Source of the DNA: a virus
Reading direction: 5' to 3' (one strand)
Virus record (IMG/VR): IMGVR_UViG_3300032288_004964
Location: 1-64,000 of that record
Length of the DNA: 64,000 nucleotides
This document shows positions 1 through 64,000 of this stretch, in pieces; positions within the stretch are counted from its first letter, which is position 1, and each line of letters starts with the position of its first letter. The notes beneath the pieces were generated by a model. It worked only from the letters and a program-made list of their open reading frames with translations, had not been told where the DNA came from and made no database searches. The position numbers and the translations under genes are program-made.

Positions 1-483
1 ACGGAACTGATGGTACAAATGGTACATCTGGTTCTGCTGGTACAAGTGGATCTTCTGGTACAAGTGGTACATCTGGTTCTTCCGGTACAAGTGGTTCTTC
101 TGGTTCTAGTGGTACAAGTGGTTCTTCTGGATCATCCGGTACAAGTGGATCTTCTGGTACATCTGGTTCCTCTGGATCATCCGGTACAAGTGGATCATCT
201 GGATCTTCTGGTACAAGTGGTTCTTCTGGTACATCTGGTTCTAGTGGCACAAGTGGTTCTTCCGGTTCTTCTGGTACATCTGGTTCTTCTGGTACAAGTG
301 GTACATCCGGTTCATCAGGTACAAGTGGCACATCTGGCTCCTCTGGTACAAGTGGTTCTTCCGGTCTTTCTGGTATAGACGGAACTGATGGTACAAATGG
401 TACATCTGGTTCTGCTGGTACAAGTGGATCTTCTGGTACAAGTGGTACATCTGGTTCTTCCGGTACAAGTGGTTCTTCTGGAA
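1..483 (+). repeat. Long-range direct repeat inside collagen-like region, offset 378 bp
   Basis: Bases 1 to about 103 recur almost unchanged at 379 to about 481, beginning at the unusual GTDGTNGTSGSAG block. The offset of 378 bp equals 126 codons or 42 Gly-X-Y triplets, so the copy keeps both frame and collagen phase. This suggests that the shaft grew by duplication of a large unit. Confidence 0.75.
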
Positions 484-773
484 CATCTGGTACATCAGGT
501 ACAAGTGGTACATCCGGTTCATCAGGCACAAGTGGTTCTTCTGGTACAAGTGGAACATCTGGAACATCTGGTTCTAGTGGTACAAGTGGATCAAGTGGTT
601 CTTCTGGTACAAGCGGTTCTTCTGGTACATCTGGATCATCCGGAACGAGTGGTTCTTCTGGTACAAGCGGTTCTTCTGGTACATCTGGTACATCTGGTAC
701 ATCTGGTACAAGTGGTTCTTCTGGTACAAGTGGAACATCTGGTACAAGTGGTTCTTCTGGTACATCTGGATAT
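3..773 (+). repeat. Collagen-like G-T-S / G-S-S triplet repeat
   Basis: About 257 codons of 9-bp-phased repeats built from ggt-aca-agt, ggt-tct-tct, gga-tca-tcc and similar codons. The repeat creates long open shadow frames on both strands (for example 10-378 + and 241-567 -). Those are frame artefacts, not genes. Confidence 0.9.
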
Positions 774-1682
774 GATGGAAATGATGGATCTAATTCTTTA
801 AGATGGTTCTTTGATATTACAGTTGGTACTTCATCGGTTACTACCTTTACAAATGGTGGTGCTACTTCATTCGCTGGTATGGCACCAGGTACAGCATTTA
901 TAATAAATGATGTAGATTCTAATAGTAATAATGTTAATAGTTGGCATACAGCGGCTTTTAATTGGGTTAGTGCTACTAACTCAATAATTCTAAAAATTAC
1001 AGAAGTTGGTAATAATAGTAACTTTGGTGTGTATAATATTGACCAGATGACTGCTGGTACAGGTGAATACTCATATATAATTAGTACTTCGGGTGTTATT
1101 GCTACAAATGGTACTTTTTCAAATACTACTCTTTATTCTATAAGTTGGGTACTTAATGGGTCTAATGGTTCAAGTGTTTCTTTAACCGGCGTTAATAACT
1201 ATACTCCTTATTATACATCATCTACTACTTTATCATCCACTAGTTCTATATGGGACGATGGTGTGAATGTTGGTATTGGTCTTGTTCCTTCAGTTGGTAG
1301 TCCTTTTAAAGTAGATGTTCTTGGTGATGTTAATGTTCAAGGAACATTCTTCGCGATATCAAAATCATTTGATATTGTTCACCCTTCTGATCCCAATAAG
1401 AGATTAACTTACGGTTCATTAGAGGGTCCAGAGTATGGTGTTTATTATAGAGGTAAATTAAATGGATATATTATAGAACTTCCTTATTATTGGATTGACT
1501 TAGTTGATAATTCTACAATTAGTGTTGAATTGACTCCTTTTGGTTCATATCAAAGATTATTTGTTCAAAAAGTAGAAGATAATAAAGTTTATGTTAATTC
1601 GGATAATGGTGGTCTTCCTGATTGTTATTATGTAGTATATGCTGAAAGAAAAGATATACCTAAAATTATAATAGAAAAGTAA
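3..1682 (+). CDS. Collagen-like fibre/adhesin protein, 5' end outside window
   Basis: The frame is open from the window edge and its first in-frame methionine is only at 879, so the true start lies upstream. The visible part is 559 residues. Residues 1-257 are almost pure Gly-X-Y triplets (G-T-S, G-S-S, with rare G-T-D, G-T-N), as in phage collagen-like fibre shafts. The C-terminal half is a non-repetitive beta-rich region; at about residues 470-484 it carries the motif SLEGPEYGVYYRG, which recurs at the ends of phage fibre and structural proteins. It is followed directly by LamG-domain genes. Inferred role: a trimeric fibre for host attachment. Its Ser/Thr density makes it a candidate acceptor for the glycosyltransferases at 16-21 kb. 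The fibre class is clear; the exact position on the virion is not. Confidence 0.85.
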   Translation, partial: GTDGTNGTSGSAGTSGSSGTSGTSGSSGTSGSSGSSGTSGSSGSSGTSGSSGTSGSSGSSGTSGSSGSSGTSGSSGTSGSSGTSGSSGSSGTSGSSGTSGTSGSSGTSGTSGSSGTSGSSGLSGIDGTDGTNGTSGSAGTSGSSGTSGTSGSSGTSGSSGTSGTSGTSGTSGSSGTSGSSGTSGTSGTSGSSGTSGSSGSSGTSGSSGTSGSSGTSGSSGTSGSSGTSGTSGTSGTSGSSGTSGTSGTSGSSGTSGYDGNDGSNSLRWFFDITVGTSSVTTFTNGGATSFAGMAPGTAFIINDVDSNSNNVNSWHTAAFNWVSATNSIILKITEVGNNSNFGVYNIDQMTAGTGEYSYIISTSGVIATNGTFSNTTLYSISWVLNGSNGSSVSLTGVNNYTPYYTSSTTLSSTSSIWDDGVNVGIGLVPSVGSPFKVDVLGDVNVQGTFFAISKSFDIVHPSDPNKRLTYGSLEGPEYGVYYRGKLNGYIIELPYYWIDLVDNSTISVELTPFGSYQRLFVQKVEDNKVYVNSDNGGLPDCYYVVYAERKDIPKIIIEK

Positions 1683-1683
1683 T

Positions 1684-3078
1684 ATGAGTACATACTATCC
1701 TTTTAAACCTATTGTTACTGATGGATTGGTCTTGTATTTAGATGCTCCTAATAAGAAGTCTTTTTCTGGATTCAATATTTGGTATGATTTAACTAATAAC
1801 TCAAATAATGCTTCTCTTTCAACTACACAGTCATCTATATCACTAGCTAATAGTATTATATTTGATGGATCTAGTGGACATGGAACTATGTCATCTTCAA
1901 CTAGTTTAGAATTGACATCCACAGGTACTATAATGGGTTGGTTAAAAATACCAAATTCTCCTAATGCTTTTGGTACTATTATAGCTAAAAGAGTTAATTC
2001 TACACCATCTGGTGTTGATTATCAATTAGATTTAGATTCATCAGGTTTTAATTTAAGAGGATCAATAAGTGATGGTGTTACTATAGATATTATAGGTGGT
2101 ACAACCACTTTAGCTACTGATACTTGGTATCACTTTACTTTTGTTTGGAATGGAACATCATTAAACTTATATCTAAATGGTGTCTCTGATGCTACTACAG
2201 TTTCACAAACAATAAATGCTCAAGTAACAAGTAATCCATTAGAAATAGGAAGAGGAAATGACACATCACCAGTTTATTTTAAAGGTAATATAGAACAGTT
2301 ATTAGTATATAATAAAGCATTATCTCAATTAGAGATAACTGAAAACTACAATATAACAGCAAGAAGATTTAGAGAAACTCTTGATGTGGTTTCACCTATT
2401 GTTCCATATGTTCCTCCTATAATAACTACTGGATTAATATTAAATTTAGATGCAGGTGATCTAAGTTCTTATCCTGGATCAGGTACTGATTGGTTTGATT
2501 TAACTGTTAATAACAATGATGTTATATTAATAAATGGTCCAACATTTAGTACTGCAAATGGTGGTAGTTTAGTATTTGATGGAGTTGGTGACTATGGTAC
2601 ATTGTCTTATAATTCTGGGTTTGATTTATCAATTACTGACTACACATTAGAAGGTTGGTTTAACTCAAATTCATTTGGGGCAGCTGCTGGTCAAATGTTG
2701 ATATCAAAAGATACAAGTGGATCTTCATTTGATTGGGGATTATATATACTAAATTCAACAACTTTGAAATTCTATAGTAATGCAACCTCAACAAATGTTA
2801 CCGCTACTGTGCCTACAATGAATACCGGACAATGGTATCATTATGTAGTAACTAGTATATCTGGAGTTATTAGAATATATTTAGATGGTGTACTATATCA
2901 AACAGGATCAATGAGTACTTCTAATAGTAGTACTACTCAAATTACTATTGGTTGCTTCTCATGGAATATTCCAGGTGGATACGTGGATGGTAAAATATCA
3001 ATATTGAGAGTTTATTCAATAGGATTAACCGGAGCTGAAGTTCTTCAAAATTATAATGCAATAAAAAATAGATATTAA
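1684..3078 (+). CDS. Virion protein with two LamG/concanavalin-like domains
   Basis: 464 residues with two tandem LamG-like (Laminin_G_3 type) modules, at about residues 8-225 and 245-460. Each starts with the pattern 'I-T-x-G-L-x-L-x-L-D-A', continues with 'W-Y/F-D-L-T', has a 'Y-L-N-G' strand and ends with 'Y-N-x-x-L-x-x-x-E-I/V-x-x-N-Y-N'. These are jelly-roll folds that in phages commonly bind surface glycans. It starts 1 bp after the stop of the collagen-like gene, and the same module recurs in the genes at 3356 and 5470, so it belongs to one adhesin operon. Carbohydrate binding is inferred from the fold; no specificity can be read. Confidence 0.82.
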   Translation: MSTYYPFKPIVTDGLVLYLDAPNKKSFSGFNIWYDLTNNSNNASLSTTQSSISLANSIIFDGSSGHGTMSSSTSLELTSTGTIMGWLKIPNSPNAFGTIIAKRVNSTPSGVDYQLDLDSSGFNLRGSISDGVTIDIIGGTTTLATDTWYHFTFVWNGTSLNLYLNGVSDATTVSQTINAQVTSNPLEIGRGNDTSPVYFKGNIEQLLVYNKALSQLEITENYNITARRFRETLDVVSPIVPYVPPIITTGLILNLDAGDLSSYPGSGTDWFDLTVNNNDVILINGPTFSTANGGSLVFDGVGDYGTLSYNSGFDLSITDYTLEGWFNSNSFGAAAGQMLISKDTSGSSFDWGLYILNSTTLKFYSNATSTNVTATVPTMNTGQWYHYVVTSISGVIRIYLDGVLYQTGSMSTSNSSTTQITIGCFSWNIPGGYVDGKISILRVYSIGLTGAEVLQNYNAIKNRY

Positions 3079-3081
3079 AAT

Positions 3082-3366
3082 ATGAATACAAACACTTATG
3101 TAATCGCAAACATATCTGAATTGAATAATGTAGATTATTCACAGGTATCACAAACATCAGCCGAGACTGTTAGAAAAAGTATAGATTTAACTAAATTTAT
3201 TCTAAAGTATGATGGTAATAAACCAGCAACAATTCAATCTTTAGATACTAATGGTAAATTGGTATCTTATAATAATAATAAATACTTTACACATCCGCAA
3301 ATTCTAGAGATTGCATCAACAGTTGAATGGGTTGGAACACAAAGTTTTTTAATGAATGGCATATAA
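3082..3366 (+). CDS. Small protein of unknown function in the fibre operon
   Basis: 94 residues, not recognised. No signal peptide or membrane segment. The central part contains 'FILKYDGNKPATIQSL', and the C-terminus overlaps the next gene by 11 bp, which suggests translational coupling. It sits between two LamG-domain genes on the same strand with no gap, so it is probably a virion or assembly component of the same adhesin set. Start at 3082, 3 bp after the preceding stop. Confidence 0.65.
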   Translation: MNTNTYVIANISELNNVDYSQVSQTSAETVRKSIDLTKFILKYDGNKPATIQSLDTNGKLVSYNNNKYFTHPQILEIASTVEWVGTQSFLMNGI

Positions 3367-5470
3367 TACTTTTTCACCTATAATAACTAATGGTTTAGTT
3401 TTCTGCTTAGATGCTGCTAACAATAAGTCCTATCCCGGTATAGGACTAAACTGGTATGATCTAAAAACAGTAACTCCAGCACTTTTAACCAATGGCGCTT
3501 ATTATGCTCCTTGGAATGATGGATCAATTAGTTTTGATGGGTTGAGTGATTATGTTAGTACTGATTTTATACCAACAATAGGAGTCGGTGATATTACTTA
3601 TGACGTTTGGTTTAAAACTGATACCGCTCAAACAGGCGGTATTATAGGAGTTAGAGACACTTCAGCTATTCAATGTGTTCTTGTTATGAGTGATAGTACT
3701 GGATCTTCAATAGGTGGTAACCTTTTATTATATTCATACGATGGGTCGGTTATTAATTCTACTTATACTACTAAAACATGGAATGATGGAATTTGGCACA
3801 ATGTAGTTATAGTACACAGCAGTACTAATCAAGATATATATGTTGATGGTATCCTTGAATCTAGTAATTCTTCCTCATCTCAGAATCTAAATATAACTTC
3901 CAAGTTACTTATAGGGTGTAATCCAAATGGTAATGTTCCTTTAAGTGGATGGAATTTTTATGGTAGTATATCAAATGCTAGAGTTTATGATAGAGCTCTT
4001 TCCTCTGATGAGATTTCTTATAACTATGATGCTATTAAATTTAGATATCTTAATAATAATACTTTTCCTAGTATAACAACAAGCGATTTGATATTAAACT
4101 TAGATGCTGGTGACTTAACATCTTATTCTGGATCAGGTCCAACTTGGTATGATTTAACTGCAAACTCATATGATGGTACTTTAACAAATGGTGCTTCCTT
4201 TAGCTCTATTGGTGCTGATAATATGGGATTTGATGGTACTAATGATTTTGTGGAGTTAGGTGATGTTTTAGATATGGGAACATATAGTTATACTATTAAC
4301 ACTTGGGTAAAAATATCAGCAACTAGTAGTGACCAAAAGTTTTTTAGTAAATCATTATCAGGTACTCAAAATTATAGATACGCTGTTGGTTTTCTAGCAT
4401 CTGCTCAGAAATTATGGGCTTTTATGCAAGGTAATGGTGGTCTTGATATAAAACCATATGGATCAACTACAATACTACCTTATCAGTGGTTTATGGCTAC
4501 TTATGTTTATGATAGAGGTTCTAATATAAAAATATATTATAATGGTGTTTTAGAAACACTAACTACTAGTTCTACAATATCATCTTGGAATGGATTAGAT
4601 TTTCAATCTAACAACCCGGCTAGAGTTGGTGCTTATACAGCAGCTGACAATACTAGTCCCATTGAAACAACTAATGGTAAAATAGCAATTTCTCAAATTT
4701 ATAGAAGAGCATTACCAGCATCTGAAATATTATATAATTATAATATAACTAAATGGAGATTTCTAAATGATAACCTACCTCCGGTTGTTCCAATTGTAAC
4801 TGACCAAATAGTTTTAAATTTAAATGCTAGTGATCCTGTTTCTTATCCTGGTACTGGAACTACTTGGTTTGACTTAACATTAAACACAAATGATGGAACA
4901 TTAACAAATGGTGTTGCTTATAACCCAGTTGATGGTGGTGTTATGATTTTTGATGGTGTTAATGACTATGTAGATTTCTCAACTACTAACCTATCAGGTA
5001 CTGGTGATATTACAATAGATACATTCCTTAAGTTAGATGGTGCTCAAACGGTCTATGCTAACATATTTGATTATAGCCATGCTGGTCCTCCAGGATTAGG
5101 TGGTTTTGTTATTCAACAAAATGCAGATGCTGGTGTTGGTAGTACTAATTTTTACTTTGCTTGGTGGACCGGATCGACATTTGACTTTTGTTTTTTTCAA
5201 GTTCCTTTAACCAACACTTACTTTCATTTGGTTATTACTAAAAGTGGCGGAAGTGTTGTGGTTTATATAAATAGTGTATCATCATTTACTGGATCAGGAT
5301 CATCTTATTTAGATGGAACTGGTAGAGTTATGGCGATTGGTGCTAATAAAGGAGGATATGGTAGATACATAAAAGGAACTATAGGTGAGTTTAGAATATA
5401 CAGTAAAGCATTAACAGCTGCTGAAGTTCTACAGAACTACAATGCTCAAAAAAGTAGATATGGTTTATAA
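3356..5470 (+). CDS. Virion protein with three LamG/concanavalin-like domains
   Basis: 704 residues made of three LamG-like jelly-roll modules (about 5-225, 235-465 and 480-700). Each opens with an 'I-x-T-x-x-L/I-V/I-L-N/C-L-x-A' strand and 'Y-P-G-x-G-x-x-W-Y/F-D-L', and each ends in a 'YNA/YNI-xKxR(Y/F)' tail. The start lies inside the preceding gene (11-bp overlap). The stop overlaps the next start as TAATG, so the two are probably translated together. Expected role: cell-surface glycan recognition on a fibre or baseplate. The modules resemble those of the neighbouring genes closely enough to suggest internal duplication. Confidence 0.82.
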   Translation: MAYNTFSPIITNGLVFCLDAANNKSYPGIGLNWYDLKTVTPALLTNGAYYAPWNDGSISFDGLSDYVSTDFIPTIGVGDITYDVWFKTDTAQTGGIIGVRDTSAIQCVLVMSDSTGSSIGGNLLLYSYDGSVINSTYTTKTWNDGIWHNVVIVHSSTNQDIYVDGILESSNSSSSQNLNITSKLLIGCNPNGNVPLSGWNFYGSISNARVYDRALSSDEISYNYDAIKFRYLNNNTFPSITTSDLILNLDAGDLTSYSGSGPTWYDLTANSYDGTLTNGASFSSIGADNMGFDGTNDFVELGDVLDMGTYSYTINTWVKISATSSDQKFFSKSLSGTQNYRYAVGFLASAQKLWAFMQGNGGLDIKPYGSTTILPYQWFMATYVYDRGSNIKIYYNGVLETLTTSSTISSWNGLDFQSNNPARVGAYTAADNTSPIETTNGKIAISQIYRRALPASEILYNYNITKWRFLNDNLPPVVPIVTDQIVLNLNASDPVSYPGTGTTWFDLTLNTNDGTLTNGVAYNPVDGGVMIFDGVNDYVDFSTTNLSGTGDITIDTFLKLDGAQTVYANIFDYSHAGPPGLGGFVIQQNADAGVGSTNFYFAWWTGSTFDFCFFQVPLTNTYFHLVITKSGGSVVVYINSVSSFTGSGSSYLDGTGRVMAIGANKGGYGRYIKGTIGEFRIYSKALTAAEVLQNYNAQKSRYGL

Positions 5471-6168
5471 TGTCAGTAGGTAGTTTAGATATAATAACAG
5501 ATGGATTGGTATTTTATGTGGATATTATTAATGACAAATCATATCCTGGTTCTGGTACAAATTGGTATGATCTTACTTCTAATGGTAATAATGGATCATT
5601 TAGTGGAAGCCCAACGGTCAATCAAAGATTTATTGGTTTCGATGGTGTTGTTGATTACATCAACTTTGGTTCTATTGGTCAATTACAGTTTTCAAATAGC
5701 GATGATTACTCAATATCAACTTGGTTTAGATGGACTACAAACTTAAATACTATACAGACCGTATTTAGCTATGCTCTATCAGGTGGTGCTGGTTATTATA
5801 TTGTTTTGAATTATCCCTCAAGTGATGTAGTACTCTCTGATTACTATGATGGTTCTAATTATCGTGGATTGAATACTAACTCACCAATTCCTAAAAATGA
5901 GTGGTGTAATATAGTAGTGACATCTGATACATCAAATTCATCAGCTGGTATGAACATTTATCTAAATGGTGAAATTATGAGTTGTACATCAAGAGGTTTT
6001 GGACCACCTAATTCTATAAACTATAGTGGTTTGGATGTAAATATTGCCACCAGAATGAATTCTGATTGGTTTGAGGGTGATATCTCTTCTATTATGGTTT
6101 ATAATAGAGCTCTGACACCTCAAGAAATACTACACAATTACAACAAATTAAAATGGAGGTTTTTATAA
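5470..6168 (+). CDS. Single LamG/concanavalin-like domain virion protein
   Basis: 232 residues forming one LamG-like module with the same opening ('IITDGLVFYVDI', 'SYPGSGTNWYDLTSNGN') and ending ('VYNRALTPQEILHNYNKLKWRF') as the modules of the two preceding LamG proteins. It begins in a 1-bp TAATG overlap with the 704-residue gene. It is probably the last member of the LamG set, since a spaced promoter-like motif follows before the next gene. Function in glycan binding is inferred from fold and context. Confidence 0.8.
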   Translation: MSVGSLDIITDGLVFYVDIINDKSYPGSGTNWYDLTSNGNNGSFSGSPTVNQRFIGFDGVVDYINFGSIGQLQFSNSDDYSISTWFRWTTNLNTIQTVFSYALSGGAGYYIVLNYPSSDVVLSDYYDGSNYRGLNTNSPIPKNEWCNIVVTSDTSNSSAGMNIYLNGEIMSCTSRGFGPPNSINYSGLDVNIATRMNSDWFEGDISSIMVYNRALTPQEILHNYNKLKWRFL

Positions 6169-6169
6169 A

Positions 6170-6180
6170 ATAATATATAG
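6170..6180 (+). promoter_or_regulatory. Candidate late promoter (ATAATATATAG)
   Basis: AT-box of the recurrent TTAATATATAC type, 3 bp before the ATG at 6184. Such a short distance would give a nearly leaderless transcript, so it may instead be an initiation-region signature. Confidence 0.35.
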
Positions 6181-6183
6181 ATT

Positions 6184-9100
6184 ATGGCATCACAAAGAGA
6201 TATAAGAATAACCCCTAAGTTAGGATCTACAGCATCAAATGATTACCCAAATATTGATTTTGGTGGATTAAGTGCATCAACTATTAAATTAAAAGTTGAT
6301 GATGATGGTACAGTTGTTTATACTGGTACTTACGGTGTTCTTTTCAATGTAACTGATGAGAAGTTTGGACTTTTACATTCGGTTAATGATGTGTCAGGTT
6401 TACCTATTTTACAAGTTTATTCTTGGGATTATGTTCAGTTAGGAAAATGGGATAAATATGCCCTATCTGTTGCTACTGATAAAGTAGGTATTGGTTTAAC
6501 TGCTCCAAGTAATAAACTTCATATTTATTCAACACAATCTGATGCTTTCAGACTACAAGATGGTAGTGAAGGTTCTGGTTATGTTTTAGTTTCTGATGCT
6601 AATGGTGTTGGTAGTTGGTCTGCTAGTGCTGGTGGTGGTGGATCTGCTGTTATTTTATTGGGAGCTGGTGCTGGATCAAGTGTTAGATGTGGTTTAGGTA
6701 ATAATGCTTCTGGTGTTTGTTCAACTATAAGTGGTGGTTATAAAAACACAGTATCTAATGCACATTCAACTATAGGTGGTGGTAGTAATAATACTATATC
6801 CGGTAAATATGCTAATTGTTCAACTATAAGTGGTGGTTATCAAAATACAATCTCCGGTTATGGTTATTTTTCATTTGTTGGTGGTGGTGGTTGTAATTCA
6901 ATCTCTGGTAATAATTCATGTTACTCAACTATAAGTGGTGGTTATCAAAATACAGTCTCCGGATTTAAATCATACTACTCAACTATAAGTGGTGGTGTTC
7001 AAAATACAATATCTAGTTATTATTCCTCTTGTTTTTCATCTATAGGTGGTGGTAAATCAAACACAATTTCCGGATATTATTCATATCAATCAACAATCAG
7101 TGGTGGTTATTCTAATACAATCTCTGGTTATAGTTCATATTTATCGACTATAAGTGGTGGTTATGCTAATACAATCTCTGGTACAAATTCATACTCATCA
7201 ACAATCAGTGGTGGATGTCAAAATACAATCTCAGGATTTAACTCATATGAATCAACCATAGGTGGTGGTAGAAATAATACAATCTCAGGTCATTACTCAT
7301 TCGCATCAACAATCAGTGGTGGTGTGTTAAATAATGTAGTTGGGTATCAATCTTATGCAAACACTATATCTGGTGGTGTTCAAAATACAACATCTGGTGA
7401 TTACTCTACAATAGGTGGGGGTCGTTGTAATACAATATCAGGATCATATTCAACAAATTCAACAATAAGTGGTGGTTATCAAAATACATCTTCCGATAAA
7501 TATACTACTATTGGTGGTGGTTGTTTTAATGTGTCATCTGGTAGTGCTTCTACTATAGGCGGTGGTCTTAATAATACAGCATCTGGTTACTGCTCTACTA
7601 TATCCGGAGGTTCATTAAACTGCGCTTCTAATCAACTAGCTACTGTTGGTGGTGGTACTCTTAATAGCGCGAGTGGTATTAACTCTACTGTTGCTGGTGG
7701 TTGTTATAATACATCTACTAATACATTTGCTACAGTTGGTGGGGGTGTATTAAATCAATCTGATGGCGAATCTTCAACAATCAGTGGTGGGTATTCTAAC
7801 TTTATAGAAACTAGATCATATCAATCAACAATTAGTGGTGGTGGTTCAAACTCAATTGACAATTCATGTCAATCAAATATAGGTGGTGGTTATCAAAATA
7901 CAATCTCCGCTACTAATTCATATCAATCAAATATAGGTGGTGGTTATCAAAATATAGTATCTGGTGATAATTCATATTTATCAACCATAAGTGGTGGATA
8001 TCAAAACAAAATTTCTGGTATTCAATCATTCAAGTCAACAATAGGTGGTGGTGGTTCAAACTCAATTTCCGGTGCCATTTCAGAAGTATCAACTATTGGT
8101 GGTGGTTATTGTAATACAATCTCTGGTTTTTACTCATGTTTTTCAACTGTTGGTGGTGGTAAATTGAATACAATCTCTGGTTATTCTTCATATGCTTCTA
8201 CTATAGCTGGTGGTGGTGGTAAATTTGGAAATACAATCTCTGGGTTACATTCACAGAAGTCATCCATAGGTGGTGGTGATGCTAATTTAATATCTGGTGA
8301 TAATTCATATTTATCAACTATAAGTGGAGGATATTTTAATACAATCTCAGGTCAAAGTTCATATATGTCTAGTATTGGTGGTGGTAGAGATAATACAATC
8401 TCCGGTTATAATTCGTATTGTTCAACTATAGGCGGTGGTAATGTTAATACAATCTCTGGTACAAATTCGCAATTATCAACCATATCTGGTGGTCAATCTA
8501 ATGCAATCTCAGGATTTAATTCATATAGGTCAACTATAAGTGGTGGTTATCAAAATACAATCTCCGGTTACTATTCATATATATCAACTATAAGTGGTGG
8601 TAGACAAAATACAATCTCTGGTAATAATTCATATCAATCAACTATAAGTGGTGGTTATGCTAATACAATATCTGGTACAAATTCGCAATTATCAACTATA
8701 AGCGGCGGTTATTGTAATACAATCTCCGGTTATAATTCAGATAAATCAACTATAAGTGGTGGCCTTTTAAACACAATTTCTGGTTATCGATCATGTCAAT
8801 CAGCTATAGGTGGTGGTAATGCTAATACAATATCTGGTCAATGTTCGGTAGCATCAACTATTGGTGGTGGTAATGCTAATACAATCTCTGGTTATAATTC
8901 AGATAAATCAACTATAAGTGGTGGTGAAACTAACTACATATCTGGTACAAATTCATATAAATCAACAATTAGTGGTGGGTATCAAAATACAATATCCGGT
9001 CAAAATTCACAAATATCAACTATTAGTGGAGGATATGGCAATTTAGTCTCTGGGTTCAATTCATATTCATCAACTATAAGTGGTGGTAGACAAAATACAA

Positions 9101-10938
9101 TATCTGGTGATAATTCACAAATCTCGGTTATAGGTGGTGGTTCTCAAAATACAATCTCTGGTTATATTTCATATTGGTCAACTATAAGTGGTGGAAATAG
9201 TAATACAATCTCAGGAACCATTTCAGCTTTTTCAACTATAAGTGGTGGATACTGTAATTTAATATCTGGTCAATGTTCTTACTATTCAACTATAGGTGGT
9301 GGTAGACAAAATGAAATCTCAGGTTATTACTCATGTCTATCAACAATAAGTGGTGGGTGTAATAATACAATCTCTGGTTACTATTCACATTGTTCAACTA
9401 TTAGTGGTGGTAAATCGAATACAATATCTGGATTTAATTCATATCAATCAACTATAAGTGGAGGTTTCCAAAATACAATCTCTGGTTGTCAATCATATGT
9501 TTCAACTATAAGTGGTGGTACACTAAATGTGATATCTGGTGATGTTTCATATTTATCAACAATAAGTGGTGGGTATCAAAATACAATCTCCGGTACAAAT
9601 TCACAATGTTCAACTATTGGTGGTGGTAAACAAAATACAATTTCTGGTGATACTTCATATCTATCAACCATAAGTGGTGGTCTTGCTAATACCATCTCAG
9701 GAGTTTACACAAATAATTCAACCATAGGTGGTGGTGCTCAAAACTGTATATCAAGTCAACTTTCAGTAAATTCAACTATAGGCGGTGGTCAATCTAATAT
9801 AATCTCAGGTTATTGTTCATCAAATTCAACTATTAGTGGTGGTGAAACTAACTACATATCTGGTGTTACTTCATCCTATTCATCTATTGGTGGTGGTCAG
9901 ACTAATACAATCTCAGGAGATTGCTCACTTCAATCAACCATATCAGGTGGGTATTGTAATGCAATCTCTGGTACTAATTCTTATCAATCAATTATTGGTG
10001 GCGGTGCTAAAAATGAAATTTCTGGATTTAACTCATATAAATCAACTATAAGTGGTGGTGCTCAAAACTGTATATCTGGTCAATGTTCGGTAGGATCAAC
10101 TATTGGTGGTGGTATTCTAAATATAATTTCAAACGCTCCATGTAGTTCTATACTTGGTGGATGTAGTAATACTATAAATGGTATGACAGGTTCTGTTATT
10201 ATTGGGTCTGGTATAACTGCTTGTAGACAATATACAGCACATGCTAATGATATCATTATCACATCCATGACATCTTCAGTTTCTTGTTTTGTTGCTGTAG
10301 GTGCTGATGGATTATTAGTAGCAACATCATCTACCGGTGGTGGTGGAGCAAGTTTTTCTGGTACTGCTAATGTATTTACTAAATTCACATCCGCAACTAC
10401 AATTGGAGATACTTTATATGATGTACATGAAGATTCAACTGGTAGTAAATTATCATTTGGTCCTTCAACGGATACTGATGCTATCTCATATGGTCAAATA
10501 GCGCATTCTAAAGATAATATACTTACTAAGGGAGATGCTCAAACTAGTCAGATAATTCTAAAAAGAAATATCAATCCTAGTTCTTCCGGTCTTTTATATC
10601 CTGATAATGGTCTTACTCAATATCTTTATATACCTATTGATGGTGTTATAGCATTCGAAGTTCATGTAGTTGCTTTATCAACTGGTGGATCTGGCAATGC
10701 TACATTTATAAAGATTGAAGGTGCTGCTAAAAATATAGGTGGGTCTCCTGCTATAGTTGGTGGTGGAACAACCACTATAACCGTATCCGAGGACTCAATT
10801 GGTTTGCACGCAGTTAGAACGGTGAGTGTTAGTGGTTCCGGTTCTACATCTCATTTAACTATAGAGGTTGATAACAACTCAAATACGGAAAATGCTAATT
10901 TTGTAGCTTATGTGAGATATACTCAAACATTATACTAA
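6184..10938 (+). CDS. Giant YadA-head-like repeat adhesin/fibre
   Basis: 1584 residues. The N-terminal region (about 1-175) contains 'KVGIGLTAPSNKLHIYS', a phrase typical of phage fibre and surface proteins. Residues about 181-1337 consist of some 66 units of the form T-I-S/G-G-G-x-x-N-T-I-S-G-x-x-S-x-x-S. The unit is usually 18 residues; units 15-21 or so, near the N-terminal third, are 15 residues. This pattern matches left-handed beta-roll repeats of YadA-type adhesin heads. The C-terminal 250 residues are a separate beta-rich domain. It lies between LamG proteins and a beta-helix protein. Role inferred: long trimeric host-recognition fibre. Serines and threonines occupy every turn, making it a strong candidate acceptor for the O-heptosyltransferase at 18060-19217. 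Confidence 0.82.
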   Translation: MASQRDIRITPKLGSTASNDYPNIDFGGLSASTIKLKVDDDGTVVYTGTYGVLFNVTDEKFGLLHSVNDVSGLPILQVYSWDYVQLGKWDKYALSVATDKVGIGLTAPSNKLHIYSTQSDAFRLQDGSEGSGYVLVSDANGVGSWSASAGGGGSAVILLGAGAGSSVRCGLGNNASGVCSTISGGYKNTVSNAHSTIGGGSNNTISGKYANCSTISGGYQNTISGYGYFSFVGGGGCNSISGNNSCYSTISGGYQNTVSGFKSYYSTISGGVQNTISSYYSSCFSSIGGGKSNTISGYYSYQSTISGGYSNTISGYSSYLSTISGGYANTISGTNSYSSTISGGCQNTISGFNSYESTIGGGRNNTISGHYSFASTISGGVLNNVVGYQSYANTISGGVQNTTSGDYSTIGGGRCNTISGSYSTNSTISGGYQNTSSDKYTTIGGGCFNVSSGSASTIGGGLNNTASGYCSTISGGSLNCASNQLATVGGGTLNSASGINSTVAGGCYNTSTNTFATVGGGVLNQSDGESSTISGGYSNFIETRSYQSTISGGGSNSIDNSCQSNIGGGYQNTISATNSYQSNIGGGYQNIVSGDNSYLSTISGGYQNKISGIQSFKSTIGGGGSNSISGAISEVSTIGGGYCNTISGFYSCFSTVGGGKLNTISGYSSYASTIAGGGGKFGNTISGLHSQKSSIGGGDANLISGDNSYLSTISGGYFNTISGQSSYMSSIGGGRDNTISGYNSYCSTIGGGNVNTISGTNSQLSTISGGQSNAISGFNSYRSTISGGYQNTISGYYSYISTISGGRQNTISGNNSYQSTISGGYANTISGTNSQLSTISGGYCNTISGYNSDKSTISGGLLNTISGYRSCQSAIGGGNANTISGQCSVASTIGGGNANTISGYNSDKSTISGGETNYISGTNSYKSTISGGYQNTISGQNSQISTISGGYGNLVSGFNSYSSTISGGRQNTISGDNSQISVIGGGSQNTISGYISYWSTISGGNSNTISGTISAFSTISGGYCNLISGQCSYYSTIGGGRQNEISGYYSCLSTISGGCNNTISGYYSHCSTISGGKSNTISGFNSYQSTISGGFQNTISGCQSYVSTISGGTLNVISGDVSYLSTISGGYQNTISGTNSQCSTIGGGKQNTISGDTSYLSTISGGLANTISGVYTNNSTIGGGAQNCISSQLSVNSTIGGGQSNIISGYCSSNSTISGGETNYISGVTSSYSSIGGGQTNTISGDCSLQSTISGGYCNAISGTNSYQSIIGGGAKNEISGFNSYKSTISGGAQNCISGQCSVGSTIGGGILNIISNAPCSSILGGCSNTINGMTGSVIIGSGITACRQYTAHANDIIITSMTSSVSCFVAVGADGLLVATSSTGGGGASFSGTANVFTKFTSATTIGDTLYDVHEDSTGSKLSFGPSTDTDAISYGQIAHSKDNILTKGDAQTSQIILKRNINPSSSGLLYPDNGLTQYLYIPIDGVIAFEVHVVALSTGGSGNATFIKIEGAAKNIGGSPAIVGGGTTTITVSEDSIGLHAVRTVSVSGSGSTSHLTIEVDNNSNTENANFVAYVRYTQTLY
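6724..10194 (+). repeat. About 66 tandem 54-bp (18-codon) / 45-bp (15-codon) coding repeats
   Basis: Units were counted by eye from the translation. They run from TISGGYKNTVSNAHS to SILGGCSNTINGMTGS. A block of consecutive 15-residue units lies around 7480-7780, and one 21-residue unit (with GGGGKFG) at about 8200. Codon-level similarity between neighbours is high, so copy-number change by recombination is likely. Confidence 0.88.
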
Positions 10939-10946
10939 GATGAAAA

Positions 10947-10957
10947 TTAATATATAT
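10947..10957 (+). promoter_or_regulatory. Candidate late promoter (TTAATATATAT)
   Basis: Recurrent AT-box, 35 bp upstream of the ATG at 10992 in the 53-bp gap after the giant repeat gene. Confidence 0.5.
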
Positions 10958-10991
10958 ATAGAATTATAGATAAAAATTAAAAAGAACGTGA

Positions 10992-13900
10992 ATGGCTTAT
11001 ATAATTAATAACAGTGATGGTTTTAGGTTTAATTCTGGAACAGGTCCAGGAATAATTTATCTTGGGGGTGTTACAATTTCATCAAGTAATGATGCTATAG
11101 CTATTAGTAAATTAGATTTAGGTACCGAGAATAATCCATTTATTCTATCAGCATCTGGAAGTAGTATTTATGTAAATAATAGCGTTTTTTCATCTTTTGA
11201 TAGTAAGACAATTTTAGTTGCCTCGGATGGTGCTGATTTTACATCAGTTAAAACAGCTATAGAAAGTATAACAGATGCTACTGCTTCTAATGTTTATACT
11301 GTTAGAGTAAGATCTGGTATTTACTATGAACAACCATTTACTATTCCTTCTTATGTTGCTTTAGTTGGTGAGAGTTCAATTTCAACAATTATACAAGCTA
11401 CCTTTTCCGATCAGACTTTAGTAACATTGTCAGATCAGTCTGGTATTTTTGATGTTCAGATACAAGGATGTACTGATACTGGGGCTGCTGCTGTTGTTTA
11501 TTCTTCTGCTACTACACCACAGACCAATGCTATTGCATATGTTGAAAATGTTAGGTTTGGTCAGAATTACACACATGCTAAGGTTATAGGTACTGGAAGT
11601 AATGGAAACTGTATTATGCAGTGTTCTAATATAAAATATGGTGGATATTCATTTACCTTAGGTTTTCATGCTACAAATGCTGGAACTGGTATCGGTAGAA
11701 TGCAATTAAGAAATGTTACCTCAACTAATGGTGGTATTACAACAACAACAGGATTAGTATTTGCAAAGGCTGATGCAAGTGGTTGCGGATTTATAGTTAA
11801 TGGATGTTTATTAACTAAGTCTGCTGGTGCTGCTGCTGGTACTGGTTTTCAAGTTGAAAATGGTGGATTTTTAAGATTAACTGGTGTTAATTTTCAAAGA
11901 TGGGCAACTGCTATTTATGCACCGAATGATTCGGGTTCTCCTAGTATTGATGCTATTGCTCTTAATTTTGAAAACAATACAATTGATATACAAATAGATA
12001 ATACAAAGGCAACTGGTAAAATACAAGGAGCAGATTCATATACAAAAACAATAATTAGCGCGACCTCATCATTGTATGTCGTTAATAAGGATCCTAAAAG
12101 AATTCAAGTTGCTAAGAAAGGTGGTGATTTTTCTAGTGTTGCATCCGCAGTTAATTCCTTAAGTAATACATCTGAATCAAATAGATATGTTATTGAAGTG
12201 GGACCAGGTGTATTTTATGAGGGTTTAATAGACCTTTCTACCAAGCCTTATGTGAGTATTGTTGGATCTAATATTCAAACAACTCAAATAGTTGCATCAT
12301 ATTCTAATCATAATTTGATAAAAATGGGATTAGCTAATGAAGTATCATTTCTTTCCCTTAATGATGTTGGTTCTGGATATGCTGCCATTATAGCTGATGA
12401 TAGTGGAGATTTCTCGCAGGTACATAAGTTATCATTTTATAATTGTGATATTGGTATAAAAGTTCTATCAGCATCTCAAGATACTTTATTTTATGGTGAA
12501 TATGTTGATTTTAATGGATCCTATTCAAGAGCAGTAGTATTGGATTCACAATCTAGTGGTTACAGAGCTTTTGCTAATATTGAAAATTTTTATTGTTTTC
12601 CGAGTGCAACTGGAAGTAGAGCAGTTGAGGTTCTTAATCCACTTGCTGAAGTAAATATTGCCGCTGCTTCGATTCAAGGAGCTGGAAATGACATAGGTAT
12701 CTATGGTGAAAATGGTGCTATATTAAATGTTACCTCGATGGATATATTAGCTTATGAAACTGGATTATATATTGAAAATGCTGGGACATTCTCAAGCTTT
12801 GACTTTAATGCTGTTACAATTGACGATACTACAACAGTGCCTATTAATGTTCAACATCCTTATACTAAAGGTCTTTTTCAGGGATCATTGAATGATCACA
12901 CAACAATAGTAAATAATTCGGAATCTGTATATTGGCAATTTTTAGATCGATTGGACGGTGAGATTAATATCACAAGAAAAGGATCTGTTACATTTGTTGA
13001 TGGTACTACTACTGACTTTACCGCTTTACTTTTTGAGTCAGCTCCTATGGGTATTCTATCCGGTGGTGAGATATCTATTTCATCTGGTTTAACAGTTAGT
13101 ATATCCTCAGGGTATGGATATTTGGAAAATACAACAGGTGATGTTTATCAAAGAATTGATTGGTCAACTAGTCTTTATCAGTTACCTGATAATAGTTCTT
13201 CATATATTTATATTAATGAAAATAGTAATATTGTAGATAATACTTCTCTACCAAGTATTACTAATAATATAGTATTAGGTCGTGTAGTGACATTAAATGG
13301 TGGAATTTTATTTATTGAAAACACCAGAGTTGATAGTAAACACTCTAGTAATAAATTGAATCTTTTTAATAGAAGAGCTTTTGGTTCTATTTATGAATCA
13401 GGATCTATTGTTACCGAAGGTTCTTTCTCACAAACCCTAAATGTTACTTCAGGTTCATATTGGTTTGGTAATGCTAATTTTGCTCCTACTGGTGGATCGG
13501 GTATTACATTCTCACAATTCTATAGAGATGGTTCTGGGGGATGGATTATTTCATCAACTACTGGAGTTACCGGTAGATATGATGATGGATCTGGATCTTT
13601 AGTTGCTATGACAACTGGGTACTATACTAAACATACTCTCTATGTTGTTGGTGAGGGTTTTGATGAAAAATACTTATTAGTTGTCGGTCAATCCGAATAT
13701 GCAAATCTAGTAGATGCTGAGGCTAGCGCTCTCTCCACGCCACCATCATATATTGACGGTGCTGTAGTTTCTATAGCTGCTATTTATATGCAACAAGGTG
13801 GAACAGGAATATTACAAATAGAGGACATAAAACCTGTTCTTGGATTTAAATCATCAGGTGTTAATGCTTCCTCTGATCACGGTAATCTTTTAGGTTTAGC

Positions 13901-14909
13901 AGATGATGATCATCCACAATATCTTTTAGCAGATGGTACAAGGTCTATGACTAATAATTTAGTAATGGGTTCTAATTCTATAACTGGAGTTCTTCAAGTA
14001 AATGGAGTAACTATTGAATCACATGCTTCAAGACATTTACCAAATGGTTCAGATCCTTTAACTACTGGTGTCCCATACTCAATAGGTACAGTTAGTTCTG
14101 AAGGTATATTAAATGCGTTTGCTAGACAAGATCATATTCATGCTCATGATGACCAACCGGGTGGTTCACTACATTCCGTTGCTACTACTGACTCAAATGG
14201 ATTTATGTCATCTACTGATAAGACAACTTTTGATGCAATTCCAACAACTTATGTAAATAAATCCGGTGATACGATGACTGGTGGGCTAACTATGTCTGGT
14301 GGTTTAGTAATGAACTCATATTCTATATTTAGTGTATTAAAAGTAAATGGAGTTGTTGTTGAATCACATGCTTCAAGACATCTACCTGGTGGTCTGGATG
14401 CCTTAACTACTGGCACTCCATCATCAATAGGTACTGCTAGTTCTGAAGGTTCGGTAAATGCCTTTGCTAGACAGGACCATATTCATGCTCATGATAATCA
14501 ACCAGGTGGTTCACTACATTCCGTTGCTACCACTGACTTAAATGGGTTTATGTCATCTACTGATAAGACAACTTTCGATGCAATTCCAACAACTTATGTA
14601 AAGATTAGTGATGGTTTTTATAGCATAGTTAGTGTAACTACAACTACATATAATGCTGCTCAAACAACTGGTAATCCAGTTTTATTAGTTAATACAGTAA
14701 CTGCCGGTGGTAGTGTTACTATTAATCTACCAACTGCTGTAAGTAACAAGGCTATTTTTACTATTAAAAAAATAGATTCTGGCGCGTCTAGTGTAGTTAT
14801 TGATGGAAATTCAACACAAACAATTGATGGATCATTGACGGCTACAATTACTGTTCCATATACCTCAATAACTTTAGTTTCTGATAATTCTAATTGGTAT
14901 ATAATATAA
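10992..14909 (+). CDS. Beta-helix tail fibre/tailspike-like protein
   Basis: 1305 residues. Two pectin-lyase-like right-handed beta-helix regions are visible. Each starts with the pattern 'A-x-D-G-x-D-F/A-K-K-G-G-D-F-S/T-S-V-x-x-A-I/V' and continues with 'Y-x-V/I-x-V-x-x-G-x-Y/F-Y-E' and 'V-x-L/I-V-G' (about residues 72-330 and 372-620). A middle beta region (to about 950) is followed by two near-identical modules with HASRHLP-G and 'FARQDHIHAHD', then a C-terminal cap with 'GGSVTINLPTA'. These are typical tail-fibre elements. No catalytic residues for polysaccharide cleavage could be assigned. It stands alone behind its own promoter-like box. Structural or receptor-binding role is well supported; enzymatic activity is open. 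Confidence 0.8.
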   Translation: MAYIINNSDGFRFNSGTGPGIIYLGGVTISSSNDAIAISKLDLGTENNPFILSASGSSIYVNNSVFSSFDSKTILVASDGADFTSVKTAIESITDATASNVYTVRVRSGIYYEQPFTIPSYVALVGESSISTIIQATFSDQTLVTLSDQSGIFDVQIQGCTDTGAAAVVYSSATTPQTNAIAYVENVRFGQNYTHAKVIGTGSNGNCIMQCSNIKYGGYSFTLGFHATNAGTGIGRMQLRNVTSTNGGITTTTGLVFAKADASGCGFIVNGCLLTKSAGAAAGTGFQVENGGFLRLTGVNFQRWATAIYAPNDSGSPSIDAIALNFENNTIDIQIDNTKATGKIQGADSYTKTIISATSSLYVVNKDPKRIQVAKKGGDFSSVASAVNSLSNTSESNRYVIEVGPGVFYEGLIDLSTKPYVSIVGSNIQTTQIVASYSNHNLIKMGLANEVSFLSLNDVGSGYAAIIADDSGDFSQVHKLSFYNCDIGIKVLSASQDTLFYGEYVDFNGSYSRAVVLDSQSSGYRAFANIENFYCFPSATGSRAVEVLNPLAEVNIAAASIQGAGNDIGIYGENGAILNVTSMDILAYETGLYIENAGTFSSFDFNAVTIDDTTTVPINVQHPYTKGLFQGSLNDHTTIVNNSESVYWQFLDRLDGEINITRKGSVTFVDGTTTDFTALLFESAPMGILSGGEISISSGLTVSISSGYGYLENTTGDVYQRIDWSTSLYQLPDNSSSYIYINENSNIVDNTSLPSITNNIVLGRVVTLNGGILFIENTRVDSKHSSNKLNLFNRRAFGSIYESGSIVTEGSFSQTLNVTSGSYWFGNANFAPTGGSGITFSQFYRDGSGGWIISSTTGVTGRYDDGSGSLVAMTTGYYTKHTLYVVGEGFDEKYLLVVGQSEYANLVDAEASALSTPPSYIDGAVVSIAAIYMQQGGTGILQIEDIKPVLGFKSSGVNASSDHGNLLGLADDDHPQYLLADGTRSMTNNLVMGSNSITGVLQVNGVTIESHASRHLPNGSDPLTTGVPYSIGTVSSEGILNAFARQDHIHAHDDQPGGSLHSVATTDSNGFMSSTDKTTFDAIPTTYVNKSGDTMTGGLTMSGGLVMNSYSIFSVLKVNGVVVESHASRHLPGGLDALTTGTPSSIGTASSEGSVNAFARQDHIHAHDNQPGGSLHSVATTDLNGFMSSTDKTTFDAIPTTYVKISDGFYSIVSVTTTTYNAAQTTGNPVLLVNTVTAGGSVTINLPTAVSNKAIFTIKKIDSGASSVVIDGNSTQTIDGSLTATITVPYTSITLVSDNSNWYII
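14016..14600 (+). repeat. Duplicated HASRHLP fibre module, offset 345 bp
   Basis: The segment starting at 14016 (gaatcacatgcttcaagaca) recurs at 14361, and similarity runs through 'DHIHAHD', 'GGSLHSVATTD' and 'FMSSTDKTTFDAIPTTYV'. The offset is 345 bp or 115 codons, an in-frame tandem module duplication. Confidence 0.85.
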
Positions 14910-14927
14910 AAATAAAATAAATAGAAT

Positions 14928-15383
14928 ATGGCATATAATCCTAATAATCCAAATGGTCAAGCAACAATGGCGAATAGTGCCCCGGTTACTATAGCTTCTG
15001 ACCAACCAACACCTTCTCCGCATAATATTACACAGACTCAGGTTCATAAAGATGGTGTCTATACAAATACACAGACTTCAACTTCTATATGGGCTCCTGC
15101 TTCTGGTAAAAAATTTGTAATAACTGATATAACAGTTACTAGTGGTGGTACAGTTGCTGGTGTTGTTACTATATATGATGCGGCTTCTGCTACTGCTTAT
15201 GTGGCTGGTACACATCCCGCTATATTCAGAGGTGAATTTGCCCCAACAACAACATCAAGACCTGGTGTTGTTAAAAGCTTTGTTAATCCTTATGTGTCAA
15301 CAACTGCTAATAATAACGTATTGGTGACAACATCTGCGGCAATTAACCCCTTATATATACAAATAAATGGATATGAGATATAA
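14928..15383 (+). CDS. Small virion-associated protein (GQATMANSAPVTIASDQ type)
   Basis: 151 residues. The N-terminal phrase 'NGQATMANSAPVTIASDQP' is a common signature of small phage structural proteins. The rest is a predicted beta sandwich ('KKFVITDITVTSGGTVAGVVTIYDAAS'), ending in 'PLYIQINGYEI'. It lies 18 bp after the beta-helix protein and 3 bp before the next gene, inside the fibre operon. The role in the virion is inferred from motif and context. Confidence 0.75.
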   Translation: MAYNPNNPNGQATMANSAPVTIASDQPTPSPHNITQTQVHKDGVYTNTQTSTSIWAPASGKKFVITDITVTSGGTVAGVVTIYDAASATAYVAGTHPAIFRGEFAPTTTSRPGVVKSFVNPYVSTTANNNVLVTTSAAINPLYIQINGYEI

Positions 15384-15386
15384 TAT

Positions 15387-16094
15387 ATGGCACTAGCATT
15401 TACACAATTGGCAGTTGGATTAGCATCCACAACTAACGGAACAGGAGCATATACAGCAACTGCCGGAACGCCGGTCGCTGGTGATTTACTTATATGTTTT
15501 GTGTTATGTAGTGGTAATTCAACGGTCGGTACTTTAACTGGTGGTGGTTGGACATGGACAAGATTGACTACATTTACAAAAACTGGTGGTGCTGATATTG
15601 CATCTATATGGTATGCTTATGCAAGTTCTAATACCTCTACCGCTCCATCATATACTCCTTCTTCTGCAGCAAGTGGTTGTTTAATTCATTGTGTTAGAAT
15701 AACAGGTGGTGAAGGAAAACTTCAACCTTATATAAGACAATTTGCTACTAATAGTGGAACTGGTGCTAATCCTACAGTTGTTTTCTCAACAGCTCCTTTA
15801 ACTGGTAATGGTATATTAGCGTGGGCTTCAAATGCTACTAATAGTACTACTCAATGGACAGCACCGACTGGATTGACTGAGATAGCTGAATTGGCATTTA
15901 ATAATCCAGCTAACTCATTAGAGATAGCAAGAGCTATATCTGGTGTTACAGCGACTACATTAACTTGGACTAATGCTCAGGTTACTGCATGGGTTACATA
16001 TGCTATTGAGCTTTATAATGCAGGAACTGGACCAACTAGTACTACTGATATAAATAGTGGTGATGGTTTCTTTGGATTGGTAAATACAATATAA
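15387..16094 (+). CDS. Virion-associated beta-sandwich protein
   Basis: 235 residues with phage-structural features: 'TPVAGDLLICFVL', 'GGGWTWTRLTTF', 'IWYAYASSNTSTAPSYTPSS' and 'ITGG', a pattern shared by many phage and prophage proteins of unknown atomic role. Low charge and rich in Thr, Ser and Gly, with no signal peptide. The start at 15387 lies inside a TATAATATATGG box. It precedes a small ORF and the carbohydrate-enzyme genes, and is probably the last large structural gene of the fibre operon. Confidence 0.7.
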   Translation: MALAFTQLAVGLASTTNGTGAYTATAGTPVAGDLLICFVLCSGNSTVGTLTGGGWTWTRLTTFTKTGGADIASIWYAYASSNTSTAPSYTPSSAASGCLIHCVRITGGEGKLQPYIRQFATNSGTGANPTVVFSTAPLTGNGILAWASNATNSTTQWTAPTGLTEIAELAFNNPANSLEIARAISGVTATTLTWTNAQVTAWVTYAIELYNAGTGPTSTTDINSGDGFFGLVNTI

Positions 16095-16109
16095 AAAAAT
16101 TATATAAAA

Positions 16110-16310
16110 ATGAAGACAAGAGTAATAGAACTGGTAGAAAAACAAACCGTTGATGGAAATATTAATCTAATTGCAGAGTGTAATGATTATGAAAATGGTG
16201 AAAGAACTCAACAACTTTCTAGATCGCCATTTACATTTACATCTACAATGACTGACGACGAGATTAAGTTATCTATTCAATCTAATCAATATTCAATTTA
16301 TTTTAGTTAA
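16110..16310 (+). CDS. Small protein of unknown function
   Basis: 66 residues, not recognised. It is charged and Thr/Ser rich ('SPFTFTSTMTDDEIKLSI'), with no membrane segment. It is co-directional with the fibre genes, 15 bp after the previous stop, and ends 29 bp before the GT9-like gene. It could be a fibre-assembly helper, but nothing in the sequence proves this. Confidence 0.55.
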   Translation: MKTRVIELVEKQTVDGNINLIAECNDYENGERTQQLSRSPFTFTSTMTDDEIKLSIQSNQYSIYFS

Positions 16311-16339
16311 ACTTTTATTATATCATAGATATAATATAC

Positions 16340-17224
16340 ATGGATAAATTTGCAATATTTCATCTCGAGGGTGGGTTAGGAAAACATGTTGCTGCTACCG
16401 CAGTTGCTGAATGTATAAAGAATAATTACCCAGATAGAAAACTTTTAGTTGTTTGTGCTTATCCAGAAGTTTTTTTAAATCTAAAGTTTATTGATAGAGT
16501 ATATAAAATAGGAATGACTCCTTATTTTTATAATGATTATATTGATGGTAAAGATTCATTGATATTTAAACACGAACCTTACTTTACAACAGAACACATA
16601 CATAAAACACTACCTTTAATAGAAAATTGGTGTAAACTTTATAATCTTAATTATAGTGGTGAAATGCCTTCTTTAGTTTTTAATGCAAAGCAAAAACAAT
16701 TAGGTATTAATAGATGGAAAAGAGATAGACCAATAATGGTTATTCAAACTAATGGTGGTCCACTAACAAATCAGCCTTATATTAACTCTTGGACAAGAGA
16801 TATTCCAATTTACTTATCTGAGATAATAGTAAATCACTATAGAAATGATTATCATATTATTCAGATTTGTAGAGCAGGATCTGTAGCTATGCAAGGAGTT
16901 GAAGTTGTGTCAGATAGTATGTCTAATATGGAGTTATTTTCTCTATTATTAGTTTCTCAAAAAAGAATTTTAATAGATTCTTGCTTACAACATGCTGCTA
17001 CTGCTCTTGGATTATCTTCGGTTGTTCTTTGGGTTGGTACCTCCCCTAAAGTTTTTGGATATAATCTTCATAGAAATATTGTAGCTAATCTTCCAAATGA
17101 TATTGTGAAATTACCAGATAGTTATCTATTTGATTATAGTTTTGAAGGTATTTTACATGAATATCCTTCATTAGAATCAGAAGTTTTTGATCCTAATGTA
17201 GTGATACAACAAATTAATTTATAA
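16340..17224 (+). CDS. GT9-like (heptosyltransferase-superfamily) glycosyltransferase
   Basis: 294 residues with a GT-B outline. The N-terminal 'FHLEGGLGKHVAATAVAECI' glycine-rich loop is followed by 'RKLLVVCAYPEVFLN'. The C-terminal half has 'RILIDSCLQHAATALGLSSVVLWVGTSPKVFGY', the usual donor-binding region of GT9 enzymes (LPS heptosyltransferases and relatives). GT9 enzymes transfer activated sugars, often heptose, to glycolipid or protein acceptors in the cytoplasm. It precedes the sulfotransferase by 3 bp and faces the heptosyltransferase operon on the other strand. It probably builds or extends a glycan on phage fibres or on the host surface. The fold call is good; donor and acceptor are unknown. 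Confidence 0.75.
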   Translation: MDKFAIFHLEGGLGKHVAATAVAECIKNNYPDRKLLVVCAYPEVFLNLKFIDRVYKIGMTPYFYNDYIDGKDSLIFKHEPYFTTEHIHKTLPLIENWCKLYNLNYSGEMPSLVFNAKQKQLGINRWKRDRPIMVIQTNGGPLTNQPYINSWTRDIPIYLSEIIVNHYRNDYHIIQICRAGSVAMQGVEVVSDSMSNMELFSLLLVSQKRILIDSCLQHAATALGLSSVVLWVGTSPKVFGYNLHRNIVANLPNDIVKLPDSYLFDYSFEGILHEYPSLESEVFDPNVVIQQINL

Positions 17225-17227
17225 TAT

Positions 17228-18046
17228 ATGCCAAAGAAAATATTCTTTCAAAGTTCCTTGCCTAGATCAGGATCAACTCTTTTACAAAATATAATGGGTC
17301 AAAATCCAGATTTTTATGTAACACCAACTAGTGGTGTATTAGAACTTGTTTATGCTGCTAGAAATAATTACACAAATTCACCTGAGTTCAAAGCACAAGA
17401 TTCAGAACTTATGAAAAATGGTTTTGTTAATTTTTGTAATTCGGGTATTAACGGATTCTTTAATGCTATAACTGATAAACCTTATGTTATTGATAAAAGT
17501 AGAGGATGGGGAGTTCATTATCAATTTTTAAATTCATTTTATCCAGATCCAAAGATTATTTGTATGGTTAGAGATTTAAGAGGTATTTTTGCTTCAATGG
17601 AAAAAAACTTTAGAAAGAATCAGCATCTTGATTCTGGTATTGTTAATCATGCTCAAATGACAGGAACAACAACAGAAAAAAGAATTGATATTTGGGTAGC
17701 AGGTCAACCGGTTGGTATTTCTATAGAAAGATTATATCAAGTTTTTAGAGAAGGTATAAATCAAAAAATGTTGTTTATTAGATTTGAAGATTTAACATCA
17801 AATCCACAGAAGGAAATAGAAAGAATTTATGAATATTTAGAGGTTAATCCATTCAAACATGACTTCAATAATGTTCAACAAATAACAGTAGAAGATGACT
17901 CAGTTTATGGTATTTATGGAGACCATAGTATAAAAAGTAAAATAGAACCTCTTAAAAATGATTATAAAGAAATTTTAGGACAAGGAGCTTGTGATTGGAT
18001 TAAAAATAATTACAAATGGTTCTATGATGAATTTAAATATTATTAA
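17228..18046 (+). CDS. PAPS-dependent sulfotransferase
   Basis: 272 residues. The 5'-phosphosulfate loop PRSGSTLL is at residues 12-19 and the 3'-phosphate-binding motif 'CMVRDLRGIFASM' at about 112-124 (R115, S123 region), as in the sulfotransferase family (Sulfotransfer_1/3 type). Such enzymes move sulfate from PAPS to a hydroxyl or amino group of a sugar, lipid or tyrosine. It follows the GT9-like gene by 3 bp and ends at a strong bidirectional terminator, so the two probably form one unit. Context suggests sulfation of the sugar built by the adjacent glycosyltransferases. The acceptor cannot be read from sequence. Confidence 0.85.
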   Translation: MPKKIFFQSSLPRSGSTLLQNIMGQNPDFYVTPTSGVLELVYAARNNYTNSPEFKAQDSELMKNGFVNFCNSGINGFFNAITDKPYVIDKSRGWGVHYQFLNSFYPDPKIICMVRDLRGIFASMEKNFRKNQHLDSGIVNHAQMTGTTTEKRIDIWVAGQPVGISIERLYQVFREGINQKMLFIRFEDLTSNPQKEIERIYEYLEVNPFKHDFNNVQQITVEDDSVYGIYGDHSIKSKIEPLKNDYKEILGQGACDWIKNNYKWFYDEFKYY

Positions 18047-18050
18047 TAAA

Positions 18051-18072
18051 AAACCCACTCTAAAGTGGGTTT
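18051..18072. terminator. Bidirectional hairpin terminator
   Basis: AAACCCACT / AGTGGGTTT stem (9 bp) with a 4-base loop and T runs on both sides, between the convergent sulfotransferase and heptosyltransferase genes. The heptosyltransferase stop codon is inside the loop. Confidence 0.9.
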
Positions 18073-19217
18073 TTTTCTATTATATCTTTAATTTTTTCTA
18101 TTACCATTTCACCAGTTATTGACTTACTACATTCAAATTGTTTATCAGCTCCTTTATTAACAGGACACCAATTCCAATCACCAGCATCTAATCTATAATC
18201 ATTAAAACATCCAGTGCATTTGCCTTTAGGTGTTTCTATTCTAATTGTATTTTTAATTGTTTCTGTATATGTGTAACTAAATCCAGATATAATACAAGTT
18301 GTTGTTCCGGTTGCCCAACTTAACCAACTCAATCCAGATCCTATTCCAATAAATAATTTACTTTTCTGAAGAACCTTTATTACTTCTTCTATACTTCCAT
18401 TAGGGTGTTTCTCGATTCCTTCTGGATGTTCATTACCCATATATCCATCTTCCTCTCTCGAAATTAAAATAACTCTCCATCCTTTAGATTTTAGGTAATC
18501 AACCACTTCTTGCCAACCTTTTTCATTATTCCAATATTTTGACTGAGCCGTTCCATGAATAGCAATGCTTACTATATTTTCTTTTTGTATAGAACTATTC
18601 ATTGTTATTTTTGGTCTTATTTCCTTATGATCTAGTCCTAATATATCACTAGCTGTTTGTTGAAGTGGTCTTAATCTGAAGTTATTAGGATTATTGTTGA
18701 AATTAAAATCACCATCTTCATAATACCATCCAATATTATATTGAGCTGTTATATTATTTGCTGGAAGACCTCTTGGTATGAACTCTATTTCTGGATATTC
18801 ATTTTGGAATAAATTATTCCAAAATGTAGAACAGATAACATGACAATTATGTTTTTTTCTAAATTCATCTACATAAGGAATCCAAGCTAAATTATCACCT
18901 AAAGAAGATGAATCAAAGCATATAAAAACTCTTTTACCTTTTAAATCTAAATCTATATTATAGACTTCCTCTCCTTTGTTTTTATTTATAGATATTGACC
19001 AATCAATAAAATAAGACTTACTGGCTTTTATCCAGTGGTTCTCTGTGATTTTACCCATGTGATGTAATCTTCCTGTCTTTTTATCCTTAAATGAGACTTC
19101 AAATTCATCACCTGGTGAGTTTAATATTTCTACAAAAGGTCCTCTTATGTAGTTAACATTTATTATAGGATCTTTTTTTCTTATTATATTTGTATTTCTT
19201 ACTAAATTATTATACAT
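18060..19217 (-). CDS. Autotransporter-type O-heptosyltransferase (TibC/Aah-like)
   Basis: 385 residues. The N-terminal beta region (1-100, 'YFIDWSISI', 'VYNIDLDLKGKRV') leads into a GT-B domain with 'FDSSSLGDNLAWIPYVDEF' and 'NCHVICSTFWNNLF'. The C-terminus has four cysteines (C334, C337, C351, C363) in a CxxC-x13-C-x11-C arrangement around 'DWNWCP'. This layout is that of the bacterial autotransporter heptosyltransferase family (TibC, Aah), in which four Cys hold an iron and the enzyme glycosylates serines on 19-residue beta-solenoid repeats of adhesins. Here it is the last gene of a three-gene minus-strand operon, near phage fibres with Ser/Thr-rich 18-residue repeats. Inference: it glycosylates those fibres. 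Family call strong, substrate unproven. Confidence 0.85.
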   Translation of the reverse strand: MYNNLVRNTNIIRKKDPIINVNYIRGPFVEILNSPGDEFEVSFKDKKTGRLHHMGKITENHWIKASKSYFIDWSISINKNKGEEVYNIDLDLKGKRVFICFDSSSLGDNLAWIPYVDEFRKKHNCHVICSTFWNNLFQNEYPEIEFIPRGLPANNITAQYNIGWYYEDGDFNFNNNPNNFRLRPLQQTASDILGLDHKEIRPKITMNSSIQKENIVSIAIHGTAQSKYWNNEKGWQEVVDYLKSKGWRVILISREEDGYMGNEHPEGIEKHPNGSIEEVIKVLQKSKLFIGIGSGLSWLSWATGTTTCIISGFSYTYTETIKNTIRIETPKGKCTGCFNDYRLDAGDWNWCPVNKGADKQFECSKSITGEMVIEKIKDIIEKNPL

Positions 19218-19218
19218 A

Positions 19219-20853
19219 TTATTCTTTTGATTTTGAAAATTGAAGAAGACCTTCTTGATTAACTTTATTATCCTGTTTTAGAGATTCAAATGATATTTTA
19301 TAAATATTTAAATTTTTAGAATCTAAATGTTTTTTTAATTTATCTTCCAAAGTATTATAAGGTTCTAATGTATAATAATCCTCTCTACTTTCGAAATGAT
19401 TAAAAAATGATAAAGAATGTTCTATTTTTGATGATAAGAACCCAGAACAGTAACCATCATATTCATTTTTTTCATATTTATAAATAATAATATCAAAATT
19501 ATCTAAAAGCCTAGAATTATCATTAAGTACTTTATTAGATATTTGATAATCATAATTTATTATATGCACTTTTTTATATCCAAGTCTTTCTATAAAATTC
19601 AATCCATCTTTTATTAAAGAATAAGCAGCATATCCGTGTTCAAATTCAAATGGAGTTGTTGTTTTATTTCCATTGATATCTATGCGCCAATAATTATAAT
19701 TTACATTATATTTTTTAAATTCCTCTTTATATAATAAGGGATTATTTTTATTATAAATATAATAATCACATAATAATTGATTTTCCTCACTTACCGGATA
19801 GTTTGTCGATAAGACAACTGGTAGACTAATAGAACTTAAGCATTCGTTTAGTAGATTTTTTCTATAATTTGTATTAGCATGCGCGACAACTAAACAAATT
19901 GAATCACTTTCAGATTTTATTTCAAAGTGTTCTAATATCAAATTTTTATTAACCAAAACATTATCTGTTATATATTTAGCTTCTTTATATTTAGGGTAAG
20001 TTTCTAAGTCTTTAATAAAAATTGGAAGACTATAACTAAGGGCCTCTTTTATAGAGATTGGATTAAGTTCCCATAGTGATGGAAAATAAAATAAGTCACT
20101 AGCCATATAAAATTTATCAACATCATTTCTCTCACCATGTATTATACAGTTTTCTGGTAAATTAACCATTAAAGGTTCCCAATAATCTTTGAAATTAATA
20201 GCTTGATTTCCTACAAAATGAAATTTAATTTTTTCATTTGAACAAAGTCTCGCCAATTCTATTATATGTTTTTGATTTTTACCAGGTGTGAATAAGCCGA
20301 CATTTAAAATATGTTTATATTCTTTATCAAATCCTAATTCCTCTTTAGCCTTATCCTTATCATAATCAATTTTTATAATAGGATATTCCCATATATCACA
20401 AGGAATACTTCCTTGAAATACTTTATCAAATACGCCTTTACTCCATTCTGAGACTAAAATAAATTTATCAGCAGTATATTTAATATTTTCTGGTTTAGTA
20501 TTAGATGAATGTGTTGTTGCTAAAATATAATAATTTCTACTCTCATCATATACCTCTTTTAAGATAGCATCATCTACAAAAGTATCTGGTATTTCCTCAA
20601 AGTGTATTATATCAGGATTTATATTTTTAATAATTTCCAACAGATATTTTTTATCATCTGATAATCCAAAAAATTTATTACCTAATAGATTTTTAATTTG
20701 ATTTCTTTGAACCACATAAGCATCTCCGTAGTAGGTATATTCAACACAATAAATATCAAAATCATTTATAAATGATTTAATCTTTTCTAATAAGTATTGT
20801 GGTTGACCACCGGTTGATAAGTGTGGTGTTATGAATAACAGTTTTCTTTTCAT
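19219..20853 (-). CDS. GT4-family glycosyltransferase with extra C-terminal domain
   Basis: 544 residues. Residues 1-310 are a GT4-type GT-B fold: N-terminal 'LLFITPHLSTGGQPQYLLEKI', 'INPDIIHFEEIP', 'HILNVGLFTPGKNQKHIIELA', and the donor-site region 'LFYFPSLWELNPISIKEALSYSLPIF' with the usual E-x7-E spacing. Residues about 315-544 are a second domain ('ICLVVAHANTNYRKNLLNECLSSI', 'EFEHGYAAYSLIKDGLNFI', 'VHIINYDYQ') that looks like a small GT-A-type or glycosyltransferase-associated region; I cannot name it. The start overlaps the methyltransferase stop by 4 bp and the stop is 1 bp before the heptosyltransferase start, so the three are one operon. Probably makes or elongates the transferred glycan. 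Confidence 0.75.
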   Translation of the reverse strand: MKRKLLFITPHLSTGGQPQYLLEKIKSFINDFDIYCVEYTYYGDAYVVQRNQIKNLLGNKFFGLSDDKKYLLEIIKNINPDIIHFEEIPDTFVDDAILKEVYDESRNYYILATTHSSNTKPENIKYTADKFILVSEWSKGVFDKVFQGSIPCDIWEYPIIKIDYDKDKAKEELGFDKEYKHILNVGLFTPGKNQKHIIELARLCSNEKIKFHFVGNQAINFKDYWEPLMVNLPENCIIHGERNDVDKFYMASDLFYFPSLWELNPISIKEALSYSLPIFIKDLETYPKYKEAKYITDNVLVNKNLILEHFEIKSESDSICLVVAHANTNYRKNLLNECLSSISLPVVLSTNYPVSEENQLLCDYYIYNKNNPLLYKEEFKKYNVNYNYWRIDINGNKTTTPFEFEHGYAAYSLIKDGLNFIERLGYKKVHIINYDYQISNKVLNDNSRLLDNFDIIIYKYEKNEYDGYCSGFLSSKIEHSLSFFNHFESREDYYTLEPYNTLEDKLKKHLDSKNLNIYKISFESLKQDNKVNQEGLLQFSKSKE

Positions 20854-21518
20854 TTTTTATAAAATGGTTTTTCTACCCAGTTGGGTAAATCTAAATTTGA
20901 TATTATATTCAAATCCTGTTCTTTATTTTTATCAAATTTATCATAATCAAAATATGGATTATTAAATTGACAAATTGATTGTTTGCCTCTTCTAATAACA
21001 CCACATCCCCAATCTTTATTAACTACACAAATGTCTAAGTCATATCTTGTGCATCTCATCTTATATATGGCTTTCCAAACAGTTCCATTCCAAGCATCTC
21101 CAGCAGTTGTACTGTGATCATTGTAATAAGCCCTGGCATGATGTTCGGTAGGTGGATTACAATCATGTAAAACTATACTACCATTTTCTGAAAGATGATT
21201 TAGTGCATTATTTATATCTCTTTCTACTTGATCAGAAACATGTAGACCATCTATGAATATTATATCCCATTTGTAATCAAATGGTTTATCCAATAAACCA
21301 TTATCTATCATTGAGAAGAAGCTATCCGATGTGTATTTATATTTGGCTTGATTATTATCTGTTTCTAATCCAGGATCTACAGAATCTTTTGATTCACATT
21401 TAATATGGTTAAAACAATGAGATGGTTCTCTAAGACCTATTTCTAGATATTTTTTATAATTAAACTTTTCTGATAAAAAGTTAATGATATCAATTCTACT
21501 TTCAATTTGTTTTTCCAT
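20850..21518 (-). CDS. Class I SAM-dependent methyltransferase
   Basis: 222 residues with a Rossmann methyltransferase outline (Methyltransf_24-like): 'KKYLEIGLREPSHCFNHI' as motif I, 'KDSVDPG' as motif II, 'WDIIFIDGLHVSDQVERDINNAL' as motif IV, and 'GSIVLHDCNPPTEHH' as motif V. This type often methylates sugars or glycan intermediates and is common in glycan clusters. It is the first gene of the minus-strand operon with the GT4 protein and the heptosyltransferase. Inferred role: O-methylation of the sugar donor or finished glycan. Substrate not readable. Confidence 0.75.
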   Translation of the reverse strand: MEKQIESRIDIINFLSEKFNYKKYLEIGLREPSHCFNHIKCESKDSVDPGLETDNNQAKYKYTSDSFFSMIDNGLLDKPFDYKWDIIFIDGLHVSDQVERDINNALNHLSENGSIVLHDCNPPTEHHARAYYNDHSTTAGDAWNGTVWKAIYKMRCTRYDLDICVVNKDWGCGVIRRGKQSICQFNNPYFDYDKFDKNKEQDLNIISNLDLPNWVEKPFYKK

Positions 21519-21569
21519 ATCAATTATATCTACATAATATAATAAGTTTTATTAAATGATAATTTAGAA

Positions 21570-21580
21570 TTAATATATAC
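21570..21580 (+). promoter_or_regulatory. Candidate late promoter (TTAATATATAC)
   Basis: Perfect copy of the recurrent motif, 4 bp before the ATG at 21585 in the divergent gap (21519-21584). Confidence 0.55.
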
Positions 21581-21584
21581 ATTT

Positions 21585-22331
21585 ATGAAACTTGTGAAGT
21601 ATTTAGAATTTAATCAATCTGATTTAAACGCTGTTAAATCATTTAGAATAAAAGATGATCTTAATCCTAAACTTTGGAAAGGATTTGAGATTAATGAAGA
21701 AGTTAGAGAAGATTTATTGAAAATTGCTCAAGATTTCTATGAATCTACTGAATTAAAAGCAGATGTTAAAGATATTGCTCTTACTGGGTCTTTAGCTAAC
21801 TATAACTGGTCTGAGAAGTATTCTGATTATGACTTACATATATTAATAGATTTTAATGACATTAACCAAGATGTTGAATTGGTTAAAAAATATGCGGATA
21901 GTGTTAAGAACATATGGAATAAAAATCATGATATCAAGATAAAGGGGTATGAAGTAGAGGTTTATATACAAGATATATCGGAACCACATAAATCAACCGG
22001 TATATTTTCCTTATTAAATAATAAATGGAATGTTAAACCTGAAAAAATAGAATTTACACCAGATGAAGATATGATAGCTGAAAAGGGAAAGTCAGTTATG
22101 ATGTTGGTTGATGATTTAGAAAAAGAAGTTGATGAAGATAAATATGAAGCTTTTGTTGAAAAAGTTCAGAAAGTATGGGATAAGGTTAAAAACTATAGAA
22201 AGAGTGGATTAGAAAGTGAAGGTGGTGAACTATCTATTGGTAATTTAGTTTTCAAGTTACTTAGAAGAAATGGGTATATTGAAAAAATAATGGACTTAAA
22301 AAGAAAGTCTTATGATAAACAATTTAAATAA
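21585..22331 (+). CDS. Nucleotidyltransferase-fold protein
   Basis: 248 residues. Residues about 62-90 contain 'ALTGSLANYNWSEKYSDYDLHILIDF', the G-S-x(9-13)-D-x-D/H-h core of the DNA polymerase beta-type nucleotidyltransferase superfamily, with D86 as an apparent metal ligand. Such proteins transfer NMP groups to proteins, RNA or small molecules; this subgroup is common in phages and uncharacterised. The N-terminus MKLVKYLEFNQ fits the motif shared by about a dozen genes here (see findings), which may mark packaged proteins. It is followed 3 bp later by a homing-type endonuclease. Confidence 0.7.
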   Translation: MKLVKYLEFNQSDLNAVKSFRIKDDLNPKLWKGFEINEEVREDLLKIAQDFYESTELKADVKDIALTGSLANYNWSEKYSDYDLHILIDFNDINQDVELVKKYADSVKNIWNKNHDIKIKGYEVEVYIQDISEPHKSTGIFSLLNNKWNVKPEKIEFTPDEDMIAEKGKSVMMLVDDLEKEVDEDKYEAFVEKVQKVWDKVKNYRKSGLESEGGELSIGNLVFKLLRRNGYIEKIMDLKRKSYDKQFK

Positions 22332-22334
22332 TTT

Positions 22335-23225
22335 ATGAAAGCTAAATACACAACTGAGAATTATATAGAGATGTGTAATAAAATACATGGAGATAGATAT
22401 GACTATTCTATGTTAGTTTACAATGGATTTAAAAACAAAGTATCTATAGTTTGTAAAAATCATGGAGTTTTTGAACAGAGAGCACAAGCACACTTAGAAG
22501 GACAGTGTTGTATAAAATGTTATAATGAAAGTAGAAATATAACTAATAGTGAGTTTATAAAAAAGTCTATAGAAATACATGGTGATAAATACACATATTC
22601 TGATTTTGTATCATTAAAAAAGAAAATACAAATTTTTTGTAAAAAACATGGATATTTTATACAAATGCCCTATAGACATCTAAAGGGACAGGGTTGTAAT
22701 TCATGTTCAAGAGAATTACATAGAATATCTCAGCAAGATTTTATAGAAAGATCCACAAAGATACATAAGGGTATTTATGATTACAGTAATGTTAAATACA
22801 TAAATCATTCTACTAAGGTAGATATTATTTGTAAAAAACACGGATCATTTAAACAGACACCAAACAATCATATGATTCATAGGAAAGGATGTATAAAATG
22901 TAGTAAAATGATATCTAAAATGGAGACAGATTGGTTAGACAAACTCGGTATCTATAATAGGCAACATAGAATTATTATTGAGAATAGAACATATATTGTT
23001 GATGCCTTTGATGTTTCTAATAAGATTATCTATGAGTTTTATGGAGATTATTGGCATGGCAATCCTAATATATACAGTCTGGATCTTATTAATAAAGTAA
23101 ATAATAAGAGTTTCGGTCAACTATATAAAGAAACTATAGATAGAGAAAAAACATTTTATAGAAATGGATATAAAGTTATTTCTATTTGGGAAGATGAATT
23201 TAAAAAAATGATTAAAAATGATTAA
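22335..23225 (+). CDS. Homing-type endonuclease with zinc-ribbon repeats and Vsr-like nuclease domain
   Basis: 296 residues. There are three tandem DUF723-like repeats, each with 'IHGDxYDYS', an 'I-x-C-x-x-H-G-x-F' strand and a C-x-x-C knuckle (residues about 8-65, 70-125, 130-190). A C-terminal PD-(D/E)xK/Vsr-like domain follows: 'RTYIVDAFDVSNKIIYEFYGDYWHGNP' and 'REKTFYRNGYKVISIWEDEF'. This is the architecture of free-standing phage endonucleases of the EDxHD/Vsr group. It lies between two unrelated phage genes with short overlaps (8 bp with the next gene), as expected of an inserted selfish gene. A partial relative starts at 63728. No intron was seen around it. Confidence 0.8.
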   Translation: MKAKYTTENYIEMCNKIHGDRYDYSMLVYNGFKNKVSIVCKNHGVFEQRAQAHLEGQCCIKCYNESRNITNSEFIKKSIEIHGDKYTYSDFVSLKKKIQIFCKKHGYFIQMPYRHLKGQGCNSCSRELHRISQQDFIERSTKIHKGIYDYSNVKYINHSTKVDIICKKHGSFKQTPNNHMIHRKGCIKCSKMISKMETDWLDKLGIYNRQHRIIIENRTYIVDAFDVSNKIIYEFYGDYWHGNPNIYSLDLINKVNNKSFGQLYKETIDREKTFYRNGYKVISIWEDEFKKMIKND

Positions 23226-23910
23226 AATTTCAGAAATAGAACAATTGTTCAAAGACATATTCGAATCAGAAGATGGTGTGGTTAACTCAGTTGAGACTAT
23301 ATATGAAGCTCCTAAACATGGAGATTTTCTTAAATTGATAATTTCTATTCAGGGATTATCTGTAGAAGATGTGTCTATTATACATACTAAATTTATCTTT
23401 AAGGTAGATGAGGAAAAGAGAGAACTTATTGAGGACTCTTTTATTTACTTATATGATATTAATTGCGTTTATCACCAAATACAGATAAAAAACATAATAG
23501 ATATGAAGAAAAAAATTGAGGATATTATAGATTCTAATGATTTTGGAGAAGATATACAGATACTTTCTGACTTTATAGAGTCACCCGCTTTATTTCTAAA
23601 TTACTATATGAGAAGAGCTAATATAACAGAATACTCAATATTTGATGTGGAGTATCAACCTAAATTTAAAACTCAGCCTTGTTATAGAACCACATTTGAT
23701 TTCAAAATCAATATTAATAATAACTACAATATTGATTTGTCTATCTATAAGGTAGACACTGATGAGTTAGATGAATCGGATATTTATAGGTTTCAATTCA
23801 AATTTATGGATGAAATTCAAACAGTTGAAACAGACACATTGAAAAATATACATTATTTTATTGGAGATAACATAGCTAAAATTTTAGATAAAAAATTGAA
23901 AAATAAATAG
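23218..23910 (+). CDS. Phage protein of unknown function
   Basis: 230 residues, not recognised. Acidic and isoleucine-rich, with alternating predicted strands and helices ('FKDIFESEDGVVNSVETIYEAPKHGDFLKLIISIQG'). No membrane segment. The ATG lies inside the last codons of the endonuclease gene (8-bp overlap), and it ends 2 bp before the next ORF. Possibly virion or assembly related by position among genes with a shared N-terminal tag; this protein itself lacks the tag. Confidence 0.65.
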   Translation: MIKISEIEQLFKDIFESEDGVVNSVETIYEAPKHGDFLKLIISIQGLSVEDVSIIHTKFIFKVDEEKRELIEDSFIYLYDINCVYHQIQIKNIIDMKKKIEDIIDSNDFGEDIQILSDFIESPALFLNYYMRRANITEYSIFDVEYQPKFKTQPCYRTTFDFKININNNYNIDLSIYKVDTDELDESDIYRFQFKFMDEIQTVETDTLKNIHYFIGDNIAKILDKKLKNK

Positions 23911-23912
23911 AT

Positions 23913-24206
23913 ATGATAAAGAAATTTTACGAATTTAATGAATCATTAAAGAAAGTTGATAGTGGTGTAAAGAGAAAATTTGTGCCAAGTGGTTGGGTGA
24001 ATGTAAAAGTAGATAATGAATTATCTATCAGGATATCTAGATATGTTAAGTCTCTTGATAAAACATTAGCTACTAGACATAGAGCCAATTTATATGAGAA
24101 GATAAATAAACTTGGTAATATATCTAGTATAAAATATTTCTATGCAAACAAAAATAGGTATAATTACCCTTTTACAATATTTAAGAGAGATAAAAACACA
24201 ATTTAA
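23913..24206 (+). CDS. N-terminal part of a probable frameshifted gene
   Basis: 97 residues, starting with the shared N-terminal motif (MIKKFYEFNESLKK). It ends in a frame whose last 20 residues overlap by 65 bp with the ORF at 24142 in the +1 frame. The other frame contains 'IITLLQYLREIKTQF', which reads as the natural continuation of 'SSIKYFYANKN'. Removing one A from the A-run near 24150-24155 would join the two into one protein of about 330 residues. So this is either a homopolymer indel (sequencing or true mutation) or a +1 frameshift site. Function unknown. Confidence 0.6.
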   Translation: MIKKFYEFNESLKKVDSGVKRKFVPSGWVNVKVDNELSIRISRYVKSLDKTLATRHRANLYEKINKLGNISSIKYFYANKNRYNYPFTIFKRDKNTI

Positions 24207-24912
24207 TGCACCATCTGGTGGGTTTCTCTTAGAGTCATTTTTGGCTGGTTTGATTTATGGTAAATTAGAAGAAACCGGTTTTGGAACTGCTGATTTAATA
24301 AATGATGATAGATCACTTATATATGATGTTGATAAGGAAGAGCTAAAATACCAAATCAAATTTTATAAACCAGGTTCTTCAATAAAAGTAAATATGAATG
24401 AAATTTGTGACTATTATGTTATTGCGTTAAGAGATGGTCAAAATGTTTCTGTTAATATTTTAGATGGAAAGAATATGGATGATCCTAGTTATATTGGTTA
24501 TTTTTCTACTAAAATACAAGGAACCGATGATTTTATAAGAGAAGATTCCAAAGGACAACATCTTATTATAAATACCAACAGATTAGGTTCACATACTTTC
24601 AAAGTTTTATTAAACTTGGATAATATAGATGAAAATATTGAAAAGATAGGTAAAGATGTTAAAAAGTCTATATCTGATGTTTATGATGCTATTTCCGATT
24701 TACACTATGATGTTGATGCTGTTATAACCGGAGTAGATAAGTTTAAAAGAAACATGAAGGTGGATAAGGCTTATCTAAGAGTTGAAAAGGATATACAAAA
24801 ACTTCAAGATAGTTTAAAACTGTTCACATTACACTATAAAGATACAATATATTCACCATCAATTGGTATATTTGGTGGAAGAAGAATACCACAAACAACA
24901 TCAACAACATAA
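24142..24912 (+). CDS. C-terminal part of a probable frameshifted gene (unknown virion-type protein)
   Basis: 256 residues from the in-frame ATG, but the true N-terminus is probably the ORF at 23913 (65-bp overlap, +1 frame, A-run at 24150-24155). It contains 'APSGGFLLESFLAGLIYGKLEETGFGTADLI', a conserved-looking phage segment, then an acidic mixed region and a C-terminal coiled coil (about residues 165-225). Not assigned to a known function. The TAATG stop/start overlap with the next gene indicates an operon. Confidence 0.6.
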   Translation: MQTKIGIITLLQYLREIKTQFNAPSGGFLLESFLAGLIYGKLEETGFGTADLINDDRSLIYDVDKEELKYQIKFYKPGSSIKVNMNEICDYYVIALRDGQNVSVNILDGKNMDDPSYIGYFSTKIQGTDDFIREDSKGQHLIINTNRLGSHTFKVLLNLDNIDENIEKIGKDVKKSISDVYDAISDLHYDVDAVITGVDKFKRNMKVDKAYLRVEKDIQKLQDSLKLFTLHYKDTIYSPSIGIFGGRRIPQTTSTT

Positions 24913-25550
24913 TGAGATATTTAGAAAATTTTGTTACATATATAAATGAGTCTACTGAAGATATCACTGATTTAACTAAAGAACAATTAGATGATTTACT
25001 TATTCCTATTAATGATTTAGGAGTAGAATATGATTTCTCAACGCCTAGTACAATAACAGATGGTGAGTTTGCTGGATATAAATCAATGAGTATTCATTTT
25101 AAAAATGATTTCAAACTTGATTCCGATAGAATTGTGGATGAAAGATTTTGGGATTTTTTAGATGAGTTAATAGCACTTAAAAATAGACTAGAAAGCTCAA
25201 GAGTTTCTATTAATTCAAATTGGAAAAATTATATAGTTATTAATTTTATTCAAAAAGCTAAAGTAGAAGGTGATTTATTTACAATTCAAAAGCTTTACAA
25301 TGATATGAATGCTAAAACAAATCATTCTAAAAGTGATTTTAACTATGGACTAGTTAAGAGGTTATATCCTGAAGAATTAAAGATTGTTGTTACCTGTGGT
25401 GGTAGTTTTGGAACCTCTGAATATACTGATAGAAAATGGAATACTCTTTTCAGAGGTGTAGATTTTTCTAAATTTAATGTTGATAAGAAAATTACTACTG
25501 ATGGATATGGTTATAAAAGTGCAACCGTTACAATTACTCTAAAAAAGTAA
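24912..25550 (+). CDS. Tagged phage protein of unknown function
   Basis: 212 residues. It begins MRYLENFVTYINE, a clear example of the shared N-terminal motif with an I-x-E site at residues 11-13. The rest is mixed alpha/beta, ending in 'YGYKSATVTITLKK'; not recognised. The ATG overlaps the previous stop (TAATG). If the tag is a capsid-targeting sequence, this would be an internal head protein. That is inference only. Confidence 0.65.
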   Translation: MRYLENFVTYINESTEDITDLTKEQLDDLLIPINDLGVEYDFSTPSTITDGEFAGYKSMSIHFKNDFKLDSDRIVDERFWDFLDELIALKNRLESSRVSINSNWKNYIVINFIQKAKVEGDLFTIQKLYNDMNAKTNHSKSDFNYGLVKRLYPEELKIVVTCGGSFGTSEYTDRKWNTLFRGVDFSKFNVDKKITTDGYGYKSATVTITLKK

Positions 25551-25558
25551 AAAAATAT

Positions 25559-25569
25559 TTAATATATAC
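25559..25569 (+). promoter_or_regulatory. Candidate late promoter (TTAATATATAC)
   Basis: Perfect copy of the recurrent motif, 18 bp before the ATG at 25588, in the short gap after the preceding gene. Confidence 0.6.
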
Positions 25570-25587
25570 AAAAAACTAATAATAAAG

Positions 25588-26019
25588 ATGGATAGTTATA
25601 ATGTGAATAGAAAAGTAGCCACTTTTGGTGATTTTTCAAATAATATAGAATCTGAAAAAGAAGAATTAAAAAAGGTTAGAAGATCAACCGTTCCTAATAC
25701 TCCTGATCAACAACAACACATCGGTAACGGTAGATATAAATTCAACAAAGTTACTCGTAAGATGGATGATTTAAGTCCTGAAGAAGTTCAAGATAAATTA
25801 GATGCTATTGATGAATTAGAAGAAACTAATGAATTATTTAATTTCAAAAAAACAGGGACATTAGATAACTTAAAGAAAGATATAGAAGGCGCTTTTAGTG
25901 AAGTAGTTATTCCTTCATTTGATACTTCTCCAGGTGGAAAAGATAAATATAGTTCTAAAACTCCAACAATTGAACAAGTAATAAAAAATATAGAAGAAGT
26001 TATATCTAAATATAAATAA
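25588..26019 (+). CDS. Small acidic phage protein of unknown function
   Basis: 143 residues, charged and probably largely disordered at the N-terminus ('KVATFGDFSNNIESEKEELKK'), with a helical acidic centre ('LSPEEVQDKLDAIDELEETNELF'). No recognised domain. It has its own promoter-like box and ends at a strong terminator, so it is probably monocistronic. A virion role is possible from context. Confidence 0.65.
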   Translation: MDSYNVNRKVATFGDFSNNIESEKEELKKVRRSTVPNTPDQQQHIGNGRYKFNKVTRKMDDLSPEEVQDKLDAIDELEETNELFNFKKTGTLDNLKKDIEGAFSEVVIPSFDTSPGGKDKYSSKTPTIEQVIKNIEEVISKYK

Positions 26020-26022
26020 TAA

Positions 26023-26048
26023 AAAACCTCAGATTTCTCTGAGGTTTT
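26023..26048. terminator. Bidirectional hairpin terminator
   Basis: AAAACCTCAGA / TCTGAGGTTTT stem (11 bp) with a 4-base loop between convergent genes ending at 26019 (+) and 26050 (-). Confidence 0.9.
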
Positions 26049-26049
26049 T

Positions 26050-26271
26050 TTATTTAAATATTTTATTTAATTTATATTCCCTTTTATCTTCTAATTCAAG
26101 TGGTTCAGCTATTAACTCACCATCTGATATTTTAATCTCCCATTTATTACCAGTCTTTTCATCTAGGAGAACCAATTTACTAATAACAGTATTACCATCA
26201 GAGTCTATGTGTAAAGAATTAGATCCATTAGGGTTATTAATTTGAAATGTATTACTTATTTGTCTAGCCAT
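26050..26271 (-). CDS. Small protein of unknown function
   Basis: 73 residues, not recognised. Beta-rich sequence ('NSLHIDSDGNTVISKLVLLDEKTGNKWEIKISDGELI') resembling a short strand-rich phage protein; no membrane segment. It follows the Dam-like gene by 2 bp on the minus strand and ends at the bidirectional terminator. Function unknown. Confidence 0.6.
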   Translation of the reverse strand: MARQISNTFQINNPNGSNSLHIDSDGNTVISKLVLLDEKTGNKWEIKISDGELIAEPLELEDKREYKLNKIFK

Positions 26272-26273
26272 GT

Positions 26274-27218
26274 TTATAGTTTTTTACCAGTTGATGGGTC
26301 ATAGTTCATAATTAATAACTCAACTCCCTTAGCTTGTTCACCTTTGCCTTCTGAGTTATTACCACCTTGTGCTGAACTTCTAAAAACTTCTTTTTCAGTC
26401 CAGATATATTTGTCTCTTGGTAACAATTCTTCTAATAAAGGAAAATAGTAATAAGATAGTGACCAACGACATTTTGATTTTTTAATTAAATCTAATAGCC
26501 TTCTGTGTGATGCTGGTCCAAACATACCTTCTTTATCAGCTCCATACCAAGATAATCTTTTGGCATCATCATCTCCATTTTCATCAGGTCTGTGATATGG
26601 TGGGTCTAAATATAGATAAGTATCTTCTGAGTCATATTTATTAATAAGTTCTTCAAAATCAATATTAAGAAACTCCTTAATAGTGGATAACTTATCTGTG
26701 TATTTATTTTTCTTTAATTTATCAATAAGAACTTCTAGTTTCAAACGGTCTTTATCTTTCTTATAACCATTGAAACCAGCTCCTCTTGGATAAACCGAGT
26801 TGTGAGCTGATGTAATTAAGAAAGCATAAATTGCTGCTTTTTCAAAATCACCAATTTCAAAGTCCATATTATCTAGAAAATCATTCTTGATATATTCTCT
26901 ATAAATACCCTTATAGAAATCCCATTTTTTCAAAGGGTCTGTTTCTGTTGTATTTAGTAAGGTTTTTTTAAGATTCTCTAAGTGAATAACAAACTCAGCT
27001 GGTTGAGATGCACACTTATATAAATTAACTTGGTGACGGTTTTTATCATTATAGATAACTACATCAAACTTTAGTTTTGGATCATCCATATATGTTCCCA
27101 TTGAGCCAGAAAATGGTTCTAGATAAGTTTTGATACTACCATCTTTAGGTATTTTTGAATTTATAAATTCAATAAAAATATTTGAGGATTTTCCTCCAAA
27201 ATAACTTATAACTGACAT
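26274..27218 (-). CDS. dam: DNA adenine methyltransferase (D12/Dam class)
   Basis: 314 residues. The SAM-binding motif region 'YFGGKSSNIFIEFI' is at residues 6-19, 'YLEPFSGSMGTYM' at 32-44 and the catalytic DPPY at 205-208, in the order typical of D12-class N6-adenine methyltransferases (Dam family). It methylates adenine in a specific DNA site; in phages this usually protects DNA from host restriction. No partner restriction enzyme is nearby, so it acts as an orphan. The recognition site cannot be predicted from sequence. It lies in a minus-strand cluster with the NADAR gene (7 bp away), which also looks defensive. Confidence 0.88.
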   Translation of the reverse strand: MSVISYFGGKSSNIFIEFINSKIPKDGSIKTYLEPFSGSMGTYMDDPKLKFDVVIYNDKNRHQVNLYKCASQPAEFVIHLENLKKTLLNTTETDPLKKWDFYKGIYREYIKNDFLDNMDFEIGDFEKAAIYAFLITSAHNSVYPRGAGFNGYKKDKDRLKLEVLIDKLKKNKYTDKLSTIKEFLNIDFEELINKYDSEDTYLYLDPPYHRPDENGDDDAKRLSWYGADKEGMFGPASHRRLLDLIKKSKCRWSLSYYYFPLLEELLPRDKYIWTEKEVFRSSAQGGNNSEGKGEQAKGVELLIMNYDPSTGKKL

Positions 27219-27225
27219 TTTAATT

Positions 27226-27741
27226 TTATTTATTTTTATATTTGATTTGGTCTTCTAATGAAGGTCTTTGATTTCTCGGTGTTAATTCATCTCTAACTTC
27301 CATTAGAATTTTACCAAGATGATTTTGTCCTTTATCGCCACATTTATCACAGGTACATATACCCCAGTAGACATCGTGCCAATAATTACCTTCAACTATG
27401 TCTTGATTAGATGTATTAATTAGCATTTCTTTTAATTCTGGATTGTTTTTAAATTTCTGTCTAACTGCCCAGTTCATTACTTCTAATTTCTTTTCATCCC
27501 AGTTACTTCTTAGTTTAACTTTACTTCCAATCTTTTTAACTTCAGCTGGATTTTTAACTAAAGCTATCATTTCTCTAAAATCTCCAGGTGTGTAGTATTT
27601 ACCATTGATTAGTTGTTGGTCATTAACTTTCATGGCTACATAAAAGTTTTCCACTGATGGATATTTAATACCTTGATGTTCTATTTCACAAGGGTAAAAA
27701 TTAGATAAGAATCTATATCTGCCTTCAAATTTATTTATCAT
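27226..27741 (-). CDS. NADAR (YbiA-like) N-glycosidase domain protein
   Basis: 171 residues covering a full NADAR/YbiA domain: 'FEGRYRFLSNFYPCEI' near the N-terminus, 'YPSVENFYVAMK', 'NWDEKKLEVMNWAVRQKFKNNPELKEMLINT', then 'IVEGNYWHDVYWGICTC' and 'GQNHLGKILMEVR'. NADAR proteins cleave N-glycosidic bonds of ADP-ribose-linked substrates; some remove ADP-ribose from guanine and act as antitoxins to DarT-type toxins. A phage copy next to a Dam methylase may counter host ADP-ribosylation defence or act in NAD metabolism. The family is clear; the role is inference. Confidence 0.85.
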   Translation of the reverse strand: MINKFEGRYRFLSNFYPCEIEHQGIKYPSVENFYVAMKVNDQQLINGKYYTPGDFREMIALVKNPAEVKKIGSKVKLRSNWDEKKLEVMNWAVRQKFKNNPELKEMLINTSNQDIVEGNYWHDVYWGICTCDKCGDKGQNHLGKILMEVRDELTPRNQRPSLEDQIKYKNK

Positions 27742-27770
27742 ACTTATTATATTAAATAATGTTTAATTGT

Positions 27771-28085
27771 TTACCAATACCAAGGTCCGTCTTTATAATT
27801 ATCTTCAAATACAAAATTATCAGATATGTTAATTAGCTTATAAAGGATTACTTTAGATTTAGCTCTTTGAATTCTATTTAATTTTTTACGATAGTGTTTA
27901 GGGGCAGTACTATACCATCCATAATATTCATTATAGAATTTGTACAGAAATTTTCTGTTTATTTCTTCTTCTCTAGTTGATGTTAGATAGTTTCTACTGC
28001 TTCTACTAAAAATAGCAGCATCTTCTAGTTTAAGTGAAATATATTCTTTTTCTCTTAACCAGTGTTTGTTTGTGTGTTTTGACAT
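27771..28085 (-). CDS. Small basic phage protein of unknown function
   Basis: 104 residues with many Arg, Lys, Tyr and Trp ('YGWYSTAPKHYRKKLNRIQRAKSKVILYKLI'). No recognised domain; a nucleic-acid-binding role is possible from the charge. It sits between the NADAR gene and the tmRNA on the minus strand. A TATATTTG box (28146-28153) upstream may be its promoter. Confidence 0.6.
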   Translation of the reverse strand: MSKHTNKHWLREKEYISLKLEDAAIFSRSSRNYLTSTREEEINRKFLYKFYNEYYGWYSTAPKHYRKKLNRIQRAKSKVILYKLINISDNFVFEDNYKDGPWYW

Positions 28086-28145
28086 ATTGTAAGTTATTTT
28101 TTAAATACTTACATGTCAATTCTATCTCTTAATTTTTTCATACTA

Positions 28146-28153
28146 CAAATATA
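28146..28153 (-). promoter_or_regulatory. Candidate host-type -7 box (TATATTTG)
   Basis: Matches the Bacteroidota TAnnTTTG -7 element on the minus strand, upstream of the 27771-28085 gene. No clear -33 TTTG at the expected distance, so support is partial. Confidence 0.35.
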
Positions 28154-28173
28154 TATAATTTTATTTAAATTGT

Positions 28174-28202
28174 AAAAACCCACAATTTTATTGTGGGTTT
28201 TT
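28174..28202 (-). terminator. tmRNA terminator
   Basis: AAAAACCCACAAT / ATTGTGGGTTTTT stem (13 bp) with a 3-base loop, 4 bp beyond the tmRNA 3' end on the minus strand. Confidence 0.9.
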
Positions 28203-28206
28203 CTTG

Positions 28207-28584
28207 TGGAGATGAACGGTTCTGCCACCGATGTCTTAATAGTTGTTTATATTTATTCTTTTACAGGCTTAGTTATGTTTTTCTAAACTAACAAAATAGA
28301 TACTTTTTTTGAAGGACTCTAAAAAGTTACAAAAAATGGTCTCACCTTTTTTATCCTGTGTGAATCAGGTTGGAGAATTTTTTGATAGTAACTGTTTATT
28401 AGACAGTTGCTAGATCTTCTACCAAGATCATGTTGTTTTGTAGAGCCGCTACTAAATCTTCACGAGTTCCTACTTCATTTGTTTTGCCATTTACGACGTG
28501 TTACTTAATTTATTAATCGGACACTTAACCACCCGATACCTGCATAACTACCACCACACTACCAATCAATTCTAAAACATCCCC
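28207..28584 (-). ncRNA. ssrA: Phage-encoded transfer-messenger RNA (tmRNA)
   Basis: On the minus strand the 5' end reads GGGGATGTTTTAGAATTGAT, the usual tmRNA start. The 3' end CATCTCC pairs with GGGGATG over 7 bp (one G-U) to form the acceptor stem. A tag reading frame (28399-28488) starts after CGTAAAT at a GGC resume codon and ends in TAATAA. Both stops sit in the loop of a 6-bp helix (AACTGT/ACAGTT, 28390-28408), as in tmRNA helix 5. PK1-like ATCGG/CCGAT pairing precedes the tag. The CCA end is not encoded (ACAA follows the stem). A host-type promoter lies upstream and a terminator directly downstream. tmRNA rescues stalled ribosomes and tags the nascent protein. The T-arm is unusual (see findings). 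Confidence 0.88.
28399..28488 (-). other. tmRNA tag reading frame (29 residues)
   Basis: From GGC at 28488 to the first TAA at 28399-28401, followed at once by a second TAA. The peptide begins GKTNE, matching the G-E-T-N / G-E-N-N start of Bacteroidota tags, but is 29 residues rather than about 9-10 and ends EDLATV instead of the usual ALAA degron. Confidence 0.75.
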
Positions 28585-28606
28585 AAGTGTTATAATTATT
28601 ACATTA

Positions 28607-28637
28607 CAAAGATATATATAATATTCCAAAAGTCAAA
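28607..28637 (-). promoter_or_regulatory. Bacteroidota-type promoter of the tmRNA
   Basis: On the minus strand TTTG (28634-28637), exactly 19 bases, then TATCTTTG (28607-28614), fitting the TTTG-N19-TAnnTTTG consensus. It lies 22 bp before the mature tmRNA 5' end, leaving a short leader for RNase P removal. Confidence 0.75.
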
Positions 28638-28653
28638 AAAGTTTAAAAATAAA

Positions 28654-29103
28654 TTAGAAAGGAGCTTCATCATCTTCTAATCCTTCTCCATAATAGAAGT
28701 TAAATACTAAAAGTGGTTTGCCATCTTTAGTTTCCCACATTTCAAATTCAGAGTCATATTGAGGAAGAATATCTCTTTTTAATCTTTTAGCAGTGTCAAA
28801 AACACTTATAATTGATTCAATCTTTTCTCTATAACCCATAGTAACTGATATTGTTATATCAAGTTCATCATGTTCAACATAAACATCTTTAATACCTTTA
28901 TTCTTGAACATAGTTCTTAGTAAATATAGAAGGTTATCCATATCTGAATCACCAATCATTTCATCTTCCTCTTCTTCTTCGGTTGCCTTCTTTGAATGAT
29001 TTGGTCTACCAAAAAGATATTCATCATCATTATAATATGATTCATCTTCATCATAATCTTGTTCGTATTCTTCGAATAGTTCTTTATAATTCTTTAGTTT
29101 CAT
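28654..29103 (-). CDS. Acidic tagged phage protein of unknown function
   Basis: 149 residues starting MKLKNYKELFEEYEQD, matching the shared N-terminal motif with an L-F-E site at residues 9-11. Residues 12-55 are extremely acidic (runs of Asp, Glu and Tyr); the C-terminal part is a small alpha/beta region ('IKDVYVEHDELDITISVTMGYREKIESII'). Not recognised. It follows the M20/M42-like peptidase gene by 1 bp in the same operon. A packaged acidic head protein is one possibility; unproven. Confidence 0.65.
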   Translation of the reverse strand: MKLKNYKELFEEYEQDYDEDESYYNDDEYLFGRPNHSKKATEEEEEDEMIGDSDMDNLLYLLRTMFKNKGIKDVYVEHDELDITISVTMGYREKIESIISVFDTAKRLKRDILPQYDSEFEMWETKDGKPLLVFNFYYGEGLEDDEAPF

Positions 29104-29104
29104 A

Positions 29105-30454
29105 TTATTTTAATTCAATTTTTAAATATGTTCCGTCAAACATAATATCTGGATCCATTTTATACTTCATTAGAAGTGATTTTAATGATGATAGTCCATC
29201 AGATATTGATTCTATATCAGAATCATCTAAATCTACTCTTATAAAGACTTTACCATTATCTCCAATCATTTTAACTTCTAATTCAAATACTGTTGATTTA
29301 ACATCAGCGATTAATCCTTTGTGTTTTTGTATAATCTCTTGATTTATACCAACTTTTCTTACTGTTGGTAGTGAATTCCAATTAACTTTTATAGAAGCCT
29401 CACATAATGAGATAAGGTAATTCATATTTTGATATTCTTGGCCTGTGTGTTCATGGAAATAGCCTACTGATATATTAGTACATTCTCTAATATCATCTAT
29501 AAATGATGCTGAATCTGTGTATATTCCTGTAGGATCTAATGATAAATCTAATCCATTTTTGTTATATTCTTTACATAAAGCTGTTCCAAATTCATCTGAA
29601 CAACATCTTCTTCCTAATTGTGAAGTAATAACTGAGTGATAGTTTCTTCTATCAAAAGAAACACATCTTTTAATATCTTTTAGATAAGATACTTTATCAT
29701 ATATTAATGATAGTTTATTTGAACCTATCCCACCTCTTTCTTCTCCTATAAAGAAGTAGTAAAGACCGGGTATATTATGTTCCATCATGTATAACATTAC
29801 TGCTACTCCTGACTTATCATCAGCTCCTAATATAGTACTTTCATCTGTTACAATATATTCTTCATCATTCTCAATCATAGAGAATAATTTAGTATTTTTT
29901 TGTTCCCTATCAGCTGTGTCTAAATGTGATGTAAACATTGTTTGTGGATTTTTACCTATTATTTTATAATAGTTTCCTACTTCATCTTTTTGCAAAGAAG
30001 GTAAGAACTGAAGGACTTCATCTTCATGTCCGTGTGGATATGTTTTAGTAACTAAAGAAAGGAATGTAGACCTAACATCTTTTGGATTATATGAGAACTC
30101 TTTAGTCTCAATAGGTGTTCCTGGTTGAACAGGTTCTCCTTTTCTTATTTTATTATATAATCTTGAGAATTCACTAGCTTCTTTATCACTTATTATACCA
30201 GGGAAATAGTATCTAACAAACTTACCTATTTTCATAGGTGTTACTTTTCCGTCTATTGTTACATCAAAAGACCAATCTTGTTTAGATACATCTACTTTTG
30301 ATATTTTTAGTCCATTATGAAATTTAGCATCTGGTTCAATCATCCAAAGTAATTCAAAAGCCAAATAATTATTTTCAGCTTCTAATTTTTTTAGAATGTT
30401 ATAAAACTCTTCAGTAAATATCATTTTAATTCTTTCCGGTGTTTGATCTGCCAT
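29105..30454 (-). CDS. M20/M42-like zinc aminopeptidase with phage-specific N-terminus
   Basis: 449 residues. Residues 1-140 are a region I do not recognise. The rest carries the metal-binding signatures of the M20/M28/M42 co-catalytic metallopeptidases: 'FTSHLDTAD' (H177, D179), 'STILGADDKSGVAVML' (D212 bridging Asp), 'FFIGEERGGIGS' (E238-E239) and 'VSFDRRN'. These enzymes trim peptides or dipeptides, usually in the cytoplasm. It lies between a tagged acidic protein and the NFACT-R gene on the minus strand behind its own AT-box. A phage copy is uncommon; a role in recycling peptides or processing virion proteins is speculation. All visible catalytic residues are present. Confidence 0.75.
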   Translation of the reverse strand: MADQTPERIKMIFTEEFYNILKKLEAENNYLAFELLWMIEPDAKFHNGLKISKVDVSKQDWSFDVTIDGKVTPMKIGKFVRYYFPGIISDKEASEFSRLYNKIRKGEPVQPGTPIETKEFSYNPKDVRSTFLSLVTKTYPHGHEDEVLQFLPSLQKDEVGNYYKIIGKNPQTMFTSHLDTADREQKNTKLFSMIENDEEYIVTDESTILGADDKSGVAVMLYMMEHNIPGLYYFFIGEERGGIGSNKLSLIYDKVSYLKDIKRCVSFDRRNYHSVITSQLGRRCCSDEFGTALCKEYNKNGLDLSLDPTGIYTDSASFIDDIRECTNISVGYFHEHTGQEYQNMNYLISLCEASIKVNWNSLPTVRKVGINQEIIQKHKGLIADVKSTVFELEVKMIGDNGKVFIRVDLDDSDIESISDGLSSLKSLLMKYKMDPDIMFDGTYLKIELK

Positions 30455-30475
30455 TTCTATAATAATTTTATTAGA

Positions 30476-30486
30476 GTATATATTAA
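30476..30486 (-). promoter_or_regulatory. Candidate late promoter (TTAATATATAC, minus strand)
   Basis: Perfect motif copy, 21 bp upstream of the peptidase start at 30454. Confidence 0.6.
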
Positions 30487-30490
30487 TTAT

Positions 30491-30907
30491 TTAAATTATA
30501 ATTTCATATGAATTTGTATAATCAACCTTTACTTGACCATCATTCATACCTTTTTCTTTTTTAACAAACTTTCTTTGACAATAAACAATAGTAGCTTTTT
30601 CATCTTTTGGTGATTTACTATTCTTTTTAGCGAATTCTGCCGCCTTTTTTAAAACTTCTTTACTTGGAATTAACATTTCTTTTGTTGATGTTATTTCTTT
30701 TGTTTTAATCACAACATGACTACCAGGAACTCCTTTAACATGCATCCATATATCATCATTTTCTGCTATATTAAATGTTAGATAATCATTAGACTTGGCA
30801 TCTTTACCAATATAGACTGTAAATCCATCTATTTCCTTCTTTTGTATATTTGGAAATTTATCCTTTTTAGATTCTAAATATAATTTGAAATTACTAATGT
30901 GTTTCAT
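30491..30907 (-). CDS. Stand-alone NFACT-R (DUF814) domain protein
   Basis: 138 residues. Residues about 28-135 form an NFACT-R domain with the diagnostic 'DDIWMHVKGVPGSHVVIK' (51-68) and 'KATIVYCQRKFVKK'. In RqcH/Rqc2/NEMF this domain belongs to the protein that binds stalled large ribosomal subunits and directs C-terminal tailing. Small stand-alone NFACT-R proteins lack the NFACT-N and coiled-coil parts. Residues 1-13 (MKHISNFKLYLES) fit the shared N-terminal motif. It lies close to the tmRNA (28.2-28.6 kb), so a role in ribosome rescue or its inhibition is a reasonable inference. Confidence 0.82.
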   Translation of the reverse strand: MKHISNFKLYLESKKDKFPNIQKKEIDGFTVYIGKDAKSNDYLTFNIAENDDIWMHVKGVPGSHVVIKTKEITSTKEMLIPSKEVLKKAAEFAKKNSKSPKDEKATIVYCQRKFVKKEKGMNDGQVKVDYTNSYEIII

Positions 30908-30910
30908 AAT

Positions 30911-30921
30911 GTATATATTAA
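30911..30921 (-). promoter_or_regulatory. Candidate late promoter (TTAATATATAC, minus strand)
   Basis: Perfect motif copy, 3 bp upstream of the NFACT-R start codon. Confidence 0.55.
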
Positions 30922-30933
30922 TTATTTAAAAAG

Positions 30934-30959
30934 AAAAAAGACCCCGAAGAGTCTTTTTT
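30934..30959 (-). terminator. Terminator of the capsid gene
   Basis: AAAAAAGAC / GTCTTTTTT stem with an 8-base loop, 22 bp beyond the capsid stop codon on the minus strand. Confidence 0.8.
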
Positions 30960-30981
30960 CAAAATTATAATCATTTTATGA

Positions 30982-32664
30982 TTAGTTAAGGTACTGTTTA
31001 GTATCAGTAACTGTAATAGTCATAAATTGTTTTTGAGGATACCAACCCACTTCAGCAACTGCATATCTTGATCTTAGTAACATTCTTGGTGCGAAAGTCG
31101 CTTCAGAAATTACAGAGATAGACTGAGCCATTAAATAAGGTACGAAAATGATACCTGGTTGGTCAGGATTGTTCTTTCTACCAAGAACGATTCTGTTGTC
31201 ATTATACTTCATGTATGGATCAACATAGATAGAAATATCTCCAATAGAACCTACTGGGTAAAGTTGACCTTGAGAGTTCATCTTAGATTTAACTGGGTTA
31301 ATTGTGTAACCAGAAATATCAGATAAAGCTGCTGCAAGACCTCCGTTTGTGATAAGGTATTGAGCTGGACCAACACGTCCTTCAGTTGCGATGTAGTTAG
31401 ATGCGTGAGCGATCTTAGTAACTAATTTTCTTTGAACTGCGTGTGTAGTTTCACCACCTAAAGTAGATGTAGCGTAAGCTGTATCTAAGTCAAAGATAGT
31501 AACTGCTGCTCCACCTGCTGTAGAAGCTGGTGCGTTAGTAGCATTAAGAGCACCCATTTCGAAAATCTTAGCAACAATTTGTTTAGAGATTGTTTGAGAT
31601 AATTCGTTAACAAGGATTGACTCCATTTTTTGAACGATATCCATACCTGTGTTAGCTTTGATATCTTCGATTTCAGTTCTTCTTAAAGCTGAAGATACTT
31701 CAATAGTACCAACTGCGATAGTCTTAGAAGAAATCTTAGGACCAATTACACCAGCATAGTTATCATCATCAGCTTGTCTTCCCATTGGGTAAGAACCAGC
31801 AGCTTGACCGCTAGAAGCAGATGTCCAGTTTGCAGAGAAACCTGGGATATGATCTTCTAAAGCTGAAATTAATTCAATAGATAAAGTACCAAATGAAGAA
31901 GCTGTAACACCAGCGATGTTAGTAATAACTGCTGTCATTGCACCTGTAGCAGGGAATGTGTTATCTGCTGCAACAAAAGTGTTAGGAACTACATTGCTAC
32001 CAGAAGTGTTAGCTTGTCTGTAAGCTCTGAACATTGGGTGACCATCGATACGAGAGAAACCTAAGAATTCAACTTGGTTAGTTTTTGTACCTGGCTCAGA
32101 GTAAGCTAAAACACCAGTTGAAATGTTATTCCACATTCTACCGTTAGATAAACCACCTGAGTTTTGAACAATACTAGATGCTGTTAAACCTGCTGTTAAA
32201 GCCGCGTTAACTGCTGTTAAGCTAGTAGCACTAAGTTTGAACACCATTGGTCTATCATTGTAGTTCTGGTTGATATCATCATATTGAAAATCAATATAAA
32301 GTAAGTCGATTTTTGGACCAGGAGTTGGCTTTACAGCTACTAAGTCTAAACCGATTGTTTGAGCAGCAATTTTCATAGCTACTGGAAGTAAGTTTTGACC
32401 TACATCTCCATTACCTGCTTGAGCACCTACACCAGCACCGTAAGCACCACCTAAAGTGTTACCTGCTAATGAACCTACTACTGGGTTTAATACAGCTCCC
32501 ATACCTGCTACGTTTGTAGCGTTAACGTAAGCGTTTTCATTGATTGAGTGAAATTCAGCATATTCAGCCATCCATTCAGCTCTTTCTCCAGTTACACCCA
32601 TGTTCTCTAATACTGGAGACCACTTCTTAACTGCTTTTTGTTTGTCTATTCTAATGTGTGACAT
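30982..32664 (-). CDS. gp23: Major capsid protein (T4 gp23-like)
   Basis: 560 residues, close to T4 gp23 (521). The conserved block 'MKIAAQTIGLDLVAVKPTPGP' at about residues 96-116 and 'LLYIDFQYDD' are diagnostic of T4-type capsid proteins. The N-terminal segment ends in an I-N-E site (I41-E43), matching the I/L-x-E consensus of gp21-type proteases, so maturation cleavage after E43 is likely. It is preceded on the minus strand by the fused protease-scaffold gene and has its own terminator and a weak AT-box upstream (32691-32700). Forms the hexameric head shell. Confidence 0.93.
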   Translation of the reverse strand: MSHIRIDKQKAVKKWSPVLENMGVTGERAEWMAEYAEFHSINENAYVNATNVAGMGAVLNPVVGSLAGNTLGGAYGAGVGAQAGNGDVGQNLLPVAMKIAAQTIGLDLVAVKPTPGPKIDLLYIDFQYDDINQNYNDRPMVFKLSATSLTAVNAALTAGLTASSIVQNSGGLSNGRMWNNISTGVLAYSEPGTKTNQVEFLGFSRIDGHPMFRAYRQANTSGSNVVPNTFVAADNTFPATGAMTAVITNIAGVTASSFGTLSIELISALEDHIPGFSANWTSASSGQAAGSYPMGRQADDDNYAGVIGPKISSKTIAVGTIEVSSALRRTEIEDIKANTGMDIVQKMESILVNELSQTISKQIVAKIFEMGALNATNAPASTAGGAAVTIFDLDTAYATSTLGGETTHAVQRKLVTKIAHASNYIATEGRVGPAQYLITNGGLAAALSDISGYTINPVKSKMNSQGQLYPVGSIGDISIYVDPYMKYNDNRIVLGRKNNPDQPGIIFVPYLMAQSISVISEATFAPRMLLRSRYAVAEVGWYPQKQFMTITVTDTKQYLN

Positions 32665-32710
32665 ATTATTTTATTATTTTTTTTTATGATCTATATATTC
32701 TCCTGTTAAA

Positions 32711-32729
32711 ACTCTTATTTTTCAAGAGT
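32711..32729 (-). terminator. Hairpin between protease-scaffold and capsid genes
   Basis: ACTCTT / AAGAGT stem with a 7-base loop followed on the minus strand by TTTTAA. May be a partial terminator or attenuator allowing higher capsid expression. Confidence 0.5.
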
Positions 32730-32743
32730 GGATTTTTTATAGA

Positions 32744-34882
32744 TTAAATGTTTTTGAATCTTTCCATAATTGCAGTAACTTCATTATCTGAAAGTTTATC
32801 TTCTTGTATTAAACTTTCATGAGCTACTAACTTTTTAGTTATAGATTCATTTTTCTTGAAATTTCTAGTTAACCAGAAATGTTCAATTTGACTTTCAGTT
32901 TTTAATACATCTTCTGGGTATAATCTAGCTTGTGAAAGCGCAGACTTTTTAGAAGATTCATTTAACTGTTCCCAGATTGGCTTAATGTTTTCAGGCATCA
33001 ATCTGATTACTCTTTCTTCAAGAGATTCATTCTTTGTAGATAGGGCTTCTGCGATCAGAGTAAGTACTTCTTTCTGTGTGAAATAACTTCTTTCGTTTAT
33101 GTGAAATTTAACAGTTTCCTGTTCTTCATCTGATAGTGCATAAAAGCTATCAACTTGAGACTTGTTTAAGAATTTTAAGAAATTCAAGTCTGTTGTTTCA
33201 GAAACTTTACGTTTTTTAGCTTCTTCAATTAGTTTATTAATAGATTCAGATAACTCAGATTCGCTGTTCATATTCATATGAACTTCTTCTTCGTGAGCTT
33301 CTTCTTCTTTCTCTTCTTCTTTAGCATAAGCTTCTTCTTCATGAGCTGGTGCGATACCATTCTCTTCATAAGATTCTTCTTCATGAGCTTCTTCTTCTTT
33401 AGCAAAAGCTTCTTCTTCATGAGCTGGTGCGATACCATTCTCTTCTTGATCCATTGGACCACACTCTTCTTCTTTCTCTTCTTCTTTATTCCAATTTTCT
33501 ACAGATTCAAAACCTGCAGCATCAAGACTAGGGAAATTTTCTTCTTCACCAGCTGATTCATTTAATTTAGAGCTGTTTAATCTTTCTACAATCATTCCTT
33601 GGTAAGAAATTGATTTGTCTAAGTTTTCAGCGATATATTCAGAATAAGCAATATTATCATCTAAGTGTTCAGCGATGTATTCAGAGTAAGCGATGTTACC
33701 TTCAACATGTTCAGCTAAATATTCAGAATAAGCAATTGAGTTATCAACATGCTCAGCTAAGTATTCAGAATAAGAAATGTTCTTATCTAAATTTTCAGCG
33801 ATATATTCAGAGTAAGCAATGTTCTTATCTAAATTTTCAGCGATATATTCAGAGTAAGCAATATTTTTGTCTAAATTTTCAGCGATATATTCAGAATAAG
33901 AAATGTTCTTATCTAAGTTCTCAGCTAAGTATTCAGCGTAAGCAATATTCTTATCTAAGTTCTCACCTAAATATTCAGAATAGTTAATTGATTTTTCTAG
34001 ATTTTCAGCTAAATAATCATTGTGTTTAATTAGTTTATCAGCAGTTTCTTTTAATGATTTATTTTCATTAACCATAACTTGGAATTTCTCAGCTAGATAA
34101 TCTAAATATTTAATTACTTGAGAATTAGTTGTATTTAATTCTTCATAGTATTCTAATAGTTGCTCTAATTTCTTAGGATTCATATTACCCTTAGAAATTG
34201 CACCTTTAACTTCTTTCTTAGTAGAAGCTAGTTCATTAACTAAGTACTTAGAGTAGTCAGTTAATTGTTGCTTTGTAACATAATCACTTTTGTTCATGTT
34301 AAATAATTCGTTAATTTTTGACTCATCGGACATTTCATATATCCTGAAGTTAGATTTTGGGTTTGTGAATCCTAAAGACTCATTAAGAACTTTTACACTC
34401 ATTTTAGCTGATGCGAAACCTGGGTCAGCAACAATATCATAAGTGAATAATTTCTTTAGTGCAACTGAACCGTCAGCTTCTGTGATACCTGCCGCTCTTG
34501 AAGAAACGAATACAGGACATCCATCATCTACTAATGATTTAGCCTCTTTACCCCAGTAAGTACTTAGTAATCTAATCTCACCTGTAACCAGGTTAGATTC
34601 TTTTACATAATCAGCTTTGGTGATTATGTGAGAAGCTCTTGAAAGTGATGTATCAAATACATCTGGATGATCAAACTCACCATAAACAGCACCAAGTGTG
34701 TTCATTCTTTCATTAAGTTCTTCTAAAGCAGGAAGAAATTTATCAGCTGTATATACTCTCTCATTACGGTTTTTTACTCCGAATTCTGTGAATGTACCAC
34801 CTAATATATAATCCTTCTTACCAGTGCTACTCTCTCTAATAAGAGATGTAGTTGAATTTTCTACAATTAAAACTGGTTTCAT
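32744..34882 (-). CDS. gp21: Fused prohead protease (gp21-like) and scaffold protein
   Basis: 712 residues against about 212 for T4 gp21. Residues 1-170 are the S77-type prohead protease: 'RVYTADKFLPALEEL', 'GEFDHPD' with H72, and 'PVFVSSRAAG' with S127 as likely nucleophile. Residues 200-430 are helical and include ten exact 14-residue repeats (287-426) of the type YSEY-I/L-A-E-N-L-D-K-N-I-A. Residues 440-570 are very acidic (HEEEAFAKEEE blocks, NGIAPAHEEEA twice), as in core scaffold proteins such as gp22. So protease and scaffold seem joined in one chain, and each repeat carries an I/L-x-E sequence fitting the protease's own consensus. It lies upstream of the capsid gene as gp21/22 do in T4. 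Confidence 0.85.
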   Translation of the reverse strand: MKPVLIVENSTTSLIRESSTGKKDYILGGTFTEFGVKNRNERVYTADKFLPALEELNERMNTLGAVYGEFDHPDVFDTSLSRASHIITKADYVKESNLVTGEIRLLSTYWGKEAKSLVDDGCPVFVSSRAAGITEADGSVALKKLFTYDIVADPGFASAKMSVKVLNESLGFTNPKSNFRIYEMSDESKINELFNMNKSDYVTKQQLTDYSKYLVNELASTKKEVKGAISKGNMNPKKLEQLLEYYEELNTTNSQVIKYLDYLAEKFQVMVNENKSLKETADKLIKHNDYLAENLEKSINYSEYLGENLDKNIAYAEYLAENLDKNISYSEYIAENLDKNIAYSEYIAENLDKNIAYSEYIAENLDKNISYSEYLAEHVDNSIAYSEYLAEHVEGNIAYSEYIAEHLDDNIAYSEYIAENLDKSISYQGMIVERLNSSKLNESAGEEENFPSLDAAGFESVENWNKEEEKEEECGPMDQEENGIAPAHEEEAFAKEEEAHEEESYEENGIAPAHEEEAYAKEEEKEEEAHEEEVHMNMNSESELSESINKLIEEAKKRKVSETTDLNFLKFLNKSQVDSFYALSDEEQETVKFHINERSYFTQKEVLTLIAEALSTKNESLEERVIRLMPENIKPIWEQLNESSKKSALSQARLYPEDVLKTESQIEHFWLTRNFKKNESITKKLVAHESLIQEDKLSDNEVTAIMERFKNI
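33605..34024 (-). repeat. Ten 42-bp (14-codon) scaffold repeats
   Basis: Exactly ten 14-codon units without indels. Each contains I/L-A-E (one has L-G-E). The repeat produces open shadow frames on the plus strand (33610-33987), which are not genes. Confidence 0.88.
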
Positions 34883-34908
34883 TTAAAATAATTATTTTTT
34901 GTCGTGTA

Positions 34909-34919
34909 GTATATATTAC
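34909..34919 (-). promoter_or_regulatory. Candidate late promoter (GTAATATATAC, minus strand)
   Basis: AT-box 26 bp upstream of the protease-scaffold start, within the 168-bp divergent gap 34883-35050. The gap otherwise holds only an imperfect AAATCC/GGATTT hairpin at about 34927-34956. Confidence 0.55.
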
Positions 34920-35050
34920 CTATAAAAAATCCTATTTTAATAAAGGTGGATTTTTTATAGTTTTTCGAGACATCTGATAAATAAAATGTTTAGATGACAT
35001 GGGAGGAAGAGTACTATTTTTAATAAATAAAAGAAATTGAGTGGTTTTTT

Positions 35051-35446
35051 ATGATCCTAACTAGAGAGATAAATATTAAAATAAATGAATCAAATTATCA
35101 ATACTATGATGATTTGGGATATGATGTCACTATAGGTGAGGAGATAATAATTCCAATTGAGTTAATGTCTAAAGGTTCACACTATAAAATAAAGTGTCAG
35201 TGTGATGGGTGTGGTATTGAAAAGCAGGTCATATTCAAAAACTATGTTAAGTATGATAACAAATGGGGTGAATACTATTGTAGAAAATGCTCAGAAGTTA
35301 AAAGAAAAAAAACATTAAGAGAAAACTTCGGAGTAGATTATCCAATTCAGAATAAGAAAGTTCTTTCAAAAATGCAAAATACTCTTATGGAAAAATATGG
35401 AGTAGATAATATATCTAAGAAAGATAAAATAATAAATGATAACTAA
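35051..35446 (+). pseudogene. Remnant of a homing-endonuclease-like protein
   Basis: 131 residues. A zinc-binding segment 'IKCQCDGCGIEKQVIF...YYCRKCSEVKRKKT' is followed by two repeats of the K-T-L-R/M-E-N/K-F/Y-G-V-D type ('RENFGVDYPIQNKKVLSKMQNTLMEKYGVDN'), a pattern that in phages usually precedes a nuclease catalytic domain. The ORF stops right after these repeats and overlaps the next start by 11 bp, with no nuclease domain, so it looks truncated. It lies between the head genes, a common insertion place for such elements. It could also be a functional DNA-binding protein. Confidence 0.6.
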
Positions 35447-35870
35447 AAGAATAAAGGTTAATATATCAGAAGGTACTAAAATATCTGACTTTGAACCTAT
35501 TTTAAATCCATTTTCAAACTGGATACAATTCAAAAGAGAAATTAAACTGTCATCTATATTAGAAGGAAAGAAAATAGAATATCTTATTGAAGATATAAAC
35601 TCTATACAAAATCCCATCTATGGTTTATTGGAACAATCAGGTCATATTGTTGAAATAAAGAAAATATCATTTCTTATAAAGGAGATTTTATTTAACATAA
35701 AGGATCAAGATGTTCTTAATTTAGAAGTTAGAATAGAATCTCTAAATACTGAATATGGTAAAACTATACAATCATTAATAGATGCTGATATTGATTTCAC
35801 TTTAGATTATTACAAAGCATCTGACTCAATGATATATTTTTATATAAATTTTCCAAAACAAGCCGCATAA
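35436..35870 (+). CDS. Phage protein of unknown function
   Basis: 144 residues, not recognised. Mixed alpha/beta ('FSNWIQFKREIKLSSILEGKKIEYLIEDINSIQNPIYGLLE'); no membrane segment. The start is inside the preceding remnant gene. It ends at a bidirectional terminator facing the portal gene. Function unknown. Confidence 0.6.
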   Translation: MITKRIKVNISEGTKISDFEPILNPFSNWIQFKREIKLSSILEGKKIEYLIEDINSIQNPIYGLLEQSGHIVEIKKISFLIKEILFNIKDQDVLNLEVRIESLNTEYGKTIQSLIDADIDFTLDYYKASDSMIYFYINFPKQAA

Positions 35871-35871
35871 A

Positions 35872-35895
35872 AAAACCTCTCATATGAGAGGTTTT
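35872..35895. terminator. Bidirectional hairpin terminator
   Basis: Perfect palindrome AAAACCTCTC-ATAT-GAGAGGTTTT between convergent genes. Confidence 0.9.
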
Positions 35896-35911
35896 ATTTT
35901 TTAATATCTTT

Positions 35912-37615
35912 TTAGAATTCGAATTCACCACCTGCTTCTCCTCCACCCTCAGCTGGTGCTTCTGGTGCTGCTTGAGCTTCTGGTGCTGCTTGAGCCCCAC
36001 CACCTTCTGGTGCTGCTTGAGCCCCACCACCTTCTGGTGCTGCTTGAGCTCCACCTTCTGCTCCTGGTTCTCCAGTTGCTCCGGCTCCGGCTCCTGTATC
36101 TTTTGCCCAATATTTTTGATTTTCGGCTTTTTCTTCTGGTGTCAATTTGAATATTCTATCCATAATCCACTCAATATGGAAGTAAGGTTTTTCACCATTC
36201 ATAACACCTAATAATGTTCCAACTATTTCAGATTTCTTAGCTAGATTATTTATTTTCTTCCACTCTTCAAATACTTGATTTGAATTGAACTTAATATCTA
36301 CTTCATTTATAAATCTTTCATCATCTTTTAGTTCTGGAAACTCAATTAACATTTGTAGTTTAATAGGTTTAACTATTAATTCTTTGAAGTTTGCTCTTAT
36401 TCTATTGATAAAGTTGTAGAATTTAATTTCATCTCTTGTCATCTCAGCAGCATCTGTTACTAAATTACCACCACCATTCTCTGCCTCAAATCTATTCATT
36501 GGTATTCTAGAAGCTCTTTTTAATGCTTTATAGAACCAAGATAACATAGTTTCATCATTTAAGTCATGTCCAGTTGGTGACATTAATTCCATATTTGGTG
36601 TACCTGCGTCTCCTTCTGGAAACCATATTTGTTTATTATATGGTAAATGTTTAGAACCATTTATTGTTAAAGTTCCTAATGAGTCATCCCATTCAACTTC
36701 TTCTGAGTAATCATGTATTAATTGACCAATTTGTTCTTCTGCTCTTTGACGAGACATACCTTTAATAGGAATAGTAAACTTTTGATAAATTGTTGCGTTG
36801 ATTATATTAAACATAATTCTTGTTTGCTCAAGAATCTTTAATTGATTATAAGGTTTGATTAAACCTTCTACATAAGATGTTTCTGAATAATCATTTTGCG
36901 TAGAATATGAAATATAAACTATTTGAGAATCTAAAAATATTCTTCTTAGTTGAGGATCTTCTGGAAATTGAATCCAAAGATGTCCAATACTAGGTTCAAA
37001 AGCCGGAACTAATGTTTCGGGTCTTAGTCTATTGAATCCAATAATATTTTTCTTTTTGTCATCATAAATAATTTCAACAGCTACATATCCATCTATTAAA
37101 AAATCTTTTATCATCATCCAAGCTGTGATACTATCAGAGAATCCAAACTTATTATAAACCTTTTCAAAATACTCTTGATACTTATCTTGAACTTCTTGTG
37201 GGTAGTCATTGGGAAGTGCTTTAGGTGAACAGAAATCATTATCATCACTATAAACAATACATTCATCGGCTACCGAACTTATAAAATCTCTTAATTCATC
37301 TTTAATTGAATACTCTCTAAGAATTCTTCTTTTGTCAGCATAAGCTTTATCTAAATAAGGAATAGATTTTCTATTTAAAACTGAGGCAACTGCTCTCTGT
37401 GAGAAGAAATCATACATTGAGTTTCCTCTAGCTGAATAGGGGTCTTCATTAATACCAACACCTACTTGGTTTCTAACAATCATGTCATCATATTTCATAC
37501 CATATGATGATAGTCCTCTTAGTATTCTACTGAATAGACCTTTGTTTTCAACTGCAGAATTTGCGCTAAAATTACTATTACTATTGTTTTGTCCAAATGA
37601 ATTATATGTTGCCAT
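35912..37615 (-). CDS. gp20: Portal vertex protein (T4 gp20-like)
   Basis: 567 residues (T4 gp20 is 524). Typical portal blocks: 'KDELRDFISSVADECIVYSDDN', 'WMMIKDFLIDGYVAVEIIYDD', 'IIGFNRLRPETLVPAFEP', 'QIWFPEGDAG', 'MLSWFYKALKRASRIPMNRFEAENGG' and 'EIKFYNFINRIRANFKEL'. It forms the dodecameric DNA channel at the special head vertex and binds the terminase. The last 60 residues are an extra Gly/Ala/Pro/Gln-rich tail with three 9-residue repeats of the GGAQAAPEG type, absent from T4 gp20 and probably disordered. Own AT-box upstream at 37636. Confidence 0.93.
   Translation of the reverse strand: MATYNSFGQNNSNSNFSANSAVENKGLFSRILRGLSSYGMKYDDMIVRNQVGVGINEDPYSARGNSMYDFFSQRAVASVLNRKSIPYLDKAYADKRRILREYSIKDELRDFISSVADECIVYSDDNDFCSPKALPNDYPQEVQDKYQEYFEKVYNKFGFSDSITAWMMIKDFLIDGYVAVEIIYDDKKKNIIGFNRLRPETLVPAFEPSIGHLWIQFPEDPQLRRIFLDSQIVYISYSTQNDYSETSYVEGLIKPYNQLKILEQTRIMFNIINATIYQKFTIPIKGMSRQRAEEQIGQLIHDYSEEVEWDDSLGTLTINGSKHLPYNKQIWFPEGDAGTPNMELMSPTGHDLNDETMLSWFYKALKRASRIPMNRFEAENGGGNLVTDAAEMTRDEIKFYNFINRIRANFKELIVKPIKLQMLIEFPELKDDERFINEVDIKFNSNQVFEEWKKINNLAKKSEIVGTLLGVMNGEKPYFHIEWIMDRIFKLTPEEKAENQKYWAKDTGAGAGATGEPGAEGGAQAAPEGGGAQAAPEGGGAQAAPEAQAAPEAPAEGGGEAGGEFEF
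35977..36057 (-). repeat. Three 27-bp repeats in the portal C-terminal tail
   Basis: Copies start at 35977, 36004 and 36031 (cttctggtgctgcttgagcc...), each encoding one 9-residue Ala/Gln/Pro/Gly unit. Likely prone to slippage. Confidence 0.8.
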
Positions 37616-37635
37616 TAAAAATTATAAAATTTATA

Positions 37636-37646
37636 TTATATATTAA
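37636..37646 (-). promoter_or_regulatory. Candidate late promoter (TTAATATATAA, minus strand)
   Basis: AT-box 20 bp upstream of the portal start codon. Confidence 0.55.
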
Positions 37647-37688
37647 ATTTGATAAGTCCCTTCAAAGTCAATAGCAGTAAGCATTTTA

Positions 37689-38057
37689 TTACTTATCTGT
37701 GATTTTACTGATAACTTCTTGTTGTCTTTTATTTGTTTCTTCAACATTTGAAGGGTCATATAATTGGCTTCCGTATCTTCCTTGTCTAGGTCTAAATGAC
37801 ACATTTAATTCTTTAAGAGCTTTAATATATTCTTCAGAATCTGGTCCGTATAATCTATCAGATATTTCTTGCATAAAATCAGAATCAACCTTAGGTCCAA
37901 CTTTTACTGATAACTTATCCAAGTCTTTTTGAATTCTTTCAGTTTCTTCAGGTGTTGGTCTACCAGTAGATGATTTTAATCCTTTTGGAGTTAAGTCATT
38001 CTCCTCTTTCTTTTTACTAAACCAACCTTCATTAAATTTATCCCAATTCTTAATCAT
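37689..38057 (-). CDS. Tagged phage protein of unknown function
   Basis: 122 residues, charged and mainly helical/disordered. It begins MIKNWDKFNEGWFSKKKEEN, which fits the shared N-terminal motif with F-N-E at 8-10. No domain recognised. It lies between the portal and the 38090 gene with separate AT-boxes. A possible head-internal protein. Confidence 0.6.
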   Translation of the reverse strand: MIKNWDKFNEGWFSKKKEENDLTPKGLKSSTGRPTPEETERIQKDLDKLSVKVGPKVDSDFMQEISDRLYGPDSEEYIKALKELNVSFRPRQGRYGSQLYDPSNVEETNKRQQEVISKITDK

Positions 38058-38078
38058 ATCTAATATTAATTTTATATA

Positions 38079-38089
38079 CTATATATTAA
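38079..38089 (-). promoter_or_regulatory. Candidate late promoter (TTAATATATAG, minus strand)
   Basis: Motif copy 21 bp upstream of the start at 38057 and directly after the preceding stop. Confidence 0.55.
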
Positions 38090-38815
38090 TTATTTTCTAC
38101 CATATTTTCTAAAACTAGCTTGTAGTCTTTTAATATGGTCTTTTAATATAACATACTTATCTGATATCTCTTTTTCTATGTCATACATCTCATTAACAAC
38201 TAATTGAGACATTTCTTTATCTCTTGAATTACTATCTTTGGCTTTCTTATTCCATATTTGTATTAGTTTCTTAGGGTCATATCTATTCTTAGGATGTTGA
38301 GAGTATAAAAATTTAGGTAATTCTGATAGGTGAATTTTATGAGCTATTTTTATTTGAGCTACATTATACTCCATAACAGAATATTGTAGTTTGTATTTAA
38401 CTAGTTCCGTATAAATTGCCTCAAAGTTAAATTTTCTAGAATAAACATCTTTTTTCCAAGGATCTCCAGGTGATGATCCTTGAAAATCTTTATCACTAAA
38501 TAATTTATCAAATATTTTAACTCTTATCTCAATTGGAATAAAGTTTAGATTAATTGCATAAAGTATAATTAAATTATCAAATCTTTTCACACTGACTGCG
38601 AATATAGGAGACCATTTTATCCAATTTGAATCGTCTAAATAGTGTAGAAAATAAAATCCACCAGTTCTTATTTTAGCAACTGGTATTCTTTCAACAAACT
38701 TATCACTTTTTCTATATTTATTGAAAAAGTATAAAGAGTTTATTTTGAAATTAGAAGCTTTATCACCTCCTTCAACCTTTACTTGATAATTAACAAATTC
38801 ATTTAACATTCCCAT
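38090..38815 (-). CDS. Phage protein of unknown function (head region)
   Basis: 241 residues, not recognised. It begins MGMLNEFVNYQVKVEG, a weaker form of the shared N-terminal motif. A beta-rich centre with 'GGFYFLHYLDDSNWIKWSPIFAVSVKRFDNLIILYAINLNFIP' is followed by a helical C-terminus. Position beside portal and gp4 suggests head or neck assembly. It is divergent from the gp4-like gene, sharing a 32-bp AT-rich gap. Confidence 0.65.
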   Translation of the reverse strand: MGMLNEFVNYQVKVEGGDKASNFKINSLYFFNKYRKSDKFVERIPVAKIRTGGFYFLHYLDDSNWIKWSPIFAVSVKRFDNLIILYAINLNFIPIEIRVKIFDKLFSDKDFQGSSPGDPWKKDVYSRKFNFEAIYTELVKYKLQYSVMEYNVAQIKIAHKIHLSELPKFLYSQHPKNRYDPKKLIQIWNKKAKDSNSRDKEMSQLVVNEMYDIEKEISDKYVILKDHIKRLQASFRKYGRK

Positions 38816-38847
38816 ATTAGAGATTACTTTTTATTATATATAAATAT

Positions 38848-39372
38848 ATGTTAAACTCGAAACCTAGTAATAAGAATTATAATCAAGGTAATTATATTCC
38901 TAAGAATAAAGACAAAGTTCTTAAATTAAATACCCAAGGTGGTGTCTATTATAGAAGCTCTTGGGAAAAGAAAATAATGACATGGTTAGACCATAACAAT
39001 AATATTATAAAATGGGGAGCTGAGTGTATGAGAATACCTTATCAAATGACACATTTTGATAATGGTGATTCTAAAGTAAAAGAACACTGTTATTATCCAG
39101 ACTTTTATTATGAAATGAGAATAAATGGTGTCTTAAAACAAGTAGTTGTTGAAGTTAAACCAATGAAAGAATATAAAATGGTTCAAGATTTAAGTGAGGG
39201 TAGACTAAATGTTCCTGATAAAGGAATGAAGAAGTTGAAAAATTTTGAATATGACTTAAAAATGGCTTACAAAAATAAAAACAAGTGGGAAACTATGATA
39301 TCTTGGTGTAATAAAAAGGGTTATGAATTCATTATCATAACAGAAGACCACTTGAAAAAGTTTAACTTGTAA
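38848..39372 (+). CDS. gp4: Head completion nuclease (T4 gp4-like)
   Basis: 174 residues. 'YYRSSWEKKIMTWLDHNNNIIKWGAECMRIPYQ' and 'HCYYPDFYYEMRINGVLKQVVVEVKP' form the nuclease-like core of T4 gp4 (also called gp50/gp65 head completion), with a PD-x(n)-E-x-K pattern (P-D-F, then V-E-V-K). In T4 this protein is needed to finish the head before tail joining. The start follows an AT-rich gap; its C-terminus overlaps the next minus-strand gene by 11 bp. Confidence 0.82.
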   Translation: MLNSKPSNKNYNQGNYIPKNKDKVLKLNTQGGVYYRSSWEKKIMTWLDHNNNIIKWGAECMRIPYQMTHFDNGDSKVKEHCYYPDFYYEMRINGVLKQVVVEVKPMKEYKMVQDLSEGRLNVPDKGMKKLKNFEYDLKMAYKNKNKWETMISWCNKKGYEFIIITEDHLKKFNL

Positions 39373-39709
39373 ACTTAATTAAAAGTATAATTCCTAAAAT
39401 TAGAACAGATACTACAGGAATAATATTATCAAATAAAACATAAAGATATTTTCTTTTTGATTTAAATGTTATAAATTTTATAAATCTTATTGAGAATAGA
39501 GCTATAAAATATGGTGATAAAGATGAAAACATCCCAGATATTAACCATATCCAATATAATACCTTTGTAAAATAATAAATAACATCAAGTATTGTGGTTG
39601 ATTCAATATCTTTATTTTTAAAATTAAGACTTAATCTATGTTTATTTAGTATATAATAGATTTCATTCCAGATGAATACTATTAGAAATGTGTAAAAAAA
39701 TGTTATCAT
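39362..39709 (-). CDS. Small multi-span membrane protein
   Basis: 115 residues with about three to four hydrophobic segments (residues 1-20, 42-75 in two parts, 92-112) and basic loops ('FKSKRKY'). No recognised family; a holin is possible from size and topology, but nothing links it to a lysin. It follows a soluble gene by 1 bp on the minus strand. Confidence 0.6.
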   Translation of the reverse strand: MITFFYTFLIVFIWNEIYYILNKHRLSLNFKNKDIESTTILDVIYYFTKVLYWIWLISGMFSSLSPYFIALFSIRFIKFITFKSKRKYLYVLFDNIIPVVSVLILGIILLIKFTS

Positions 39710-39710
39710 T

Positions 39711-40001
39711 TTATTTTATAATTAATTCTTCAAATTTAATTAAATTATTTAATTCTGGCTCAATTAATCTTATAGATTTTTCTACATTTAATTTTTTAAA
39801 TAGCTCATCATCTATAAAAGCTTCTAATTCAGATCCTATAATCTTATCATATGTTTCGGGTACTACATCTCCTCTTGAATCATAGATAGATTTAATATAA
39901 TTATTTCTATTATTTAAGTCAATATGTATTGAACATCCATCTGGTCTAGTGCCAAATCCCTTTTCGGATTCCTCCCAAAGTTGCAAAACTACTTTATTCA
40001 T
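39711..40001 (-). CDS. Small protein of unknown function
   Basis: 96 residues with a conserved-looking core ('LWEESEKGFGTRPDGCSIHIDLNNRNNYIKSIYDSRGDVVPETYDKIIG') similar to small hypothetical proteins of Bacteroidota, as far as I can judge by memory. No catalytic motif. It precedes the membrane protein gene by 1 bp. Confidence 0.6.
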   Translation of the reverse strand: MNKVVLQLWEESEKGFGTRPDGCSIHIDLNNRNNYIKSIYDSRGDVVPETYDKIIGSELEAFIDDELFKKLNVEKSIRLIEPELNNLIKFEELIIK

Positions 40002-40084
40002 ATTTTAAATATTGTTACTTAATTTTTATATAATATTCTAAACAAAGTTTAAAAAAAATAATAAAATTAAAAAAAACAACACTT

Positions 40085-41176
40085 ATGAATATTAAATTAG
40101 AGTATATTTGGCTTGATGGTTCTAACCCTCAGCAAATTAGGAGTAAGACAAAGATTGTAAATAAGATGGATACAATGATTCCTATGGACTATCCTGTTTG
40201 GTCTTTTGATGGTAGTTCTACTGGACAAGCTCAGTCTGGTAAAGGTAAAAACACAGATTGTCTATTAAAGCCGGTATTTGTTACTATGGATCCATTTAGA
40301 GGTAATCCACATAGATTAGTTTTATGTGAAGTTCTTAACCCAGATGGTACACCACATGAATCAAATAACAGAAGAAAATTAGCTAAAAAAGTATCTGAAT
40401 TAAATATTGATTCAAATGAGAAATCTGATCTTCCTTGGTTTGGTTGGGAACAAGAATATACACTAACACATAAACCTATGGTTCCATTTGGTGTAGGTGA
40501 AGGTATTCCTTTAGGATTTAGTTTAGATCCAAATAGAGTACCAAGACCACAAGGTGATTATTATTGTGGTATCGGTTCTGATAATGTAGTAGGTAGAGAA
40601 ATTGTTGAAGAACATATGGACTTATGTATGGAAATTGGATTAGATATTTCAGGTATTAATGCTGAAGTTTTACTAGGTCAGTGGGAATATCAAATTGGTC
40701 CAGTTACTGCTCTAAACGGTTCAGACCAGTTATGGATATCAAGATATCTATTACAAAGAGTTGCTGAAAAACATAATGTTAAAGTTTCTTTACATCCAAA
40801 ACCATTAAAAGGAGATTGGAATGGAACTGGTTGTCACGTTAACTTTTCTACTAAAGAAATGAGAGAAGAAGGTGGAATAGAAATCATTAAGGAAAGTATG
40901 GTGAAGCTAGAAAGATATCAAAAAGAACATATTGCTGTTTATGGTTTACATAATAATGAGAGATTAACTGGAGCACATGAAACTTCAAGTATTAATGAGT
41001 TTAGTTATGGATTCTCTACAAGAGATACTTCTATTAGAATCCCAGCTCAAGCAATTGTTGAAGGTAAAGGTTATTTTGAAGATAGAAGACCAGCTTCTAA
41101 CTGTGACCCTTATTTAGTTTCTGAGAGAATGTTACAAACAGTTTATTCTGAAGTTGAAGTTTCAGCAGAAGCATAA
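40085..41176 (+). CDS. Type II (eukaryotic-like) glutamine synthetase
   Basis: 363 residues, full length for GSII (about 340-370). Seen: 'FDGSSTGQA' (41-49), 'FGWEQEYTL' with metal-binding Glu, 'GQWEYQIGP', the ATP-binding 'NGTGCHVNFST', 'NERLTGAHETSSI', 'DTSIRIP' and 'YFEDRRPASNCDPY'. All catalytic signatures are intact. It makes glutamine from glutamate, ammonia and ATP in the cytoplasm. No host-like flanks or pseudogene signs; codon use matches its neighbours. It stands alone between AT-rich gaps with a strong terminator. An auxiliary metabolic gene that would raise nitrogen assimilation during infection, or supply glutamine for nucleotide and amino-sugar synthesis. Confidence 0.93.
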   Translation: MNIKLEYIWLDGSNPQQIRSKTKIVNKMDTMIPMDYPVWSFDGSSTGQAQSGKGKNTDCLLKPVFVTMDPFRGNPHRLVLCEVLNPDGTPHESNNRRKLAKKVSELNIDSNEKSDLPWFGWEQEYTLTHKPMVPFGVGEGIPLGFSLDPNRVPRPQGDYYCGIGSDNVVGREIVEEHMDLCMEIGLDISGINAEVLLGQWEYQIGPVTALNGSDQLWISRYLLQRVAEKHNVKVSLHPKPLKGDWNGTGCHVNFSTKEMREEGGIEIIKESMVKLERYQKEHIAVYGLHNNERLTGAHETSSINEFSYGFSTRDTSIRIPAQAIVEGKGYFEDRRPASNCDPYLVSERMLQTVYSEVEVSAEA

Positions 41177-41194
41177 CATAAATGATTATAAAGT

Positions 41195-41222
41195 AAAAAT
41201 CCACTCAATTGAGTGGATTTTT
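41195..41222. terminator. Bidirectional hairpin terminator
   Basis: Perfect palindrome of AAAAATCCACTCAA / TTGAGTGGATTTTT (14-bp arms) between the glutamine synthetase gene and the minus-strand gp55 region. Confidence 0.9.
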
Positions 41223-41369
41223 TATTTTAAAGATATTTTGAATTTTTTCTTTTCTCCTTTTCTGTCTAGATGGAAATATAGTCATAGATGCCATTCCAAA
41301 TCCTGGATCTAAAACAATATCAAATGTTTTTATATTAATATTAGAGTGAGTGGAGTCCCATTCCGTCAT
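41205..41369 (-). CDS. Possible 54-residue basic protein overlapping the gp55 gene end
   Basis: A minus-strand frame starts with ATG at 41369 inside the last codons of the gp55-like gene (29-bp overlap, different frame) and ends in the terminator hairpin. It begins MTEWDSTHSN, has 'IVLDPGFGMASMTIFPSR' and ends with a basic 'RQKRRKEKIQNIFKIK' helix. It fills the otherwise empty 41223-41340. Composition looks like a real protein, but no family is known to me. Confidence 0.45.
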   Translation of the reverse strand: MTEWDSTHSNINIKTFDIVLDPGFGMASMTIFPSRQKRRKEKIQNIFKIKNPLN

Positions 41370-41667
41370 TTGATCCTTCAATTGAAATTAATTTAATTAA
41401 GTGTTCATTATCGCCTTTCTTTTTATAGAGTTCATTATAACCTTTAGCGATTCCTCTTTTGAATACTTCTGTAAAATATGCGAAAGCATTTACAGATTTT
41501 TCTTCATTGAAATTATACCAGTTTTGAAACATATCAAGTAGTCCTGACTGATAACAATCTAATTTGTCATCATTTGACCAGTATCTCATTTTCTTGATTG
41601 TTTTTTTCGCTAATAATTCTAACATTTTTTCAGCGTTTCTTGTTAATTTTCCTTGTGCTTTTGACAC
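41341..41667 (-). CDS. gp55: Late transcription sigma factor (T4 gp55-like)
   Basis: 108 residues from a GTG start. 'CYQSGLLDMFQNWYNFNEEKSVNAFAYFTEVFKRGIAKGYNELYKKKG' corresponds to the sigma region-2-like core of gp55, which directs host RNA polymerase to TATAAATA-type late promoters with gp33 and the clamp. The same frame is open upstream of the GTG and encodes 'PTLIYLNNKDLYIEVIVSKAQGK', matching the 'Y-V/L-N-N-K-E/D-L' N-terminus of gp55 proteins, but no standard start lies in it. The ATG at 41743 (MKIF...) would join it if one A of the A6 run near 41723 were absent. So the gene probably starts there and has a one-base frame disruption, or uses a rare start. Confidence 0.8.
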   Translation of the reverse strand: MSKAQGKLTRNAEKMLELLAKKTIKKMRYWSNDDKLDCYQSGLLDMFQNWYNFNEEKSVNAFAYFTEVFKRGIAKGYNELYKKKGDNEHLIKLISIEGSNDGMGLHSL

Positions 41668-41749
41668 TATGACCTCAATATAGAGATCTTTATTATTTAA
41701 ATAGATAAGCGTTGGATTATTTTTTGAGTAAAAAAATTTTCATTTTTTG

Positions 41750-41781
41750 CTTTCATGTTATATAAACATGTAACATGAAAG
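41750..41781. repeat. 11-bp perfect inverted repeat upstream of gp55
   Basis: CTTTCATGTTA (41750-41760) and TAACATGAAAG (41771-41781) around a 10-base loop. It lies between the terminator of the 427-residue gene and the probable gp55 start. Could be an operator or a 5'-UTR hairpin. Confidence 0.75.
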
Positions 41782-41796
41782 TTTAATTTTAAAATA

Positions 41797-41826
41797 AAAA
41801 ATCCTCAAATTTCTTTGAGGATTTTT
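41797..41826 (-). terminator. Hairpin terminator
   Basis: AAAAATCCTCAAA / TTTGAGGATTTTT stem (13 bp), 4-base loop, 15 bp after the stop of the minus-strand 41842-43125 gene. Confidence 0.9.
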
Positions 41827-41841
41827 ATTATATTATAATAA

Positions 41842-43125
41842 TTAAAGTTTAATTCTTTCTTTGTATTGTAATTCTTTAGTAGCTTGTAGTTCAACATCTA
41901 AGTTTTCTCTTCTCTTTTCTAAGTTTTTAAGAGCTGTTGTTAGAACTTCTGACTCACCAATCATTTGAATAGAACCTTTTACTTTTTCAATGTTAAAATT
42001 AACATCTTCAAGTTTTAAAGTGATTTCTCTTTCTTTATCTTCTAATTTTCTTTTAACTATTAATTCTTTGTCTAATTTATTTTCAAAGAAATAAGTTAAG
42101 TCATAGTTTAATTCATTTCTAACTTCATTTACTAATTCTAAAGCTGATTCATATTTAAAGAATGAATTACCATATCTTTCATCACATCTGTAAACAAAAG
42201 TATTATTTTTGTAGTTGAATGCAAATACTTCTAAGTAAGGATTGATTAGATTGTTAACTTTTTTAACAACATCTAATTCAATGAATTTATCTAAACTTTT
42301 AGACACTTCAAGTAAAACAGGGTAGAAGTTTTTATTAACAATTGGAACAATTGGTGAAGAGAATAAACTTTCTAAAGTTGTTTCTTCATTCATCTCATCA
42401 TCATTGATATAGATAGAACCTTTTTTACTAACTGGTAATCCAATAGTTAAATATTCAGAAATTCTGAAATTAACTCTATCTTCAGTAACAGTAGCATATT
42501 TCATAGCTGTTTCTAACATTCTTAAAGATTTTAAATCTTCTTCATTTTTAACATGATTTTCTAAAAGAGTTTTCTCAATATTAGACTCAGTTAAAATAAA
42601 CCAAGAATCTTTTACTAAAGCAATATGACCTTCTTCAACTTGTTCAACAACTGTGAAAATAGATTCACCTTTACCACCACTTAAAAGATTTGTTTTCTTC
42701 TCAGGTGATTTAGTTAAGTTATGTACGAATAATTTAACTTCAGGTACCCAATCATAGATAGCTAATTCGTTAAGAATCTTAGACATTCTATCTTGATCAC
42801 TTTCAAGATTAATAGTCTGTAAAACAACATTAATTGGTTGTCTATAAAGTTCTCCTTGATTTTTAGTATTCAAAACATTATATAAATTTTTTAATTCATA
42901 TAATAATTCGTAATTTTTCATATCATCATTAAGATTCTCTAGTAATGATTTAACACTTTTATCGTAAGTATAAGGCTTTAATCTTTCGTTAAGTGAGTTT
43001 ATAATTACTTTTTCTGATAACTCATTACAAGCATTCATGTGTCCTTCAATTACAAATGAAATCTCTTCTTGATCAAGAGAAAGTTCCTTTTTGAAGTTAT
43101 ACAGTTCAAGTTTAAGATTCTTCAT
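41842..43125 (-). CDS. Phage protein of unknown function with C-terminal coiled coil
   Basis: 427 residues, not recognised. The N-terminus MKNLKLELYNFKKELSLD is helical. The centre is mixed ('ESIFTVVEQVEEGHIALVKDSWFILTESNIEKTLL'). Residues about 355-425 form a charged coiled coil. It is monocistronic, with an AT-box upstream (43153) and a strong terminator. Size and position near gp15 suggest a virion or assembly protein; unproven. Confidence 0.68.
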   Translation of the reverse strand: MKNLKLELYNFKKELSLDQEEISFVIEGHMNACNELSEKVIINSLNERLKPYTYDKSVKSLLENLNDDMKNYELLYELKNLYNVLNTKNQGELYRQPINVVLQTINLESDQDRMSKILNELAIYDWVPEVKLFVHNLTKSPEKKTNLLSGGKGESIFTVVEQVEEGHIALVKDSWFILTESNIEKTLLENHVKNEEDLKSLRMLETAMKYATVTEDRVNFRISEYLTIGLPVSKKGSIYINDDEMNEETTLESLFSSPIVPIVNKNFYPVLLEVSKSLDKFIELDVVKKVNNLINPYLEVFAFNYKNNTFVYRCDERYGNSFFKYESALELVNEVRNELNYDLTYFFENKLDKELIVKRKLEDKEREITLKLEDVNFNIEKVKGSIQMIGESEVLTTALKNLEKRRENLDVELQATKELQYKERIKL

Positions 43126-43152
43126 ATTTTAAAATATTTTTTTTTATATACT

Positions 43153-43163
43153 CTATATATTAA
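43153..43163 (-). promoter_or_regulatory. Candidate late promoter (TTAATATATAG, minus strand)
   Basis: Motif copy 27 bp upstream of the start at 43125. Confidence 0.55.
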
Positions 43164-43188
43164 GGTCAAAAAGTCATTTTTTACCATT

Positions 43189-44013
43189 TTAGTTATTTTT
43201 ATTTGGATCTGACGAATTTGGGTTATTTGTTCCTGGATTTGTCTTTTCTCTTGTCTTTAATAGGTTATTATACCATCTTGTCCTCTTTGGTGCTACTATA
43301 TAATTTGGATCATAAACTCCACCTATTTCAGTTAGAGGTCCATTTTCAGATCCATTTACCGATGTTTTATTAGATCCAACTCTATCTCTTCTTAATGCTG
43401 GATAATATGTCTGAACCTCAAATGAAATAGATAATTTAATAGTATTATCACCAGTCATATTCTTTTCTCTATTTATCTCAACAGTATTTTGATCAGGTAG
43501 TAACATCACCGCATCAATATTCATAAAGTTGTGTTCAAACCACATAAATCTATATAACCAAAGAGTATCTAATATAGCTTGACTACATTTGAATATATCA
43601 ATCTCACTAGATAAAATAATAGATAGATCATAACTAACTGTAATTGGAACAGCTCTTACTTTAGATAAAACTTTTCTTATTTCAGTATCATCTTCTAATA
43701 CCATTTTTAACCAAACATTTGGATTGGCAAACTCATCAGACCTAATAGTAAAATTAGTCATTGTTAAATGACCTCTTGGAATTTGATCAGTATTTAATTC
43801 AATAAATCTGTTTTCTGAAACTATATCATCTGCGAATGAGTCTAATAAAAATCTTTCATCCCCTGTTAATGAGTAGTAGAAAGGAACTTTAACATAGACA
43901 TCACCTGAGCTAAATCTATTAACCCAGTTAATTTGACCCTCCATTGTATCTAAAACACAAACAGTTAGATCTCTAAAAAATACGTCTTCGAAATTAAACT
44001 TTTTACCCACCAT
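43189..44013 (-). CDS. gp15: Tail sheath stabiliser/completion protein (T4 gp15-like)
   Basis: 274 residues (T4 gp15 is 272). The order of elements follows gp15: 'SSGDVYVKVPFYYSLTGDERFLL', 'IPRGHLTMTNFTIRSDEF', 'VPITVSYDLSIILSSEIDIFKCSQAILDTLWLYRFMWFEHNF' and 'NTIKLSISFEVQTYYPALRRD', with a disordered Asn/Pro-rich end. gp15 caps the finished tail and joins it to the neck. Assigned by pattern from memory. AT-box at 44018 directly upstream. Confidence 0.75.
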   Translation of the reverse strand: MVGKKFNFEDVFFRDLTVCVLDTMEGQINWVNRFSSGDVYVKVPFYYSLTGDERFLLDSFADDIVSENRFIELNTDQIPRGHLTMTNFTIRSDEFANPNVWLKMVLEDDTEIRKVLSKVRAVPITVSYDLSIILSSEIDIFKCSQAILDTLWLYRFMWFEHNFMNIDAVMLLPDQNTVEINREKNMTGDNTIKLSISFEVQTYYPALRRDRVGSNKTSVNGSENGPLTEIGGVYDPNYIVAPKRTRWYNNLLKTREKTNPGTNNPNSSDPNKNN

Positions 44014-44017
44014 GAAG

Positions 44018-44028
44018 TTATATATTAA
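44018..44028 (-). promoter_or_regulatory. Candidate late promoter (TTAATATATAA, minus strand)
   Basis: AT-box 4 bp upstream of the gp15-like start codon. Confidence 0.5.
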
Positions 44029-44077
44029 ATAAACTTTGTCTCTAATTTGTAATATATTAATTACTAAAAACTAAAAT

Positions 44078-45046
44078 ATGTCTACTATAAAATCACTTTT
44101 ATTATGGGAAAAATGGCGACCAAAAAATTTGGAAGAAGTTGTCTTACTACCAAGAATAAGAAAACAATTTGAAAAAGGAGTTACTCAAAATTATATATTC
44201 CACGGACACTATGGCAGTGGAAAAACCAGTCTAGCTAGAATTTTAATTGGTAAATACACAAAAGATAAAGCTTTCTTAGAGTTAAATAGTTCCTTATATA
44301 CATCTATTGATGTTTTAAGATCAGAGATTGAGAATTTCTGTAAGACCACGCCTATGATGGATGTTGAATCTGATATTAAATATGTATTTCTTGATGAGTT
44401 TGAAAGAGTTTCTGTTCAGTTTCAAGATGCTTTTAAGGCATTTATTGAGAAGTATAATAAAAATGTAAGATTTATTATTACCACAAATCACTTGAATAAA
44501 GTATCTGATGGTATTAAGTCTAGAATACCTCAAATAAATTTTGACTGTCAATCAGTTGAAGAAGAAAAATATCTTAAAATGGAAATTTTTAAGAGAATAA
44601 ATAATATTATTCTACCAAAAGAAGGAAAAGAAATTCCTAAGGAAGATTTAATTACAATAGTTAGTAAAAAGTTTCCAGACTTTAGGTCTATAATGGTTGA
44701 AGTTCAAAACTATTTAGAAACCGGTAGTCTTAGTGGTGGTTCATCTAATGTATCTAATAAATTAAAATTAGACCTTTATAGTTGTATCTATGATAAATCA
44801 ATGGATTATGAAAAGATATATCATTTTTTAATGTCTACATTCGGTCCAGATAAAATAGATGTTATGATAGGTCTTCTGGGTAGACCATTCATTGATTGGT
44901 CCTTAAATGAAAAGACCGAGAATGTTGATAAATTATTTAAATGTAATTATATTGTATCTGATTATACTTCAAAATTAGAAACAAATACCGATCCAATAGT
45001 GTTGGGTATGACCATATTAGGAAAGTTTAGGGATATTCTAAATTAA
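44078..45046 (+). CDS. gp44: Sliding-clamp loader AAA+ subunit (T4 gp44-like)
   Basis: 322 residues (T4 gp44 is 319). Opens with 'LLWEKWRPKNLEEVVL', then Walker A GHYGSGKTS (43-51), Walker B 'YVFLDEFER' (102-110) and sensor 1 'FIITTNHLNKV', ending with an arginine-bearing 'DGIKSRIPQINF'. It loads the phage clamp onto DNA with gp62; neither gp62 nor gp45 is in this window. Being among structural genes rather than replication genes is a little unusual. In T4 the clamp also activates late transcription with gp55, whose gene is 3 kb away. Confidence 0.9.
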   Translation: MSTIKSLLLWEKWRPKNLEEVVLLPRIRKQFEKGVTQNYIFHGHYGSGKTSLARILIGKYTKDKAFLELNSSLYTSIDVLRSEIENFCKTTPMMDVESDIKYVFLDEFERVSVQFQDAFKAFIEKYNKNVRFIITTNHLNKVSDGIKSRIPQINFDCQSVEEEKYLKMEIFKRINNIILPKEGKEIPKEDLITIVSKKFPDFRSIMVEVQNYLETGSLSGGSSNVSNKLKLDLYSCIYDKSMDYEKIYHFLMSTFGPDKIDVMIGLLGRPFIDWSLNEKTENVDKLFKCNYIVSDYTSKLETNTDPIVLGMTILGKFRDILN

Positions 45047-45055
45047 TATATACTA
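45045..45055 (+). promoter_or_regulatory. Candidate late promoter (TTAATATATAC)
   Basis: Perfect motif copy overlapping the gp44 stop and ending 1 bp before the ATG at 45057. Confidence 0.5.
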
Positions 45056-45056
45056 C

Positions 45057-45434
45057 ATGGCATCATTTAATTTTTCAGACTTTTATATTGGTTACCCTGG
45101 TCACCCAAGATTTGTGGATAAAGAACTTATCACTGATGAGTTGGTTAGAGTTATTGTTCAGAAATATGAAATGATAGTATTTACTAATAAAGGTGAAGTT
45201 TTTGGTGATCCTGAGTTTGGTGCTGATTTACCTAAATTATTATTTGAAACTAAAGTATCAGCTACAAATGTTGAGAATGATATAAGAGATCAAATAGCTA
45301 TTTATATTCCTGAGATTAAAAGTATACCTTATGAACTTTCTGTTTCATTTTATCAAGATCCTGAGAATTACCAAGATGTAATGGAAGTATTCTTTAAGAT
45401 AAAAGAATATGATGTTTATTTAACTATAAGTTAA
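45057..45434 (+). CDS. gp25: Baseplate wedge protein (T4 gp25-like)
   Basis: 125 residues (T4 gp25 is 132). 'IFTNKGEVFGDPEFGADLPKLLFE' is the signature of the gp25/W-like family, followed by 'VENDIRDQIAIYIPEIKSIPYELSVSF'. gp25 forms the inner wedge that nucleates sheath polymerisation. It follows gp44 by 10 bp. The end overlaps the convergent 45424 gene by 11 bp. Confidence 0.88.
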   Translation: MASFNFSDFYIGYPGHPRFVDKELITDELVRVIVQKYEMIVFTNKGEVFGDPEFGADLPKLLFETKVSATNVENDIRDQIAIYIPEIKSIPYELSVSFYQDPENYQDVMEVFFKIKEYDVYLTIS

Positions 45435-45633
45435 TTTTAATTCTTTCGCTGAATTCTTCAAATCTCATAATGCTTTCATTTTCAGCATATTTAGGTAAAG
45501 ATTTCATTTTTATTCCTTCTGTCCACTCCTTATCAAATACCCATTTCATATTCTTAGGGGCTTTCTTCTTAGAACCATATTTGTTTCTCATTGCCCAAAT
45601 ATATTTGGCTTGTTGTTGACTTCTCGCTGGCAT
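45424..45633 (-). CDS. Small basic phage protein of unknown function
   Basis: 69 residues: 'SQQQAKYIWAMRNKYGSKKKAPKNMKWVFDKEWTEGIK'. This resembles short phage proteins with an S-x-x-Q-x-K/R-Y/F N-terminal box and a W-T-x-G-I tail; function unknown. Last gene of a minus-strand run (46639 to 45424) with tight spacing. Confidence 0.65.
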   Translation of the reverse strand: MPARSQQQAKYIWAMRNKYGSKKKAPKNMKWVFDKEWTEGIKMKSLPKYAENESIMRFEEFSERIKINL

Positions 45634-45642
45634 TGTTTATAT

Positions 45643-46023
45643 TTATTTTTTTACCCAGTTATATTCTGGATGCTTTTTTATTACTTTATCCCAAAATCCT
45701 CCACTAACATCTTGGTCTATAATAATTGTAAAATCTTTATCTATTGAACTTAATATTACTCTCATGACTTCTTGTGATAAACCTTTTTCTCCGGTTGAAT
45801 TTACAATAGATTTTATTTCAATTGAATCTTTCCCAAATTTTAACATAAGAGCTTTGAGTGGTAGTTTAGAATCTATTCTAACATTTGGTTTTCCTGACTT
45901 ATCAAGAATAGATGATGCTAATATTGTATTATTAGTAATTTGAACATTTGTAAATATTTCTGATAACTTATTAGATATCTTATCCATTAATGTATATTCT
46001 TTATATTCTCTAATTAATCTCAT
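45643..46023 (-). CDS. Tagged phage protein of unknown function
   Basis: 126 residues from the ATG at 46021-46023, chosen over an upstream in-frame ATG at 46086 because it sits 1 bp after the previous stop and gives the shared N-terminal motif (MRLIREYKEYTLMDK). The longer form would overlap the upstream gene by 62 bp. The C-terminus 'QDVSGGFWDKVIKKHPEYNW' is typical of small phage proteins. No enzyme motif seen. Confidence 0.6.
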   Translation of the reverse strand: MRLIREYKEYTLMDKISNKLSEIFTNVQITNNTILASSILDKSGKPNVRIDSKLPLKALMLKFGKDSIEIKSIVNSTGEKGLSQEVMRVILSSIDKDFTIIIDQDVSGGFWDKVIKKHPEYNWVKK

Positions 46024-46024
46024 A

Positions 46025-46639
46025 TTATTTAATTGGACAACTATTAGCAGTATAAATATACTTATAGTCTCTTTTAATTTTAACACCTAAACTCTCAGCT
46101 GTGGTAACAACATCTTCTAGACATTCTGAATCAGCTCCTCCAACAATAGTAACTTCTTTCCCATTTAAGGATTTTAATAACTCATATAGTTTTTTAGGGC
46201 ATTGAAACCAAACATGTTTGTTTCCTATATAAGTAATAATAGTTCCTTCTTTAGTATTGAATATATCACCTTTCTTCAGTGATTTAGATTCTTCCATCTC
46301 ACTTATTTTATCATAAACTTCTTTATCTAATATCTTTTTATAGAAATCAGCATCTACATCATAATTATATCTCTTTTCAATTAAATCTTTTTGATTTGGG
46401 AAATGATATAAGTCATCATGTATAGGAACTTCAGGTTCATCTTCATATAGATAATCTTTATCTACATTCTTACCGTCTATATGGTTGTCCCAAAGTTGGT
46501 AGACATTTTGAAAGTTACTACAATACTTATTCAATTCATTTAGGTACATTTCTGAAAAGAATTTCTTAAATGATTTCTGAACATCAACTATAATTAATGT
46601 ACCATTACTATAACTTTCAAATGTTTTAAGATATCTCAT
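46025..46639 (-). CDS. Isochorismatase/nicotinamidase-like cysteine hydrolase, tentative
   Basis: 204 residues. After the shared N-terminal motif (MRYLKTFESYS), 'GTLIIVDVQKSFKKFF' supplies the typical first strand with Asp19, and 'VTIVGGADSECLEDVVTTAESLGVKI' places Cys173 where cysteine hydrolases of the isochorismatase fold keep their nucleophile. The middle Lys cannot be fixed by eye. Such enzymes hydrolyse nicotinamide or related amides. The position among tagged genes might mean a packaged enzyme. With NADAR in the same genome, a NAD-related role is possible but not shown. Confidence 0.6.
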   Translation of the reverse strand: MRYLKTFESYSNGTLIIVDVQKSFKKFFSEMYLNELNKYCSNFQNVYQLWDNHIDGKNVDKDYLYEDEPEVPIHDDLYHFPNQKDLIEKRYNYDVDADFYKKILDKEVYDKISEMEESKSLKKGDIFNTKEGTIITYIGNKHVWFQCPKKLYELLKSLNGKEVTIVGGADSECLEDVVTTAESLGVKIKRDYKYIYTANSCPIK

Positions 46640-46642
46640 TAA

Positions 46643-46653
46643 CTATATATTAA
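46643..46653 (-). promoter_or_regulatory. Candidate late promoter (TTAATATATAG, minus strand)
   Basis: Motif copy 3 bp upstream of the start at 46639, just after the terminator of the upstream unit. Confidence 0.5.
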
Positions 46654-46658
46654 ATAAA

Positions 46659-46684
46659 AAACCCATCAAAAATTTGATGGGTTT
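46659..46684 (-). terminator. Hairpin terminator
   Basis: AAACCCATCAAA / TTTGATGGGTTT stem (12 bp), 2-base loop, after the minus-strand gene ending at 46705. Confidence 0.88.
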
Positions 46685-46704
46685 CAATTTTTATAATTTT
46701 AATA

Positions 46705-47229
46705 TTATGCTGGTAATTCTTCACCACCTTCTGGTGCTTCTTCCTCTTTAGTTTCTTCTTCAGCTTCTTGAGTTTGAGCTTGAGGCTCTTCAAATTCTTC
46801 ACCTTGTGATTGAGCTTGTGGCTGAGCTTCGGTTTGAACTTGTGGTTGAGCTTCAGCTTGTGGCTGAGCTTCAACTTGAGGTTGAGCCTGTGGCTGAGCT
46901 TCAGTTTGAGCTTGAGGTTGAGCCTGAGTTGATTGAGCTTGTGCTTGGCCACCCATTAATGCTCCACCAGGAATTTTTTCAACATCTAAGTTGTTCATAT
47001 TTATATACTTAACAATTTCTTCAGCGATGTCAACATCACCAAAAAACTGACGTAAATTTTTACCAGTAGTATCTTTTACTTTCTTTACATAAGCATTAAT
47101 TAATGATTGGGGAATATCAATCATAGTTTTTACTTTGTAGATATCGTTTACTTGGAAAACAGATTCTTTAATAATCTCTTCTCTCTTACTCTTAGTACGA
47201 TAATTTTCAAATGTTCTAATATGCTTCAT
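46705..47229 (-). CDS. Tagged protein with Gln/Ala/Pro-rich and acidic tail
   Basis: 174 residues. It begins MKHIRTFENYRTKSKREEIIKES, the shared N-terminal motif with I-K-E at 20-22. Residues 25-90 are a small helical domain. Residues 93-140 are QAQPQAQTEAQPQ-type low complexity and 140-174 are acidic (EEETKEEEAPEGGEE). Not recognised. Low-complexity acidic tails are common in scaffold and internal head proteins. The repeat gives open shadow frames at 46650-46952 (-) and 46806-47012 (+), which are not genes. Confidence 0.65.
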   Translation of the reverse strand: MKHIRTFENYRTKSKREEIIKESVFQVNDIYKVKTMIDIPQSLINAYVKKVKDTTGKNLRQFFGDVDIAEEIVKYINMNNLDVEKIPGGALMGGQAQAQSTQAQPQAQTEAQPQAQPQVEAQPQAEAQPQVQTEAQPQAQSQGEEFEEPQAQTQEAEEETKEEEAPEGGEELPA

Positions 47230-47251
47230 TTTACAATTTATTTTTTATAGT

Positions 47252-47262
47252 TTATATATTAA
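47252..47262 (-). promoter_or_regulatory. Candidate late promoter (TTAATATATAA, minus strand)
   Basis: AT-box 22 bp upstream of the start at 47229. Confidence 0.5.
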
Positions 47263-47286
47263 GATTAAAAACTCATTTTTTTCACT

Positions 47287-47784
47287 TTATGGTACTAATA
47301 AAATTATGAATAAAAGGCCGCCTATTATAGCTGCTCCGGCTCCTCCACCTAAAATCATTTTTAATCTCATTTTATTAATTTTTTTATCCTTTTCATCAAT
47401 AACTTGTTGTCTATTATCAATTTGTTCTTGTAGAACTTTTTCTTTCTTTTCATGCTCTTTAATTTCATTTTGTAAAGCAGATATCTTTTTATCTTTTGTA
47501 TTCAAAGATTCCTTCAAATTAGAAATTTGCAACTTCTGATCAGAGATAACAACATCTTTATCACTTATTACTTTTATACAAATTGAATCATAACTACCTA
47601 TTTGGCTATTTAATTTTTCAAACAATGATAGCATTTCAGAATTGTTATCTAAAGATTGAGCTTGTTCTATTGTCATTACTACAACCTTCTGCCCAAGTGA
47701 ATCTACTTCATATCTTGGGTAGTCTATTTGTGAATAAACATTAATACTTATTAATGTCAATAAGAATATTAAAAATACTTTCAT
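47287..47784 (-). CDS. Secreted coiled-coil protein with C-terminal membrane anchor (spanin-like)
   Basis: 165 residues. Signal peptide at 1-18 (MKVFLIFLLTLISINVYS), a long heptad-rich coiled coil at about 60-140, and a C-terminal hydrophobic segment 'MILGGGAGAAIIGGLLFIILLVP' at 142-164. No lipobox Cys, so it is not a classical outer-membrane lipoprotein spanin. It lies 1 bp after the gene at 47786, which has the opposite topology. The pair resembles two-component spanins that span the periplasm at lysis. Inference only; no endolysin was identified in the window. Confidence 0.6.
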   Translation of the reverse strand: MKVFLIFLLTLISINVYSQIDYPRYEVDSLGQKVVVMTIEQAQSLDNNSEMLSLFEKLNSQIGSYDSICIKVISDKDVVISDQKLQISNLKESLNTKDKKISALQNEIKEHEKKEKVLQEQIDNRQQVIDEKDKKINKMRLKMILGGGAGAAIIGGLLFIILLVP

Positions 47785-47785
47785 A

Positions 47786-48199
47786 TTATTTGGTTTTATT
47801 TTTTAAAGATTGTAAAAGATCATCCCCGGTTCTTTTTACTGGATTCTTTTCTAGTTGTTCAATCTTATGTCTAGTTTCTTCCATTTCATGTCTTAACTTA
47901 TCTAAATTAGATTTAGACTTATTAGCCTCGGCTTCAGCTCTTTTTGTTTCAGCTTCTAATTTAATATTTTCTTGTCTAAGTCTATCATCTTCTTTTTGAA
48001 GAGAATCGAATTTAGACTTCCATTTATTTATTTCTAAATCAATTGACTTTTTCTCATTCTCTAATTCAACAAATTCTTTTTCTAGTTGCTTAACTCTTTC
48101 TTTATATGAGATATCTCCTCCAATAAACCATTTATATCCGAAGAATATCGCAACAATTAGTAATACTAATATTATTATGTTTTTAATGTTAAACTTCAT
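47786..48199 (-). CDS. N-anchored coiled-coil protein (inner-membrane spanin-like)
   Basis: 137 residues. An N-terminal membrane segment 'IIILVLLIVAIFFGYKWFI' (about 8-26) is followed by a continuous coiled coil to about residue 118, rich in Lys, Glu and Leu, and a short basic tail. This is the topology of inner-membrane spanins (Rz-like). It precedes the secreted coiled-coil gene by 1 bp. Family membership cannot be shown by motif. Confidence 0.6.
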   Translation of the reverse strand: MKFNIKNIIILVLLIVAIFFGYKWFIGGDISYKERVKQLEKEFVELENEKKSIDLEINKWKSKFDSLQKEDDRLRQENIKLEAETKRAEAEANKSKSNLDKLRHEMEETRHKIEQLEKNPVKRTGDDLLQSLKNKTK

Positions 48200-48259
48200 A
48201 AATTTTGATAATTTTTAGGTATATATAAAAAATAATACCTGACTTCCGAATATTTTATA

Positions 48260-48267
48260 TATATTTG
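48260..48267 (+). promoter_or_regulatory. Candidate host-type -7 box (TATATTTG)
   Basis: Matches TAnnTTTG, 23 bp before the ATG at 48291. No matching -33 TTTG was found. Confidence 0.4.
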
Positions 48268-48290
48268 TAATCTTAAAATAATAAAACATC

Positions 48291-48815
48291 ATGTATAAAA
48301 AACTAATTTGCTTTGACTTTGACGGTACCTTATGTCATACACCAGAACCTTCTCAAGGAGAAAAAATATGGTTAGAAAAAACAGGAACTGTTTGGCCTCA
48401 TAGAGGTTGGTGGGGTAAGGAAGAAAGTTTAGATACTGATATATTTGAAATACCTGTTAATAGTTGGGTCTATAAGAAGTACTTAGAAGCAATCGCTGAT
48501 GATGATGCTTATGTTATATTGGCTACTGGTAGATTAGAAAAGGCCACTAATATGAGAAATAGAGTAGAATCTATTTTAATTAAAAATAATCTTTCATTTG
48601 ATGAAGTTTATTTAAATACAGGTGGTGATACATTTAGATTCAAAACAAAATTATTTGAGAGCTTGACTAAAGAAATCGGAGCTACTGAAATGATTATGTA
48701 TGATGATAGACATGAACATCTTGTTAAATTTGAACAGTGGGCAACTGAACAGCCATTTGATGTTACTATTGTAGATGTGGTTAATAAAGAGACTAAAACA
48801 TTTGAAAATAAATAA
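48291..48815 (+). CDS. HAD-superfamily phosphatase (SAK RNA-repair-like)
   Basis: 174 residues. 'ICFDFDGTLCHTP' (D9, D11) is the HAD nucleophile motif, 'YVILATGRLEKA' is motif II and 'EMIMYDDRHEHL' is motif IV. The stretch 'NTGGDTFRFKTKLFESL' matches the HAD_SAK_1 (Swiss-Army-Knife RNA repair-like) family. Members are proposed to act as phosphatases in nucleic-acid end repair. It precedes ClpS with an AT-box between. Start chosen at 48291 because the motif needs it. Confidence 0.8.
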   Translation: MYKKLICFDFDGTLCHTPEPSQGEKIWLEKTGTVWPHRGWWGKEESLDTDIFEIPVNSWVYKKYLEAIADDDAYVILATGRLEKATNMRNRVESILIKNNLSFDEVYLNTGGDTFRFKTKLFESLTKEIGATEMIMYDDRHEHLVKFEQWATEQPFDVTIVDVVNKETKTFENK

Positions 48816-48817
48816 AT

Positions 48818-48828
48818 ATAATATATAC
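48818..48828 (+). promoter_or_regulatory. Candidate late promoter (ATAATATATAC)
   Basis: AT-box 19 bp before the clpS ATG at 48848. Confidence 0.5.
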
Positions 48829-48847
48829 TAAAAATTCATAAAAAAAT

Positions 48848-49132
48848 ATGGCAACAATTACAAAAAAACAAACAAAGACAAAAGTAGATCAGATACTTTC
48901 TAAGCCTTACCGTTTGACTTTACACAATGATGATTATAATTCATTTGATTGGGTTATTACTTGTTTAATTAAAGTATGTAAACATGACCATGAGCAAGCT
49001 TCACAATGCGCTCACATAGTACATTTTAATGGTAAGTGTGATGTTAAATATGGCGATCTTGAAACTATTTCTGAAATGAAAAGCAAACTACAAAGTGCTG
49101 GATTATCAGTTACTATGGAAGTAAATAATTAA
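48848..49132 (+). CDS. clpS: ClpS-like adaptor of the ClpAP/ClpCP protease
   Basis: 94 residues, full ClpS length. 'PYRLTLHNDDYNSFDWVITCLIKV' contains the N-D-D-Y motif (N27, D28, D29) that binds the N-degron amino group, and 'AHIVHFNG' carries the conserved His59. ClpS delivers N-degron proteins to the Clp unfoldase and in E. coli inhibits ClpA degradation of SsrA-tagged proteins. A phage copy could redirect host proteolysis. In the same genome as a tmRNA with a non-standard tag this is notable. It ends in a strong terminator facing the terminase gene. Confidence 0.9.
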   Translation: MATITKKQTKTKVDQILSKPYRLTLHNDDYNSFDWVITCLIKVCKHDHEQASQCAHIVHFNGKCDVKYGDLETISEMKSKLQSAGLSVTMEVNN

Positions 49133-49158
49133 AAAAACCCTCAAATTGAGGGTTTTTT
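49132..49158. terminator. Bidirectional hairpin terminator
   Basis: AAAAAACCCTCA / TGAGGGTTTTTT stem (12 bp), 3-base loop, between convergent clpS and terminase genes. Confidence 0.9.
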
Positions 49159-51300
49159 CTAATTTTTATTAGCTCCAAACCAATTTATTCCACTATCTGT
49201 ATTGTTTTTATACCTATTCATGTTTTGTTTTCTTATTCTTAAAACTTGACTATAATCCACCGCTTGAACAAAGTCTAAATTCTTTAGGCATTGATTCACA
49301 TAGTTCATAAATTCTTTATCTGAAAAATTATTACCCCACTCTTCAACCATTTCTTTAAATTCATTCTTGGTAAATATTGAAGTTGAGTTCACAATTGTCA
49401 TAACCGTATCATCATGTCCAACATCTGCTGCGTATCTTGTATTACCCGCTGATGTTGTGTGTTTAACAAATGTTGTTATCTCTCTTATATTGTCCTCATT
49501 TGATATTACAAATCCTCTACTTTGCATAAGATCTTGATAATCTTTAACCATAATATTCTTATTCTCACCAACTTTTAATCCAACTTTTTCCTCTGTTGAG
49601 TCAGCTCTGTGTTTGTACCTTACAAATACTGATGAACCATAGTCATTATTCCCATCAAATACATGTGGCAGTTCGGCAAAAAGAGTATTACCATAATTAT
49701 TTAACTCTACTACAACTTTAATATTCTCTGGGTTGAGATATTCAAAAACTAACATATAAAGTAATTCAGCTAACTGTTTTACTGATATTAAATTACTTCT
49801 AAATAATCCAATTTGTTCTAGTCTGAAAAAATCTGTTATTGACTTATATGATGGTTTTTGAACTTCTATTAATTCAATGGGTTTTTCGGATATTCTAAAT
49901 ATATTTATAATAGAATAATCCTGACCCAATCCTTCTGATATATCCACAGACATAACAATTTTATATTCCTTTCTCCTAAGTGGTAAAAATACACTATCAT
50001 CATCTATCCATTTAAGTCCTTCATAGCTAAATTTCAACTTTTGATCAAACTCAGGTATTGGTTCAAATACATAATTCTTCTTACCCTTTAATAATTCTTC
50101 TATTATACTCTCATTTAATAATGATTTACTTGAGTTAATGAATCTTAATCCATATTCTTGATTAAAAGCATCTTCACCACCAATATCCTTTACAGCTTCT
50201 TCTTTCCAAGTTGTCATTTCAGATATTGCTCTTATTGGAACTTCATGTCCTTTTTTATCAATGAATGTCATGGATTTAACATCATCATCAGAACATTTAT
50301 CATTATTATAGACATAGATAACATCTTTCATATTATCTAAGATGTACTTCATTTCTACCTTTGTAACATCTCCCCAGGTATCTGACATTAATTTGAATAT
50401 ATCCTCTTTTGTAACACCGTGCTCATGTAATTTATGAGCATTCAGTCTAATATATGTTACGAATCTACCTGGTACTTGATACCAGTAAACCCTCATTGGT
50501 TTATAGTTATTCTTTTGTGGATCCCCTTCAGGTCTCTCAGCATCAGTTAGTAACCTATGAAATAGATTCATACCATTTGGAGTTGATGTAATAATAATCT
50601 TTGAGTTCTGAACGGCTGATACGGTTGGAAAAGCAGCTGTATAGTATGGTTCAATAATATTTGATGGGATATGAGCAAACTCATCTAAATAAAGCACATC
50701 AATAGTAAAACCAATAGCTGGAGTTTTAGTTCTTGCTGATGTTTTGATTCTACAACCATTGTCAAATGTTAGTGATTTTTGATTCCAAGTTTTAATTCCT
50801 GGTTTTAAGAAGAACGGTAGTAAAGAGTAGATTGATTTAATCTTATCTACAATCTCAACTGCTGTATCACCTTTATTCGCAACAATCATTATATTCTTAT
50901 CATTGTTAAATAGAATAGTATGTAACATGAAAATAGAAGATGAGATTGTTTTACCAACCTGACGAGAAGCCATTAGAATATTAAATCTACTATTAACAAA
51001 ATTGTCAAGTATTTCTTTTTGATACTCTCTTAATTTTATATTATTGATTGATCCATCTTCTGTCTTAACTTTACAATATTTCTCAGTGAAATAATGAACA
51101 TCTAAAGCACATTTAATATACTCAGATTGTTCATCTTGAGTCATTTTAAATGATACGCCCGATCTTCTTAAACCAACTTCGGATTTTAACCAAGGGTTTT
51201 GGTATCTTTTTATAACAATACCATCATTTATCTTATCTGTAGATTCATCAACTAACTTAGTTGTGAATACCATTTGTCTTTCTTTTTGCTCAACAGCCAT
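49159..51300 (-). CDS. gp17: Terminase large subunit (T4 gp17-like)
   Basis: 713 residues (T4 gp17 is 610). ATPase: Walker A 'MASRQVGKTIS' (112-118 core), Walker B 'VLYLDEFAH' (202-207) and coupling 'IIITSTPNG'. Nuclease: 'VMSVDISEGLGQDYS' with D453 and 'GHDDTVMT' near the end. A headful-type packaging motor acting at the portal. Divergent from the 51351 gene, with which it shares a 50-bp promoter gap. An insertion of about 100 residues lies between ATPase and nuclease ('YVYNNDKCSDDDVKS...'). Confidence 0.94.
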   Translation of the reverse strand: MAVEQKERQMVFTTKLVDESTDKINDGIVIKRYQNPWLKSEVGLRRSGVSFKMTQDEQSEYIKCALDVHYFTEKYCKVKTEDGSINNIKLREYQKEILDNFVNSRFNILMASRQVGKTISSSIFMLHTILFNNDKNIMIVANKGDTAVEIVDKIKSIYSLLPFFLKPGIKTWNQKSLTFDNGCRIKTSARTKTPAIGFTIDVLYLDEFAHIPSNIIEPYYTAAFPTVSAVQNSKIIITSTPNGMNLFHRLLTDAERPEGDPQKNNYKPMRVYWYQVPGRFVTYIRLNAHKLHEHGVTKEDIFKLMSDTWGDVTKVEMKYILDNMKDVIYVYNNDKCSDDDVKSMTFIDKKGHEVPIRAISEMTTWKEEAVKDIGGEDAFNQEYGLRFINSSKSLLNESIIEELLKGKKNYVFEPIPEFDQKLKFSYEGLKWIDDDSVFLPLRRKEYKIVMSVDISEGLGQDYSIINIFRISEKPIELIEVQKPSYKSITDFFRLEQIGLFRSNLISVKQLAELLYMLVFEYLNPENIKVVVELNNYGNTLFAELPHVFDGNNDYGSSVFVRYKHRADSTEEKVGLKVGENKNIMVKDYQDLMQSRGFVISNEDNIREITTFVKHTTSAGNTRYAADVGHDDTVMTIVNSTSIFTKNEFKEMVEEWGNNFSDKEFMNYVNQCLKNLDFVQAVDYSQVLRIRKQNMNRYKNNTDSGINWFGANKN

Positions 51301-51320
51301 TTTAAAGGAACTATTTCTTT

Positions 51321-51331
51321 TTAATATATAT
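51321..51331. promoter_or_regulatory. Candidate divergent late promoter (TTAATATATAT)
   Basis: Near-palindromic AT-box centred between the divergent terminase genes, so it can serve both strands. Confidence 0.5.
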
Positions 51332-51350
51332 TGTAAAAAACCGCGGTTCT

Positions 51351-51983
51351 ATGTCAAAAACAGAAAATGAAAGAAATAGACTACAGGATGAGTTTGATCA
51401 GATTCAGTCCGAAAATGGTGAGTTCGATATATCTAAACACCTTGCTAAACCTGAGGATTTACCAGATTTAGGTGAGATAGAAATATATGATTATGATTCA
51501 GATATGACAGTTGCTGCTCAGCAATCTATGCAAGTATTAGAATCATTGGTAGATTTATATTTAAGTGATGTTCCTCAATTAAAAGAACATTCATATATTA
51601 AAACAAAAATGAGAGAAGATGCTTTAGTTTATGCTGAGTCTATATTTTTATCAAAGATGACTCGTAAGAACTTTCTTTCTCAATTAAGACAAATTGATAA
51701 TGGTGATAATTCAGCTAGAATGCATGAAGTTGTCAATCAGACAATTGGTCAAATTAGAGAAAACTCTAAATTCTCATCAACTCAAAGAACTGAACTCGAA
51801 AAGTTCTATAAAGGATTAAGAAAAGATTTAGGTCTTAATGATATTGAAAGTCCGGATGTTCAAAGAGCTCAAACAGAAAATAAAGAAAATGATTCAACTA
51901 ATGATGACTTAGGTGAAGTTATGGATAATAGAAAACTTAATGATTTAATTAAGGCAGCTATGAATAAAGACAAAAAAGATTAA
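51351..51983 (+). CDS. Probable terminase small subunit (T4 gp16-like)
   Basis: 210 residues, acidic and helical. 'MTVAAQQSMQVLESLVDLYLSDVPQLKEHSYIKTKMREDALVYAESIFLSKMTRKNFLSQLRQI' fits the helical core of gp16-type small terminases, and the C-terminus is a charged disordered tail. Assignment rests on size, helical pattern and its place beside the large terminase. It ends at a bidirectional terminator. Confidence 0.62.
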   Translation: MSKTENERNRLQDEFDQIQSENGEFDISKHLAKPEDLPDLGEIEIYDYDSDMTVAAQQSMQVLESLVDLYLSDVPQLKEHSYIKTKMREDALVYAESIFLSKMTRKNFLSQLRQIDNGDNSARMHEVVNQTIGQIRENSKFSSTQRTELEKFYKGLRKDLGLNDIESPDVQRAQTENKENDSTNDDLGEVMDNRKLNDLIKAAMNKDKKD

Positions 51984-51985
51984 TT

Positions 51986-52016
51986 AAAAAACCCATCATT
52001 TTGTGATGGGTTTTTT
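51986..52016. terminator. Bidirectional hairpin terminator
   Basis: AAAAAACCCATCA / TGATGGGTTTTTT stem (13 bp) with a 5-base loop. Confidence 0.9.
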
Positions 52017-52019
52017 AAT

Positions 52020-52481
52020 TTATTTTCTTATCATATCTCTACTTACTGCAAAGTTATACAGAGTTGGTAGATTCAAGTATTTGTTAAAATTATCTCTTAT
52101 ATCTTTAAATTTTTTAGCCTTCTTAATTATATTAACTATCAACATTCCAAATTCTTCTTGAAAATCTAAATAGCAATCACACCAAGGTTTGTTATAATGT
52201 TCTAATGTTCTCCATTCGGTATACCCACCAGTTAACCAAAATAGACATTTCTCAGGTGTTATTAAATCTGTGTTTATGTCTTTTAGGTCTTTTTCCCATA
52301 TCGGATCATTCCAATCAATTTTTCTCATCAAGATTGATATAGCTTCCGCAATATCTTCTGTGATTTCTGTACCAATTTCAAAAAAATACTCATTATTAGT
52401 AGATTTATTGATTCTGACGATTTCATTTATATAATCATCATTTGATCTTTTTGACTCTAGAACAATTTTTTTCTTTTTCAT
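52020..52481 (-). CDS. Phage protein of unknown function
   Basis: 153 residues, not recognised. Several Trp and a 'CLFWLTGGYTEWRTLEHYNKPWCDCYLDFQ' core; no membrane segment. It lies downstream of the MORN-like gene on the minus strand, ending at the shared terminator. Function unknown. Confidence 0.6.
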   Translation of the reverse strand: MKKKKIVLESKRSNDDYINEIVRINKSTNNEYFFEIGTEITEDIAEAISILMRKIDWNDPIWEKDLKDINTDLITPEKCLFWLTGGYTEWRTLEHYNKPWCDCYLDFQEEFGMLIVNIIKKAKKFKDIRDNFNKYLNLPTLYNFAVSRDMIRK

Positions 52482-52512
52482 TACATTACTTTATTTTTTA
52501 TATCATTAAAGA

Positions 52513-52797
52513 TTACAATTTAATTCCGTCTATCCATTTACCTTTAAAATTGCCATTTTCAAATATTCCATTTTCCCATATGCCGTAAAAATTACCATTT
52601 TTAAAAATACCATAATACCAATCACCTGTTAGGTAATCACCATCATGCCATATTAATGTATTATGATTTATTTCAATGTTAGCGTTCTCAATTTCAGAGT
52701 CGATTAACCAAAAGAATTTTTCTTTTTCTAGGATTTCATTTATTTGAGAACTGTTTGTGTAAACCTTTCCGTTGAATTTTAACTCGGAGTATCTCAT
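52513..52797 (-). CDS. Small MORN-like repeat protein
   Basis: 94 residues. The second half ('GDWYYGIFKNGNFYGIWENGIFENGNFKGKWIDG') is a run of G-x-W/F-x-x-G-x-F/W-x-N-G units, similar to MORN or short beta-hairpin repeats used in binding. The first half is unremarkable. No partner can be named. Preceded by an AT-box at 52820. Confidence 0.65.
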   Translation of the reverse strand: MRYSELKFNGKVYTNSSQINEILEKEKFFWLIDSEIENANIEINHNTLIWHDGDYLTGDWYYGIFKNGNFYGIWENGIFENGNFKGKWIDGIKL

Positions 52798-52819
52798 ATT
52801 ATTTCAATTTGTTATTAAA

Positions 52820-52830
52820 GTATATATTGA
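52820..52830 (-). promoter_or_regulatory. Candidate late promoter (TCAATATATAC, minus strand)
   Basis: AT-box 22 bp upstream of the MORN-like start codon. Confidence 0.45.
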
Positions 52831-52910
52831 ATTTTTAAACGCATAAAAACTTGACCTTGAAAATTATCAAAAAAATCAATATTGAAAAATAAAAATTTAT
52901 TTAAAATAAA

Positions 52911-52934
52911 AAAACCGAGAATTTTCTCGGTTTT
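52911..52934 (-). terminator. Hairpin terminator
   Basis: AAAACCGAGA / TCTCGGTTTT stem (10 bp), 4-base loop, after the minus-strand gene ending at 52958. Confidence 0.88.
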
Positions 52935-52957
52935 TTATAAAATTGGAAAAAGTTATA

Positions 52958-53320
52958 TTATTTTGAGTTTTCATCAAGGAAATTTCTTTCATTTATAGAA
53001 AGAGATTCAATTCCATATTTAGATATTTTATCTAAAATATTATCAATTGTCATCTCAAATTTAGGTTGTTTCTTTTTAGCAGTTACAGATGGAATTGATT
53101 TAAGAGAATTAGTGAAAGTATCGGCAATTACTATCTCATCTTTATTACTCTTATATGTAAATGCGATTAATACACCATCAGTAATATTTATGTAAAGTTT
53201 AGCAAAACCATTTTTTTTATTACTTAAAAGACTTTTTTCTTCTAAATTGTATAATTTAGATACTTCTACTAATTTCTCATTATTAAACATTGTCAAATCT
53301 ATACAAATTATATTTTTCAT
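52958..53320 (-). CDS. Small protein with DUF6576-like (rhomboid-tail) C-terminus
   Basis: 120 residues from the ATG at 53320; a TTG 36 bp upstream would add 12 residues but lies in a probable promoter (TATAAATAAT). The C-terminus 'MTIDNILDKISKYGIESLSINERNFLDE' matches the short helical tail found on Bacteroidota rhomboid-family membrane proteins (DUF6576). The N-terminal part is soluble alpha/beta ('NIICIDLTMFNNEKLVEV'). No protease motif. The tail suggests host-derived or host-mimicking function; unknown. Confidence 0.6.
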   Translation of the reverse strand: MKNIICIDLTMFNNEKLVEVSKLYNLEEKSLLSNKKNGFAKLYINITDGVLIAFTYKSNKDEIVIADTFTNSLKSIPSVTAKKKQPKFEMTIDNILDKISKYGIESLSINERNFLDENSK

Positions 53321-53374
53321 AGTTTTATCTTTTAGTAGTTTATTATTTATATACAAATATAAGGATATATATTC

Positions 53375-53450
53375 AATTAACCAAGTTTATTTTAACTTAT
53401 TTGAACTTATTTAATTAACCAAGTTTATTTTAACTTATTTGAACTTATTT
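53375..53450. repeat. Perfect tandem direct repeat, 2 x 38 bp
   Basis: AATTAACCAAGTTTATTTTA... at 53375-53412 is repeated exactly at 53413-53450. Each unit holds the sub-repeat AACTTATTT twice. It lies in the 212-bp divergent gap before 53533 with no coding content. A protein-binding (operator or iteron-like) role is possible. Confidence 0.85.
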
Positions 53451-53498
53451 ATCCTATAAATAAAGATACATATTTTTTATTATTTATACAAATTTATT

Positions 53499-53509
53499 TT
53501 AATATATAC
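53499..53509 (+). promoter_or_regulatory. Candidate late promoter (TTAATATATAC)
   Basis: Perfect motif copy, 23 bp before the ATG at 53533. Confidence 0.6.
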
Positions 53510-53532
53510 AGTTGAAAAAAATATAATTTTCT

Positions 53533-56175
53533 ATGAAATATTTAAAGGGTAGAGATAATTACTTAAATGAACTAAAGGTAAATAGTGGACTTGTACCATA
53601 TGCAAAAAACGATTCTATTGCTTCTATAAATGAAGAAGTAATGACTAATACAATTACCTGGGGTGATTCATTATTAGGTAGACTAATAAACTCTGCTATT
53701 AGAAAAGCAAAGGTTGGTGTTAATTTAGTTAGAATAAGTAGTGTTATTAAATCTCTTTATAAGTTATTTGATGAGATGGTGGCAGATGGTGTTATTAAAG
53801 AGATGCCAGTTGTTAGTAGAATAAAGATTTACAAATTCGCTTTAATTAAGTTTATTGAAGAAATTGAAAAGGTTGCTGCTGATCCATCAGATTATGTATT
53901 AAATGAACCAGGTGTTGAAGTTGAAGTTGAAGATATAGATGAGATTAAGAATATGACTGATGGTGTAATAACTGAGATAGAGAAGTATATGAGTGATATC
54001 ATATCAACTGGTCAATCTAGTGGTGAGATTCCAAAGAATGAAATAGATGAGTTAGAATTAGATAAAAAGGACTTAATAGACGCACTTACTAAGTTTAGAG
54101 AATCTTTAGATGAAATAAAAGCTCCTGAAGGTGATAAAGAAGAAACATCCGTAGTTTCAGAGCCTAAAAAGGAAACGGGTCTGGTATATTCTGAAAATAT
54201 GGCGAATAACTTAAAGTCCGTTTATATGATATTATTTTATTATCACCAAACTATATTATCTAAAAAGCCAGCATCTGGAGTTAATAAAGCCGAAGTGGTA
54301 AAAAAACCACAACCAGAAAATATTGTTAAAAGCTCTGTAGTTGATAAAAGTAAAGTTGCTGAGTCCGTACTATTAAATGAGTCGGTGCTAAATCCTAACC
54401 TATCAAATGCTATTAAGCCATTATATACTTACTTTAAGAATGAAGGTCAATTTACCTTTCCTAGTGAATCAAAGGGTAGAGAAAATGAATTTCATAAATT
54501 TCTTAGTGGGAATAAAGATGGTATATTAAAAGTATATAAATCAATTAGTTTAATTAAAGAAGATTTAAAAACTCTACTAACAAAACCAGAAAAGGTTGGT
54601 GGTCATATATTTAATTTATATAAAACTACCAGAACTAAACCAAATGGTGATTTTCAAGGAGTTGATGGTGATTTTCAGAGTCAGATTAAGATATTTAATA
54701 CTACAATGAAGTCAATTTTAGACTCTATAAAGGTTGAAACAAAAGTAGAGACTAGTGAAGATGGTGTTGAGGTTGGTAAGAAGTATAAATATACTAATAA
54801 AGAAGGAGAGACTAAAGATGTGTTGGTTGTTGATAAAGATAAAGTTGTTCAACCAGGTCCTGATAAAAAATTCCTAACCGGTGATGATAAAAAGGGAAAA
54901 GAATTGGAAAGTGGTCTTGTTTCAGTAGCTTCTGATAAATCAAAGGTTACATTCCCTGTGAGCCCAGAATCTCTAAAGAAAGAATCTAAATTAATATCTA
55001 GCTATCTTGATTTTATAAAAGAAGCTGATGAGAATAAAGATACCTGGTTAGTAAAAGTTCATGAGTCGTGGAGAAATAATTTTTTAGGTAATTTTAAAAA
55101 TCTAAAGAAGTATAAATTAACACAAGAGGAAGTTGATAAATTAACACAAGAAGTTGAAAAGGCTAGTAAGAATACTAAATCTCTTAAAATAGTTGGTAAA
55201 GATCCGGTTATAGAGGTTGTTAGACTATTCAATAGAGCTTATAGATTACACACTACTCAAGTTATACCAACAGGTAGAAGTGGTGGAAAAGTTTCTAATA
55301 AAACCTTTATGGAATATACATGTTTTGGAAGTGGTAGTCCGGATACTGCTGGTCAATCAGGTGGTCCATATAGAAATAACGCTGTATTTTCAAAATGGGA
55401 AAATGCTGTTTTAGATATAGTATCATCATCTAAATATAGAATCATTTTTAATGAAGAAGCTACTATACAAGTAGGTGAGGGTAATCCTGTTAAAGATTTT
55501 GGTAGAAAATTATTAAATTTTATGAATGAGTTATTAGATGATACTCAATTATATAAAGAAGGTGAGCAAAAGAAATTCATAAATAAATATTTTAATGTTG
55601 ATATTCAAACTAAAGAACTAAATTCTCCTGGTAAAAATGATACTGGGTCTAATGATAAACTATCTAAACAACAGAAACAAAAAAATGTCGACTTTACTGA
55701 ACAAGATGAGATTAAATTTGAAGAAGGTCAGATTTTTAAATTTAATTATAAAGAAGGTACTTTATATGGATATGTTTATAGTATAAAGAATAATAAGACA
55801 TATATTAAATTTAGTAAGAATCACTTATTTGTTAAGAAATATCTACCAGGTGATATTAAATTTAAAACAAATCCTAAATCTGTTGATGGTCCGGTTTATT
55901 TTGCTGAGATTAAAGGAACTAAACTTACTAAGAATACATATAAACTTGATAGTTGTTTAGATGTCTCTAAAAAAGTCGAAAAAAATGAAGTAGATAAATC
56001 ATTTAATATAGAATTTAGACCATCTAAGATGTATTTACTTAAAGAAGATGGGTCCACTGAATCTTATACTGTTAATACACAGGCTGATGACTTTGACTCA
56101 AATAGATTTTTGGTGAAAAGAGATTCAAAGAAACCAAAAGGATTTGATGGTTGGTATAAACTATTCATTTCATAA
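53533..56175 (+). CDS. Large tagged phage protein, probably virion internal
   Basis: 880 residues, no known domain. It begins MKYLKGRDNYLNELKVNSG, fitting the shared N-terminal motif with L-N-E at 11-13. The sequence is charged and helical with several linkers of low complexity (for example around residues 165-220 and 470-510), a beta-rich part near 'TKPNGDFQGVDGDFQSQIKIF' and a C-terminal domain of about 200 residues. It has its own promoter-like box and terminator. An internal head protein is a reasonable guess from size, tag and late-type promoter; there is no direct proof. Confidence 0.65.
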   Translation: MKYLKGRDNYLNELKVNSGLVPYAKNDSIASINEEVMTNTITWGDSLLGRLINSAIRKAKVGVNLVRISSVIKSLYKLFDEMVADGVIKEMPVVSRIKIYKFALIKFIEEIEKVAADPSDYVLNEPGVEVEVEDIDEIKNMTDGVITEIEKYMSDIISTGQSSGEIPKNEIDELELDKKDLIDALTKFRESLDEIKAPEGDKEETSVVSEPKKETGLVYSENMANNLKSVYMILFYYHQTILSKKPASGVNKAEVVKKPQPENIVKSSVVDKSKVAESVLLNESVLNPNLSNAIKPLYTYFKNEGQFTFPSESKGRENEFHKFLSGNKDGILKVYKSISLIKEDLKTLLTKPEKVGGHIFNLYKTTRTKPNGDFQGVDGDFQSQIKIFNTTMKSILDSIKVETKVETSEDGVEVGKKYKYTNKEGETKDVLVVDKDKVVQPGPDKKFLTGDDKKGKELESGLVSVASDKSKVTFPVSPESLKKESKLISSYLDFIKEADENKDTWLVKVHESWRNNFLGNFKNLKKYKLTQEEVDKLTQEVEKASKNTKSLKIVGKDPVIEVVRLFNRAYRLHTTQVIPTGRSGGKVSNKTFMEYTCFGSGSPDTAGQSGGPYRNNAVFSKWENAVLDIVSSSKYRIIFNEEATIQVGEGNPVKDFGRKLLNFMNELLDDTQLYKEGEQKKFINKYFNVDIQTKELNSPGKNDTGSNDKLSKQQKQKNVDFTEQDEIKFEEGQIFKFNYKEGTLYGYVYSIKNNKTYIKFSKNHLFVKKYLPGDIKFKTNPKSVDGPVYFAEIKGTKLTKNTYKLDSCLDVSKKVEKNEVDKSFNIEFRPSKMYLLKEDGSTESYTVNTQADDFDSNRFLVKRDSKKPKGFDGWYKLFIS

Positions 56176-56179
56176 ATTA

Positions 56180-56206
56180 AAAACCCATCACAAAATGATG
56201 GGTTTT
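56180..56206 (+). terminator. Hairpin terminator
   Basis: AAAACCCATCA / TGATGGGTTTT stem (11 bp), 5-base loop. Confidence 0.9.
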
Positions 56207-56210
56207 CTTT

Positions 56211-56221
56211 TTAATATATAC
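56211..56221 (+). promoter_or_regulatory. Candidate late promoter (TTAATATATAC)
   Basis: Perfect motif copy directly after the terminator, 4 bp before the ATG at 56226. Confidence 0.55.
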
Positions 56222-56225
56222 ATTA

Positions 56226-57074
56226 ATGAGAGCTTACTTTTTTGATATAGATAGTATATTAACATTTGATAATAAGGTTTGGATTGTAGATAAGTCTAAT
56301 CCTAATATACCTTTATTAAGAATAAATCAATCTGATTTTAATTTGATTAAATCTGGTGTTTACAAGAACCAAGGTAATAAAATAAACTTTGCTGGTAATT
56401 TTTACTGGGTTCCAACTGACTTAATGAATAAGATTAAGATTAAATGTAAAAACTCTAAATCTGACATTTCTAAGTTAGCCTTTTCAATGCAAGAATTTAT
56501 GAATAAAGAATTAATTGAAAATATTAATTATGATATTAATATTGAAAATATAATGCATGTTAAGAATACAGATGATCACATCTATTTAATTTGTTCTAAG
56601 AATACTAAAAGAAATTATGAGTCTATAATAAAGAAGATTGAGGATAAATTAAAAGACAATGGAATGGTCATTAAAAACTATTATTTCATCTCTGAGACAT
56701 TTTATAATAGAAATGAAGATAATATTTCACATAAGAAAGTTAGACTCTTATTACAACATCTAATAGGGTTAAAAACGGATGATAATAAGTTTACATCTGA
56801 AGAAATAGAGGAATATAATGAGGTTTGTTTTTATGATGATGAGATAGGTGCTATAAATTTAGCAAAAAAATCAAATGATGTTTTACAGATACTATTATCA
56901 AATACTGATCCTGATATCAAAACTAAAATAAAAGAAAAGCTTAAGTCTAAAGAACATATTTTATATGTTAATCTAGTAACTCATAATAAAGTTAATAAAT
57001 TTATTATGGATAAAGTAATAATAGGTTGGAGTAACCTTATAAAAGCATTTGAGAGCTTTAATTGGAAGTCATAA
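56226..57074 (+). CDS. HAD-like protein of unknown substrate
   Basis: 282 residues. 'AYFFDIDSILTF' at the N-terminus resembles a HAD motif I (D7, D9), and 'EVCFYDDEIGAINLAKKS' resembles motif IV (D-D). 'HVKNTDDHIYLICSKNTKRNYE' could be the motif II region. Spacing is longer than usual, so activity is uncertain. It is followed by the 57112 gene after a gap with an AT-box. Confidence 0.6.
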   Translation: MRAYFFDIDSILTFDNKVWIVDKSNPNIPLLRINQSDFNLIKSGVYKNQGNKINFAGNFYWVPTDLMNKIKIKCKNSKSDISKLAFSMQEFMNKELIENINYDINIENIMHVKNTDDHIYLICSKNTKRNYESIIKKIEDKLKDNGMVIKNYYFISETFYNRNEDNISHKKVRLLLQHLIGLKTDDNKFTSEEIEEYNEVCFYDDEIGAINLAKKSNDVLQILLSNTDPDIKTKIKEKLKSKEHILYVNLVTHNKVNKFIMDKVIIGWSNLIKAFESFNWKS

Positions 57075-57097
57075 TGTCCTTTTTTACAAAAAAATTA

Positions 57098-57108
57098 TTA
57101 ATATATAT
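57098..57108 (+). promoter_or_regulatory. Candidate late promoter (TTAATATATAT)
   Basis: AT-box 3 bp before the preferred ATG at 57112. Confidence 0.5.
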
Positions 57109-57111
57109 AAT

Positions 57112-57666
57112 ATGATACATTTAAAATCATATTTACCATTTTTGGAAGAAATTGATATCAGTGCAAATGATTCTCCAAATCTAAAAATTGCTAAAACAAG
57201 TTTAAATTCTGAAAATGATGAGATACAAGAGTTTAAAACTAAACTAAAGCCAGGTTTGGATAGGCTTTACAAGGATATTAAAGATCCTGTAGAGAGAGAT
57301 AAAAAGGTTACTCAGTTATTAGGAGATGAAAATGTAAATAAGTATGCTAATGATTATAAGATTATTCTAAATGATATAGAAAGCCTGGAGAAAAAGCAAA
57401 ATTCAATATTATCTGATGTAGCTGATATAAATGCTGATAAGAGTTTATTAGCATCATCATCAAGTACTGCAGATAATAAGGATATAAAAGCTAGAATAAA
57501 TCAACAAATAGCTGAAAGAAATATGAAAAAGTCTAAAACTATATCTGAGATTAATAAATTAAAAACAGATATTGATAAAAGACAGTCAGATTTTAAACAA
57601 AAAATGACAAAAAATATTCAAGATGTTGAAAATGATATAAAAACTTTATCTAAAGGTCAAAAATAG
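57112..57666 (+). CDS. Tagged coiled-coil protein, possible internal virion protein
   Basis: 184 residues from the ATG at 57112. An in-frame ATG at 57049 lies inside the preceding gene; the later start is preferred because it follows an AT-box and gives the shared N-terminal motif (MIHLKSYLPFLEEIDIS) with L-E-E at 11-13. The rest is charged coiled coil (about 30-180), no domain. It lies directly before the tail sheath gene with its own terminal region and no hairpin seen. Confidence 0.65.
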   Translation: MIHLKSYLPFLEEIDISANDSPNLKIAKTSLNSENDEIQEFKTKLKPGLDRLYKDIKDPVERDKKVTQLLGDENVNKYANDYKIILNDIESLEKKQNSILSDVADINADKSLLASSSSTADNKDIKARINQQIAERNMKKSKTISEINKLKTDIDKRQSDFKQKMTKNIQDVENDIKTLSKGQK

Positions 57667-57687
57667 AAAAAATATGATTTTTGATAT

Positions 57688-57698
57688 TTTATATATAC
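57688..57698 (+). promoter_or_regulatory. Candidate late promoter (TTTATATATAC)
   Basis: AT-box 28 bp before the sheath gene start. Confidence 0.55.
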
Positions 57699-57726
57699 TA
57701 AACAAAACAAAAATAAAAGAATAAAT

Positions 57727-60700
57727 ATGGCAATTCAAATTGGAAAATACAAAAGACCTGGTATCTTTATTGAGGAGTTCGACAATTCTATCATAAGCTC
57801 ACCTACTGTAGAAGGAATAACTAACATGGTTATTGGAGTATCTAAGAAAGGTCCCGTTAATACACCTATATTATTGAAAAATGTTAATGATTTAGAATCA
57901 ATCTTCGGTCAGTTAGACAGAAATTTAGAAAGAAAAGGATCTTTCTTTCACAGAACTGTTGCCAAGATGTTAGAATCTACTTCTGTTTATGCAGTTAACC
58001 TGTTATTAACAGATGATACATTAGATCAAATAGAGTATCAATCTTTATCAGCAGCTTCTAACTATATGAATGATGTAGAGAGATTAGGTGCTTACAGAAG
58101 ATTTTTTGATACTACAGGTTTCTGGAAAAGAGACACTGAATCATTTATTAACCTAACTAAAGGTAATGTTGGTTATAATGATAGAGTAATGAGTATTACT
58201 AACTTATCTGATAGATATACTACTGTATTTATTGTTAAATCTAAACTTACAGGTTTTGATAGAACTTTAATTGAGTGGTATGGTTCTCAAGAGAAATTAC
58301 CTCCTTATGTTAATCCTACAGATTATGCTTCTGATTATTTAGTTGATGTTGTTATTGTTGGTGGTGATTGGTCAAACTATCAAGATTTGGCTATAGATAC
58401 TAGATGGGGTGCTTACTTTAACTCAGAAGGTCTAAGAAAAGAACAACTTAGTAATTTTGCCAATGATAGAAATGTTACTCTTTTAGCTTATTATGAGGGA
58501 CTTTCTTTAATTCCATATTTTAGAGATTCTAATGGTAGAAATATATTTATTGAAACTACAATCAATAGAGACACAGACAAAACTGGTATCTTCTGTGCAT
58601 TCAATTCAGAATTACTTGAAGGTGATTATCCAAATGGATTAGTTGACCTTATTGGTAACGGTATTGTTGGACAAGATGCAGTTGAAATTGATTATCTTTC
58701 TTATAAAGAAACAATCAGTCAATCTGTTGAATATTCTAATGTTATTTTAGATAGACCAGGTAATACATTAGCATTAAGTGGTGCTTACGGTGGAGCTAGA
58801 GCTAATAATCACTCAAGAAGTGATGCTTCTACAAACAATACACCTACTATTGATGGTCCAGTTGTTTCTGGTGATAGAACAGGTTGGTTTGCTGAAGATT
58901 TTATTTTCAACTTAATATCTAATACACCTATTTCAAGTACATCTTCTATTTCTATTACATTTGATTCTGATCTTGTTACATATACAGACGCTTATGCTGT
59001 TATTGGTGGTGAATATATTCAACTTGCTGCAGCAGCAGGAGCTACAACATCATCTATTGTATCAACATCATTTAATGTATTGGGAACTAGTTACCCCAAT
59101 TCTGGTACTACTGCTTCTTATACAGTTGCTTTCGTCGTTGATGCTACTGGTAATATAGTAATGGTAGATAATGTTTTAACATCTGACAATCCAGTTGTTG
59201 CAACAAGTGATGTTGTATTAGGTTATATAGATTTTGATATTACTAATCAAGTTATCGCTACAAGCAGTGTTGTGTATAATCCAGTATCAATTGATAACTC
59301 TGGGTATATTGATTTAGATTTTGGTGTAGATTATACTGTTACTGAAACTTCTACAGGTGTTATTGAGGTTGAATTTTTAAATACTGCTTCTACACCAAGT
59401 ACTAAAAACTATGAACAATATAGAAAGATTAAAATGTTCAGTAAATTAACAGATGCTTTAGATGGATCATCTAAAGATAAAATGACAATGGTTATAGATT
59501 CTACTACAATGACTAAGAAGCCATTATCTAATATGACTGTTAGTGGTGTTATTACAAGTGCATCATCTAATAAATCATTTGTTATTACTACAGGATTAGA
59601 CAGTGCTGACATTGCTGATGTTGTTAATAATGGATACTTATTATTCTTTAATGTTGATGATGAATTTGTGTTAAATGAATATGAAATTGAAACTAAGGAT
59701 GAAGTTGCTTCTGTTTCAGGAACATCATCTACTGGTGTTGTTGCTAAATTCTCTACTTTCTATACTGATTATTATTCTGGTAAAGTTAACTCAGAAGATT
59801 ATTTCTGGAGTAACTTAGTTGAAAATAAAATAGACCAAAATGGAAATACTCCAGGATATGGTTTACCAGATATTATCTTTATTGCTGGTGAAGATTCACC
59901 TTCTATGACAGCTTCTGTAATTGGAAATGACTATATTGTCTTCTCTTGCACAGCTTCTGGATTTGGTAGCTCATTATTAGCAAATTTAGATGTTAATGAT
60001 ATTATATCAGTTCCTTCATCTACAAGTAATAAAGGAACATTTACAATTAAATCTGGTGGTGGTTCTACAGCAATTGCTTTAGCTACAACTTTAGGATATG
60101 GTTCAGGTTATTGGGCTTTTAGAGTTAATGAAAATGTTGTACTTGAAAGCTTAGTTGATGTTCCTGTTGTTTATGACTATATTACTAAACATTACTTAAA
60201 AATGTACTTAGATGGTCTTAATAACTTAGATGTTAAGTTTACAGATTCTTTATTATCAAGTTTTGAGCCAATTAATGTTAACACTAATCAAACAATTTAT
60301 ATTCAATCTTTAATTAACAATTACAAACAATCCATTGAGATTGAAATACCTACAGGTTATACTCAAGTTCCAAACAAGATTCTTGTTAATGGATCTAGAT
60401 ATACTGAGGTTAAAGTTGGTGACTTCTTAGAAGCTTATTATGATTCTACTTTATTACAAGTTGGTCAAGTTCCTAAGAAATTAACAAGAATCTTAACAAA
60501 GAGACAATATGCGGCTGATACATCATTAGTTGAAATTACTTGTGATTCTAGAATTGCTACTTATAACTTTAGTGGTGATTACCAAACATTTAGATATACT
60601 TCAATGGAAGATTATGTATCTACTTATAAGGCTTTATCACTTAAAGGATTTAGAGTTAGACAAGACTCTTTACCGGATGGTACTGAATCTAGACAAAATG

Positions 60701-61671
60701 CTATATTAAACCTTTTAGCTAAAGGAACTCCATTGTTCAAAGCAGCTACAAACAAAGAAGCAATTGACTTTAGATATTTAGTTGATTCATTTGGATTAGG
60801 TTTAACTGAAAGATCTAAACAACAATTAGTTGATATTTGTGGTGATAGATTAGATGCATTTGGTTTCATCAATATGCCTTCAATGAGATCATTCAAAAAC
60901 TCAAGTTCTCCGTCATTTGTTAACACAGAAGGTGTTCTTCAGTTAGAATATGTTTCTAAAGGTGGTGATCCTGAATCAAGTCCAGCTTTCCTTTACTCAT
61001 TTGGTGATGGTGCTGGTACAACTTGTGTAGGTTACTTCTTACCTTATATGACTGTTAGTGACAATGGTAGACCAGTTGAAGTTCCACCAGCTATGTTTGC
61101 GGCTACAACTTATATGAGAAAACACTTATCTAATATCTCAGCAATAACTCCTTGGACTATCGCTGCTGGTGTTACTAATGGTAGAATCACTAATATTGCT
61201 GGTCTAGAGATGGATTTCACACCATCTGATATTGAATGGTTAAATCAAGCTCAAATGAACCCAATTGTGTTCAAGAGAAATAGAGGTTATGTTATTGAGA
61301 CTGAAAATACAGCTCAAACACTTTATAAGTCAGCTCTTTCTTACATTCATGTTAGAGAGGTGTTAATTGAACTTGAAAGAGAATTATCAAGAATGTTATT
61401 AGATTACCAATGGAAGTTTAATACAGCTGATGTTAGAGCAGAAATTAAACTTAGAGCAGATGTTATCTGTGAAACTTATGTAAGTAGAAATGGTTTATAT
61501 AACTACTTCAATAAAATTGATGAAGAAAACAACACTCCTGATGTTATTGATAATCAAATTGGTGTTCTTGACACTTATGTTGAACCAATTAAAGGTATGG
61601 GTATCATTGTAAATAACATTACAATACTTAGAACCGGAGCAATCAGTGCAGGTGGATTCATCAACGGATAA
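57727..61671 (+). CDS. gp18: Tail sheath protein (T4 gp18-like) with large insertions
   Basis: 1314 residues, twice T4 gp18 (659). N-terminus 'YKRPGIFIEEFDNSI', 'TNMVIGVSKKGPVNTPILL' and 'LLLTDD' are sheath signatures. The C-terminal 300 residues ('SSPAFLYSFGDGAGTTCVGYFLPYMTV', 'AGLEMDFTPSDIEWLNQAQMNPIVF', 'LIELERELSRMLLDYQW') form the conserved contractile core. Residues about 380-860 are extra Ser/Thr-rich beta domains, which in gp18 lie on the outer surface. A late-type promoter and a strong terminator make it monocistronic. The inserted domains may decorate the tail. Confidence 0.92.
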   Translation: MAIQIGKYKRPGIFIEEFDNSIISSPTVEGITNMVIGVSKKGPVNTPILLKNVNDLESIFGQLDRNLERKGSFFHRTVAKMLESTSVYAVNLLLTDDTLDQIEYQSLSAASNYMNDVERLGAYRRFFDTTGFWKRDTESFINLTKGNVGYNDRVMSITNLSDRYTTVFIVKSKLTGFDRTLIEWYGSQEKLPPYVNPTDYASDYLVDVVIVGGDWSNYQDLAIDTRWGAYFNSEGLRKEQLSNFANDRNVTLLAYYEGLSLIPYFRDSNGRNIFIETTINRDTDKTGIFCAFNSELLEGDYPNGLVDLIGNGIVGQDAVEIDYLSYKETISQSVEYSNVILDRPGNTLALSGAYGGARANNHSRSDASTNNTPTIDGPVVSGDRTGWFAEDFIFNLISNTPISSTSSISITFDSDLVTYTDAYAVIGGEYIQLAAAAGATTSSIVSTSFNVLGTSYPNSGTTASYTVAFVVDATGNIVMVDNVLTSDNPVVATSDVVLGYIDFDITNQVIATSSVVYNPVSIDNSGYIDLDFGVDYTVTETSTGVIEVEFLNTASTPSTKNYEQYRKIKMFSKLTDALDGSSKDKMTMVIDSTTMTKKPLSNMTVSGVITSASSNKSFVITTGLDSADIADVVNNGYLLFFNVDDEFVLNEYEIETKDEVASVSGTSSTGVVAKFSTFYTDYYSGKVNSEDYFWSNLVENKIDQNGNTPGYGLPDIIFIAGEDSPSMTASVIGNDYIVFSCTASGFGSSLLANLDVNDIISVPSSTSNKGTFTIKSGGGSTAIALATTLGYGSGYWAFRVNENVVLESLVDVPVVYDYITKHYLKMYLDGLNNLDVKFTDSLLSSFEPINVNTNQTIYIQSLINNYKQSIEIEIPTGYTQVPNKILVNGSRYTEVKVGDFLEAYYDSTLLQVGQVPKKLTRILTKRQYAADTSLVEITCDSRIATYNFSGDYQTFRYTSMEDYVSTYKALSLKGFRVRQDSLPDGTESRQNAILNLLAKGTPLFKAATNKEAIDFRYLVDSFGLGLTERSKQQLVDICGDRLDAFGFINMPSMRSFKNSSSPSFVNTEGVLQLEYVSKGGDPESSPAFLYSFGDGAGTTCVGYFLPYMTVSDNGRPVEVPPAMFAATTYMRKHLSNISAITPWTIAAGVTNGRITNIAGLEMDFTPSDIEWLNQAQMNPIVFKRNRGYVIETENTAQTLYKSALSYIHVREVLIELERELSRMLLDYQWKFNTADVRAEIKLRADVICETYVSRNGLYNYFNKIDEENNTPDVIDNQIGVLDTYVEPIKGMGIIVNNITILRTGAISAGGFING

Positions 61672-61684
61672 TAATTAAATACTT

Positions 61685-61716
61685 AAAAAACCCAGATAGA
61701 AATATCTGGGTTTTTT
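61685..61716 (+). terminator. Hairpin terminator
   Basis: AAAAAACCCAGATA / TATCTGGGTTTTTT stem (14 bp), GAAA loop, 14 bp after the sheath stop codon. Confidence 0.93.
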
Positions 61717-61764
61717 GTTTTAAACTTTTACTGATAATATACTATAATGGAGAGAGCAAACCGC

Positions 61765-61775
61765 TTAATATATAA
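61765..61775 (+). promoter_or_regulatory. Candidate late promoter (TTAATATATAA)
   Basis: AT-box 18 bp before the ATG at 61794. Confidence 0.5.
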
Positions 61776-61793
61776 AAAAAATATAATAATCCT

Positions 61794-62729
61794 ATGAGTG
61801 ATAATAATAAAAAAGATATGTCAGAAGAAGAATATCTAAGAAAACATTTAGAAAGTGTTGATAATCAGCAATCTAATTCCGATATACCATTCGTCAAACC
61901 TGTAGTTGAATCTGTTAAATCTAGTGATTTACATTATTTTAACTTTGATGTAAAAGAAATGCCTTGTGGTAAATATTATCCTACCGGTACTGTTGTTATG
62001 GTTAGACCGGCACAAGTAAAAGAAATTCAATCATATTCTATGGTAGATGATAATAACTTCTATGATATTGTAGAAAAAATGAATGATATGTTGCAATCTT
62101 GTGTTAGATTAAAATATCCCGATGGTAAGATTACCTCATTTTTAGAAATTAAAGATCAAGACCGTTTATTCTTAATCTTTATGATTAGAGAATTAACATT
62201 CCAGCAAGGTAATTCACTAGCAGTTAATGCTAGATGTTCTTGTGGTAATGATATGCAAATTGAAATGAAGAGAGATAATTTTGTATTTCACGAGTTTGAT
62301 GAGAAATTGGAAAGATTTTTTGACCTATCAACAAAATCATTTAAATTCAAAGTTCAAAATGGTAAAGATTATGAACTTTCTCCACCTTGTATTGGTATTC
62401 AAAAATCATTTACTGATTATATTATTAAAGAAAATAATGAAAAAAGAACTCCTAATTTGGCTTTCTTAAAAATCATTCCTTTTATGTTGAATGGAAGATC
62501 TTCTATTACAATTGATGGTATCAAAGCTAAACTTCAAGAATTTGAAAAGATAGATGATATCTCATTTCAATTCCTTAATGCAGCTGTTGGTAAAATGACA
62601 TTTGGATTGAAGGAGTTAAAGAAAACTTGTAGCTGCGGGTTGGAGGTGCGCAGCGAAATGACATTTCCCAACGGAGCGTCAGGTATTTTCGTTATTCATG
62701 ATGCCTTTGAAGCATATATTAAAGAATAA
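61794..62729 (+). CDS. gp26: Baseplate hub subunit (T4 gp26-like)
   Basis: 311 residues. 'EMPCGKYYPTGTVVMVRPAQVKEIQSYS' opens the T4 baseplate hub family (PF12322 type). Two Cys pairs, 'ARCSCGNDMQIEM' and 'KTCSCGLEVRSEM', form a zinc-ribbon-like element. T4 gp26 is 208 residues, so this has an N-terminal extension. It builds the central hub. The last 60 codons (62630-62690) use GC-richer codons than neighbours. The next gene starts inside it. Confidence 0.82.
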   Translation: MSDNNKKDMSEEEYLRKHLESVDNQQSNSDIPFVKPVVESVKSSDLHYFNFDVKEMPCGKYYPTGTVVMVRPAQVKEIQSYSMVDDNNFYDIVEKMNDMLQSCVRLKYPDGKITSFLEIKDQDRLFLIFMIRELTFQQGNSLAVNARCSCGNDMQIEMKRDNFVFHEFDEKLERFFDLSTKSFKFKVQNGKDYELSPPCIGIQKSFTDYIIKENNEKRTPNLAFLKIIPFMLNGRSSITIDGIKAKLQEFEKIDDISFQFLNAAVGKMTFGLKELKKTCSCGLEVRSEMTFPNGASGIFVIHDAFEAYIKE

Positions 62730-62949
62730 GTTACTTTTACAGAAACACTTTAATACACAAGAAATTTCAATGGATGAATGGCCTTATTGGTTATTAGAAG
62801 AGAATATTAAAATAGTTAATGAAATCATAGAAGAAGAGGAAAAACAAAAGAAAAAGGATGAAGAAAAACAACAAGCAGGAATGCCTAACTTTAATCCTGG
62901 ATCAATGATGAAAAATGCTTCAAGTATGATGGGTAATATTAAGAGATAA
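62698..62949 (+). CDS. Small protein coupled to the baseplate hub gene
   Basis: 83 residues starting at ATG 62698 (62701 also possible), overlapping the hub gene by 32 bp in another frame. 'LLLQKHFNTQEISMDEWPYWLLEENIKIVNEIIEEEEKQKKK' is a helical segment, followed by a Met/Asn-rich tail. It may be a hub-assembly helper translated by coupling. A frameshift fusion to the hub protein, as in tail-assembly chaperones, is possible but no slippery site was identified. Confidence 0.6.
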   Translation: MMPLKHILKNKLLLQKHFNTQEISMDEWPYWLLEENIKIVNEIIEEEEKQKKKDEEKQQAGMPNFNPGSMMKNASSMMGNIKR

Positions 62950-62978
62950 AAAAAGAGAGACAAATGTCTCTCTTTTTT
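62949..62978. terminator. Bidirectional hairpin terminator
   Basis: AAAAAAGAGAGACA / TGTCTCTCTTTTTT stem (14 bp), 2-base loop, between convergent genes. Confidence 0.9.
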
Positions 62979-62995
62979 GTTTAGTATTTTTACTA

Positions 62996-63613
62996 TTAGT
63001 ATCCAGAAATAAGTGGAGGGTTAATAGAGAAGTTATTATCAATATATTCATCAATCCAGTAATCTGCTATGAAGTCTGCATCACAAGACCAGATATCACT
63101 TCCTTCCCATTTAAGAGAAATACCACTTACTGATTTAATTTGACAGTTTTGGAAAGTTACCCTTCTAAGAACAAATCCTTTTTTATCATGTTGATTTACA
63201 ATAATAGTTCCAATAATGTCACTCTTATAATGTAAGTAACCTGTTTGAGAATTCCAAACTAAATCATACCATGATTTTAATGTATTCCAGTTTTCCATTG
63301 AACCTCCTTGATTAACATTAACTTGGAAGTTAATTTTGAAGTCAATAGTTGTTTTAGCTGGACCAGCTGCCATAAAAGCTCTAGTTGAATACTTGAACCT
63401 TTGTTCTTTAGTTTCAATTGCTTCTGTTAAGTTTACATCAATTGATGTTGCGTTTTCTAATAGCAATAGGGTATTTCTACCTTGTGCTTGTAATAAAGTC
63501 GGTAATACAAATGTTATTTCAAACAAATTAGTATATACTGGTTCTTCTGGTGACGTACCTGGTCCACCTGGTGAACCTACGTTTGAGATATTTGTAAAAT
63601 GTGGTAATGGCAT
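62996..63613 (-). CDS. gp19: Tail tube protein (T4 gp19-like)
   Basis: 205 residues (T4 gp19 is 163). 'YTNLFEITFVLP', 'KYSTRAFMAAGPAKTTIDFKINFQVNVN', 'MENWNTLKSWYDLVWNSQTGYLHYKSDIIGTIIVNQHDKKG' and 'RRVTFQNCQIKSVSGISLKWEGSDIW' follow the gp19 family. It forms the inner tube hexamers. It lies on the opposite strand from the sheath, unlike in T4 where gp18 and gp19 are adjacent. An AT-box at 63639 precedes it. Confidence 0.88.
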   Translation of the reverse strand: MPLPHFTNISNVGSPGGPGTSPEEPVYTNLFEITFVLPTLLQAQGRNTLLLLENATSIDVNLTEAIETKEQRFKYSTRAFMAAGPAKTTIDFKINFQVNVNQGGSMENWNTLKSWYDLVWNSQTGYLHYKSDIIGTIIVNQHDKKGFVLRRVTFQNCQIKSVSGISLKWEGSDIWSCDADFIADYWIDEYIDNNFSINPPLISGY

Positions 63614-63638
63614 ATCTTTTTTAATTATTTTTTATAAA

Positions 63639-63648
63639 TTATATATTA
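63639..63648 (-). promoter_or_regulatory. Candidate late promoter (TAATATATAA, minus strand)
   Basis: AT-box 25 bp upstream of the tail tube start codon. Confidence 0.5.
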
Positions 63649-63727
63649 TTACTCACATTCTCTTTATCTCCATTTATTATAATTATGTTGTTAAAAATGC
63701 CATTTCCACTTTTTAATAGATAGATTA

Positions 63728-64000
63728 TGAACTGTAACTATAGATTTTGCAATAAAGAGATTAAATGGGGTAGACCAGACAGAAAGTTTTGTAATAAAAA
63801 TTGCAAGTCAAAGGAAAATGCTATAATAAAAGAACTAAAGTCACTCAGTAGAAGAAATAAAAGAAACAAAGAATTTGTTGAAAAATCAAATATTAAACAT
63901 AACTATAAATATAATTATGATTTAACGCTTTATGAAAATTGCAGAAGTAAAGTTAAAATAATATGTCCAATACACGGAGAATTTGAACAAACACCAAACG
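63728..64000 (+). CDS. Homing-type endonuclease with zinc-ribbon repeats, 3' end outside window
   Basis: 91 codons are visible from the ATG at 63728, and the frame is open to the window end. The N-terminus MNCNYRFCNKEIKWGRPDRK plus 'FCNKNCKSK' is a small Cys4 zinc knuckle. It is followed by a DUF723-like repeat ('NIKHNYKYNYDLTLYENCRSKVKIICPIHGEFEQTPN') matching those of the 22335-23225 protein (I-x-C-x-x-H-G-x-F). So a second free-standing endonuclease of the same group begins here, downstream of the tail tube gene. The nuclease domain would lie beyond the window. Confidence 0.75.

Follow-up and report, generated by a model that had tools for sequence, protein, structure and literature searches.

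Why would a giant phage carry, beside genes for Ser/Thr-rich fibres, an enzyme of the TibC/Aah family, which to our knowledge was previously known only from modifying bacterial adhesins? TibC and Aah glycosylate serines in 19-residue beta-solenoid repeats of secreted adhesins. The question is raised by the window analysed here, positions 1-64,000 of the 385-kb record IMGVR_UViG_3300032288_004964 (Table 1). A sequence-only reading of this DNA had proposed that the phage glycosylates its own fibres, and the open reading frames on which it relied are all present where it placed them. The record belongs to a myovirus, a giant phage: head protein, portal, terminase and sheath genes all lie within the window, and the terminase large subunit matches two phage records of 634-642 kb at 79%. 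The candidate terminator separates two convergent gene sets.

Table 1. Features of the 64,000-nucleotide window
Feature	Position	Strand	Basis
Collagen-like fibre of Gly-Thr-Ser/Gly-Ser-Ser triplets, truncated at the 5' end where the record starts	3-1682	+	Pfam Collagen
LamG/ConA-lectin-like fibre-region genes	1684-3078, 3356-5470, 5470-6168	+	Pfam, BLAST
18-residue-repeat fibre, ~64-66 copies, possible secondary acceptor	6184-10938	+	Repeat table
Large fibre-region protein, weakly parallel-beta-helix-like	10992-14909	+	Pectinesterase 25.6 bits, just under cut-off
Possible GT-B-like transferase ('GT9-like'), same direction as fibre genes	16340-17224	+	Weak
Sulfotransferase, same direction as fibre genes	17228-18046	+	Sulfotransfer_3 74 bits
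Stem-loop and T tract, candidate terminator	18048-18075		Consensus match only
TibC/Aah-family protein O-glycosyltransferase, phage-type clade, 385 aa	18060-19217	-	TIGR04414, PDB, fold
GT4 glycosyltransferase with C-terminal domain lacking a family assignment	19219-20853	-	Glycos_transf_1 60 bits
Methyltransf_24 methyltransferase	20850-21518	-	35.7 bits, cut-off 26.3
Head genes	30982-37615	-	PHROGs
Major head protein	30982-32664	-	PHROGs
Protease (head gene set)	32744-34882	-	PHROGs
Portal	35912-37615	-	PHROGs
Terminase large subunit	49159-51300	-	PHROGs
Tail sheath, contractile-tailed phage	57727-61671	+	PHROG 324 bits

By family membership, the enzyme is a TibC/Aah-family O-heptosyltransferase: (i), it scores 277.4 bits against TIGR04414 (hepto_Aah_TibC; E 1.6e-82, curated cut-off 200) and matches TibC in the PDB (4rb4) at E 1e-56. 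(ii), its AlphaFold (AF2) model (pLDDT 93.4) has a GT-B core with an N-terminal beta-barrel, and the best fold match of this model in Foldseek is TibC 4RAP (E 4.5e-37, TM 0.84-0.86). (iii), C334, C337, C351 and C363 align with the iron-finger cysteines C339, C342, C358 and C370 of TibC, in precisely the CxxC-x13-C-x11-C layout described in the sequence-only reading and, (iv) the catalytic D110 (D108 in the phage enzyme) and the donor-site residues T226, K230 and W305 (TibC numbering) are all kept. The profile search and the structure prediction suggested in that reading thereby bear out its TibC-type identification, family score, cysteine set, active site and fold being in agreement. The active-site residues are conserved in 81-82 of the 82 viral members aligned, and the four predicted iron-finger cysteines are invariant in all 82.

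The resemblance to the TibC/Aah bacterial autotransporter heptosyltransferases (BAHT; TIGR04414; PMC4358343) thus extends over family score, fold (TM 0.85), catalytic Asp, donor-site Thr/Lys/Trp, the four cysteines and the beta-barrel, but the phage enzyme lies in a separate phage-dominated clade, has a shorter thumb and has lost Arg286. In TibC, this arginine touches the adenine of ADP-heptose and is required for activity (PMC4358343). It is Val in the window's enzyme and Val, Thr or Ala in 81 of 82 viral members, as against Arg at 69 of 80 bacterial loci; the donor of the phage enzymes may therefore differ. The thumb of TibC is a beta-hairpin whose two hydrophobic tip residues drive dodecamer assembly (PMC4358343); in the phage the FV tip is YM, and the shorter loop has no hairpin strands in the model. 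Judging by the family, heptose would be the sugar transferred.

TibC relatives are encoded by at least 261 viral contigs, usually next to a GT4 gene and amid structural genes. We compared 45 non-redundant viral loci, the window's and 44 others; TERL, portal or sheath fell inside the fetched flanks at 32 of the 45. The GT4 gene, presumably the next-sugar transferase, has a homologue at 41 of the 44 other loci, and its GT4 domain with a further domain at the C-terminus agrees with the fusion noted earlier. The methyltransferase and sulfotransferase genes placed beside the TibC gene by the sequence-only reading are likewise borne out by their Pfam matches; among the 44 other loci, the former matches only L016 by BLAST and the latter has homologues only at L016 and L034. 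Other TibC phages carry a Methyltransf_24 domain on the GT4 protein itself. The methyltransferase is presumably a sugar O-methyltransferase, and the glycan may be both methylated and sulfated. The reading frame called 'GT9-like' exists, but its family identity is weak: it has no match in Pfam or NCBIfam and reaches an hhalign probability of only 52% against the TibC profile. We thus do not retain it as a second heptosyltransferase; it has homologues at L016, L009, L017 and L034.

Could such enzymes act on something other than phage proteins? Remodelling of the host surface (LPS/O-antigen), which would block superinfection, was proposed for the glycosyltransferases and rfaE of pelagimyophages, found in similar gene clusters (PMC7029224), and surface-polysaccharide loci, too, often contain GT4, methyltransferase and sulfotransferase genes. 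We find this quite unlikely here: TibC is a protein O-glycosyltransferase, the acceptor-contacting iron finger is conserved throughout the viral members, the genes sit among head and tail genes, and the association with triplet proteins described below reaches into bacterial chromosomes. Glycosylation of phage DNA (hypermodified bases) has precedents in documented viral glycosyltransferases (Pyle 2024, as cited in PMC12619734), but it is very improbable for this module, as the TibC-type and GT4 genes match no DNA glycosyltransferase family in Pfam, NCBIfam or PHROGs and the bacterial relatives adjoin secreted proteins.

Some relatives apparently supply their own heptose donor. An HldE2-like (RfaE-domain-II-like) gene lies beside TibC at 18 of the 45 loci and an RfaE-domain-I-like gene at 16; such genes directly following TibC score 103 and 109 bits, respectively, RfaE II and I being their best families with scores under the equivalog cut-offs. 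They recall the viral NDP-heptose biosynthetic enzymes (Tang et al.), whose viral role is called unsolved in a review (PMC11573728), in being heptose-activating kinase and nucleotidyltransferase genes. The two sets differ in that the nucleotidyltransferases of the TibC phages lack the GRSTT promiscuity motif (STTR5) and carry xFSTT in 16 of 18. A search of the window's own record for RfaE domains I and II and GmhA gave no match, so that the donor would have to be host-derived; gmhA was also absent from 39 related TibC records.

Which protein is the acceptor? The collagen-like protein at the start of the record matches Pfam Collagen (PF01391, 130.5 bits, cut-off 27.2) and PHROG tail-fibre families, and it consists, as had been claimed, largely of GTS and GSS triplets (44 and 33 among 93). 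Eighty-eight triplets run without interruption, with 92% Ser/Thr at X/Y, and of the 262 residues of the triplet stretch 161 are Ser or Thr and none is Pro; the triple-helix stability of the bare chain would thus be uncertain. A second triplet fibre is encoded at 246959-251848 of the record. Among the LamG-like genes, the middle one carries Laminin_G_3 (180 bits), and the two others cluster with it by BLAST.

The sequence-only reading had put forward both the triplet fibre and the 18-residue-repeat protein as acceptors. Its count of about 66 repeats is fair, as a strict pattern gives 64 starts, 45 of them spaced by exactly 18. By analogy with the 19-residue repeats of TibA and AIDA-I, this protein could be the main acceptor: its AF2 model (pLDDT 95.2) is a confident beta-solenoid with one coil per 18 residues, Ser/Thr are conserved at fixed positions of the repeat (I-[SG]-G-G-x-x-N-T-I-S-G-x-x-S-x-x-S-T), and a sub-threshold TIGR04415 match (17.7 bits, cut-off 30) occurs in a second repeat fibre. 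However, that match is the best in the 385-kb record, no TIGR04415 target repeat was found in 39 other TibC viral records, Foldseek found no PDB match for the solenoid at E<=1e-3, TibA being absent, and a homologue occurs at just one of the 44 other loci (L016). Since bacterial members of the phage-type clade also adjoin triplet proteins instead, we judge the solenoid rather unlikely as prime acceptor; the collagen-like fibre, for its part, is favoured by the comparative evidence. Mucin-like Ser/Thr/Pro stretches were dropped as a general acceptor because they occur at only five of the 45 loci, one of them merely proline-rich.

This comparative evidence comes from the tree of the family, in which a phage-dominated clade stands apart from the classical autotransporter heptosyltransferases. 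A Gly-(Ser/Thr)-(Ser/Thr) triplet protein adjoins the bacterial members of the phage-type clade at 12 of 16 chromosomal loci, against none of 60 in the classical clade (p 6e-11, although the loci are related by descent and p-values therefore overstate their independence). These bacterial triplet proteins are small and carry a signal peptide or are lipoproteins; the neighbours otherwise differ between loci, the triplets being their sole common feature. In fresh loci from one bacterial order, a triplet neighbour was present at four of five phage-type and none of six classical loci, and the classical neighbours sampled as a positive control all carried TIGR04415 strand-loop-strand repeats (6/6). 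Phage-type members without a triplet neighbour are L086 (an irregular SSSGSSG variant), L093, L097, L118 and L436 (contig end). We rejected the idea that loss of Arg286 signals the proposed change of acceptor, as L098-L102 and L104 retain the arginine yet have triplet neighbours.

The same pairing is found in viruses. In records of at least 60 kb, the triplet DNA pattern was present in 11 of 13 bearing TibC and in none of 20 control records from proline/glutamine (PQ)-collagen phages; it was not found in two large TibC records of this set. Conversely, TibC occurred at nine of 120 loci chosen by the triplet pattern and at none of 120 chosen by PQ-collagen. In an isolate, Microcystis phage Mel-JY01 (PP395634.1), TibC adjoins a 1016-aa GTS fibre frame at 2-3052. 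The phage-type enzyme is thus linked to Ser/Thr triplet proteins across its clade, in phages and in bacteria. It might be argued that triplets and TibC co-occur only because large aquatic phages often carry both, the module acting on another virion protein (giant fibre, LamG, sheath or capsid). The loci are not independent, and a giant structural protein of ~2300-2500 aa (cluster 8) lies just upstream of the module at 16 loci; most of these phages have no triplet fibre within 10 kb, and it is ~45 kb off where measured (L018, L042). This explanation is nonetheless unlikely, as it accounts neither for the same pairing in bacterial chromosomes nor for the PQ-collagen control (0/20).

Protein O-glycosylation of fibres, as first proposed, therefore remains the most likely role, in view of enzyme family, fold, structural-gene setting and triplet link. 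We give a probability of about two in three to the reading that the module O-glycosylates the phage's own structural proteins, its two triplet fibres, by means of the TibC-type enzyme; the comparative evidence points to these fibres, not primarily the solenoid, as acceptor. The enzyme probably acts in the cytoplasm of the infected cell, where Ser/Thr of the triplets would receive heptose, or a sugar like it, from a nucleotide-activated donor. The adjoining GT4 enzyme then probably adds another sugar; tailoring of the glycan may fall to the methyltransferase and sulfotransferase. Since the triplet stretch lacks proline, the glycan may, besides altering the fibre surface, lend the fibre stability. 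We infer the order of these steps; an effect on infection, through receptor binding or defence as the sequence-only reading suggested, would be hypothetical.

The combination had been thought undescribed in phages. Glycosylated virions have been reported before in mycobacteriophages, whose capsid and tail tube subunits carry glycans at their C-termini (Freeman et al. 2023, cited in PMC12619734). Glycans on phage structural proteins are likewise proposed here, but the passage on them in PMC12619734 mentions no TibC-type enzyme or collagen-like acceptor. What would be new is the TibC-type clade with triplet proteins. Mimivirus, a eukaryotic virus, also glycosylates its own collagen-like protein (Luther 2011, as cited in PMC8968730), and BclA of the Bacillus anthracis/cereus exosporium is, like the fibre proposed here, a prokaryotic glycosylated collagen-like protein, with a glycan including an O-methylated sugar (PMC8968730, PMC6222408). 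Phage records, unlike the classical systems, have no strand-loop-strand target over cut-off and pair the enzyme with Gly-Ser/Thr triplet proteins. Mimivirus glycosylates hydroxylysine with another enzyme family than TibC, and BclA bears a rhamnose/anthrose glycan on GPT-type triplets of a spore-surface protein, made by enzymes unrelated to TibC.

We also lean towards an undescribed branch of the TibC family with a Gly-(Ser/Thr)-(Ser/Thr) acceptor, common to large phages, where it would act on fibres and partly with the phage's own heptose-activating enzymes, and to Gammaproteobacteria, notably methanotrophs, where it would act on secreted proteins or lipoproteins. Two named systems lend themselves to a direct test: Mel-JY01, whose genome is sequenced and whose host is named, and the bacterial strain Methylobacter luteus IMV-B-3098. 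M. luteus has a TibC-type homologue (L088) and a GTS protein. If true, a structurally understood protein-glycosylation family would extend beyond autotransporter adhesins to the fibres of phages and a new repeat class, providing a prokaryotic counterpart to collagen glycosylation and explaining the heptose-activating genes of some phages. Phage glycosyltransferases near fibres would then need not target host LPS or DNA, and glycosylated fibres could bear on host recognition, virion stability and the immune recognition of phages.

The sequence-only reading took the product of the window's TibC-type gene for an autotransporter-type heptosyltransferase, and the profile search it had proposed bears this out: the TIGR04414 profile matches the product with 277 bits (cut-off 200), and PDB TibC sequences match it at E 1e-56. 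An AlphaFold model (mean pLDDT 93.4, pTM 0.90) has TibC chains, without exception, as its best 21 PDB fold matches (TM 0.80-0.86), followed by the LPS heptosyltransferase WaaC (TM 0.41-0.46). In TibC, D110 is the catalytic base, T226, K230 and W305 belong to the donor site and cysteines 339/342/358/370 form the iron finger (PMC4358343). The window enzyme has equivalents of all of these, and the positions vary little or not at all among 82 viral homologues; the model also shows the GT-B fold. However, where TibC activity requires R286, a residue in contact with the ADP-heptose adenine (PMC4358343), the window enzyme has Val, and the thumb loop is shorter than in TibC and modelled without hairpin strands. 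Position 286 is V/T/A in 81/82 viral members and Arg in 69/80 bacterial loci; the loss of Arg hints at a changed nucleotide donor in one subclade. It is common to phages and a methanotroph-centred bacterial subset, and is not seen in two phage-like contigs (L095, L096) or a gammaproteobacterial set (L098-L102/L104).

A maximum-likelihood tree splits the family in two (support 100/100), with TibC and typical bacterial members on one side and every phage member, joined by some bacterial sequences, on the other. On bacterial chromosomes of the phage side, the enzyme adjoins a small protein that carries GTS/GSS triplet runs and either a signal peptide or a lipoprotein signal, as in Methylobacter luteus (152 bases from the enzyme gene), Methylobacter sp. 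BlB1, Methylomicrobium and several Gammaproteobacteria; outside the triplets these neighbours are unlike one another. Leaving out loci that resemble phage contigs, a triplet neighbour is present in 12/16 phage-side versus 0/60 classical-side loci (Fisher p 6e-11, the loci not being independent). Because the link had been spotted in a few loci before this count, it was retested on new data from one bacterial order, in which 16 of 301 genomes have a family member; among the previously unseen loci, which alone were scored, 4/5 phage-type and 0/6 classical ones had such a neighbour (p 0.015). Strand-loop-strand repeats (TIGR04415), the known target of classical enzymes, were recovered as a positive control in 6/6 classical neighbours tested, one just below cut-off.

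A single scan of IMG/VR gave at least 261 relatives, and the kept viral loci, together with the window, collapsed to 45 at <90% identity. Collagen-like proteins, mostly Ser/Thr-rich, lie within the flanks of 12 of these 45, as well as at Microcystis phage Mel-JY01 (PP395634.1) and on three phage-like contigs from bacterial bins (L085, L095, L096). In whole-record searches, the DNA pattern for (G-[ST]-[ST])4 occurred in 11/13 viral records that carry TibC and span 60 kb or more, against 0/20 large viral records selected for proline/glutamine-type collagen (p 4e-7, a statistic blind to host range and habitat); the reversed pattern had no match in the 13 records. TibC itself was found in 9/120 loci chosen by the Ser/Thr triplet pattern versus 0/120 chosen by the PQ pattern.

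The enzyme belongs to a recurrent phage module. A GT4 homologue lies near it in 41 of the 44 loci besides the window's, and in some loci the GT4 also carries a fused Methyltransf_24 domain; in the window, GT4 and methyltransferase are adjoining, unfused genes on the same strand. The fetched flanks contain a terminase, portal or sheath gene in 32/45 loci. The gene after TibC has RfaE domain II as its top NCBIfam family in 18 loci (example 103 bits), and a PfkB kinase after TibC has RfaE domain I in 16 (example 109 bits), both examples being under the equivalog cut-off. The two domains represent both activities of HldE, which activates heptose. As GmhA was not found in the records of 39 TibC-bearing relatives, heptose 7-phosphate would come from the host; the window's own record has no gene for either RfaE domain or GmhA. 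A review considers the viral role of NDP-heptose enzymes unsolved (PMC11573728), and comparable phage gene clusters have been interpreted as modifying host O-antigen (PMC7029224).

Modification of the 18-residue repeat fibre, also put forward from sequence, fared less well. The repeats are real and confidently predicted to form a beta-solenoid, for which solved structures gave no significant match; they are rare among TibC phages, and those of the window record do not pass the strand-loop-strand model. They are possible secondary acceptors.

All genes listed in the sequence-only reading are present. The window, the first 64 kb of a virus record of 385,333 bases, encodes major head protein, protease, portal, terminase and tail sheath, which makes the virus a contractile-tailed jumbo phage. 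The terminase shares 79% identity with its counterparts in two phage records of 634-642 kb, in neither of which TibC was matched. Many proteins of the phage have similar short N-terminal peptides (e.g. MKYLKxxNEEL) that recall, by analogy, T4 capsid-targeting sequences; the carriers are possibly packaged.

Features of the window, its virus record and compared loci
Feature	Source	Position (strand)	Remark
Triplet fibre	window	3-1682 (+)	triplet stretch without proline
18-residue repeats	window	6184-10938 (+)	
TibC-type enzyme	window	18060-19217 (-)	
Shared N-terminal peptide	window	21585-22331, 23913-24206, 24912-25550, 28654-29103	
Shared N-terminal peptide	record	377014-382977	similar protein starts
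Putative DNA adenine methylase	window	26274-27218	sequence motifs
Putative NADAR/YbiA-type protein	window	27226-27741	sequence motifs
Tail sheath	window	57727-61671	very long, 1314 aa; PHROG matches confined to C-terminal half
Second fibre gene (L165)	record G000:C1	246959-251848 (-)	GTS collagen-like triplets combined with ~41 copies of the window's 18-residue repeat
PlsY glycerol-3-phosphate acyltransferase-like N-terminus (L166)	record G000:C1	366069-366692	by eye; would be unusual in a phage
Open GTS collagen-like frame	Mel-JY01 (L169)	2-3052 (+)	1016 aa; deposited annotation has opposite-strand genes 1-651 and 739-2298
GT-TibC fusion	Mel-JY01	4747-8430	deposited as 'methyltransferase FkbM'
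Giant tail-fibre-like protein	L041	3-7016	upstream of module; intein splicing domain hit below threshold (E 2e-7); gp53-like C-terminal domain

We propose that, in the infected cell, the TibC-type enzyme would attach a sugar (most likely heptose) to Ser/Thr residues in the triplet fibres ahead of assembly, that GT4 would then lengthen it, and that the methyltransferase, and in the window's lineage the sulfotransferase, would tailor the glycan; the sugar, acceptor site, step order and biological effect are inferred. Mycobacteriophage capsid and tail tube proteins are reported to carry glycans (Freeman 2023, cited in PMC12619734), and mimivirus glycosylates its own collagen (PMC8968730). Among the papers searched, few of them from subscription journals, none joins heptosyltransferase, collagen-like protein and glycosylation. 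Since the triplet stretch lacks proline, glycans may help to stabilise the fibre; in BclA, the glycans are believed to reinforce the hydration network (PMC8968730). The enzyme family is already known, the clade is distinct, and the acceptor class, in phages, is apparently new.

Follow-up and report, generated by a model that had tools for sequence, protein, structure and literature searches.

Few features of tRNA-like molecules are as conserved as the TTCRANY T-loop and the contact that it makes with the GG of the D-loop. The partners of this GG in tRNA are T-loop positions two and three (PMC4810234), and His22 of E. coli SmpB is a decoding-centre contact (PMC8363625). ARAGORN called tmRNAs in 402 of 18,146 phages (PMC9004378); phage tmRNAs found with standard tools are described for mycobacteriophages, Bacillus phage G and methylophage Melnitz (PMC4131195, PMC9004378). 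Huge phages carrying both a tmRNA and SmpB have already been reported, with the tmRNAs called by ARAGORN, and the five of their genomes above 634 kb are predicted to infect Bacteroidetes (PMC7162821). A 2025 tmRNA database was built with ARAGORN, BLASTN and newly made covariance models, its viral part drawing on RefSeq (PMC11915505).

In this paper, we report the analysis of a locus in a window of 64,000 nucleotides, taken from a virus record of 385,333 bp (IMGVR_UViG_3300032288_004964) that is possibly incomplete. The original prediction, a phage tmRNA behind a Bacteroidota-type promoter, is supported by the RF00023 match, by covariation in a family of relatives and by the promoter match. Judging from the sequence comparisons below, we consider it likely that the locus encodes a working, divergent huge-phage tmRNA that is paired with a phage SmpB, the most likely host being a member of the Bacteroidota. 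The features of the RNA are as follows.

28207 to 28584, minus strand: one-piece tmRNA (ssrA homologue), 378 nt to the discriminator base; full-length RF00023 match, covariation among 53 members
28578 to 28584, minus strand: acceptor stem, 5' strand GGGGATG, with G3 of G3-U70; 96% of cells paired in 53 sequences
28208 to 28214, minus strand: acceptor stem, 3' strand CATCTCC, with U70; pairs with 28578 to 28584
28572 to 28573, minus strand: D-loop AG (GG in bacterial tmRNA), read from the sequence; AG in 48 of 53 phage RNAs
28538 to 28567, minus strand: helix 2, 5' strand; 94-100% paired, two-sided changes at most pairs
28500 to 28537, minus strand: PK1 region, 5' of the tag; first stem 99% paired, second stem plausible
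28402 to 28488, minus strand: tag frame GKTNEVGTREDLVAALQNNMILVEDLATV with resume codon GGC; conserved tag family
28440 to 28473, minus strand: hairpin within the tag frame; 96% paired in the family, 5 pairs changed on both sides
28413 to 28429, minus strand: second hairpin within the tag frame; 87% paired in the family, 4 pairs changed on both sides
28399 to 28401, minus strand: tag stop TAA, with a second TAA next; in the family, TAA in 50 and TAG in 3 of 53
28390 to 28408, minus strand: helix-5-like hairpin whose loop contains the stop codons (AACTGT-CTAATAA-ACAGTT), read from the sequence; some relatives have no such hairpin
28233 to 28268, minus strand: helix 2, 3' strand; covariation in the 53-RNA alignment
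28215 to 28232, minus strand: T-arm, stem ATCGGT/ACCGTT and loop GGCAGA; family covariation, TTCRANY loop absent

The RNA lies on the minus strand exactly at the predicted positions, with the discriminator A at 28207, in a non-coding gap that extends over 568 bp (28086-28653) rather than the predicted 450 bp or so and is flanked by genes for proteins of 149 aa and 104 aa. A covariance-model search had been named as the check. When 28100-28700 was scanned with cmscan under an E-value threshold, RF00023 matched at full length (model positions 1-374 of 374, at 28584-28204 on the minus strand) with an E-value of 7e-12, but the score of 33.7 bits is below the curated cut-off of 47 bits. At the gathering score the locus gave no match in Rfam, and ARAGORN called no tmRNA there. 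The phage copies that were scanned score 24-34 bits, as opposed to 105-198 bits for tmRNAs in 60 sampled Bacteroidota-group genomes. The minimum free energy of the window RNA is not unusual (z -0.73) and is uninformative by itself. Other RF00023 matches in the record were pieces resembling tRNA, of which several coincide with tRNAs called by ARAGORN, and no second tmRNA was seen among them; since the tmRNA of the window itself escaped this record-wide search, its silence on a second copy is weak.

Relatives were identified by BLAST, which found copies 81% and 75% identical in the genomes of two uncultured phages (634,780 and 642,428 bp), and by pattern and tag searches of IMG/VR contigs. After removal of duplicates the family comprised 53 distinct RNAs, the window copy included. 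The extraction patterns demanded that the RNA begin with GGGG and that its 3' end carry TCC, including the T at position 70, and the conservation of these letters is therefore partly by construction. The tag-based search, which found 50 loci, is independent of them, and G3-U70 is present in every complete copy, also at loci recovered by the tag alone. Two pattern matches (L011 and L013) were discarded as chance. A match in Phage YerA41 was also set aside, being a 39-bp AT-rich stretch within the promoter region and not a tmRNA.

Covariation in the 53-RNA alignment establishes the structure of the RNA. The predicted acceptor pairing of GGGGATG (28584-28578) with CATCTCC (28214-28208) was found as described, and two of its pairs are changed on both sides in the family. 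The T-stem is 98% paired with two-sided changes at all 6 pairs, against 22-61% in slid controls; over the helices generally, when the partner is slid by 1-3 columns, pairing falls to values that range from 0 to 77% between helices. Of the predicted PK1-like pairing, the first stem is firm at 99%, while the second is weakly favoured by a swap control (11.28 for its own partner, 10.17 when swapped). The predicted placing of the tag stops in a helix-5 loop holds for the window copy, but in the alignment some relatives lack the hairpin. Stems predicted 3' of the tag, where PK2 to PK4 would lie, show covariation as well. The two hairpins of the tag frame show codon-level covariation, for example GATC...GATC versus GCTC...GAGC, and thus Ile/Leu and Asp/Glu of the tag change together. 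Given this conservation, with strong covariation across 53 distinct RNAs, the question is settled on comparative grounds: the locus encodes a real tmRNA homologue.

The elbow is altered in most of the family. Of the 53 RNAs, 36 have GGCAGTA or GGCAGTG as their T-loop, and most of the remainder have a close variant of it. The canonical TTCRANY loop is present in a single copy, L073 (TTCGAAT), with L058 nearly (TTCGCA) and L052 partly (ATCGGA) canonical, whereas all 36 tmRNAs of bacterial phylum-mates have it; the D-loop of phylum-mates has GG. In a family tree rooted on bacterial tmRNAs, L073 branches first, followed by L058, L052 and then the rest; because the copies at the root thus have T-arms of the canonical or nearly canonical kind, the odd T-loop is read as one that a true tmRNA acquired secondarily. 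Two copies nested in the tree, L066 and L067, have the D-loop GG together with the T-loop GTCAGTG, and the D-loop/T-loop pair (G-U to A-G) moved jointly in both tree events. Such a coupled change is suggestive, two events being too few for significance. Position 3 of the T-loop is still C and the second letter of the D-loop still G, so that the outer pair could survive. The absence of the T-loop consensus means that contacts with the ribosome, EF-Tu or modification enzymes could be impaired. The replacement of TTCRANY by GGCAGT[AG], with the D-loop changed from GG to AG, looks new. L052 and L055 belong to the same tag family and have a T-loop of a third kind (ATCGGA); none of the usual neighbour genes was detected beside them. 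A subclade formed by L060-L072, without L062, has tags ending in ...PELV or ...LEL[VA], and its tRNA-like part has the D-loop TCGCC with GTAC in place of the GATT with AGAC of most others. This is a second change, placed on both sides of the SmpB-contacting region.

The tag frame is open in all 53 copies and conserved. It encodes 27-30 aa (NEVGTREDLVAAL...), is preceded by [GTA][TC]AAA[TC] and begins with GGC, GGA or GAC as the resume codon, with UA at -5/-4 of that codon in 52 of 53. The 37 different tags follow the general pattern G[KN][TV]NEV[GA][TS]xEDLVxxL..., and the last residue is V in 35 and A in 18 of 53, an AA end occurring in none. The conserved part is the N-terminal half, in contrast to bacterial tags, which keep a terminal ALAA/AMAA; of the tags of phylum-mates called by ARAGORN, 35 of 36 have 9-10 aa and end in AA, the one exception being probably a miscall. 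The long tag with its V/A end also looks new, although its length falls within the 8-35 aa known for bacterial tags (PMC8012679). Among the 28 distinct copies of 29 codons, both alternative frames hold stops in every copy and pN/pS is 0.65 in the tag frame versus 0.73 and 0.83 in the other two, which suggests a modest constraint at the peptide level, mixed with constraint from the two internal hairpins. Between the preceding stop and the tag frame, no in-frame ATG, GTG or TTG is found in the window copy or in 37 other copies, which fits resumption and not initiation. The tag had no second match in three big phage genomes, where it occurs at the tag locus only, and we rejected the idea that it copies another phage protein. 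It was found neither in other records of the phage collection nor, as DNA, in bacterial genome contigs, and a tag profile that recovers the phage copies found none in 395 Bacteroidota-group genomes.

The record also encodes an SmpB of 144 aa at record position 238695-239117. It matches PF01668, TIGR00086 and NF003843 above cut-off, including the NCBI equivalog cut-offs, and has the conserved core and a basic C-terminal tail, GKKMYDKRETIKKRDVERDLRRVA. SmpB is present in all five records over 380 kb that were found to hold a tmRNA of this family: both genomes of 634-642 kb encode it, in the common order thioredoxin-ORF-SmpB, and contigs of 436 and 476 kb carry tmRNA and SmpB as well. Contigs of 92-263 kb with a close SmpB have no tmRNA on the same piece, as expected of fragments, though this does not prove the point. 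Because the two genes lie about 210 kb apart in the record, their pairing is one of co-occurrence only. In a quick SmpB tree the phage SmpBs cluster within a set of 13 rows. They differ from bacterial SmpBs at a few near-fixed positions; Tyr or Phe stands, in 8 of 9, in place of the near-invariant bacterial His that was aligned by eye with His22 of E. coli. The two largest genomes encode ClpP-family proteins, some of which may be head proteases; such genes number two in LR745206.1 and three in LR756502.1, and none was found in the window's own, possibly incomplete, record.

The signals and genes that surround the tmRNA in the window include the following.

28607 to 28637, minus strand: Bacteroidota-type promoter match, TTTG-N19-TAnnTTTG; exact, with similar matches in L009 and L010
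28174 to 28203, minus strand: terminator-like inverted repeat ending in T, a self-complementary match just downstream of the tmRNA
30491 to 30907, minus strand: stand-alone NFACT-R domain protein, 138 aa; PF05670 at 59.7 bits, best PDB match RqcH
27226 to 27741, minus strand: NADAR-domain protein; PF08719, conserved on the 3' side of the tmRNA in almost every relative

The predicted promoter is thus present and recurs in two relatives, but the match is weak taken alone, since 2 occur in the window where 0.68 would be expected, and part of it is lost in L012. In that copy, whose tmRNA is 90% identical, a small deletion removed the TTTG of the -7 element (L012 715-767, minus strand), and its tmRNA may be silent or use another promoter. 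Likewise, the predicted terminator corresponds to the inverted repeat at 28203-28174, but a terminator scan gave no score there. The genes around the tmRNA encode a gp23-like major capsid protein (MCP), a head maturation protease, a portal and a terminase, and the order protease-MCP-NFACT-R-peptidase-tmRNA-NADAR-methylase is kept in nearly all copies. The NFACT-R gene, 1.9 kb from the tmRNA, stands beside it in most relatives, L058 included, and was not detected near L066 and L067; we take its product to be an RNA-binding domain of the RqcH/NEMF type, part of ribosome quality control. NCBIfam places the NADAR protein in a riboflavin-intermediate N-glycosidase family, the NADAR anti-phage family matching more weakly. 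Elsewhere in the record, many tRNA genes cluster at 245-271 kb. A separate tRNA with a CTA anticodon (L006) was called tRNA-Pyl by ARAGORN, and gene stops in the window are TAA in 46 and TAG in 3 of 50.

From these features we infer expression, charging, SmpB pairing, tagging and the fate of the tag as follows. The RNA would be transcribed from the TTTG-N19-TAnnTTTG promoter and loaded with alanine at its tRNA-like end by the host alanyl-tRNA synthetase, via G3-U70. Phage SmpB would carry it to ribosomes stalled on broken messages, where alanine would pass to the unfinished chain, reading would restart at GGC and the ribosome would append 29 residues before stopping at TAA. Broken messages are likely late in infection. 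The RNA would probably act at that stage too, as its position in the capsid module, by the head protease and major capsid genes, suggests late expression. The remodelled elbow may lead the RNA to favour phage SmpB over host SmpB, and the host ...YALAA/YAMAA degron would be replaced by a conserved segment with a V/A end. Tagged chains are expected to be degraded by Clp-type proteases of the host, or by phage ClpP where present, and the V/A end could serve as the Clp signal. A host in the Bacteroidota is indicated by the type of promoter, by a tag start like the tags of that phylum and by the published host prediction for huge phages, from whose study we presume the relatives of 634-642 kb to come.

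What the altered elbow and tag amount to may be read in several ways. A tentative possibility is orthogonal trans-translation, in which the elbow was rebuilt for the phage and not the host SmpB and the long tag goes beyond simple ssrA-type destruction; if so, the tag could serve delivery to a phage protease or the sorting of unfinished virion proteins. There is also some chance, well short of even, that tag and loop changed by ordinary neutral drift while the RNA kept a host-like job that ends in ClpXP degradation, with functionally nothing new. The span of tag lengths already known in bacteria agrees with this, and all tags, ending in V or A, could still act as a Clp signal. On the other hand, the T-loop is nearly fixed in its new form, and it is the N-terminal half of the tag that is conserved; both points suggest selection and not drift. 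That the RNA is a decoy, a tmRNA-like molecule that does no tagging but, by binding to SmpB or the ribosome, blocks trans-translation in the host, we regard as improbable. A decoy could well have a changed elbow and no need of a host-like tag, and there is a precedent in the TLD-only tmRNA of mycobacteriophage DS6A, which is proposed to act in this way (PMC4131195, PMC11915505). It would, however, require neither an mRNA-like part nor a phage SmpB, whereas the open frame, the resume-codon context and the stop are kept in all 53 copies and the phage supplies SmpB.

Two further readings we consider very improbable. A conventional small gene that lies within a structured leader and resembles a tmRNA incidentally would agree with a frame that is among the best-conserved parts and with the possible upstream in-frame start of 15 copies; it is largely refuted by the 38 of 53 copies with no such start, by covarying tRNA-like ends and by the full-length RF00023 match. 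A dead remnant of a host-derived tmRNA would account for the score under the cut-off and the missing T-loop consensus, but it leaves unexplained the two-sided compensatory stem changes and a frame that stays open throughout a long-branched tree. The remnant reading is hence refuted for the family as a whole, while a single copy such as L012, with its damaged promoter, could be silent. A working phage tmRNA with its own SmpB remains the reading that we prefer. A family with a replaced T-loop, compensated stems and canonical basal relatives offers a direct test of the role of the elbow in ribosome rescue, and its conserved tag, unlike host tags, raises the question of what phages do with unfinished proteins.

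In comparison with known systems, the phage family resembles the published huge phages in combining tmRNA and SmpB, the largest of those phages being predicted on Bacteroidetes, and differs in that ARAGORN, with which their tmRNAs were called, returns nothing on the tested loci of the altered-elbow class; the accessible text of that report holds no description of the altered loop and tag (PMC7162821). A class that is invisible to ARAGORN and under the Rfam thresholds implies that published frequencies of phage tmRNAs are too low. The predicted rarity of tmRNAs in phages is accordingly fair by the available ARAGORN counts, but such counts do not see this class, and huge phages with tmRNA had been reported before. 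In the accessible open-licence literature that we searched, neither the same tag nor any tmRNA that lacks the canonical T-loop and keeps a tag frame was found. The tmRNA of Melnitz is set apart from the family by being two-piece, and that of DS6A by being TLD-only. Jakobid mitochondrial tmRNA is also reduced or altered and kept with SmpB, but appears to have no tag frame, whereas the phage RNAs keep a long one (PMC11915505). With the one-piece, Bacteroidota-type tmRNA of RF00023 the family shares the architecture, the G3-U70 acceptor, the long helix 2, the PK1 stem, the resume-codon context, a tag start of the GNTQ/GEYN kind, the stop codon and the SmpB partner. It differs in its T-loop (GGCAGT[AG] versus TTCRANY), 6-bp T-stem and D-loop (AG versus GG), and in its tag, which has 27-30 aa and a V/A end where the bacterial one has 9-10 aa and a terminal AA. 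The phage RNA thus appears to be a tmRNA homologue that departs from the canonical T-loop, tag end and score and is probably functional.

Follow-up and report, generated by a model that had tools for sequence, protein, structure and literature searches.

A phage tmRNA with a long tag lacking ALAA, in phages encoding SmpB and Clp proteins: a candidate retuned degron

The tmRNA gene

The window analysed here comprises 64,000 nucleotides, positions 1–64,000 of a 385,333-base IMG/VR virus record (G000) of a giant bacteriophage, a record that is itself partial. Its minus strand carries a tmRNA gene with the following elements and flanking signals:

28207..28584, minus strand: tmRNA gene ssrA, mature RNA of 378 nt, CCA addition not counted (RF00023 match, homologues, alanine acceptor stem)
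28399..28488, minus strand: tag frame GKTNEVGTREDLVAALQNNMILVEDLATV followed by TAA, 29 sense codons (frame conserved in 25 distinct peptides)
28413..28429, minus strand: extra stem-loop GAUCUU-GGUAG-AAGAUC over codons 21–26 of the tag (covariation and fold)
28386..28412, minus strand: P5-type stem-loop whose loop holds the stop codons (fold of 28380–28444, z −2.68; position from the RF00023 alignment)
28215..28232, minus strand: remodelled T arm with loop GGCAGA (phage T arms and 5′ ends compared with those of hosts)
28607..28637, minus strand: Bacteroidota-type promoter TTTG-N19-TANNTTTG, with 22 nt between it and the tmRNA
28174..28202, minus strand: terminator-like inverted repeat AAAAACCCACAAT...ATTGTGGGTTTTT, directly after the tmRNA (self-complementary match)

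Read from 28584 to 28207, the gene begins with GGGGAUG and ends with CAUCUCCA, and the tmRNA plan lies between these ends in the one-piece order. The acceptor stem, GGGGAUG/CAUCUCC, has 7 bp with the G3-U70 alanine pair and A73, and is kept in relatives. The resume codon GGC is preceded by TAAAT (TAAAY in the family) and lies 96 nt from the 5′ G. The host tmRNAs of Bacteroidota most often have TAAAC or TAAAT before GGC, and the distance is 94–97 nt among the examples listed. The RF00023 model is covered over its full length (1–374 of 374) with an E value of 7e-12, and homologues that are 75–81% identical occur in LR745206.1 and LR756502.1. By these features, the minus strand of 28584–28207 is identified as a genuine tmRNA.

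Standard detection fails at this locus. The RF00023 score of 33.7 bits is below the curated gathering score of 47, which the relatives LR756504 (65.2) and Lak-A1 (54) pass; the default Rfam thresholds miss the gene, and ARAGORN makes no call at the locus and overlooks the phage tmRNA family to which it belongs. An RF00023 search over the entire record gave nothing but tRNAs and passed over the real gene, so that absence in such searches is not used here as evidence.

The promoter pattern occurs four times in the window (1.42 expected by chance) and precedes 18 of 31 distinct tmRNA homologues. The inverted repeat that follows the gene is absent from the calls of a terminator scan.

A tag frame conserved across a family of phage tmRNAs

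On the minus strand, the tag opens with GGC at 28486–28488, continues in sense codons down to 28402, and closes with TAA at 28399–28401, followed by a second TAA at 28396–28398. The initial annotation had described a tag at this place with a Bacteroidota-like start, 29 residues and no ALAA, all of which is borne out by the reading of the frame; the full-length RF00023 match and 25 homologous peptides establish that the tag is real and is exactly GKTNEVGTREDLVAALQNNMILVEDLATV. The peptide ends in LATV, with no C-terminal LAA or ALAA, and is about three times as long as the nine-residue host Bacteroidota tag GENNYALAA, the form present in 72 of 80 cases in a host-form tag search whose matches were nearly all to Bacteroidota. 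Since bacterial tags span 8–35 residues in published work (PMC8012679), length alone does not make the phage tag exceptional.

A degenerate tag pattern, run against 2.9 million viral contigs, gave 12 matching stretches, all of them tmRNA-like. The 3′ CTCCA end is present in 11 of the 12 (the remaining contig is cut there), and the 5′ GGGGNTG end likewise in 11, L020 reading GGGGAAG instead. The pattern had no exact match when genomes of bacteria and archaea were searched (84,980 species), and a plasmid search gave chance matches only. A second pattern, based on the 5′ end, added many more stretches. The resulting family (group A, from IMG/VR and two ~640-kb phages) comprises 26 distinct complete tag DNAs, which encode 25 different peptides with lengths of 29 or 30 residues; these counts refer to related sequences rather than independent events and omit one further contig cut before the tag end. 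The core EV[GA][TS]xEDLVxALQNN is common to all tags, and V7, E11, D12, V14, L17, N19 and N20 are invariant.

The tag frame is distinguished from its alternatives by several measures. The two other frames contain stops in 26 of 26 and 25 of 26 group A sequences, the only length change is an in-frame 3-nt indel (one whole codon), and the tag frame has a pN/pS of 0.57, below the 0.75 and 0.87 of the other frames. A frame correction yielding a short ALAA tag, considered at the outset, is excluded by the homologues, which share the frame; ALAA in another frame is rejected likewise, the other frames being full of stops. Recoded stops are also rejected, TAG being an ordinary stop (44 of 467 ORFs) and the tag closing with TAA TAA. 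Comparison within the family shows that the tag is neither a frame error nor a product of chance. That the gene is a non-functional relic or an assembly artefact is scarcely credible: ARAGORN and the Rfam gathering threshold do miss it, but in dozens of independent contigs the acceptor stem, the frame and the 3′ end are all intact, and there are compensatory changes; these comparative data already refute such a reading.

Residues 10–20, in the tag core, form a conserved predicted helix (block pLDDT 82). The helix and the unusual length would suit a binding or sorting peptide that serves packaging or addresses an adaptor or a phage compartment rather than a protease. We regard this as improbable, as no partner emerged from the predicted proteins of the phage, among which the tag has no convincing match, or from tblastn of the phage records, where the two homologous tmRNAs were the sole matches; a Clp degron also accounts better for the constraint on the C-terminal residue. 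Copying of the tag from a phage protein is rejected on the same lack of a convincing match.

A covarying hairpin inside the tag frame

The tail of the tag frame contains a second element under apparent constraint. Across 21 distinct sequences, the hairpin over codons 21–26 pairs in 88.1% of cells, compared with 73.6% in shuffled alignments and at most 52.4% in slid controls, and 18 cells show double changes against 5.8 in shuffles. Codon 22 (ATC, CTC or TTC) and codon 26 (GAT, GAG or GAA) change together, so that the peptide pairs I-D, L-E and F-E follow the RNA base pairs. Folded in isolation, the tag hairpin, like the isolated T arm, does no better than shuffles, and the claim for the hairpin therefore rests on covariation. 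The alignment indicates that this stem exists besides the usual P5 around the stop codons, and that RNA and peptide constraints both act on the tag tail.

The hairpin with its codon 22/26 compensations, together with very low synonymous variation in the core, raises the question of whether the extension is kept mainly for an RNA stem-loop in the message-like part, the peptide being a by-product whose A/V end would be handled by host proteases. The coding signature described above speaks against this, namely the lowest pN/pS in the tag frame, the stops filling the other two frames and the sole length change being a whole codon; in addition, the invariant E, D, V, L, N and N fall outside the hairpin. 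We consider a primarily RNA-level role rather unlikely.

A remodelled elbow and phage-encoded SmpB, ClpC and ClpP

The elbow with TTCRA and GG is common in tmRNAs, though they are not defined by it. Most members of the phage family have GGCAGTA as their T-loop instead of TTCRA, and the GG of the D-loop is lost; the present RNA has GGCAGA and, in the D region, AG. The elbow of the host Bacteroidota tmRNAs is conventional, with TTCRA in all nine that were read and the D-region GG kept. Two family members (L056 and L087) retain TTCG, which marks the remodelled elbow as the derived state. This remodelling of the T-loop and D-loop accounts for the failure of standard programs to find the phage tmRNA.

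The record encodes its own SmpB (G000:238689–239123; Pfam E value 1.3e-51, over both NCBIfam cut-offs), as do all five large relatives searched, the present record included. Because these phages carry their own SmpB, its co-adaptation with the remodelled elbow is plausible.

A gene for a ClpC-type unfoldase is present in the same five of five genomes. In the present record (G000:285157–287292) it encodes 711 residues, which align from residue 33 onwards to ClpC residues 150–804. The protein has no match to Clp_N, i.e., it is N-domain-less, and has kept a UVR motif as well as a VGF loop that aligns with the ClpP-binding loop of ClpC, from which ClpP binding is predicted. ClpP is encoded by three ~640-kb phages, with two copies in LR745206 and three each in LR756502 and LR756504, and also by G009, G010, G011 and G015; the catalytic Ser, His and Asp are retained in all 10 phage ClpPs aligned. 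ClpP was not found in the partial 385-kb record of this phage. Seven records were searched for Lon and for the ClpX zinc domain, and neither was found in them. The Clp genes of group A do not adjoin the tmRNA.

Tags and Clp genes in other phages

A second set of phage tmRNAs (group B) carries a 21-residue tag, GNTFAKLQAVGLLTTEEVTVA and variants, ending in TVA. In all eight loci that reach far enough, the tmRNA is preceded at 2–4 kb by a ClpC gene of the same strand, although the contigs are close relatives and count as roughly one linkage event. ClpC is usually followed by a gene for an M42-type peptidase, and L073 adds a divergent UVR-motif gene. We note that L073 (2629–8111) and its relatives form a compact island of UVR-motif protein, N-domain-less ClpC, M42-type aminopeptidase and the tmRNA with the 21-residue tag ending in TVA. 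Another 21-residue tag, GNVYNEMAMFGLVADEAIVNA, occurs in a 92-kb contig with ClpC.

The ClpX-bearing phages Lak-A1, LR756504 and phage G have tags nearer to a canonical end (MAA, VAA and QVA, respectively). The Lak-A1 tag is DDEIDFRMAA; its tmRNA (L293:23026–23421, minus strand) escaped ARAGORN and came to light only through an acceptor-stem script, after which Rfam confirmed it. The ClpX-like frame of Lak-A1 (L290, 50–100 kb) is split by ~310 extra residues within one open frame, possibly an intein. The LR756504 tag, DNVNSFEQSILNELFAPVEMAVAA, ends in MAVAA, and this genome has both ClpX and ClpC. In Bacillus phage G (gp553; gp257–gp258), the tag AKLNITNNELQVA ends in ELQVA, and ClpP and ClpX are adjacent. 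Phage G thus shares with the present phages a non-ALAA tag and a phage ClpP and unfoldase in one genome, but its tag has 13 residues, its elbow is canonical and found by ARAGORN, and its unfoldase is ClpX with the zinc domain rather than ClpC.

Two further cases separate these properties. Mycobacteriophage ET08, of the Bxz1 group, likewise has a long tag ending in ALV (ATDTDATVTDAEIEAFFAEEAAALV, 25 residues, ending AALV), of unrelated sequence; ClpP and a Clp unfoldase were looked for in this phage and not found, so that phage Clp is not obligatory for long altered tags. In L086 and L088, whose tmRNA is called permuted by ARAGORN, a 29-residue tag ANLKASGNVTFVDFKAKLPTNEQVFALAA ends in ALAA, which means that tag length and ending are separable.

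The tag as a candidate degron for a phage Clp protease

The group A tags vary little at their C-termini. Position −5 is always E or D, and position −4 takes L, P or V; 13 tags terminate in V and 12 in A, and none of the 25 ends in LAA or ALAA. Among the phage's own proteins, 22 of 369 (about 6%) end in A or V. Weakened ssrA variants ending in LVA, AAV or ASV remain degraded in E. coli. The initial annotation had proposed that the changed end alters the fate of rescued proteins, for example to spare phage proteins or to employ a different protease or adaptor. If the degron were weakened or lost, ribosomes would be freed while truncated phage proteins evaded host ClpXP; this reading draws on the complete absence of ALAA or LAA ends from group A and on the ALAA-ending tags of Bacteroidota hosts. 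However, a lost degron would drift, whereas every group A tag keeps A or V at its end and a near-fixed acidic and hydrophobic pattern before it, which resembles a maintained C-terminal protease signal, and ClpC and ClpP genes are present in the phage genomes. Sparing of phage proteins is possible but fits the conserved A/V end less well, and we judge it unlikely; the other part of the proposal, another protease or adaptor, agrees with the phage ClpC and ClpP genes.

On balance, and with modest confidence, we favour a functional phage tmRNA whose rewritten tag would act as a degron adapted to a Clp protease that the phage itself encodes, and not as a mark against degradation. At a ribosome stalled during infection, alanyl-tmRNA with phage SmpB would enter the A site, translation would restart at GGC, and the chain would gain a non-encoded alanine and 29 residues. 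The tag would then serve as a C-terminal degron for the N-domain-less ClpC with phage ClpP, a protease that would replace, or be preferred to, host ClpXP and its GENNYALAA tag. The acidic-hydrophobic A/V terminus of the phage tag may engage the pore, with the helical EDLVxALQNN core possibly acting in recognition or initiation. The coupling of tag and Clp is suggested by gene content, from which we infer the steps of charging, use of phage SmpB, recognition by ClpC-ClpP and degradation of the tagged protein. Against the Clp-degron reading stand ET08 with no Clp found, LR756504 with both ClpC and ClpX, and the lack of ClpP in this partial record. Other tentative roles, in virion assembly or host takeover, have been proposed for ClpP, ClpX and ClpA in jumbo phages (PMC7824862), and these also count against a coupling of tag to Clp.

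More tentatively, and a little short of what we would call probable, several huge-phage lineages may run an orthogonal rescue-and-destroy pathway, consisting of a remodelled-elbow tmRNA, a phage SmpB, a tag in a phage dialect and a Clp that reads it, with long A/V tags going with ClpC and AA or VA tags with ClpX. Such phages may, in effect, run a private quality-control line with their own tmRNA, partner protein and matching protease.

The usual question about phage tmRNA tags is whether they help the phage to keep ribosomes or to destroy host proteins. A conserved phage-specific tag, SmpB and Clp in the same phages offer a concrete test, i.e., whether phage ClpC-ClpP reads the tag and host ClpXP ignores it, and the group A tags are candidate orthogonal degrons for Bacteroidota.

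Relation to known systems

The phage gene resembles the Bacteroidota one-piece ssrA (RF00023) in its alanine stem with G3-U70, in GGC after TAAAY at the same distance, and in a P5 with stops in the loop. It differs in a tag of 29–30 rather than 9 residues, the absence of ALAA, the T-loop GGCAGTA, the D-loop without GG, and the in-frame hairpin. The ssrA tag of the mycoplasma Mesoplasma florum is long too. It is paired with Lon (PMC8138137), and in this respect offers a parallel of a long tag matched to a different protease, but the system is bacterial and uses Lon, absent from the phage records searched, rather than ClpC. Phage tmRNAs as such are well documented: 402 phages in one collection carry one (PMC9004378), those of phage G and mycobacteriophages have been listed (PMC4131195), and Al-Shayeb et al. 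2020 reported tmRNA and SmpB in huge phages, the Mahaphage clade included (PMC7162821). That study used ARAGORN, which misses the present family, and tags and Clp are absent from its main text. Within the open-access literature, we found no paper linking phage tags to phage Clp.

Neighbouring genes and other observations

About 1.9 kb upstream of the tmRNA, the minus strand of 30491–30907 encodes a stand-alone NFACT-R domain protein (Pfam E value 4.8e-16); NFACT-R is the RNA-binding domain of ribosome quality-control factors. A NADAR-domain protein (riboflavin-intermediate N-glycosidase family; 27226–27741, minus strand) adjoins a D12-class adenine methyltransferase (26274–27218). Further along, the minus-strand genes at 32744–34882 and 30982–32664 comprise a weak match to the prohead S77 protease beside a Gp23-type major capsid protein, on account of which head proteolysis may be independent of ClpP. 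Beyond the window, at G000 370132–370204, ARAGORN reports a tRNA with a CTA (amber-type) anticodon, even though TAG serves as a stop in this phage, and three further tRNAs of the record (263450, 281611 and 282845) have odd anticodon loops.
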